Assembly: GCA_005888595.1 (NCBI GenBank)
Contig: VBAL01000117.1
Span: 1-32,199 of the forward strand
DNA: 32,199 bases
Source of the DNA: Candidatus Segetimicrobium genomatis
GTDB taxonomy: Bacteria; Sysuimicrobiota; Sysuimicrobiia; Sysuimicrobiales; Kaftiobacteriaceae
Direction: 5' to 3'
Shown: positions 1-32,199 of the stretch, one piece after another
Numbering within the stretch: the stretch's first letter is position 1
How the letters are laid out: every line of letters begins with the position of its first letter
Made by a program: the position numbers and the translations under genes
The notes under the pieces: model-generated
What the model was told of the DNA's origin: nothing
What the model saw: the letters and a program-made list of their open reading frames with translations, nothing else
Databases searched by the model: none

Positions 1-2
1 TG

Positions 3-1217
3 GCCGTGGGCATCTGGGTGAGTGTCGGCTCTCGCTACGAACCTGTTGAGCACCACGGCATCTCCCACTTCCTCGAACACCTCTTCTTCAAAGGGACGGC
101 GACCCGCTCTGCCCTGGAAATCGCCCAGGCCGCGGACGACATCGGCGGACAGATGAACGCCTTCACTGACCGCGAGCAGACAGTATTTTACGTGAAGGTG
201 CTGTCGTCCCACCTGGACCGGGCGTTGGAGATCTACGCCGACATGCTGCTGCACTCCACGCTGGCCGAAGAATCCATCGAACGCGAGCGCCAGGTCATCG
301 CCGAGGAGATCAAGAGTTACGAAGACTCCCCTGATGAACTGGTGCAGGACCTCTTCGCCCAGACTGTATGGAACGGCCACCCGCTGGGGCGCCCCGTCAT
401 CGGGACGCTCCTGACGGTGAACCGCCTGACCCGCAACGACTTCACCGCGCACATCCGGCGCTTCTACCGGCCCAATAACGTCGTGATCGCCGCGGCAGGC
501 GACCTGGAGCACGATCAGGTAGCGGCGCTTGTCACCCGCCATTTTGCCGCATGGGACGGCGCCGCCGATCCCGTCCTGCAGGCCCCTCCGCGGCCGCAGA
601 CCGACGTCGCTACGCGTACCAAAGAGACCGAGCAGGTCCATCTCTGTCTGGGAACACAGGGGCTGGCCCAGGACGACGAACGGCGCTACACACTCTCGGT
701 CCTTGATCATTTGCTGGGCGGCGGGATGAGCTCCCGGCTGTTCCAGGAGATCCGCGAGCGGCGGGGACTCGTCTACAGCATCGCCTCCTACGCTGCGTCA
801 TACCGCGATGGCGGACTGTTCGTCGTCTACGCGGGTATGAGCCCAGACGCCGGCCCAGAGGTTATCCGCCTGACGCTTGAAGAGATTGAGAAGATGAAGC
901 TCCACCGCGTCGACGACGCCGAACTCCGCCGGGCCAAAGAATCCCTGAAGGGCGGCCTCATGCTGGGATTGGAGAGCACCGGGAGCCGGATGTCGATGCT
1001 GGCTCGGTCCGAGGTCTACCACGGCCGGCAGATTACGCTTGACGAACTCATCGCCAAGGTGGATGCCGTTACGGCCGAAGACGTCCAGCGTATGGCCGGC
1101 GACCTCTTCCCAGCCGGCCGGCTGTCGATGGCGGCGATCGGCCCATTTCGCTCCGACGGCCACCTGTCGGCCTCGATGCGGAAGGCGTTCGAAGGCTACG
1201 TGGAAGCAAAAGCGTGA
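3..1217 (+). CDS. M16 family zinc metallopeptidase (processing-peptidase-like), 5' end truncated by window
   Basis: Reading frame open from base 3; HxxEH motif (HFLEH) and downstream glutamate region; the C-terminal half has an M16-like 'GGGMSSRLFQEIRERRGLVYSI' segment; TGA at 1215-1217. Confidence 0.95.
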   Translation, partial: AVGIWVSVGSRYEPVEHHGISHFLEHLFFKGTATRSALEIAQAADDIGGQMNAFTDREQTVFYVKVLSSHLDRALEIYADMLLHSTLAEESIERERQVIAEEIKSYEDSPDELVQDLFAQTVWNGHPLGRPVIGTLLTVNRLTRNDFTAHIRRFYRPNNVVIAAAGDLEHDQVAALVTRHFAAWDGAADPVLQAPPRPQTDVATRTKETEQVHLCLGTQGLAQDDERRYTLSVLDHLLGGGMSSRLFQEIRERRGLVYSIASYAASYRDGGLFVVYAGMSPDAGPEVIRLTLEEIEKMKLHRVDDAELRRAKESLKGGLMLGLESTGSRMSMLARSEVYHGRQITLDELIAKVDAVTAEDVQRMAGDLFPAGRLSMAAIGPFRSDGHLSASMRKAFEGYVEAKA

Positions 1218-1227
1218 TATGAAACGG

Positions 1228-1297
1228 CGGGATTGGGGATTAGGGGTTGGGAAACCGCGCGTTGTGTCTAATCCCTAATCCCAAATCCCCAATCCCG
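1228..1297. repeat. Quasi-palindrome element 1 (GGGATT-word family)
   Basis: CGGGATTGGGGATT (1228-1241) is perfectly reverse-complementary to AATCCCCAATCCCG (1284-1297); both arms continue as degenerate 7-nt-period GGGATT words. Confidence 0.9.
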
Positions 1298-1315
1298 TAG
1301 TTGGGGGTGGCCGTT

Positions 1316-2122
1316 GTGGCCGAGCAAATTCGGGTCGCCATCGCCGGCGCGGCCGGCCGCATGGGCAGGACCGCCGTACGGGCGGTCGCAGGTGCGCCGG
1401 ATATGGTCCTGGCGGCCGCGCTGGGCCGCGAGCGCGGAGTAGGGCAGGACGCCGGCACGGTGGCGGGGACAACCCCCCTTGGGGTGAAGCTCACCGCCGA
1501 ACTGGCCGACGCCCTCGACGCAAAACCGGATGTCCTCATCGATTTCTGCCCCGGCGCGGCCGCGGCAGAACATGCCCGGGCGGCCATCCCAGCCGGCGTC
1601 CGTCCGGTGATCGGCGCCACAGGAATCAGTCAGCCCGACCTGGACAGTCTCGCGACCTTGTGTGGCTCGAAGCGGGTCGGTGCCATCGTGGCGCCCAACT
1701 TTGCGGTGGGTGCTGTCTTGATGATCGAGTTTGCCCGCCTGGCGGCACAATACTTCTCCAACGTCGAGATCATCGAACTTCACCATGATCGCAAACGTGA
1801 TGCCCCGTCCGGGACGGCGCTCCGAACGGCGGCGGTGGTGGCGGCCGCGCGTGGGTCACCTCCCACTCCGGCCGTGAAGGGAGAGGAGATGATCGTTGGG
1901 GTACGCGGCGGGAGGGCAGACGGCATTCCAGTCCACAGTGTCAGGTTGCCCGGACTCGTCGCGCACCAGGAAATCATCTTCGGTGGGCCTGGACAGACGC
2001 TGACAATCCGGCATGACTCCGTCAACGAGGAGTCATTCATGCCCGGCCTGATGCTCGCGGTCCGCAAGGTGCGGTCGCTGACAGGACTGGTAGTTGGGCT
2101 GGAGAAACTCCTGGAACTATAG
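1316..2122 (+). CDS. dapB: 4-hydroxy-tetrahydrodipicolinate reductase
   Basis: N-terminal Rossmann 'VAIAGAAGRMGR', 'ELHHDRKRDAPSGTA' motif, C-terminal 'HSVRLPGLVAHQEIIFGGPGQTLTIRHDS'; GTG start at 1316 preferred (TTG at 1301 also in frame). Confidence 0.95.
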   Translation: MAEQIRVAIAGAAGRMGRTAVRAVAGAPDMVLAAALGRERGVGQDAGTVAGTTPLGVKLTAELADALDAKPDVLIDFCPGAAAAEHARAAIPAGVRPVIGATGISQPDLDSLATLCGSKRVGAIVAPNFAVGAVLMIEFARLAAQYFSNVEIIELHHDRKRDAPSGTALRTAAVVAAARGSPPTPAVKGEEMIVGVRGGRADGIPVHSVRLPGLVAHQEIIFGGPGQTLTIRHDSVNEESFMPGLMLAVRKVRSLTGLVVGLEKLLEL

Positions 2123-2186
2123 TTGGAAGGTTGGAGAGTTGAAAAGTTGGAGAGGCGATGATGTGCGTGGTCTGACTCTCCAACTC
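2121..2186. repeat. Quasi-palindrome element 2 (GTTGGA-word family)
   Basis: Four 8-nt units GTTGGAAG GTTGGAGA GTTGAAAA GTTGGAGA (2122-2153); AGTTGGAGAG (2145-2154) pairs with CTCTCCAACT (2176-2185). Confidence 0.85.
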
Positions 2187-2215
2187 AGAGGACAGGACTG
2201 GACGTAGATGAGACC

Positions 2216-3177
<962 letters not shown>

Positions 3178-3179
<2 letters not shown>

Positions 3180-3283
3180 TCTACCCGGTCTACCCTGTCT
3201 CCCCGGTCCACTGCACCACCTGAAAAGAAACCGAGAGTCTGGAGACTGTGAAGACTGAGGAGACCGGGAAGACCGGGAAGACT
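3178..3283. repeat. Quasi-palindrome element 3 (GTCTYCCCG-word family)
   Basis: AGTCTACCCGGTCTACCCTGTCTCC (3178-3202) vs GGAGACCGGGAAGACCGGGAAGACT (3259-3283): 22/25 complementary; 9-nt period in both arms. Confidence 0.9.
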
Positions 3284-3287
3284 CATC

Positions 3288-4532
3288 ATGAGAATCGTCA
3301 TCCAAAAATTCGGGGGAGCATTACTTGCGACACCGGAGGGACGTCTGCAAGTCGCCGAGCTCATCACCGCCACGCGGAAGCAAGGAAGCCGCGTCGTGGC
3401 CGTCGTCTCTGCCATCGGGCGCGAAGGCAACCCCTACGCGACCGACACCCTGATGGGTTTGATGCGGGAGATCGGGAGTGACATCAACCCGCGCACGCTC
3501 GACCTGCTGCTCTCGACGGGGGAGATCATCTCGACGGCCGTGCTGGCACACACCCTCGTGCGGGCCGGCTGCCCGGCCATCGCCCTCACCGGCGCCCAGG
3601 CGGGGATCTTTACGACCGACGAGTTCAACGACGCTCGCATCCTCAGCATCGATGCCGCCCGCACGCGGGCGCACCTCGAACGCGACCAGGTCGTGGTCGT
3701 CGCCGGCTTCCAGGGGGTTACGCCTGATGGCGAGATTACGACGCTGGGCCGCGGGGGCAGCGATACCACCGCCGTGGCCATCGGCGCGGCGCTGGGCGCC
3801 GAGGTTGTGGAAATCTACAAAGACGTCCCGGGCATCATGACCGCCGATCCCAAGCTGGTGCCCGGGGCCCGGCCGATCCAGCGGATCACGTACGATGAGA
3901 TGTCGCAGCTGGCGGCCCTGGGGGCGAGGGTGCTGCACCCGCGCGCCGCGGACATCGGTCGCGAACACAACGTGAAGTTGCTCATCAGACGGATGGGCAG
4001 TCTGAATGGAGGGACGTTGATCGTGAAAGGCCCGGAACTGGGTGTGCCGATCATCGACGGCCGGCCGGTCATCGCGCTCGCGCATCTGCCTGACGTCGTC
4101 CAGTTGAAGATCGAGCGCCGGCGGGGGGAGGATCTCTCGCGCCCGCTGGGGGCGCTGGCGGCGCTGGCCGAGCACGGGATCAGCATCGACCTGATCAACT
4201 TGCTGCCGGAGGTGCTGGCGTTTACGGTGAAGGAGGAGGCTGTCCCGCAGGCGGCCAACCTTCTCTCCAAACTCGGTTATGAGGTACACGTCAGCGGCCC
4301 GTGCGCAAAGGTGTCGATCATCGGCGCTGGGATGCGCGGCCGGCCGGGCGTGATGGCGCGGGTGGTGAAAGCGTTGCACGACGCCGGGGCGGAGATCCTG
4401 CAAACGGCGGACTCGCACACCACGATCTCCTGCCTGGTATGGCGGGAACAGTTGCCGCGGGCCCTCAATGCCCTCCACGAAGAGTTTGGGCTGGCCGCAG
4501 AAGTCGCGTCGGAGCGAGAGGCGGAAGGTTAG
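3288..4532 (+). CDS. lysC: Aspartate kinase with C-terminal ACT domains
   Basis: '[17 protein letters not shown]', '[41 protein letters not shown]', C-terminal ACT-like '[29 protein letters not shown]'; DapG-like position upstream of dapA. Confidence 0.95.
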
Positions 4533-4542
4533 GGGGAGTCAA

Positions 4543-5430
4543 ATGTCGTTCTTCGGCAGGGTTCTCACCGCCATGGTGACGCCGTTCGATGAGGCCGCCA
4601 ATGTCGACTACCCTCAGGCTGCGGCGCTGGCCAAGCGGCTGGCCGATTCGGGGTCGGATGGGATTGTCGTGGCGGGAACGACCGGAGAGTCTCCCACGCT
4701 CACCGATGAAGAAAAGATCCGGTTGTTTGGGACGGTGAAAGAAGCCGTGGCCGGCCGGGCCGTGGTCGTGGCCGGTACCGGCACCAACGACACCCGGCAT
4801 TCGATCCATCTGACCAAGGACGCCGGACGCGCCGGCGCCGACGCGTTCCTCCTGGTCAACCCATATTACAATCGCCCCTCTCAGGACGGCCTGTACGCGC
4901 ACTTCAAGGCCATTGCCGAATCCACCGGCAAGCCGTGCATGCTGTACAATATCCCGGGCCGGACCGGCGTGAACTGCACGCCGGACACGATTGCCAGGCT
5001 CGCTGAAGTCCGCAACATCGTCGCGGTGAAGGAAGCCAGCGGCATTCTGGATCAGGCGTCGGAGATCCGCCGGAAGACTCCCGCCGCGTTCGAGATCTAC
5101 AGCGGCGACGACAGCTTGACCTTGCCGATTCTCTCGGTCGGCGGACGTGGGATCGTCAGCGTGGCCTCCCACCTGGTGGGGCCGGACATCCAGGAGATGG
5201 TGCGCTCGCACGAACGCGGGGACGTCCGTACGGCACTGCAGATACACCTGCGGCTGTTTCCGCTGTTCAAGGTGCTCTTCATCACCACGAATCCCGTACC
5301 GGTCAAGGCTGCGCTCAACCTCAGCGGGTTCCGCGTCGGCAAACCACGCCTACCCCTCGTGGAGGCGACAGAGAAGGAGAAGGAGCAGATTCAGGCGGTC
5401 CTCAAGGAACTGGCGCTGGTGGCCGTTTGA
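4543..5430 (+). CDS. dapA: 4-hydroxy-tetrahydrodipicolinate synthase
   Basis: 'TAMVTPFDE', '[14 protein letters not shown]', '[14 protein letters not shown]', '[10 protein letters not shown]', 'VAVKEASG'; ATG at 4543 after GGGGGAG. Confidence 0.96.
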
Positions 5431-5439
5431 CACGAAACT

Positions 5440-5531
5440 GCGGGCCCAGGGGACCACGGAACCAAGGGACCCGCAGGATTCTGTAGGCTTGGTCCCCTGG
5501 TGACCTGGTTCTCCTGGTCGCCTGATCCCGC
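5440..5531. repeat. Quasi-palindrome element 4 (GGGACC/GGAACC-word family)
   Basis: CCAGGGGACCA (5446-5456) pairs with TGGTCCCCTGG (5490-5500); outer GCGGG (5440-5444)/CCCGC (5527-5531); degenerate ~8-9 nt words on both sides. Confidence 0.82.
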
Positions 5532-5533
5532 GG

Positions 5534-6124
5534 ATGCCTCGACGCACAAAATCCCCAAAGACTCGTGCTCTTGCCCAACTGCACGATCGCATCCGGCGTT
5601 GCGACCGCTGCCCCCTCCACCGCACGCGCACTGAGGCCGTCCCCGGAGTTGGCCCCGCCTCCGCGCGCATCATGCTCGTCGGCGAGGCCCCCGGGCGGCA
5701 GGAGGATCTCACGGGCCAGCCATTTGTCGGGGCGGCAGGCAAGTTCCTCGATGAGCTACTGGCGTCTGTCGGGCTGTCGCGTTCAGACGTCTACATCACC
5801 AACGTCGTGAAGTCTCGCCCGGTCTCGGGACCACCGCCGGGGCGCAACCGCGCGCCCACACCCGCGGAGATCGCCGCCTGCGTGCCCTGGCTGCAGGAGC
5901 AACTCGGCATCCTCCGTCCGAAAGTCATCGTCACCCTCGGCCGCGTCGCGTTGGACTACTTCCTGCCGGGACGCAGGATCGCCGACGTGCATGGCCGGTC
6001 CATCCCGCAGGGCCCTGTCACCATACTCCCCCTCTATCATCCGGCGATGGTCCTGTACAGGAGAGACTGGGTGCGAATGCTAAGGAAGGATTTCAGGAAC
6101 CTCCGGCGCTTCCTTGACGAGTAA
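5534..6124 (+). CDS. Uracil-DNA glycosylase, type-4/5-like
   Basis: 'CDRCPLHRTRTEAVPGVGP', 'IMLVGEAPGRQEDLTGQPFVGAAGKFLDELL', 'TNVVKSRPV', 'YHPA'; Fe-S cysteine pattern typical of family 4 UDGs. Confidence 0.92.
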   Translation: MPRRTKSPKTRALAQLHDRIRRCDRCPLHRTRTEAVPGVGPASARIMLVGEAPGRQEDLTGQPFVGAAGKFLDELLASVGLSRSDVYITNVVKSRPVSGPPPGRNRAPTPAEIAACVPWLQEQLGILRPKVIVTLGRVALDYFLPGRRIADVHGRSIPQGPVTILPLYHPAMVLYRRDWVRMLRKDFRNLRRFLDE

Positions 6125-6161
6125 CCGCTGACGCGACGGCTGGGGGGAGAGGGGACTATCC

Positions 6162-6986
6162 ATGCGCGTGATGGTGTGGGCCGACATCGAAGGGGTAGCC
6201 GGGATCACGTCGTGGGAGCATACCGGCGGCGGGACCCCGCTGTATGAAGAAGGCCGGCGGCTCTACACCGAGGAAATCAACGCGATCGTACGCGCCTGCC
6301 GGCGCGCCAAGGCCGATGATGTCATCGTGGTCGATGGGCACGGGGGTGGATACGAAGGCGCGCGGGGGTTCATGAGCCTCATCCCCGACCGGCTGGAACG
6401 CAGCGCACGCTACGTTCTGGGCCACGCCTGGGCCAGGTATGTCGAACCGCTCACCCAGGGTTGCGACGCGGTCCTCTTGGTGGGCGCGCATGCCAAAGCG
6501 GGCACGCCTGACGGCGTTCTGTCCCACACCGTCTCATCGGAATCGTGGTACCTGGCAACCATCAACGGCGCGCCGGTCGGCGAATCGGGCATTGTCGCCG
6601 CCATCGCAGGATGCTGGAATGTCCCGGCCGTGTTTGTGGCGGGGGACGAGGCGACGTGTAAAGAGGTTCAGGAGTTGGTCGGGGCGACCGTGGTCACCGC
6701 CCCGGTGAAGAAGGGTCTGGGGCGATTCTCGGCCGTCCATCTCGCCCCCGCCGACGCCTGCACGCTCATCGAGACCAGAGCGGGAGAAGCGCTGGTGAAC
6801 CGTGCGCGGTGGCCAAAGCCGCTGACGTTCGCCGCTCCGGTGACGTTTCAGGTCGAGCTGGCCACTCCTGATCGTCTCGCATCGTTCGAAGGCCGCACCG
6901 GCGTCGAGACGGTTGGACCCCGCACGGTCAGCGCGACCGGCAAGAACTTCTGGGAAGCCTGGAACGCGCTGTGGTATCGCTACTGA
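6162..6986 (+). CDS. M55 family (DppA-type) D-aminopeptidase
   Basis: 'MRVMVWADIEGVAGITSWEH', 'DDVIVVDGHGGG', 'LVGAHAKAGTPDGVLSHT' match the DppA family. Confidence 0.93.
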   Translation: MRVMVWADIEGVAGITSWEHTGGGTPLYEEGRRLYTEEINAIVRACRRAKADDVIVVDGHGGGYEGARGFMSLIPDRLERSARYVLGHAWARYVEPLTQGCDAVLLVGAHAKAGTPDGVLSHTVSSESWYLATINGAPVGESGIVAAIAGCWNVPAVFVAGDEATCKEVQELVGATVVTAPVKKGLGRFSAVHLAPADACTLIETRAGEALVNRARWPKPLTFAAPVTFQVELATPDRLASFEGRTGVETVGPRTVSATGKNFWEAWNALWYRY

Positions 6987-7069
6987 AGGAGAGCCCTCCG
7001 CGGGCATAGAACGTGTTGCGTCGAACATTCAGACGCACCTAACATCGCACCTTTCAAAGGAGCGCGTAC

Positions 7070-7873
7070 GTGCTAAATATGGTCATCCTGGGCCTGGTCC
7101 AGGGCCTGACGGAGTTTTTGCCGGTCAGCAGCACGGCCCACCTCATCTTCGCCGAGGCCTTTCTCGGAATACCCCGTCCCGGAATCCTTTTAGAAGCCGT
7201 CCTGCACCTCGGCACCGCCCTCGCCGCGCTTGTCGTCCTATGGGGCGAGGTCCGCAAGCTGGTCACGGGATGGGGCATGTCCATAACGCAGAAATTCCCG
7301 GACGCAACCACTCAGTCGTACGGGCGGCTCGCCTGGTTGATCATTCTGGTCACGGCCATCACCGCCGCCGCGGGCCTCACCTTGGAGAGACCTCTGGAGT
7401 CTATGTTCGGCTCAGTGCGCGGGACGGCCGTGCAATTGATCCTCACCGGTGGGCTCCTGCTCCTCGCTCAGGAGCGAGGCCGGCGCGCGATGCTTGACGC
7501 GACGCCTGCCGATGCGGTGGCGATCGGCGTCGCGCAGGCCATCGCCATTGTCCCCGGGATCTCGCGGTCGGGCACAACGATCACCGCCGGCATGTGGATG
7601 GGGCTACGGAAAGAGGAGGCGGCGCGGTTTTCGTTCCTGGCGGCCATCCCGGCGGTCGCCGGTGCGGGGATACTGGGGCTGAAGGATCTTCGGCTCGGTC
7701 TCGGCATGGGGTATACTCCGGCACAGTTGCTTACGGGTTTCGCCGTCGCGGCGCTTTCAGGCGGGGTAGCCATCCGGTGGCTGCTGTCCGTGCTGCGCCG
7801 GGGGCGCCTGAGCTACTTCGCCGCGTACTGTCTGCTCGCCGGCGCGGCGGTGCTCTTCTTCACAAAGGGGTAG
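7070..7873 (+). CDS. uppP: Undecaprenyl-diphosphatase (BacA/UppP)
   Basis: 'GLVQGLTEFLPVSSTAHL' and 'GVAQAIAIVPGISRSGTTITAG' signature motifs; multipass hydrophobic; GTG start after AAAGGAG. Confidence 0.96.
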   Translation: MLNMVILGLVQGLTEFLPVSSTAHLIFAEAFLGIPRPGILLEAVLHLGTALAALVVLWGEVRKLVTGWGMSITQKFPDATTQSYGRLAWLIILVTAITAAAGLTLERPLESMFGSVRGTAVQLILTGGLLLLAQERGRRAMLDATPADAVAIGVAQAIAIVPGISRSGTTITAGMWMGLRKEEAARFSFLAAIPAVAGAGILGLKDLRLGLGMGYTPAQLLTGFAVAALSGGVAIRWLLSVLRRGRLSYFAAYCLLAGAAVLFFTKG

Positions 7874-7878
7874 GAGCT

Positions 7879-10161
7879 GTGGCGCGCAGGAAACGGACCA
7901 CCAATCGTCTTCACGCCGGCGGCGCCGTCGCGCTGGTCGGCGGGCTGGTGCTGGCGCTCTCGTTTCTTCCCGGAGCGACGGGCGTGCCGCTGGTCCTGGA
8001 ACACGTCCAGCGGGTCGCGCTGGGCGATGGCGCGTGGCTGATTCCACTGGCAGGCGTGCTGGGTGGGATCGCCCTGCTCCGCGCGTCAGAGCATTCACGC
8101 CTCGGCCGGAGAGCGTGGGGTGCCGCCCTGATTGCGCTGGTCTCCGTTGCCGCGTACCACGCGCGGGTCCCACGGGGCGCGGAATGGTCCACCGGCCTCA
8201 ACGCCGGCGGCGGGGGCGTGGTCGGCGGCGCACTCCTCTGGGTGCTGCGCCGGGCGTTTGGTGAGACGGGCGCATGGTTGATGCTGGCGCTGAGTGCGAT
8301 CGGCGGGGCCCTGCTGTGGTCGAATGTCTCGTTGGCCGCAGCGGTCGGTGGTATGCTGTCCGCCATCCAATGGACCGCGGCAGAGTTGGTCCAGGCCGCA
8401 CTGGCCATCTGGCAGCTCGGCGCCGGCGGTGCGGTGGCTGCGGTGAGTATCGTTACATCGTCGGCGGCGGCCCTGGCGCACGCCATCTGGCGGAGCGCGC
8501 GGGCGGCAGCCGATCGTGTCGGCGCGGTCTTGCAACCGATGCAGCTTCCCGCCACGACGGAGCCTCCACGGGTACCTACGGGGGCCCGACGCGTGGACAC
8601 ATTGGTCGCGGAGGTGTCACGCCCCGGGGCCGTCGACGGAGAGAAGCGGGTCGCCGGCGTACCGCCGGGTCGGGGCCAGCAGGTTCGCGCCAGCACGGGC
8701 GAGGCGTTCAGGCAGGAAGCGCTCGCGCTTGAAGTCCCCTCCGGCGGGTATCAGTTGCCCCCGTCCACGCTGCTCACCGACCTGCCATCGTCGCGCGGCA
8801 AGGCGAAGACTGAGCCCGCGGACCTGGCTAAGCAGCTGGAACAGACGCTGACCAGTTTCGGTGTTGAGGCGAAGGTCACACGCTGGGAGCAGGGGCCCGT
8901 GGTGACGCGGTTTGAGGTACAGCCGGCGCCTGGGGTCCGCGTCCAGAAGATCAGCAGCCTGACCAACGATATCGCGCTGGCCCTGGCGGCGCCCAGCGTG
9001 CGCATCGAGGCCCCCATCCCCGGCAAGTCCGCGGTCGGCATCGAGGTACCCAATCAAAAAACGGCGCTGGTCCATATCAAAGAGATCCTGGCGTCGGATG
9101 AGTACCAGCGGACGGCCGGCCCGCTCGTCGTCCCAGTGGGCAAAGACATCGCCGGCCATCCTATCCTGGCCGATCTCGCTGAGATGCCGCATCTGCTTAT
9201 CGCCGGGGCGACGGGCTCAGGGAAATCGGTTACGCTGAACGCCGTCATCGCCGGTCTGCTGTTCCGGTGCACTCCCGTGGACGTGCGGCTGCTGATGATC
9301 GATCCCAAACGGGTGGAGTTCACCAATTACAACAACGTGCCGCATCTGCTGATCCCCGTGGTCACCAACCCGCGCGCCGCCGCAGGCGCGCTGCGGGAGA
9401 TGCTGCGGGAAATGGAGGAGCGGTTTGAGCGCTTCGCCGCCACCGGGACGCGGAACATCCAGGCATACAATCAGCTCACCGACGTGGAGCACCTGCCGTA
9501 CCTCGTGATCATCGTCGATGAACTGGCCGACCTGATGATGGTCGCGCCGGCCGACTTTGAAGACGTCATCTGCCGTCTCGCCCAGATGACCCGGGCCACG
9601 GGGATTCACATGGTGGTGGCGACGCAGCGACCGTCGGTGGATGTCATCACAGGGCTGATTAAAGCGAACATTCCGTCCCGCATCGCCTTCGCCGTCAGCA
9701 GTCAGGTGGACAGCCGCACCATCCTGGATATGCCGGGCGCAGAGAAACTGCTCGGGAAAGGCGACATGCTGTACCTGCCGATGGGCGCCGCGCGGCCCAC
9801 GCGGGCGCAGGGCGCGTTCATCGCCGACAGCGAGATTCAGGCGCTGGTCGCCTGGTGGAAGACCCAAGGCCGGCCGGCATATGATCAGGACCTGCTGCGG
9901 GCCGAAGCGGGCAGCGCGGAAGCCAGCGGAGATGAAGACGCCCTGCTGGCCGACGCCGCCCGGCTGATCGTGAGGGCGGGATACGGCTCGGTGTCGCTGC
10001 TGCAGCGTAAGATGAAGATTGGCTACGTCCGCGCCGCCCGCATCGTCGATCAGCTGGAAGAAAAAGGCATTGTCGGACCCGCCCAGGGCAGCAATCCCCG
10101 CGACGTGCTGGTCGGACTGGAAGAACTCGAGCGCCTGATCAAGACCGGTTCCGCGTCCTAA
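7879..10161 (+). CDS. ftsK: FtsK/SpoIIIE DNA translocase
   Basis: N-terminal TM helices, 'HLLIAGATGSGKSVTLNAVIAGLLF' Walker A, 'VIIVDELADLMMVAP' Walker B, C-terminal winged-helix gamma domain 'GYGSVSLLQRKMKIGYVRAARIVDQLEEKGIVGPAQGSNPRDVL'; GTG at 7879 in frame. Confidence 0.95.
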   Translation: MARRKRTTNRLHAGGAVALVGGLVLALSFLPGATGVPLVLEHVQRVALGDGAWLIPLAGVLGGIALLRASEHSRLGRRAWGAALIALVSVAAYHARVPRGAEWSTGLNAGGGGVVGGALLWVLRRAFGETGAWLMLALSAIGGALLWSNVSLAAAVGGMLSAIQWTAAELVQAALAIWQLGAGGAVAAVSIVTSSAAALAHAIWRSARAAADRVGAVLQPMQLPATTEPPRVPTGARRVDTLVAEVSRPGAVDGEKRVAGVPPGRGQQVRASTGEAFRQEALALEVPSGGYQLPPSTLLTDLPSSRGKAKTEPADLAKQLEQTLTSFGVEAKVTRWEQGPVVTRFEVQPAPGVRVQKISSLTNDIALALAAPSVRIEAPIPGKSAVGIEVPNQKTALVHIKEILASDEYQRTAGPLVVPVGKDIAGHPILADLAEMPHLLIAGATGSGKSVTLNAVIAGLLFRCTPVDVRLLMIDPKRVEFTNYNNVPHLLIPVVTNPRAAAGALREMLREMEERFERFAATGTRNIQAYNQLTDVEHLPYLVIIVDELADLMMVAPADFEDVICRLAQMTRATGIHMVVATQRPSVDVITGLIKANIPSRIAFAVSSQVDSRTILDMPGAEKLLGKGDMLYLPMGAARPTRAQGAFIADSEIQALVAWWKTQGRPAYDQDLLRAEAGSAEASGDEDALLADAARLIVRAGYGSVSLLQRKMKIGYVRAARIVDQLEEKGIVGPAQGSNPRDVLVGLEELERLIKTGSAS

Positions 10162-10261
10162 GGCCCCGGTCGCGCCTGCCAGGAATTCTCTCGGACCGAC
10201 ACGAAGTGTACGCGGGTCACCCCAACCCCAAGCTTATGAACTCACGGGAGGTGCGTCGAGC

Positions 10262-11320
10262 ATGAGAACTGGAATGCGCGTCGCCGCTGCGCTGCTGGTC
10301 GTGGTGGCGGCCATTCTCTGGGCGATCCCCGGACCGCAGGCCACGGCTCAGACCAAGAAGTGGCGCGTAGGCATTGTCTATGACGTCGGCGGGCGCGGCG
10401 ATCTGTCGTTCAATGACATGGCCTACGCGGGCCTGGCCCGCGCGCAGAAGGAATTCGGGGCCAGTATCGAGACCCGGGACCTCGAACCCACCGCCGGCGG
10501 GGAGAACCGCGAGGAGCTCCTGCGGCTGTTGGCTGGGGAGAAGTACGATCTGATCTTCGGGATCGGGTTCCTCTTCACCGACAGCATCACCCGTGTGGCC
10601 AAGGATTTCCCGAACGTCAAGTTCGCGATCGTCGACGGGTTTATCGGTGATCAGCCCAACGTGGTCAGCCTGCTCTTTAAGGAGCAGGAGGGATCCTTCC
10701 TGGTCGGCGCCGCCGCGGCGCTGAAGTCCCGGACCGGAAAGATCGGGTTCGTCGGCGGCATGAAGATCCCCCTCATCGAAAAGTTTGAAGCCGGCTACAT
10801 CGCCGGCGCCAAATATATCAAGCGGACCATCGAAGTCTTCAGCGAGTATGCCGGCACCACCGGCGAGGCGTTCCGCGATCCCGTCAAGGGGAAAGAACTG
10901 GCCCTGGCGGAGTACGATCGCGGCGCGGACATCATCTACCACGCCTCGGGCGGCACAGGCATCGGCGTGTTCGAAGCCGCTGTGGTGAAGAAACGGCTGG
11001 CGATCGGCGTCGACGCAGACCAGTCGCTGACCGTCAAACCGGACCAGCGGGCGCAAATCCTGACCAGCATGATGAAGCGGGTGGACGTGGCCGTCTACGA
11101 GACCATCAAGGCCACGACCACCGGGCAGTACAAAGGCGGCGTGCGGGAGTTTGGGCTGAAGGAGAACGGGGTCGGGTATGCCGTCAACGACTACAACAAG
11201 GCGATGATTCAAGACGTCACCGCCAAGTTGGAGGCCCTGAAGAAAGATATCATCGCCGGGAAGATCAAGGTCCCGTCGGACAAGAAGCTACTCGAGGAGT
11301 TCCTCAAGACGCTGAAGTGA
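10262..11320 (+). CDS. BMP family (PnrA/Med-like) nucleoside ABC transporter substrate-binding protein
   Basis: Signal peptide 'MRTGMRVAAALLVVVAAILWAIPGPQATAQ', 'VGIVYDVGGRGDLSFNDMAYAGLARA', 'IIYHASGGTGIGVFEAA'; SD GGGAGGTG upstream. Confidence 0.94.
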   Translation: MRTGMRVAAALLVVVAAILWAIPGPQATAQTKKWRVGIVYDVGGRGDLSFNDMAYAGLARAQKEFGASIETRDLEPTAGGENREELLRLLAGEKYDLIFGIGFLFTDSITRVAKDFPNVKFAIVDGFIGDQPNVVSLLFKEQEGSFLVGAAAALKSRTGKIGFVGGMKIPLIEKFEAGYIAGAKYIKRTIEVFSEYAGTTGEAFRDPVKGKELALAEYDRGADIIYHASGGTGIGVFEAAVVKKRLAIGVDADQSLTVKPDQRAQILTSMMKRVDVAVYETIKATTTGQYKGGVREFGLKENGVGYAVNDYNKAMIQDVTAKLEALKKDIIAGKIKVPSDKKLLEEFLKTLK

Positions 11321-11341
11321 GCCGATCAATTGAGCCATCCG

Positions 11342-11374
11342 GGGGTGGGGGCGCAGCCTCCACCCCTCTTTTTT
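11342..11374 (+). terminator. Intrinsic terminator/attenuator between BMP gene and ABC ATPase
   Basis: GGGGTGGGGGC (11342-11352) - gca - GCCTCCACCCC (11356-11366), 11-bp stem with one G-T wobble, then TCTTTTTT. Confidence 0.85.
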
Positions 11375-11386
11375 CGCGAAATCATC

Positions 11387-12918
<1,532 letters not shown>

Positions 12919-12922
<4 letters not shown>

Positions 12923-14052
12923 AGGGCCGCCTGCTTCTCCTGCAGGTCGCGACGCCGGTGCTGGCCATCTTCTTTGGCATGCTCATCGCGTCCGTCATGA
13001 TCCTGGCCATCGGCCGCAACCCCATCGACGTCTATGCTGTAATGGTCCGGTTCAGTCTTACCCGCACTGACAGCCTCTTCTCGATCCTGTTCAAGACCAC
13101 GCCGCTCATCTTCGCCGGCCTGGCTGTCGCCATGTCGTTCCGGGCCAGCCTGTTCAACATCGGCGTGGAAGGACAGTACTACATCGGGGCGTTTTGTGCC
13201 GCGCTGGTCGGATTCGGCCTGAGAGGGTTACCGGCCGTTGTTCACCTGCCGCTGGCGCTCCTGGCGGCCGCGGGCGGCGGGATGGTGTGGGCGCTCGTGC
13301 CGATCGCACTGAAGCTGCGCCGGGGCGCGCACGAAGTGATCACCACGATCATGATGAACTACATCGCCTCCGCGCTGCTCCTCTATCTTATCAACGACGT
13401 CTTCCGCGATCCGACCCAGATCGGGACGCCCCGCGTGCGCACCCCCGTGGTGGCACCCGCGGCGCGCGTACCGTCGATGGGCCCGCTGCTGGCTCCGCTG
13501 GGGCTGCATGGATCCGACGTGGAGAAACTCAACCTGCTCCTGCCGCTGGGCATCGCTGTCGCGGTCGTTCTGGCCTACTTCCTCAGCCGCACGCGGTTTG
13601 GCTATGAAGTGCGCGCGGTGGCGTTCAACCCGCTGGCCGCGGAAGCAGCCGGCATTCCCAACGCGCGCGTGCAGTTCGGGATGTTCATGCTCAGCGCCGG
13701 CATCGCCGGCCTGGTGGGGCTCAACGACATCTTGGGCTTCTTCGGATACCTCGACATCGACTTCCCCAAGGGACTCGGCTTCCTCGGGATCTCCGTGGCG
13801 CTGCTGGCCAAGAACAACCCCCTGGGAGTCATTCCGGCGGCCCTGCTGTTCGGCTTTCTGGACCGCGGGGCGGCGGGGGTGCAGTTCTTCGCCAGGGTGC
13901 CCAAAGAGATCATCGTCATCTTGCAGGCGATCATCATTCTGGCCATCGTCGTAGCGTACGAACTGCTGACCCGGTACGTGCGCACACAGCGCAAACGCGA
14001 GGCGGAGTTGGTGGTGACGGCAACACCGGCGGCGGAAACGGCCGGAAGTTGA
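12919..14052 (+). CDS. Nucleoside ABC transporter permease (YufP-like)
   Basis: Overlaps ATPase gene by ATGA; 'FRASLFNIGVEGQYYIGAF' and 'GAHEVITTIMMNYIA' BPD_transp_2 motifs. Confidence 0.94.
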
Positions 14053-14142
14053 AGAGTTGGAGAGTTGGAACGTTGGAGAGCCAAAGTCCACTGGTAAGGA
14101 AGCGCAGTAATCCAACCTTCCAACTCTCCAACTTTCCAACTA
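14047..14142. repeat. Quasi-palindrome element 5 (GTTGGA-word family)
   Basis: 14047-14077 vs 14111-14141: 28/31 complementary, including 16-bp perfect AGTTGGAGAGTTGGAA (14055-14070)/TTCCAACTCTCCAACT (14118-14133); 8-nt period. Confidence 0.93.
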
Positions 14143-14161
14143 CTGTGGAGACACCTGTGCG

Positions 14162-15133
14162 ATGGAATATGTAGCCTCCCTATTCAGCGTGGCCCTCATC
14201 GCATCGGCGATTCGGGTCACGATGCCGATCCTGCTGGCATCGCTCGGTGCGGTGTACACCGAGCGGGGCGGAGTCGTGAACATCGGGCTGGAAGGCATCA
14301 TGATCATGGGCACGTTCTTCGGGGCAGTCGGCGCCTACCTCTTTGACGCGCAGTTTCCCCAGCTGGCCCAGGGGTGGCCGGACCTGGCGCCGCTCGCCGG
14401 GGTGCTGACCGCCATGGCGGCGGGTCTCCTGTTCGGGCTGATCCACGCGCTGGTGACGGTTACATTCCGCGTGGATCAGATCATCAGCGGCGTGGCGCTC
14501 AACCTGCTGGCCGGTGGTCTGGCGCGCTTCCTCAACATCCTGCTCTTCGAGAGGGCCACCCAGTCCCCCGGCGTGCGCGGGTTCACGCCCATCGACATTC
14601 CTCTCCTGCGGGACGTCCCGGCCCTGCGACCGCTGGTCACGGGAGTATCACCAATGATTGTCGTGGGATTGCTGCTGGTCATCGCGAGCCAGTGGGTGCT
14701 GACGCGCACCCGGTTCGGCCTGCGCCTGCGCGCCGTGGGTGAGTACCCGTTGGCCGCGGACACTCTCGGGGTCAACGTGTATCGCCTGAGGTATGCGGGT
14801 GTCCTGCTGAGCGGGGCGCTGGCAGGGATGGCGGGTGCGTATCTGGCCATCGAGCAGGCGCATCTGTACTTTGAAGGCATGACGCAGGGCAGGGGGTTCA
14901 TCGCCCTGGCGGCCATGATCTTTGGGAACTGGTGGCCCGCCGGCGCGCTGGGCGCATCGGCATTGTTCGGCTACTTCGATGCGCTGAGCCTCCGCGTGGT
15001 GCGGCTGCCTGTGCCGTACCAGTTCATTAGCGTCCTGCCCCACATCGTCACCATTCTGGTGCTGGCCGGATTCGTCCGGCGGGCGCGGATGCCGGCCGCC
15101 GACGGAGTGCCGTATACAAAAGAAGAAGAATAA
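14162..15133 (+). CDS. Nucleoside ABC transporter permease (YufQ-like)
   Basis: 'TERGGVVNIGLEGIMIMGTFFGAV', 'VDQIISGVALNLLAGGL', 'GRGFIALAAMIFGNWWPAGAL'. Confidence 0.94.
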   Translation: MEYVASLFSVALIASAIRVTMPILLASLGAVYTERGGVVNIGLEGIMIMGTFFGAVGAYLFDAQFPQLAQGWPDLAPLAGVLTAMAAGLLFGLIHALVTVTFRVDQIISGVALNLLAGGLARFLNILLFERATQSPGVRGFTPIDIPLLRDVPALRPLVTGVSPMIVVGLLLVIASQWVLTRTRFGLRLRAVGEYPLAADTLGVNVYRLRYAGVLLSGALAGMAGAYLAIEQAHLYFEGMTQGRGFIALAAMIFGNWWPAGALGASALFGYFDALSLRVVRLPVPYQFISVLPHIVTILVLAGFVRRARMPAADGVPYTKEEE

Positions 15134-15165
15134 ACCGATGCAGGATCCAGAATCGCAGGTTTCCC

Positions 15166-16089
15166 ATGCGGACATCACTTCTCATTGACGTCGCCCCTCA
15201 GATTACGGAGGCGCTCCAGCGGGGAGGACCCATCGTCGCCCTGGAGTCTGCCGTGATCTCTCACGGGCTCCCGCATCCAACGAGCCTGGAGACTGCGGCG
15301 GCGCTGGAGGCCGAGGTTCGCAACGCGGGAGCGATCCCGGCGACCGTCGCCGTCATCGCTGGCCGGATCAAGGTCGGCGCTACCGCCAGAGAGCTGGAGC
15401 GGCTACGCTCTGCTCCCGTCATCAAGATTGCCGCGCGCGACCTGCCCGTGGCCGTCGCCACCTCGGCGAATGGAGGCGCGACGGTCTCGGCGACGGTAGC
15501 GATCGCAGATCTTACCGGCATCGCCGTTGCCGCCACCGGCGGTATCGGCGGTGTCCACCTGGGCGCCGAACGGACGTGGGATGTCTCCGCGGACCTGCGC
15601 GCCCTCGCCGAACATCCCATCGCCGTCGTGTGCGCCGGCGCAAAAGCCATCTGTGATATCGGCAAAACGCTGGAGTATCTGGATACCGCGGGCGTGCCGG
15701 TGGTCGTGTATGGATCGGATCGATTTCCCCACTTCTACGCGCGGGACAGCGGCTTTCCCGCACCGCGGCGGATTGAGACGCCACAGCAGGCTGCCGCGAT
15801 CCATGCCGCTGCCCGCGCGCTCGGCCGCCGCACGGCCCTGCTGATCGCCAACCCGATCCCGGCCGCCGAGGCGCTGCGCGAGACCGACGTCGAGGATGCG
15901 GTACGGCGGGCCATGGAGCGTGCGTCCGCCGCGGGCGTGCGCGCCGGCGACCTAACGCCATTCCTGCTCACCGCGCTGGCCGACCTCACCGGCGGCCGGT
16001 CGTTACGCGCCAACCTCGCGCTGCTACGCGCCAATGCTGCGCTGGCCGGCGCCGTGGCGGTCGCCGTATCACGCCCGGAGACGGCATAG
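15166..16089 (+). CDS. psuG: Pseudouridine-5'-phosphate glycosidase
   Basis: 'IVALESAVISHGLPHPTSLETA', 'GATVSATVAIADLTGIAVAATGGIGGVHLGAE', 'VVCAGAKAICDIGKTLEYLDTAGVPVVVYGSDRFPHFYARDSG'. Confidence 0.96.
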   Translation: MRTSLLIDVAPQITEALQRGGPIVALESAVISHGLPHPTSLETAAALEAEVRNAGAIPATVAVIAGRIKVGATARELERLRSAPVIKIAARDLPVAVATSANGGATVSATVAIADLTGIAVAATGGIGGVHLGAERTWDVSADLRALAEHPIAVVCAGAKAICDIGKTLEYLDTAGVPVVVYGSDRFPHFYARDSGFPAPRRIETPQQAAAIHAAARALGRRTALLIANPIPAAEALRETDVEDAVRRAMERASAAGVRAGDLTPFLLTALADLTGGRSLRANLALLRANAALAGAVAVAVSRPETA

Positions 16090-16133
16090 AATTTCATTTG
16101 CGGATTCTTCACCGTGGCACACAAGAGGATTGA

Positions 16134-16973
16134 TTGTTCACGCGATGGAACAAGGAGAACGTGCGGGAACACCACAGACCATCATCGCCCGACGACACGC
16201 TGGGCATCGGGGAGCGCTTGCGGAACGCCCGCGAGGCGAAAGGGTTGACGCTCGCGGCGGCCGAGACGCTGACCCGCATCCGCGCCGTCTACCTGGAGGC
16301 CCTCGAAGAAGAGAAGTTTGACCGCCTGCCGGGTGCGGTCTACGCTCGCGGGTATCTGCGTACCTACGCACTCGCCTTGGGCATCGATCCCGACGAACTC
16401 ATGGACGCCTATCCGGGAGCCTTCAATGCACCAGACGAGCCCATTTTCGCGTCGCCGCCGACCGAGGTCCCTATCCGACCAGCGGTGCCGCCGTCACCGC
16501 TCCGCCGCGCTGCGTTGTACGCCGGCGGTGTGGTCCTGTTGATCACCGCAATCCTCGGCATCATCGGCTATCAGCAACTGCACCAGTTTGCACAGCCTAT
16601 CCCGAAACCAGCACCACCTGCTGCAGTCGGCGAGCCCACCCCACTACCGGGCAAGGCGGAACCCGCTCCCGGACCCACCGCGCAGACGGGCGCTGTGCAG
16701 CCTGCCGCGCCACAGGCGTCAGCGGGCATTCCGGGGGGCGGAGTGGAGTTGCTGGTCCGGGCCGCCGGTCCATGCTGGTTGCTCGTATCGGCGGACGGCG
16801 CGGAAGTGTTTCAGGGATTCGTGCAGGCAGGGGACGTAAGAATCTGGCGCGCCCGTGAACGCCTGACGGTGCGCGTCGGCAACAGCGAAGCCGTATCGGT
16901 GCTGGTCAACGGCCAGCCTGTGCGGCAAGATCCGCAACGCCACGTCTGGGAAGAAACCTTTACCGCCCCATAA
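16134..16973 (+). CDS. rodZ: RodZ-like protein: N-terminal HTH, TM helix, C-terminal DUF4115-type domain
   Basis: 'LGIGERLRNAREAKGLTLAAAETLTRIRAVYLEALEEEKFDRLPGAVYARGYLRTYALALGIDP', TM 'AALYAGGVVLLITAILGIIGY', C-terminal 'CWLLVSADGAEVFQGFVQAGDVRIWRA'; TTG start after AAGAGGA (GTG at 16161 is an alternative). Confidence 0.88.
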   Translation: MFTRWNKENVREHHRPSSPDDTLGIGERLRNAREAKGLTLAAAETLTRIRAVYLEALEEEKFDRLPGAVYARGYLRTYALALGIDPDELMDAYPGAFNAPDEPIFASPPTEVPIRPAVPPSPLRRAALYAGGVVLLITAILGIIGYQQLHQFAQPIPKPAPPAAVGEPTPLPGKAEPAPGPTAQTGAVQPAAPQASAGIPGGGVELLVRAAGPCWLLVSADGAEVFQGFVQAGDVRIWRARERLTVRVGNSEAVSVLVNGQPVRQDPQRHVWEETFTAP

Positions 16974-16987
16974 CGGCATGACACGGC

Positions 16988-17087
16988 GGAACCGTGGTAT
17001 CAGGGGACCAAGGAACCGGCAGGCCACGATGAAGCAACGCGTTGCGTCTTGCATGCTTGGTCCCGGGTCCCATGGTCCCCTGGTTCC
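16988..17087. repeat. Quasi-palindrome element 6 (GGGACC/GGAACC-word family)
   Basis: CAGGGGACCA (17001-17010) pairs with TGGTCCCCTG (17073-17082); GGAACC (16988-16993) pairs with GGTTCC (17082-17087); loop contains palindrome GCAACGCGTTGC (17034-17045). Confidence 0.82.
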
Positions 17088-17100
17088 ATAGTTAGCTTTT

Positions 17101-18339
17101 ATGCGTGCAGAGATCATTTCCGTTGGCACCGAGTTGCTGCTCGGCCAGATCGTCGACACCAACGCGGCCTACCTGGCGCAACGGCTGGCCGAGATCGGCG
17201 TCGACGTCCACTTTAAGCAAACCGTCGGCGACAACGCCACCCGAGTCGAGGAGGCGCTGCGGCTGGCGATGTCTAGGGCCGACGTCGTCCTGATGACCGG
17301 CGGCCTGGGACCCACCGAAGACGACCTCACCGTCGCCGCCGTCGCCGCCACCCTTGGTCTCGAGCTCGTGTACGACGAGACGGTCGCCGACCACATCCGT
17401 CGTTTCTTCGAGACCCGCGGCCGCGTCCCATCCAGCACAGTCTATAAGCAGGCGCTGGTACCGCGCGGCGCGCATGTCATCCCTAACGACCGCGGCACGG
17501 CCCCCGGCGTCCACATCGAGCATCGCGGCCGCACCATCTTCATCATGCCGGGCGTGCCGTACGAGATGAAGGGCATGATGGAGAACTATGTGCTGCCGGC
17601 GCTGCGGGACCGGACAGGACTCACAGTCATCCGCTCGCGTGTGTTGCGCATCACGGGGGAGGGCGAGTCGGCCATCGAGGAACGGATCAAGGATCTGCTG
17701 CAGCAGACCGAACCCACCATTGCACCGTACGCCAAACTCGGTGAAGTGCACCTGCGCCTGACCGCCAAGGGGGCGCCCGAAGAGGTCGATGCAGCGCTGG
17801 CTCGCGGTGAGGCGCAGGTGCGCGAGCGTCTCGGCGACCTCGTCTACGGCATCGACGAACAGACTCTGGAAGAAGTCGTGGCGCAGGCGCTGATCGCCAA
17901 GAACCTGACGCTGGCGGTGGCAGAGTCGTGCACCGGCGGGTTGATCAGCTACCGGCTGACCAACATCCCGGGAAGTTCCACCTATTTTCTGGAAGGGGTG
18001 GTCGCGTACAGCAACGAGGCCAAAATCCGCGACGTCGGGGTGGATCCCACGCTGATTGCCACACACGGCGCAGTCAGCGCAGAAGTCGCCGAGGCGATGG
18101 CCGGCGCAATTCGACGCCGGTCCGGCGCGGCGGTGGGGCTGGGTGTCACCGGCATCGCGGGCCCAGCCGGGGGAAACCCGGATAAGCCGGTGGGGTTGGT
18201 GTACCTCGCCCTGGCCGGGGCCGGAGGCACGATGCATCGGAGGCTGACATTTGGCGCCGAAGCCGGACGGCAGGGGATTCGCGTCCTGGCGGCGCAGGCG
18301 GGACTAAACCTGCTCCGGCTGCACCTGACGCGGGCATGA
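17101..18339 (+). CDS. cinA: CinA family competence/damage-inducible protein with C-terminal NMN amidohydrolase-like domain
   Basis: 'AEIISVGTELLLGQIVDTNAAYLAQ', 'TGGLGPTEDDLT', 'VAESCTGGLISYRLTNIPGSS', 'GVTGIAGPAGGNPDKPVGLVY'. Confidence 0.96.
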   Translation: MRAEIISVGTELLLGQIVDTNAAYLAQRLAEIGVDVHFKQTVGDNATRVEEALRLAMSRADVVLMTGGLGPTEDDLTVAAVAATLGLELVYDETVADHIRRFFETRGRVPSSTVYKQALVPRGAHVIPNDRGTAPGVHIEHRGRTIFIMPGVPYEMKGMMENYVLPALRDRTGLTVIRSRVLRITGEGESAIEERIKDLLQQTEPTIAPYAKLGEVHLRLTAKGAPEEVDAALARGEAQVRERLGDLVYGIDEQTLEEVVAQALIAKNLTLAVAESCTGGLISYRLTNIPGSSTYFLEGVVAYSNEAKIRDVGVDPTLIATHGAVSAEVAEAMAGAIRRRSGAAVGLGVTGIAGPAGGNPDKPVGLVYLALAGAGGTMHRRLTFGAEAGRQGIRVLAAQAGLNLLRLHLTRA

Positions 18340-18917
18340 GTGAGGGGCACCGCATCTTCATCGCCGTGGAGCTCGATTCGACGCTCCACCAAGCCGTCAT
18401 CGACCTACAACACCAACTGGAGGCGGCTGGGGCGAGAGTCCGGTGGAACAAACCAGCCCAGCTCCACTTCACGTTGCGTTTCATCGGCGCGGTCACGCCG
18501 GCGCAGGTCGCCCTCGTCAAGGTCGCCACGCGCGAAGCGGTCAACGAGGTCACGCCGTTCACCATCGCGTTGCGGCAGCTCGGAGCGTTTCCCAGTCTTC
18601 ACCGCCCGCAGATATTGTGGGTTGGTGTCGAGGACGGCGCGGCAGAGTTGCAGGCGCTGGCGGCCAAACTCGAAACGCAACTGGCCCACCACCGCTTCCC
18701 GCCCGAGGAGCGACCGTTCAGGCCCCATCTGACCCTGGCGCGGATCCGCGATGAGCGGCAGTGGGGAGACGTGGTGCGTGCGTTGACCCAGTTCCGCGAT
18801 TTCGGCGTCGGGTCCCAGCGGGTGCAGGCGGTGACGGTGATGGAGAGTGAGCTGACCCCCCGAGGACCCGTTTACACACGGGTTGAGGAGGTCAGTCTAC
18901 AAGGCTACGAGAAGTAG
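18336..18917 (+). CDS. thpR: RNA 2',3'-cyclic phosphodiesterase (2'-5' RNA ligase family)
   Basis: Two HxT motifs: 'LHFTLRFIG' and 'FRPHLTLARI'; ATGA overlap with cinA. Confidence 0.94.
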   Translation: MSEGHRIFIAVELDSTLHQAVIDLQHQLEAAGARVRWNKPAQLHFTLRFIGAVTPAQVALVKVATREAVNEVTPFTIALRQLGAFPSLHRPQILWVGVEDGAAELQALAAKLETQLAHHRFPPEERPFRPHLTLARIRDERQWGDVVRALTQFRDFGVGSQRVQAVTVMESELTPRGPVYTRVEEVSLQGYEK

Positions 18918-18943
18918 TAGTTGCAGCTAGCCGGGTTGGGCTA

Positions 18944-18972
18944 TTGACAAGCGAACAAATGTTTGGTAGACT
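18944..18972 (+). promoter_or_regulatory. Sigma70-type promoter of recA (TTGACA-N17-TAGACT)
   Basis: TTGACA at 18944-18949, TAGACT at 18967-18972, 17-nt spacer, directly upstream of recA. Confidence 0.88.
18952..18965 (+). promoter_or_regulatory. LexA (SOS) box, Gram-positive type
   Basis: CGAACAAATGTTTG fits the GAAC-N4-GTTY Firmicute/Actinobacteria-type LexA site and lies wholly inside the -35/-10 spacer. Confidence 0.88.
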
Positions 18973-19021
18973 GCGCGCACCAAATCAAGGCTGAGGCGGG
19001 CCAGCGCTGGAGGTCACGTCG

Positions 19022-20083
19022 ATGAATGAACGGCAGCGAGCCCTCGATCTCGCCCTGACGCAGATCGAGAAGCAGTTCGGCAAGGGTTCCATCATGAAGC
19101 TGGGAGAGGCCAGCACCAAGCTGGCCGTTGAGGTGATCCCGACCGGGGCGCTGGGACTCGATCTCGCGCTGGGCGTGGGCGGAGTCCCGCGCGGCCGTGT
19201 CATTGAAGTATACGGACCCGAGTCGTCCGGCAAGACGACGCTGGGCTACCATATCATCGCCGAAGCGCAGCGCGAAGCGGGAGTGGCGGCGTTCATCGAC
19301 GCCGAGCATGCTTTGGACCCCAACTACGCCAAATCGGTCGGTGTGGATGTCGACAGCATGCTGATCTCCCAGCCGGACTCCGGCGAGCAGGCGCTAGAGA
19401 TCGCCGAGATGCTGGTGCGCAGCGGCGCCGTGGACGTGATCGTCGTCGATTCGGTAGCCGCGCTGGTGCCCAAAGCCGAGCTCGAAGGTGAGATGGGGGA
19501 GGCGCACATGGGACTGCAGGCCCGGCTGATGTCGCAGGCCCTGCGCAAGCTGGTCGGGGCGATCAGCCGGTCGCGTACCACCGTGGTGTTCATCAACCAG
19601 ATCCGTGAGAAGATCGGCGTCATGTTCGGCAACCCCGAGACCACCACCGGTGGGCGGGCACTAAAATTCTATGCCTCGGTGCGCATGGAGATCCGGCGTA
19701 CGGAGAGCATCAAGGTGGGCGAGGAGATCAAGGGCATGCGCGCCCGGGTCAAAGTCGTGAAGAACAAACTGGCCCCGCCGTTCCGCGATGCAGAAGTCGA
19801 CATCTATTTCGGGCATGGCATCTCCAAAGCGGCCAGCACGCTCGACGTCGCGGCGCTCCACGGCATCGTACAGCGCACCGGCACCTGGTTTTCGTTCGGC
19901 GAGTTGAAATTGGGCCAAGGCCGCGACAACGCACGCGACTTCCTGGACGCCAACCCGGAGGTGACCCGGGAGATCGAGCGCCGTGTGCGGACGCACCTGG
20001 GGCTCGTCAAGCCTGCGCCCGCTGCGCCGGCGGAAGCGCGTGACGGACCGCCTGCCAGGGAGCCGGCGAAGGGTAGAGCGTAG
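19022..20083 (+). CDS. recA: Recombinase RecA
   Basis: '[13 protein letters not shown]', '[13 protein letters not shown]', '[31 protein letters not shown]'; SD GGAGGT at 19009-19014. Confidence 0.99.
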
Positions 20084-20088
20084 CGCAT

Positions 20089-20733
20089 GTGAGGGTCGTG
20101 CGCGTCGGCCCGCCGCAGGGCCGGCTGGGTCACCAGCGGGTGGTGCTGGATAACGACACAACAGTACGCCTCCGGCCTCAGGACATCGCCGCGCTGGCGT
20201 TGCGGCCCGACGCCGACCTGGACGCGGCGGCACTGCAGCAGCTACGGGCGCGGGCGGAGCGGACGCTGGCCGAGGAGCTCGCCCACCGATTGTTGACCGT
20301 CCGGCTGCGCAGTCGCAAAGAACTGACCGATCGACTGCGCCGGCGGGGGATCTCTCCGGAGATCGTTAGCGCCCTCACTGCAGATCTCGAGCGTCATGGT
20401 TTGCTGGACGACGCCCGCTTCGCCGATGCCTGGGTGCGCACACGGACGGCCTTATCTCCGTCCGGCCGAGTGCGTCTGCGCCATGAACTTGCCCAGAAGG
20501 GCGTGGCACGGGAGGTTATCATCAGGACGCTGGGCGAAACCCTGAGCGACCAGGACGAGGGTGCGCTGGCCCGGGATGTGGCCCGTGCCAGGCTGCGCCG
20601 CTACCGCGGTCTGCCGAAACAGATCCTCTACCGGCGGCTGGCCGGTGTGCTGACGCGCCGCGGCTTCGACACCGGGGTCATCGTCAGGGTATTGCACGAT
20701 CTGCTGGGCTCACTGCCACAGGTCAGAGACTGA
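20089..20733 (+). CDS. recX: Regulatory protein RecX
   Basis: Immediately follows recA; tandem three-helix repeats 'RLRSRKELTDRLRRRGISPEIVSALTADLERHGLLDDARFADAWVRTR'; GTG start. Confidence 0.93.
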   Translation: MRVVRVGPPQGRLGHQRVVLDNDTTVRLRPQDIAALALRPDADLDAAALQQLRARAERTLAEELAHRLLTVRLRSRKELTDRLRRRGISPEIVSALTADLERHGLLDDARFADAWVRTRTALSPSGRVRLRHELAQKGVAREVIIRTLGETLSDQDEGALARDVARARLRRYRGLPKQILYRRLAGVLTRRGFDTGVIVRVLHDLLGSLPQVRD

Positions 20734-23700
20734 TGCCGGATCGTCGCCGCTCCCTCACACTCGAGGATCAGCCTGCCGGACAGCTCCCCCTGGAACTGAG
20801 CCCTGCTGCCGGCAAGGAGGCGAGTGAATCTCCGGTCGACCGCATCCTGGCCGACCTCAACGACGAACAACGGCGCGCCGTGACGCACGAGGTTGGGCCG
20901 CTGCTGATCGTCGCGGGGGCCGGCACAGGCAAGACGGCGGTCATCACCCGGCGGATCGCCTGGCTGATCGCCACCAGGCGGGCACGCCCCTCCGAGATCC
21001 TCGCGCTCACCTTTACCGACAAGGCCGCGGCCGAGATGGAGGAGCGCGTGGACGTCCTGGTGCCCTACGGGTACACCGACGTGTGGATCAGCACGTTCCA
21101 CGCCTTCGGCGATCGCGTCCTCCGCGACCACGCTTTGGAACTGGGGTTGACGCCTGACTTTCGCATCCTCACCAGAGCCGAGCAGGTGATCTTCTTCCGT
21201 GAGCACCTGTTCGAATTCCCGCTCGACGTCTACCGCCCGCTCGGTGACCCGACTCGGTACATTGAAGCCCTCATCGCGCTGATCTCGCGCGCCAAAGATG
21301 AAGACTGTAGCCCTGCCGAGTACCGCGCCTACGCCAACCGCGTGATCAGTGAGGCGGAAGCGCATCCTGAGGATCGAGAGCTCGCCGACTTCGCCCGGCA
21401 GCAGCAGGAACTGGCGCTGACCTACCAGCGTTATCAGGAGCTCCTGGCGAGCGAAGGCCTCGTGGACTTTGGAGATCTGATCACGCTCACGCTGCGGCTG
21501 CTGCGTGACCGGCCGGTAGTCCTGCGCGAGTACCGGGAGCGTTTCAAGTACATCCTGGTGGACGAGTTCCAGGATACCAACTACGCGCAGTTCCAGCTGG
21601 TGCGGCACCTGGTCGGTGACGCCAGCCCACACAGCATTACCGTGGTGGGCGATGACGACCAGTCCATCTACAAGTTCCGCGGGGCGGCCATCAGCAACAT
21701 CCTGAACTTTCTGGACGTCTATCCGCAGGCGGCGCAACTCGTCCTCACCAGCAACTACCGCTCTCCACAGGCGATCCTCGATGCCGGCTACCGCCTCATC
21801 CAGCACAACAACCCCGACCGCCTGGAGGTCCGCCATTCGCTCGACAAACGCCTGAAGGCCGCGCACACCGAGGGCCGGCCAGCTCAGCACATGCACCTGG
21901 ACACGTTGAGCAGCGAAGCCGACTGGGTGGCCGAGCAGATCGGACAGCGCGTCGAGCGAGGGGAGTATCGGTACAAGGACTGCGCGATCCTGGTACGCAG
22001 CAATGCGGATGCCGATCCGTTCCTGCGAGCCCTCAACATGCGCAGCGTTCCACATCGCTTTACGGGGAGCCGGGGCCTGTACAACCGTGAGGAGATCCGG
22101 CTGGTGCTGGCGTTCTTGCGGGCCCTGGCGAAGCCCCAGGACAACCTGAGCCTGTACTACTTGGGGGCCTCCCCACTATACCTCATCCCCGCCACCGATC
22201 TCGCGAAGTGCCTGAGCTACGCCGACCGCAAGAACCGCACACTGGAATATCTGTTCCGTTATGTGCGAGAGGCACGGCCGGATGGCCCGTATGCGGACCT
22301 GGTGGAAGAGATCCCGCTCGAGAGCCGGGCGTCGATCGCGAAACTCTTAGACGATCTCGAAGGAATGCGGAAGGTCATGACCGATCACGCCACCGGCCGC
22401 GTGTTGTACGAGTATCTGGTCACGCGCACCGGGTATGTGCGCCGGCTGGCCACCAGCGGCGCGCCGGAGGATGAAGTCCGTGTGGCCAACCTGGCCAAGT
22501 TCTTCGACCTCGTCGCCCGCTATGGCGAGATCGCAGCCTACGACCGCGTTCCGGAGTTTGTCAAACATATGGACGATCTCATCGCCGCCGGCGACGATCC
22601 TCCCGTGGCTCAGGCCGACCTGGATCAAGACGCTGTCAACGTCCTGACCGTCCACAGGGCCAAGGGCCTGGAGTTTCCCGTAGTCTTTCTGGTGAGCTGC
22701 GTGGCGGACCGCTTCCCGACCCGCAATCGCGGGGAACCGATCCCGCTGCCGGATCCCCTGGTGAAAGACATCCTGCCCAGCGGAGACTTCCATGTGCAGG
22801 AAGAACGACGGCTCTTCTACGTAGCGATGACCCGCGCGCAGCGGGAGCTGTACCTCACCAGCGCGCGCGATTACGGCGGCGTGCGGTCACGCAAGGTCAG
22901 CCGGTTTGTCCTGGAAGCCCTCGACCTGCCCCAAGCCGATGTGGAGGCTTTTCACGCCTCGCCGGTCGAGGCCATCCACCGGCACGCGCCACGAGGCAAC
23001 GGCCAGCAGGGCCTGGAAGGACTGATCCCGGCCGACCAGCCCATCTTCCTCTCTTACCGCCAGGTCGACGACTACGACCTCTGCCCGCTGAAGTACAAGT
23101 ACACGCACATCCTGCGCGTGCCGCTGCTGCGCGACCACCGCGTCGTCTATGGGTCGGCCATCCACGAAGCGATCCGTGAGTACCACCGGCGCAAGGCCCG
23201 CCGCCAGTTGATCACCTTCGAGGACCTGGTCGCCCATTTCGAACGCGCATGGGTCAACGAGGGCTTCGTCAGCCGCGACCATGAAGACCAGCGACTGGCG
23301 GAGGGCCGAGAAGTCTTGTCACACTTCTTCCAGTACCAGGAGTCCAGCGGCCGGGTGCCCACCTTTGTCGAAGCGCCGTTCTCATTCCAGGTGGGGCTCA
23401 CGCGCATCAAAGGACGCTGGGATCGGGTCGATCTGCGGGGGGACGAAGCCGTGCTGATCGACTTCAAGACCTCAGATGTGCGGACCCAGAAGGACGCCGA
23501 CCGCCGTGCGCGTGAGAGCTTCCAGCTGGCACTGTACGCCCTCGCGTACCGCGAAGTCTATGGGACGGCACCGTCGCGTCTGGAACTGCACTTCCTCGGC
23601 CCGCAGCAGGTCCTGGTCGGCGCGACGGCCCCCGACGATGAGATGCTGGAGAAAACGGCAGCGATTGTCGAGCGCGTCGCGTCGGGCATCCGTGCCGGGC

Positions 23701-23807
23701 AGTTTATCGCCACGCCCGACTACTATCGCGCGTGCCGCTACTGCGCCTTCGCATCCATCTGCCCGTACACGGCCACGGGCGATCCTGAGCTGGAAGAGCA
23801 GCCATGA
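20733..23807 (+). CDS. UvrD/Rep-family superfamily 1A helicase fused to a C-terminal PD-(D/E)XK (AddB/Cas4-like) nuclease
   Basis: 'VAGAGTGKTAVITRRIAWLI', 'ILVDEFQDTN', 'VVGDDDQSIYKFRGA', 'VLTVHRAKGLEFPVVFL'; C-terminal 'GSAIHEAIREYHRRK', 'KGRWDRVDLRGDEAVLIDFKTSD', cysteines in 'DLCPLKYKY' and 'CRYCAFASIC'. Confidence 0.94.
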   Translation: MPDRRRSLTLEDQPAGQLPLELSPAAGKEASESPVDRILADLNDEQRRAVTHEVGPLLIVAGAGTGKTAVITRRIAWLIATRRARPSEILALTFTDKAAAEMEERVDVLVPYGYTDVWISTFHAFGDRVLRDHALELGLTPDFRILTRAEQVIFFREHLFEFPLDVYRPLGDPTRYIEALIALISRAKDEDCSPAEYRAYANRVISEAEAHPEDRELADFARQQQELALTYQRYQELLASEGLVDFGDLITLTLRLLRDRPVVLREYRERFKYILVDEFQDTNYAQFQLVRHLVGDASPHSITVVGDDDQSIYKFRGAAISNILNFLDVYPQAAQLVLTSNYRSPQAILDAGYRLIQHNNPDRLEVRHSLDKRLKAAHTEGRPAQHMHLDTLSSEADWVAEQIGQRVERGEYRYKDCAILVRSNADADPFLRALNMRSVPHRFTGSRGLYNREEIRLVLAFLRALAKPQDNLSLYYLGASPLYLIPATDLAKCLSYADRKNRTLEYLFRYVREARPDGPYADLVEEIPLESRASIAKLLDDLEGMRKVMTDHATGRVLYEYLVTRTGYVRRLATSGAPEDEVRVANLAKFFDLVARYGEIAAYDRVPEFVKHMDDLIAAGDDPPVAQADLDQDAVNVLTVHRAKGLEFPVVFLVSCVADRFPTRNRGEPIPLPDPLVKDILPSGDFHVQEERRLFYVAMTRAQRELYLTSARDYGGVRSRKVSRFVLEALDLPQADVEAFHASPVEAIHRHAPRGNGQQGLEGLIPADQPIFLSYRQVDDYDLCPLKYKYTHILRVPLLRDHRVVYGSAIHEAIREYHRRKARRQLITFEDLVAHFERAWVNEGFVSRDHEDQRLAEGREVLSHFFQYQESSGRVPTFVEAPFSFQVGLTRIKGRWDRVDLRGDEAVLIDFKTSDVRTQKDADRRARESFQLALYALAYREVYGTAPSRLELHFLGPQQVLVGATAPDDEMLEKTAAIVERVASGIRAGQFIATPDYYRACRYCAFASICPYTATGDPELEEQP

Positions 23808-24931
23808 GCGGCGGGTTGAAACTCCTGCACGTGGCCGACGTTCACCTGGGCAAAGCGTTCCAGATGCTCGGAGCCCAAGGCGCCGCGCAGCGCCGGACCC
23901 TGGAAGACACGTTTGTGCGTGCCGTCGACCTGGCGATTGCACAACAGGTGCACGTGGTCTTGATCGGCGGCGACCTCTTCGATAGCCCCCGGCCGTCTGC
24001 GACGCTGGTGGAGCTGGCCGAGCGCCAGCTGCGCCGTCTGGATGACCGGGGTATCTGGGTGGCGATGGTCGCCGGCAACCACGATGTGGCGCCGGATGGT
24101 TTTGTCGGCGGGAGCAACCGCCTGCGCGAGGCGGGCACACACGTCGTCCTATTCGGCCGCACCGTGGAGACCCGTCCGGTGCCCGGACTTGACCTGACCA
24201 TCACCGGCCGCTCCGCAGACCCCGGCACACCGGCCAGCCCGCTGGCGGCCTGGCCCAAGCAGCGTCCCTTGCGATTTGCCGTCGGGGTGACGCACGGCTC
24301 AGTGTATCGTGGAGGGCAGGTCGAGGGTCCGGCAGCCATGCACCCCCAGGAGATCCGAGATCTCGGTTTGGATTACCTGGCGCTGGGGGACTGGCATTCC
24401 GCATCTGAAGTGGTCCCCGCACCGACGCCGGCCTGGTACGCTGGCTCGCCGGAGTGGCTGGCCTATGACCAGGAAGGTGCGGGCCACGTGCTGCTGATCG
24501 ACATTCCGGCGCCCGGTCAGGCCACCGTCACGGCGGAGCGCGTCGGCCGGCGTCAGTACAAACGACTGGAGATCGATGCCGGCGCAGGCGACGAGGCGGC
24601 GTTGCGCAAGGCGCTCGAGGACGCCAGTGATACGGAAGCCGTGTGCGATGTGCTCCTGACCGGCGTGGTGCCGGTGGAGCGCGTCGTGAACGCGGCGGCG
24701 GTCGAGCGTGAATATGCCGACCGCTTCTTCCGTCTCCGCGTACAGTCCAAAGTACACCTCTGGCTGGACGATGAGCAGTTGGGCCGTCTGCCCAACGACA
24801 GCGTGCTGGGGCGTTTCGTCCGGCTGATGCACACGCGTCTGGCAGAGGCCAGCGAGGCGCAGCGTCCGACGCTGGAGGAAGCGCTCCAGGTAGGGGTGGC
24901 GTTGCTGCAGGGACGGGAGGTCCTATCGTGA
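23804..24931 (+). CDS. SbcD/YhaO-like metallophosphoesterase exonuclease
   Basis: 'LLHVADVHLGKAF', 'HVVLIGGDLFDSPRPS', 'MVAGNHDV', 'LDYLALGDWHSA'; ATGA overlap with the helicase gene. Confidence 0.93.
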   Translation: MSGGLKLLHVADVHLGKAFQMLGAQGAAQRRTLEDTFVRAVDLAIAQQVHVVLIGGDLFDSPRPSATLVELAERQLRRLDDRGIWVAMVAGNHDVAPDGFVGGSNRLREAGTHVVLFGRTVETRPVPGLDLTITGRSADPGTPASPLAAWPKQRPLRFAVGVTHGSVYRGGQVEGPAAMHPQEIRDLGLDYLALGDWHSASEVVPAPTPAWYAGSPEWLAYDQEGAGHVLLIDIPAPGQATVTAERVGRRQYKRLEIDAGAGDEAALRKALEDASDTEAVCDVLLTGVVPVERVVNAAAVEREYADRFFRLRVQSKVHLWLDDEQLGRLPNDSVLGRFVRLMHTRLAEASEAQRPTLEEALQVGVALLQGREVLS

Positions 24932-27150
24932 TCCTGCGGCGGCTCCGCGCCAGGCGGTTCCTGGGCCTGCCGGACGAAGCCTTCGAGTTTGCCCCGGGCG
25001 TGAATGTGGTCATCGGCCCCAACGAGGCGGGTAAGTCTTCGCTGCGGACGGCGATTCACGCTGTGCTGTATGGCAATCCCGCGACGACCTCCACGAAATT
25101 TCGCGACGAGTTCCGCAGTTGGGGAGCAGAGGAGCCGCCGGTCCTGGAGCTGGAGTTCGAGGTCGAAGGAAAACGGTTCATGTTGAGCAAGGACTTCGCG
25201 ACCCGCAAAGTCACCCTGCAGGACGAACTGGGCCGCACCTGGGACCAGCACAAGATCGTGCAGGAACGTATCGCCGCGCAATTGGGCCTAGTCACCGAGG
25301 ACCTGTTCGACGCGACTGCGCAGGTCGCCCAGGCGGAACTGGAGCGCATCCACCTGAACAGCATCGCCAAGGAGCTCGGCCGGATCGTCGGTGGAGGCGG
25401 GGAGGACGTCGCGACAGCCATCCGGCGTCTGGAACAACACGTCCGGGGGATGGAGAAGGGGACCAAAGCGCTGACCAAGGATCCCGGAGTGTTGCGGGCG
25501 CTGGACGACAAGGTGGCCTCCCTCAAGGAAGAGCAGCGCCGCCTGTCCACGAGCGCCGCCGCCGCAGATCGCATCCGCGCGGAGTTGGCCGGCCTCCGTG
25601 AAACGTTCGCAAACGCAACCGACACGTTGACGGTGAAACGCGCGTTGCTGGATCAGAACCGTGAGATCGTCACCGTCGAAGAACGTCTCGCCGGCAGGCA
25701 ACGTGAGGAAGCGATGCTGGAAGAGAAGGTCAAGAAAATTGAGGATACCCTCAGCAAGATTGCCCAAGTCGATCGCGACCTCGAGGCTGCGACGGCCGCC
25801 GGGCTGCCTAGTGAAGACGCGACCTCCGCCGCGCGCAAGCTACACGAGCGTGCCGCAGTTTTGGAGATGGAAGCCGGACAACTTCGTCATGCGCTGACGC
25901 AGTCGGATCCCGGCCTGCCCGCGGCAACTCGCGCGTGGAAGGTGCTGGCCATGGTTGGGGTGGGAGTGGCCCTTGCCGGCGGGCTGCTGGCCGTTGCTGA
26001 TCTGCGCGCGGCCGGCAGCATGATGCTCGCGGTAGGGCTCAGCGCGGCACTGCTGGGCGGGTGGCAGGTGCGCAGGACAGCCGTGGCCCGGGACCGGGCG
26101 GAGATCCGCCGGCAGGAGCGCGAGCTGCGCCTCAGCGAGATCGAGCAAACCCTGCAGCAGACCAGGACCGAGCAGTCGTCGAAACTGGCAGAGCTGGGCT
26201 GCGCCACGGTCAAGGAAGCCGAGCAAAAGTTACAGCGCCACCACGATCTCTCACGCACGCGAATGCAGCTGGACCAGTTTCTCGTCGACCTGCGCGCGGG
26301 CGGCACCGATGAAGACATCACCGAGCAGTGGAAGACGGTGCGGCGGGACGTTTTCGGGCTTCAGGAACGTCTGCACGCCCCCGAGATCGCCGCCCGGCGG
26401 TTGACCCCCCTCCAGTTGACCGCGTTGGAGCGAGAAGTCCAGCAGCTGGCGCAGCAGGTTGCCGGCCAGCAGGATAAGGAGCGGCGGCTCTCGGTGGAGC
26501 TGGAACGGCACAGCGTCGACACCGATGCACTGGCCACCGTTGAAGAACAGTTGCACGAGGCCGAAGAGCAGCTCGCCCGTGCCAGGTACCACCACGAGGT
26601 GTACACGTCAGCGCTGTCCGGCCTGCTGGACGCCCGCCGGCAGGCTCAGGTCCCGGTGCGCGAGATCATGGAGAGACGGGCCGGCGAATACCTGCGCATC
26701 CTCTCCGAGGCGCGCTACCAGCAGCTGGCGGCCGATCAGGAGTCCCTGGCCCTCAGCGTCTGGTCGGACGATGCGGGCGGCTGGGTGGAAGCGGCCGAGC
26801 CCCATCTCAGCCGCGGCACAGTGGATCTGGTCTACCTGGCAGCCCGCCTCGCCCTGGTCGAGGTACTGACCGGCGGCAAGCGGCCGCCCCTGCTATTCGA
26901 CGACCCGTTTATTACCTTCGACGACCGCCGGCGCCAGGCCGCCGCCACCCTCATGCGGGAGCTGGCCCGCTCTCACCAGATCTTTGTCTTCACGTACACC
27001 CGCCACTTCGATGGAGTGGCAGACCGCCTGATCGAGCTGCCCGCTCGTGGGGAAGCAACGCCGGCAGAGGATAGGCCGCCCGTGGCTCAACCGCAGCTGG
27101 CGCCAGCGCCGGTGCTGGGGCCGCTGTGGGACCCACCTCGCCTGGACTGA
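24928..27150 (+). CDS. YhaN/SbcC-like AAA ATPase with coiled coil and central TM hairpin
   Basis: 'PGVNVVIGPNEAGKSSLRTAIHAVLYG', long coiled coil, hydrophobic 'VLAMVGVGVALAGGLLAVADLRAAGSMMLAVGLSAALLGGW', C-terminal 'LSRGTVDLVYLAARLALVEVL', 'PPLLFDDPFITFDDRR'. Confidence 0.92.
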   Translation: MILRRLRARRFLGLPDEAFEFAPGVNVVIGPNEAGKSSLRTAIHAVLYGNPATTSTKFRDEFRSWGAEEPPVLELEFEVEGKRFMLSKDFATRKVTLQDELGRTWDQHKIVQERIAAQLGLVTEDLFDATAQVAQAELERIHLNSIAKELGRIVGGGGEDVATAIRRLEQHVRGMEKGTKALTKDPGVLRALDDKVASLKEEQRRLSTSAAAADRIRAELAGLRETFANATDTLTVKRALLDQNREIVTVEERLAGRQREEAMLEEKVKKIEDTLSKIAQVDRDLEAATAAGLPSEDATSAARKLHERAAVLEMEAGQLRHALTQSDPGLPAATRAWKVLAMVGVGVALAGGLLAVADLRAAGSMMLAVGLSAALLGGWQVRRTAVARDRAEIRRQERELRLSEIEQTLQQTRTEQSSKLAELGCATVKEAEQKLQRHHDLSRTRMQLDQFLVDLRAGGTDEDITEQWKTVRRDVFGLQERLHAPEIAARRLTPLQLTALEREVQQLAQQVAGQQDKERRLSVELERHSVDTDALATVEEQLHEAEEQLARARYHHEVYTSALSGLLDARRQAQVPVREIMERRAGEYLRILSEARYQQLAADQESLALSVWSDDAGGWVEAAEPHLSRGTVDLVYLAARLALVEVLTGGKRPPLLFDDPFITFDDRRRQAAATLMRELARSHQIFVFTYTRHFDGVADRLIELPARGEATPAEDRPPVAQPQLAPAPVLGPLWDPPRLD

Positions 27151-27168
27151 CCCCTTCTGAAGCTTCAA

Positions 27169-27197
27169 TTGACCCCTTTTTCACTGGGGGCTACAAT
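27169..27197 (+). promoter_or_regulatory. Sigma70-type promoter upstream of rny (TTGACC-N17-TACAAT)
   Basis: TTGACC at 27169-27174, TACAAT at 27192-27197, 17-nt spacer. Confidence 0.75.
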
Positions 27198-27286
27198 GAT
27201 TTATGAAGTAGGGCAGTGCTACCCATATCTGGTTTGAGGTGAGAGCGCGCGCGACGTATATACAACCCTAGAGGAGGGAACCCGCC

Positions 27287-28822
27287 ATGACATCCCCGAT
27301 TTTGCAAATAGCCCTGGCGGGGTTCGCCGGATTTCTTCTGGGATATCTGCTGCGCAGGTACGTTGCCGAGGCGCGGATTAAGTCGGCCGAAGAGGCCGCC
27401 CGACGGATCATCGAGGATGCTGGCAAAGAGGCCGAGGCGAAGAAACGTGAAGCGATCGTTGAGGCCAAAGACGAGTCGTTCCGCCAAAAGCGTGAGGCGG
27501 AGCGGGAGATCCGCGAGCAGCGGGCCGAACTGCAGCGTCTTGAGCGACGACTGGAACAGCGCGAAGAATCCCTGGATCGCAAGACGGAGGCCCTAGAGAA
27601 CCGGGAACGAACCCTGACTGAGAAGGAGCAAGAGCTCGTCCGGGCCCGTGACGAGGCCCAGGCGCAGCAAGCCCGCCACCAGGAGGAACTGGAGCGGGTG
27701 TCTGGACTGACCGCAGAGCAGGCGCGCGAGCAACTCCTGCGACAGGTAGAGGCGCAGGCGCGCGCCGACGGACTCAAGCTGGTTAAGAAGATCGAAACCG
27801 AGGCCCGGGAAGATGCCGACCGCCGGGCTCGGGAGATCATTGCCCTCGCGATTCAGCGGTGCGCCGCAGATCACACCGCTGAGGTCACCGTCTCGGTCGT
27901 TCCTCTGCCCAACGACGACATGAAAGGCCGCATTATCGGCCGCGAGGGAAGGAACATCCGCACTCTCGAAGGTCTCACCGGCGTCGACTTTATTATCGAT
28001 GATACGCCCGAAGCCGTGACGCTGTCGTCGTTTGACCCCATCCGCCGCGAGATCGCCAAGATCGCACTGGAGAAGCTTATCGTCGACGGGCGCATCCACC
28101 CCGCGCGGATCGAGGAGATGGTGGAGAAGTCCCAGCGTGAGCTGGAGCAGCGCATCCGTGAAGAAGGGGAGCGCGCGGCCTTTGAAGCCGGCGTACACGG
28201 CCTGCACCCGGAAGAGATCAAGCTGATGGGCCGGTTGCGCTTCCGGTATTCCTACGGTCAGAATCTGCTGGCCCACTCCGTAGAGGTGGCGTTGCTGTCG
28301 GGCCTGATCGCGGGGCTGCTGGACGGCGATGCGCAGCTGGCCCGCCGCGCCGGGTTCCTCCACGACATCGGCAAAGCGCTGACGCACGAAGTCGAGGGTA
28401 CGCACAGCTCGATCGGCGTGGACATCTGCCGGCGCTATCACGAACCACCGGAAGTCTTGAACGCCATTACGTACCACCACGGAGACGAAGAGGCGAAGTG
28501 CATCGAAGCGGTATTGGTCGCCGCGGCCGACGCCATCTCGGCCAGCCGGCCCGGGGCACGCAAGGAGACCGCCGAGATGTACGTCAAGCGGTTGGAGGGA
28601 TTGGAGCGCATCGCGACGTCGTTCCCGGGAGTGGAGAAAGCATACGCCATCCAGGCCGGGCGCGAAGTACGCGTGCTGGTCCGGCCGACCGATATCGATG
28701 ACCTGGGCGCGCAGGCGCTGGCGCGTGATGTCGCCAAGAAGATCGAAGAGGAGATGGAGTACCCCGGCCAGATCAAAGTGACCGTGATGCGGGAGACGCG
28801 CGTCGTCGAGTACGCGCGCTAA
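27287..28822 (+). CDS. rny: Ribonuclease Y
   Basis: N-terminal TM helix, coiled coil, KH '[35 protein letters not shown]', HD domain '[16 protein letters not shown]'; SD GAGGAGGG. Confidence 0.98.
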
Positions 28823-29616
28823 TGAGGATTCTGTTCGTCGGCGATGTGCACGGCAAGCCGGGCCGCCGCATCTTGCGGGACCGGCTCGCGAAGCTACGCC
28901 AGGCGCATGACCTGGCGCTGGTCATTGTGAACGGGGAGAACTCCGCCGGCGGCGCCGGGATCAACTCCGAGGTGGCTCAGGAGTTGTTTGGCGCTGGGGC
29001 GGATGCCATCACCGGCGGCAACCACACCTGGCAGCTCCGCGAGGCCTATGAACTCCTGGACAGCGACCCGCGCATCCTTCGCCCGCTGAACTATCCACCC
29101 GGGGCGCCGGGCCGCGGGGCCACGGTCGTCACGGGACGCATGGGTACGCCGGTCGGCCTCATCAACCTCCAGGGCCGAGTCTTCATGCGGGAGCTCGACG
29201 ACCCGTTTCGCGCTGCGCGGGCAGAGTGCGAGCGGCTGCGCGAACGCGCGCCGGTCATCGTGATCGACATGCACGCCGAGGCAACCAGCGAGAAGATTGC
29301 GTTGGGTTGGTACCTGGACGGCCACTGCAGCGCGGTGATCGGCACCCACACCCACGTCCAGACCGCCGACGAGCGCGTCCTGCCCCAGGGAACCGCGTAC
29401 ATCACCGATGTGGGCATGACCGGTCCTCGCGATGGCGTCATCGGCATGGACCGGGAGGGCATCCTGGAACGGTTTCTCACGCAACTGCCGGTGCGCTTCG
29501 AGGTGGCATCCGGCCCGGCGCAACTCAATGCGGTGGTCGTCGACGTGGACGAGTCGACGGGGCGGGCCCGGTCCATCACCCGCGTCAGGGAATTCGAGGA
29601 GACGAATGCGGATTGA
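28822..29616 (+). CDS. ymdB: YmdB family (TIGR00282-like) metallophosphoesterase
   Basis: '[22 protein letters not shown]', 'NGENSAGGAGI', 'DAITGGNHTW', 'IDMHAEATSEKIALGWYLDG', 'GTHTHVQTADERVLPQGTAYITDVGMTGP'; adjacent to rny. Confidence 0.96.
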   Translation: MRILFVGDVHGKPGRRILRDRLAKLRQAHDLALVIVNGENSAGGAGINSEVAQELFGAGADAITGGNHTWQLREAYELLDSDPRILRPLNYPPGAPGRGATVVTGRMGTPVGLINLQGRVFMRELDDPFRAARAECERLRERAPVIVIDMHAEATSEKIALGWYLDGHCSAVIGTHTHVQTADERVLPQGTAYITDVGMTGPRDGVIGMDREGILERFLTQLPVRFEVASGPAQLNAVVVDVDESTGRARSITRVREFEETNAD

Positions 29617-30436
29617 CCTGCACACCCACACAACTGCGTCGGACGGATTGCTGGCGCCTGAGCCACTCGTGGCGCTGGCCCACGACGCAGGCGTGGGAGT
29701 GCTCGCCGTCGCAGATCATGACAGCACCGATTCCGTCGATCCGGCGATCACCGCCGGGGCGCGGGTGGGGATGGAAGTCATCCCCGCAGTAGAGATCAAC
29801 ACCGACGTGCATGAGTCGGAAATCCACATCCTGGGATATTACGTCGACCATCACCAGCCGTGGTTTCAAGAATTTCTCGGGAGGCTTCGCGACGGTCGCC
29901 TAAACCGCGCGGCGAAAATGGTGGAGAAGCTCAACGCCATGGGGGTCCGCCTTGACTTCGCGCGCGTGCGCGCGCTGGCCCAAGGAGCGGTCGGACGTCC
30001 CCATGTGGCCCGGGCTCTAGTGGAGGCAGGCGTAGTGAGCAGCACCGAAGAGGCGTTTGAGAAGTACCTCGGGCGGAATGGCCCAGCCTACGTGGAGCGC
30101 ATGAAGCTGAGCCCGCCTGAGGCGGTGCAGGTGATTCTGCGCACGGGTGGGATTCCCGTCCTGGCACACCCAGGATGGGGGGTGAAAGACGAGGTGATTC
30201 CGGCTCTGGCCGAGACCGGGCTGGAAGGCCTGGAAGTCTACTATCCCGACCACACCCCCGCGATGGTCACCCGATATCTCGAGATCGCCAAGCGGGTGGG
30301 TCTTCTGGTCACCGGCGGGACCGATTTTCATGGAGGGGACTTGGCCACGAAAGTGCCGCCGGGAAGCCAGTATGTGCCAGTGGAATGTGTGGAGAAACTG
30401 AGAGAGCGGCATGGGGCGAAGAAGGTCAGGAAGTAG
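29606..30436 (+). CDS. PHP domain phosphoesterase
   Basis: 'RIDLHTHTTASDGLLAPEPLVALA', 'LAVADHDSTDS', 'EIHILGYYVD', 'PVLAHPGW', 'VTGGTDFHGG'; ATG at 29606 overlapping the end of ymdB. Confidence 0.94.
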   Translation: MRIDLHTHTTASDGLLAPEPLVALAHDAGVGVLAVADHDSTDSVDPAITAGARVGMEVIPAVEINTDVHESEIHILGYYVDHHQPWFQEFLGRLRDGRLNRAAKMVEKLNAMGVRLDFARVRALAQGAVGRPHVARALVEAGVVSSTEEAFEKYLGRNGPAYVERMKLSPPEAVQVILRTGGIPVLAHPGWGVKDEVIPALAETGLEGLEVYYPDHTPAMVTRYLEIAKRVGLLVTGGTDFHGGDLATKVPPGSQYVPVECVEKLRERHGAKKVRK

Positions 30437-30558
30437 AACGCAGAACGCAGCAGGCAGAACGCAGAGTATATAACAGGGCATACCATGCAAAACGCGGTAA
30501 TCTCCGATACATGTGGGCAACGCAGTCTGCGTTCTGCTTTCTGCGATCTGCGTTCTAC
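30433..30558. repeat. Quasi-palindrome element 7 (GAACGCA-word family)
   Basis: GTAGAACGCAGAACGCAGCAGGCAGAACGCAGA (30433-30465) vs TCTGCGTTCTGCTTTCTGCGATCTGCGTTCTAC (30526-30558): 30/33 complementary; 7-nt period. Confidence 0.93.
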
Positions 30559-30581
30559 ACGAAAGCACGGGAGGACAATGT

Positions 30582-30797
30582 ATGAAATGTCCCAATTGCG
30601 GAACGGAGAATCCTGCCGGCAAGATCGTCTGCAGCAACTGCGGCCGCCGGCTCCGGCCGGGCCGCCAGACGGTCGGCCCAACGATGCAGACCGAGGAGGA
30701 ACTCATGACGCGGGTGCGCGGCGATATGCGCCGTCTTGGCCTGGTCACGGTTATCGTCGTGGCTGTCGGGGTGGCCCTCGGCTACGTCATTCGCTGA
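30582..30797 (+). CDS. Small zinc-ribbon protein with C-terminal TM helix (71 aa)
   Basis: 'MKCPNCGTENPAGKIVCSNCGRRLRPG' (two CxxC knuckles) and 'LGLVTVIVVAVGVALGYVIR'; SD GGGAGGA. Confidence 0.85.
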   Translation: MKCPNCGTENPAGKIVCSNCGRRLRPGRQTVGPTMQTEEELMTRVRGDMRRLGLVTVIVVAVGVALGYVIR

Positions 30798-30801
30798 TTC
30801 C

Positions 30802-32199
30802 GTGAGCGCCGCCGACCTCCGCAACCTGCCATCGGTCGAACGGCTGGTCTCGCAGTTCGAACAGGAAGATGGGACCGGCCGCTACCCTCGTCCATTACTA
30901 GTGGAGTGTGCTCGGGCGTTAGTGGATCAGGCCCGGACGCGCCTGCTGCGCTCCGAACCCGTGGATACCACCCCGCGAGCCCTGCTGACTGACCTGCGTG
31001 CGCTGGTGACATCCCGCGCCTCGTTGAGCCTCGCTCGGGCCGTGAACGCCACGGGCATTATCGTCCATACCAATCTCGGCCGCGCTCCGTTGTGCGACGC
31101 GGCGATCCGGGCGGTGACAGCGGTCATGGCCGGGTACTCCACGCTCGAGATCGATGTGGAGAGTGGCAGGCGGGGAGCCCGTCACCAGCATGTTGAACCG
31201 CTGCTCACCCGTCTTACGGGAGCCGAGGCCGCCTTCGCCGTGAACAATAATGCCGCAGCGGTGCTGCTGGCGCTGGCTGCCCTCGCGCACGGCAGACAGG
31301 TCATCGTCTCGCGCGGCGAACTGGTCGAAATCGGCGGCTCCTTCCGCATGCCTGAGGTGATGGCCCAGAGTGGTGCGGCCCTGGTCGAAGTTGGCACCAC
31401 CAATCGAACGCATCTGCGGGACTATGAGCGCGCCATCAGCCCCGACACCGCGCTGCTGCTGAAAGTCCACCGCAGCAACTTCTCAATACGCGGGTTCGTC
31501 GCTGAGGTCTCCCTTGCGGATCTCGTCGACCTGGGACGGCGCCGCGGCATTCCGATCATGTTCGATCTCGGCAGCGGTTGTCTGGTGGACCTGCGCACGC
31601 GGGGCCTGCCCCACGAACCCACCGTCCAGGAAGCGGTCACGGCCGGTTGTGAGATCGTCACCTTCAGCGGGGACAAACTGCTCGGCGGGCCACAGGCCGG
31701 CCTCATCGTCGGGCGCGCGAAATTCGTCGAGGCGATCCGATCGCATCCGCTGGCGCGGACGGTGCGGATGGACAAACTGGACTATGCCGCGTTGGCGGCC
31801 ACGCTGCAGCAGTACGTCGATCCGGAAGCAGCTTGGAACTCTCTGCCGGTCTTGCAGATGCTCGGCGCCCCTGCGGAACAACTGCGCGAACGCGCTGAGC
31901 AACTGCGTGACGCCGTTGCGGCGGCGGTTCCCGGCATGTGGCGAGTGACCGTCCGTCCCACAGTCGCCGAGGTTGGAGGGCGAGGTCGGGGGGGGATCGC
32001 TGCCCGAAGTGCACCTGCCCTCATTCGCGGTCGCCATCACCTCTCCCAAACCGCCCAACTTGCTGGAGCAGAAACTGCGCGAGCACAGAGCCCCAATATT
32101 TGGAAGAATAGCTGAAGATGAACTACTCCTCGACGTCAGAACTCTGCTCCCTGGGGATGACGCGGTTGTTCGTGAAGCAATCAAGAGCGTGATTAGTGA
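30802..32199 (+). CDS. selA: L-seryl-tRNA(Sec) selenium transferase (SelA), frameshifted at a G8 run and reaching the window end
   Basis: 'LPSVERLV', 'NATGIIVHTNLGRAPL', 'NNNAAAVLLAL', 'SRGELVEIGGSFRMPEVM', 'EVGTTNRTHLRDY', 'FDLGSGCLVDL', 'FSGDKLLGGPQAGLIVGR'; after 31988-31995 homology continues in another frame: 'GGSLPEVHLPSFAVAITSPKPPNLLEQKLREHRAPIFGRIAEDELLLDVRTLLPGDD'. Confidence 0.93.

What the first reader, a model, noticed from the sequence alone, without database searches (positions are those of the whole stretch)
1228..30558. Family of seven intergenic word-array quasi-palindromes with a shared architecture but different sequences
Seven intergenic gaps (1228-1297, 2121-2186, 3178-3283, 5440-5531, 14047-14142, 16988-17087, 30433-30558) carry the same design. 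The left arm holds about 3-5 degenerate copies of a 7-9 nt word, followed by a non-conserved loop of roughly 20-60 nt and a right arm that is the reverse complement. Words differ between loci, so these are not copies of one REP/MITE sequence, yet the arms at each locus match (22/25, 28/31, 30/33 at the best three). They occupy seven of about twelve gaps longer than 60 nt, and I saw none inside CDSs. This implies a process that creates or maintains an inverted arm from a short tandem word at each site, such as fork template switching plus slippage, a templated polymerase/RT activity, or selection for an RNA hairpin. None has a U-tract, so they are not ordinary intrinsic terminators. I do not know of a named class for them and cannot search to confirm novelty.
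Basis: partly seen in the sequence, partly recalled or inferred. Interest (0 to 1): 0.88.

Follow-up and report, generated by a model that had tools for sequence, protein, structure and literature searches.

The report
Turnover-prone word-array hairpins between genes
Between many genes of this uncultured soil bacterium lie hairpins built from a few copies of a short 7-9 letter word on each arm; they resemble repeats known from cyanobacteria and Xanthomonas, but here there are many words, and close relatives often carry a different word, or no hairpin, in the same gap.

Summary
All seven gaps contain word-array hairpins. In 357 kb of the same genome the detector finds 91 strong hairpins (72 word-like, period 7, 8 or 9) against 1-4 in shuffled sequence. 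Correction: the seven sites use five words, two of them used twice. Words fall into about ten recurring families with fixed polarity (word on the 5' arm).

The organism belongs to the genus of 'ANGP1' (Sysuimicrobiota). Against a relative with 95% identical genes, hairpin gaps keep the same word in 27 of 65 cases, carry a different-word hairpin in 18, and none in 15. Different-word coincidences exceed expectation (15 vs 4.4).

The arms are not in-register copies of each other, which argues against template switching at each site. No reverse transcriptase was found. Instead the words evolve in concert: cores barely change, while other letters change together across both arms.

Closest known: cyanobacterial STRR hairpins, Nostoc trnL P6b repeat classes, and convergent GGGAATC pairs in Xanthomonas. 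Verdict: a real, dense, multi-word variant of that poorly understood kind. The most likely mechanism is slippage plus ectopic repair copying between dispersed arrays, tolerated or used as generic intercistronic stem-loops. That mechanism is inferred.

The parts
1228..1297 (.). Hairpin, 7-nt word GGGATTN; arms 1228-1245 and 1280-1297. G001 has a CGGGAACG 8-nt hairpin in the same gap; in G002 the genes nearly abut
2121..2186 (.). Hairpin, 8-nt word AGTTGRAR; longer left array, short right arm 2175-2184. G001 has a longer right arm; G002 has only AGTT left
3178..3283 (.). Hairpin, 9-nt word GTCTNCCCR; arms 3178-3202 and 3259-3283. G002 has the same word; G001 has a deletion remnant
5440..5531 (.). 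Hairpin, 8-nt word GGRACCAR, imperfect; core arms 5446-5456 and 5490-5500. G001 has the same word; G002 has CGGGAACG
14047..14142 (.). Hairpin, 8-nt word AGTTGRAR; arms 14047-14077 and 14111-14141. First word overlaps the stop codon of the ORF ending at 14052. G001 has the same word; G002 keeps only a left-arm remnant
16988..17087 (.). Hairpin, 8-nt word GGRACCAR; arms 16996-17017 and 17066-17087 (82% complementary). G001 has the same word; G002 has a GGGAAAC-type 7-nt hairpin
30433..30558 (.). Hairpin, 7-nt word AGAACGC; arms 30433-30465 and 30526-30558. First word overlaps the stop codon of the ORF ending at 30436. G001 has the same word with a shorter right arm; G002 a degenerate remnant

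Best explanation
These are dispersed, fast-turning intercistronic stem-loops of the STRR type: each arm is a short array (about 3-5 copies) of one degenerate 7-9 nt word, and each genome holds a lexicon of about ten word families. Shown: fixed polarity, whole-hairpin replacement between conserved flanks, word-number indels, loss with footprints, and concerted letter changes across the words of both arms. Inferred: arrays grow and shrink by replication slippage; the hairpin provokes breaks or fork stalls; repair copies words from other arrays in the genome by short-homology (ectopic) conversion. That keeps the family core uniform, spreads dialects, and sometimes replaces a hairpin with one of another family. 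Also inferred: the gap tolerates or uses any stem-loop there (transcript protection, insulation or termination without a U-tract), so the word itself is not required at a given gap.
For: Enrichment and families. Polarity: 275 hairpin pairs share 7-mers in the same polarity, 22 in the opposite. Position: median 5 nt after the stop codon and 19 nt before the next start for tandem gaps. Turnover: G0 vs G1 27 same, 18 different word, 5 other, 15 none; entire hairpin and loop replaced between conserved flanks. Different-word coincidence 15 against 4.4 expected, Fisher p 4e-7. Concerted change: 239 same-column same-letter pairs against 146 +/- 11 in 2000 permutations, e.g. GGGATT to GGGACT in nearly every word of both arms. 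In GTTG words, 7 substitutions in 460 core cells against 83 in 276 degenerate cells. Lineage-specific lexicon: TGGATNNTGGATNNTGGAT 13 / 0 / 3 hits in the three genomes, reversed control 0. Arms independent in word order. One whole-hairpin relative including the loop elsewhere in the genome, 88% over about 73 nt.
Against: For 13 hairpins that are G0-specific or switched, only one had a whole-length relative above 85% elsewhere in the genome, so recent donors are mostly not seen; the assembly is about 88% complete. At locus L027:5182 the spacer letters changed in most words while the neighbouring variable letter kept its order, which whole-word copying does not predict. The excess of different-word coincidences could partly reflect gaps that differ in tolerance. 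No expression data exist here, so any function is inferred.
Confidence: 0.4

Rival explanations
1. Selection for a generic RNA stem-loop (transcript stabiliser, insulator or terminator) at particular gaps; words arise by chance and slippage and are interchangeable.
For: Strong folding; sits directly after stop codons; different-word hairpins recur in the same gaps more than expected; of WC pairs changed on both sides, 13 remained WC against 4 that did not (G0-G1).
Against: Stem selection should protect all paired letters alike, yet core letters are nearly frozen and neighbouring paired letters vary freely. Arms diverge at 10% against 13% for loops and about 5% for flanking genes, so protection of the stem is weak. 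Fixed polarity is not predicted. Many gaps lose the hairpin outright. No U-tract follows the hairpins (sequence).
Confidence: 0.25
2. Mobile miniature elements (REP/MITE-like) moved by a transposase such as a REP-associated tyrosine transposase; word arrays are the element body.
For: Filled and empty site pairs between relatives. Y1 transposase genes present, two per genome. Some flanks carry an AACTRC/GYAGTT-like motif (AACTGC 25 against 4.2 expected). GATTG-family loops look related.
Against: Loops are mostly unrelated within a family. No near-identical copies of recent gains. No word hairpins beside the four Y1 genes examined in this genus. Y1 genes also occur in relatives where small samples show few or no word hairpins.
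Confidence: 0.15
3. De novo writing: a templated polymerase (telomerase-like or other) adds word arrays to both 3' ends of a break, giving word-loop-reverse complement with fixed polarity.
For: Predicts fixed polarity, independent arms sharing one word, whole words at the outer ends, an unconserved loop and lack of donors.
Against: No RVT_1 reverse transcriptase in the three genomes or eight relatives. Needs many templates for many words. Related whole hairpins exist in at least one family.
Confidence: 0.08
4. The arms arise by fork template switching, each right arm copied from its left arm.
For: Arms are 0.90 identical in the best register.
Against: Word order between arms is no better than permuted (real mid-p 0.46; simulated copies 0.07-0.12; shuffled 0.53). 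Orthologues gain or lose words on one arm only.
Confidence: 0.04
5. Artefacts of metagenome assembly.
For: All three genomes are draft assemblies in many contigs.
Against: The same hairpins with similar loops are assembled at orthologous gaps in separate genomes at 95% and 83% gene identity.
Confidence: 0.01

Closest known systems
Cyanobacterial short tandemly repeated repetitive (STRR) sequences that form hairpins (PMC2670836; also PMC2408588)
   Same: Intergenic, short (usually 7 bp) tandem words, able to form hairpins, many sites per genome, function unknown. The word ATTGCGAATTG is reported 79 times in Nostoc PCC 7120 and matches the GATTG family here.
   Different: Here 7-, 8- and 9-nt words and about ten families in one genome, at about 20 word hairpins per 100 kb. 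The same detector found 2 in 150 kb of a Trichormus plasmid; no cyanobacterial chromosome was tested.
Nostoc trnL(UAA) intron P6b repeat classes (PMC4476775)
   Same: Stem built from heptanucleotide words (TDNGATT or NNTGAGT), with repeated replacement of one word class by another at one site.
   Different: A single site within a group I intron; here the replacement happens across many intergenic gaps and among many words.
GGGAATC / GGGGA(T/C)T heptamer repeats of Xanthomonas and Nostoc (PMC4692102)
   Same: Intergenic, close to the upstream ORF, 70-75 pairs in convergent orientation forming inverted repeats in Xanthomonas; the T/C alternation in the Nostoc word recurs here as GGGATT/GGGACT.
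   Different: That study follows one word type; 83% of repeats were kept in the same gene context between two Xanthomonas species and described as stable; few inverted pairs in Nostoc.
TAACTGA direct repeats of Beggiatoaceae, cyanobacteria and Bacteroidetes (PMC4679880)
   Same: Intergenic heptamer arrays with a patchy cross-phylum distribution.
   Different: Direct repeats with only one indirect repeat reported in the main genome, proposed as regulator-binding sites near start codons.
REP elements and RAYTs (PMC3733652)
   Same: Short intergenic palindromes downstream of genes, many copies.
   Different: REPs have a palindrome with a GTAG or CGTC tag; RAYT genes are flanked by GTAG repeats or terminal inverted repeats. 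No such conserved unit or flanking was found here.

Membership tests
STRR-type hairpins | Short tandem words (about 7 bp) in intergenic regions | tested here: met
   Periods 7, 8 and 9 (33/26/13 hairpins) and mostly intergenic
STRR-type hairpins | Ability to form a hairpin | tested here: met
   Fold z -2.5 to -9.0 at the seven sites
STRR-type hairpins | Many dispersed copies of a word per genome | tested here: met
   36 hits of AGTTGGANNGTTGGA in the own genome, 0 in the reversed control
STRR-type hairpins | Common descent with cyanobacterial STRRs | tested here: inconclusive
   Same words seen (GTTGGA in a Microcoleaceae MAG; AATTGCG on a Trichormus plasmid, with opposite polarity); short words cannot prove descent
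Convergent heptamer pairs (Xanthomonas GGGAATC) | Words in convergent orientation, so one fixed polarity | tested here: met
   275 same-polarity against 22 opposite-polarity pairs
Convergent heptamer pairs (Xanthomonas GGGAATC) | Position conserved between related species | tested here: not met
   Same word at 27 of 65 gaps at 95% gene identity against 83% of repeats in the published comparison
REP/BIME | One conserved palindrome with GTAG or CGTC tag | tested here: not met
   Many different words, loops mostly not shared; only a partial flank motif
REP/BIME | Associated RAYT gene flanked by the repeat | tested here: not met
   Y1 genes present but no word hairpin beside the four examined in this genus
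Intrinsic terminators | GC-rich stem followed by a U-tract | tested here: not met
   None of the terminator-like hits in window 1-20000 is one of the hairpins; site 30433 judged by eye, no T-run follows
Known Rfam RNA family | Match above gathering score | tested here: not met
   No match in the window
Retroelement-derived arrays | Reverse transcriptase in the genome | tested here: not met
   No RVT_1 match in the own genome and ten relatives

The most novel reading that the evidence does not exclude
A dedicated word-writing or word-editing activity rewrites intergenic hairpins in place: it recognises a word core, alters the other letters of the words on both arms together, and can replace one word family by another at many sites within about 5% gene divergence.
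Probability: 0.12. Interest if true: 0.92.

Novelty: new variant of a known kind. Interest (0 to 1): 0.62.

Why it matters
Short tandem word hairpins have long been known in cyanobacteria without an agreed origin or function. Three related genomes here carry many of them, in a lineage-specific lexicon, with empty sites, filled sites, footprints, dialect flips and full word switches at orthologous gaps. That makes it possible to ask directly how such arrays are born, spread, rewritten and lost. Hairpins built on the same GTTGGA word in Sysuimicrobiota, Gemmatimonadota, Acidobacteriota, Chloroflexota, a cyanobacterium and a Saprospiraceae MAG suggest a wider, little-described feature of bacterial intergenic DNA.

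Tried and rejected
In-register copying between arms: a first test on polymorphic columns looked strongly positive (z 10.6) but was biased by choosing the best register; a word-order permutation test with power simulations removed the signal. Shared loops as a sign of copying: only short chance-level matches among loops in the sample, with one family as a partial exception. Terminal motif common to all families: AACTRC/GYAGTT is enriched but present at a minority of ends. Compensatory changes as proof of stem selection: most double changes belong to arrays whose words changed in concert. Species-wide change of a single trans-acting specificity: dialect flips go in opposite directions at different loci (G2 has C-type words at L010:8704 and A-type at L025:16997). 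Reverse transcriptase: none. Rfam: none. A plasmid search with a cyanobacterial-like word returned nothing, probably because the low-complexity filter is on. Three cyanobacterial plasmid accessions were not held.
Full report
Check of the observation. The strongest are 14047-14141 (28 of 31 paired) and 30433-30558 (30 of 33). Three sites (2121, 5440, 16988) are imperfect, but all seven fold better than nearly all shuffles (z -2.5 to -9.0), and these three are recognisable at the same place in a relative. Words are not all different: 2121 and 14047 share AGTTGRAR, and 5440 and 16988 share a GGRACC-type word.

Genome-wide. The window is contig C101 of a 2.94 Mb draft genome. In a 357 kb sample (window plus L009-L028) a detector for ungapped inverted arms finds 91 hairpins scoring at least 13, against 3, 4 and 1 in dinucleotide shuffles. 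Seventy-two have internal word periodicity; among periods 6-10 tested, only 7, 8 and 9 were found. The sample was taken partly from contigs known to hold AGTTGGA arrays, so its density may be somewhat high. AGTTGGANNGTTGGA alone occurs 36 times in the whole genome, mostly as plus/minus pairs a few tens of bases apart, and never in the reversed control. The same detector finds no word-like hairpin in 50 kb of E. coli K-12 and two in 150 kb of a Trichormus variabilis plasmid.

Whose genome. G000, G001 and G002 share a genus. In the window region G001 is about 95% and G002 about 83% identical. The AGTTGGA array is absent from the 38 other relatives searched, but other-word hairpins occur in two relatives of the same family, AGTCTACAC in G004 and CGGTCGT in G007.

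Anatomy. Words have fixed polarity: pairs of hairpins share 7-mers in the same polarity 275 times and in the opposite polarity 22 times. Each word family has a nearly frozen core and specific free positions: GTTG-R-A-R-M (8 nt), GTCT-H-C-N-N-R (9 nt), GTGA-H-T-N (7 nt) (the four core letters were used to find the words, so only the other columns are independent evidence there). Between species the GTTG family shows 7 substitutions in 460 core cells and 83 in 276 free cells (the words were found by their core in one of the two genomes). Hairpins between co-directional genes lie right after the stop codon (median 5 nt) and before the next start (median 19 nt); contexts are 109 tandem, 17 convergent and 12 divergent (crude ORF caller). 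At 14047 and 30433 the first word overlaps the upstream stop codon. The outer ends sometimes carry an AACTRC / GYAGTT motif.

Comparison of orthologous gaps. At site 1228, G000 has GGGATT words, G001 CGGGAACG words, and in G002 the genes nearly abut. At 3178, G001 keeps only a deletion remnant while G002 has the same word. At 5440 and 16988, G002 has other words. At 14047 and 30433, G002 keeps remnants of the left arm. At 2121 and 30433 the right arm differs in length by about two words between G000 and G001. Over the larger sample, 65 G000 hairpins could be placed in G001: 27 same word, 18 different-word hairpin, 5 other, 15 none; against G002: 13, 12, 4 and 21. 'Different' here includes changes of dialect within a family as well as changes of family. 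At switched sites the whole hairpin, loop included, is replaced between conserved flanks. Among 218 compared gaps, non-shared hairpins of G000 and G001 fall in the same gap 15 times against 4.4 expected (Fisher p 4e-7); the excess is weaker for G000-G002 (10 vs 5.2, p 0.015) and not significant for G001-G002 (5 vs 3.1). The lexicon is lineage-specific: GGATCC-type words 5/0/0 and CGGGAAC-type 2/9/9 in similar amounts of sequence; whole-genome TGGATNNTGGATNNTGGAT 13/0/3 with no control hits.

Concerted change. In retained hairpins, substitutions fall in the same word column and to the same letter more often than chance (239 pairs vs 146 +/- 11, none of 2000 permutations reaches it). Examples: the GGGATT words of G001 read GGGACT in G002 on both arms (two loci); CGTTGAAA-type words in G000 read AGTTGAAG-type in G001 and G002 at L025:16997. 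At L027:5182 the spacer letters change from TAG/AAG to CAG to TTG in most words while the fifth letter largely keeps its order along the arms, which is not easily explained by copying whole words. Flips go in both directions at different loci, so a single genome-wide change of specificity does not explain them.

Arms are not ordered copies. In-register identity (0.90) is above the shifted value (0.81), but registers were chosen for best fit. When the order of words in one arm is permuted and the register re-optimised, real hairpins are no better than permuted ones (mean mid-p 0.46, se 0.04); simulated copies with 10% mutation give 0.07 and shuffled arms 0.53. Each arm therefore behaves as an independent array of the same word.

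Mechanism. Not shown directly. The best-supported account is slippage within arrays plus hairpin-provoked repair that copies words from other arrays, which would homogenise cores, spread dialects and occasionally swap families, in gaps where any stem-loop is tolerated or useful. Its main weakness is the lack of near-identical donors for 13 recent or switched hairpins (one at 88%). Rivals are generic RNA-stem selection, REP-like mobility and de novo writing. No reverse transcriptase domain was found; Y1 transposases exist, but the ones examined in this genus are not flanked by word hairpins.

Known relatives. Cyanobacterial STRR sequences form hairpins from 7-bp repeats in intergenic regions, function unknown (PMC2670836). 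Nostoc trnL P6b stems use one of two heptamer classes, one of which has repeatedly replaced the other (PMC4476775). Xanthomonas GGGAATC repeats occur 70-75 times as convergent pairs (PMC4692102), mostly conserved in place. TAACTGA direct repeats occur in Beggiatoaceae, cyanobacteria and Bacteroidetes (PMC4679880). Hairpins with the GTTGGA word were found in MAGs of Gemmatimonadota, Acidobacteriota, Anaerolineales, Ardenticatenales, Microcoleaceae and Saprospiraceae; a 40 kb Anaerolineales sample held seven word-like hairpins. The one paper on Sysuimicrobiota genomes found by the search does not contain the word 'repeats' (PMC11604079). The finding is therefore a new, multi-word, high-turnover variant of a known but unexplained kind.

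Limits. Draft MAGs; sampled stretches rather than whole genomes; a simple ORF caller; ungapped hairpin detection; three species; no expression data; a literature library that lacks most subscription journals, including the original STRR papers. Gap-to-gap differences in tolerance could inflate the coincidence of different words.

Noticed in passing
window 2881-2883 (asd gene): Both relatives carry about 61 nt more inside asd at this point; the window's copy is split over two frames (ORFs 2216-3055 and 2841-3179). A deletion in this strain or an assembly error.
   Followed up: partly
L011:11494, L017:2461, L018:3205, L026:10956 and similar: A separate non-word palindrome family with CCCGTWCCAA arms (13 matches of the 10-mer in 357 kb), REP-like; its link to the Y1 transposases was not tested.
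   Followed up: no
L012:13542, L019:11154: Another palindrome family, CACTCGACTCGCC.
   Followed up: no
L233-L252, L043, L056: Word-like hairpins with other words in Anaerolineales (AGTAGTC, AAGGATG), Gemmatimonadota (AGACATC) and a Saprospiraceae MAG (AGTTGATGAA, period 10).
   Followed up: partly
G045 (genome of L056), pattern search: In the Anaerolineales genome the reversed control pattern also has 118 hits against 249, so other arrays there may use related words.
   Followed up: no
window 17748-17821: A hairpin without word periodicity inside an ORF (GCACCTGCGCCTGACCGC arms).
   Followed up: no
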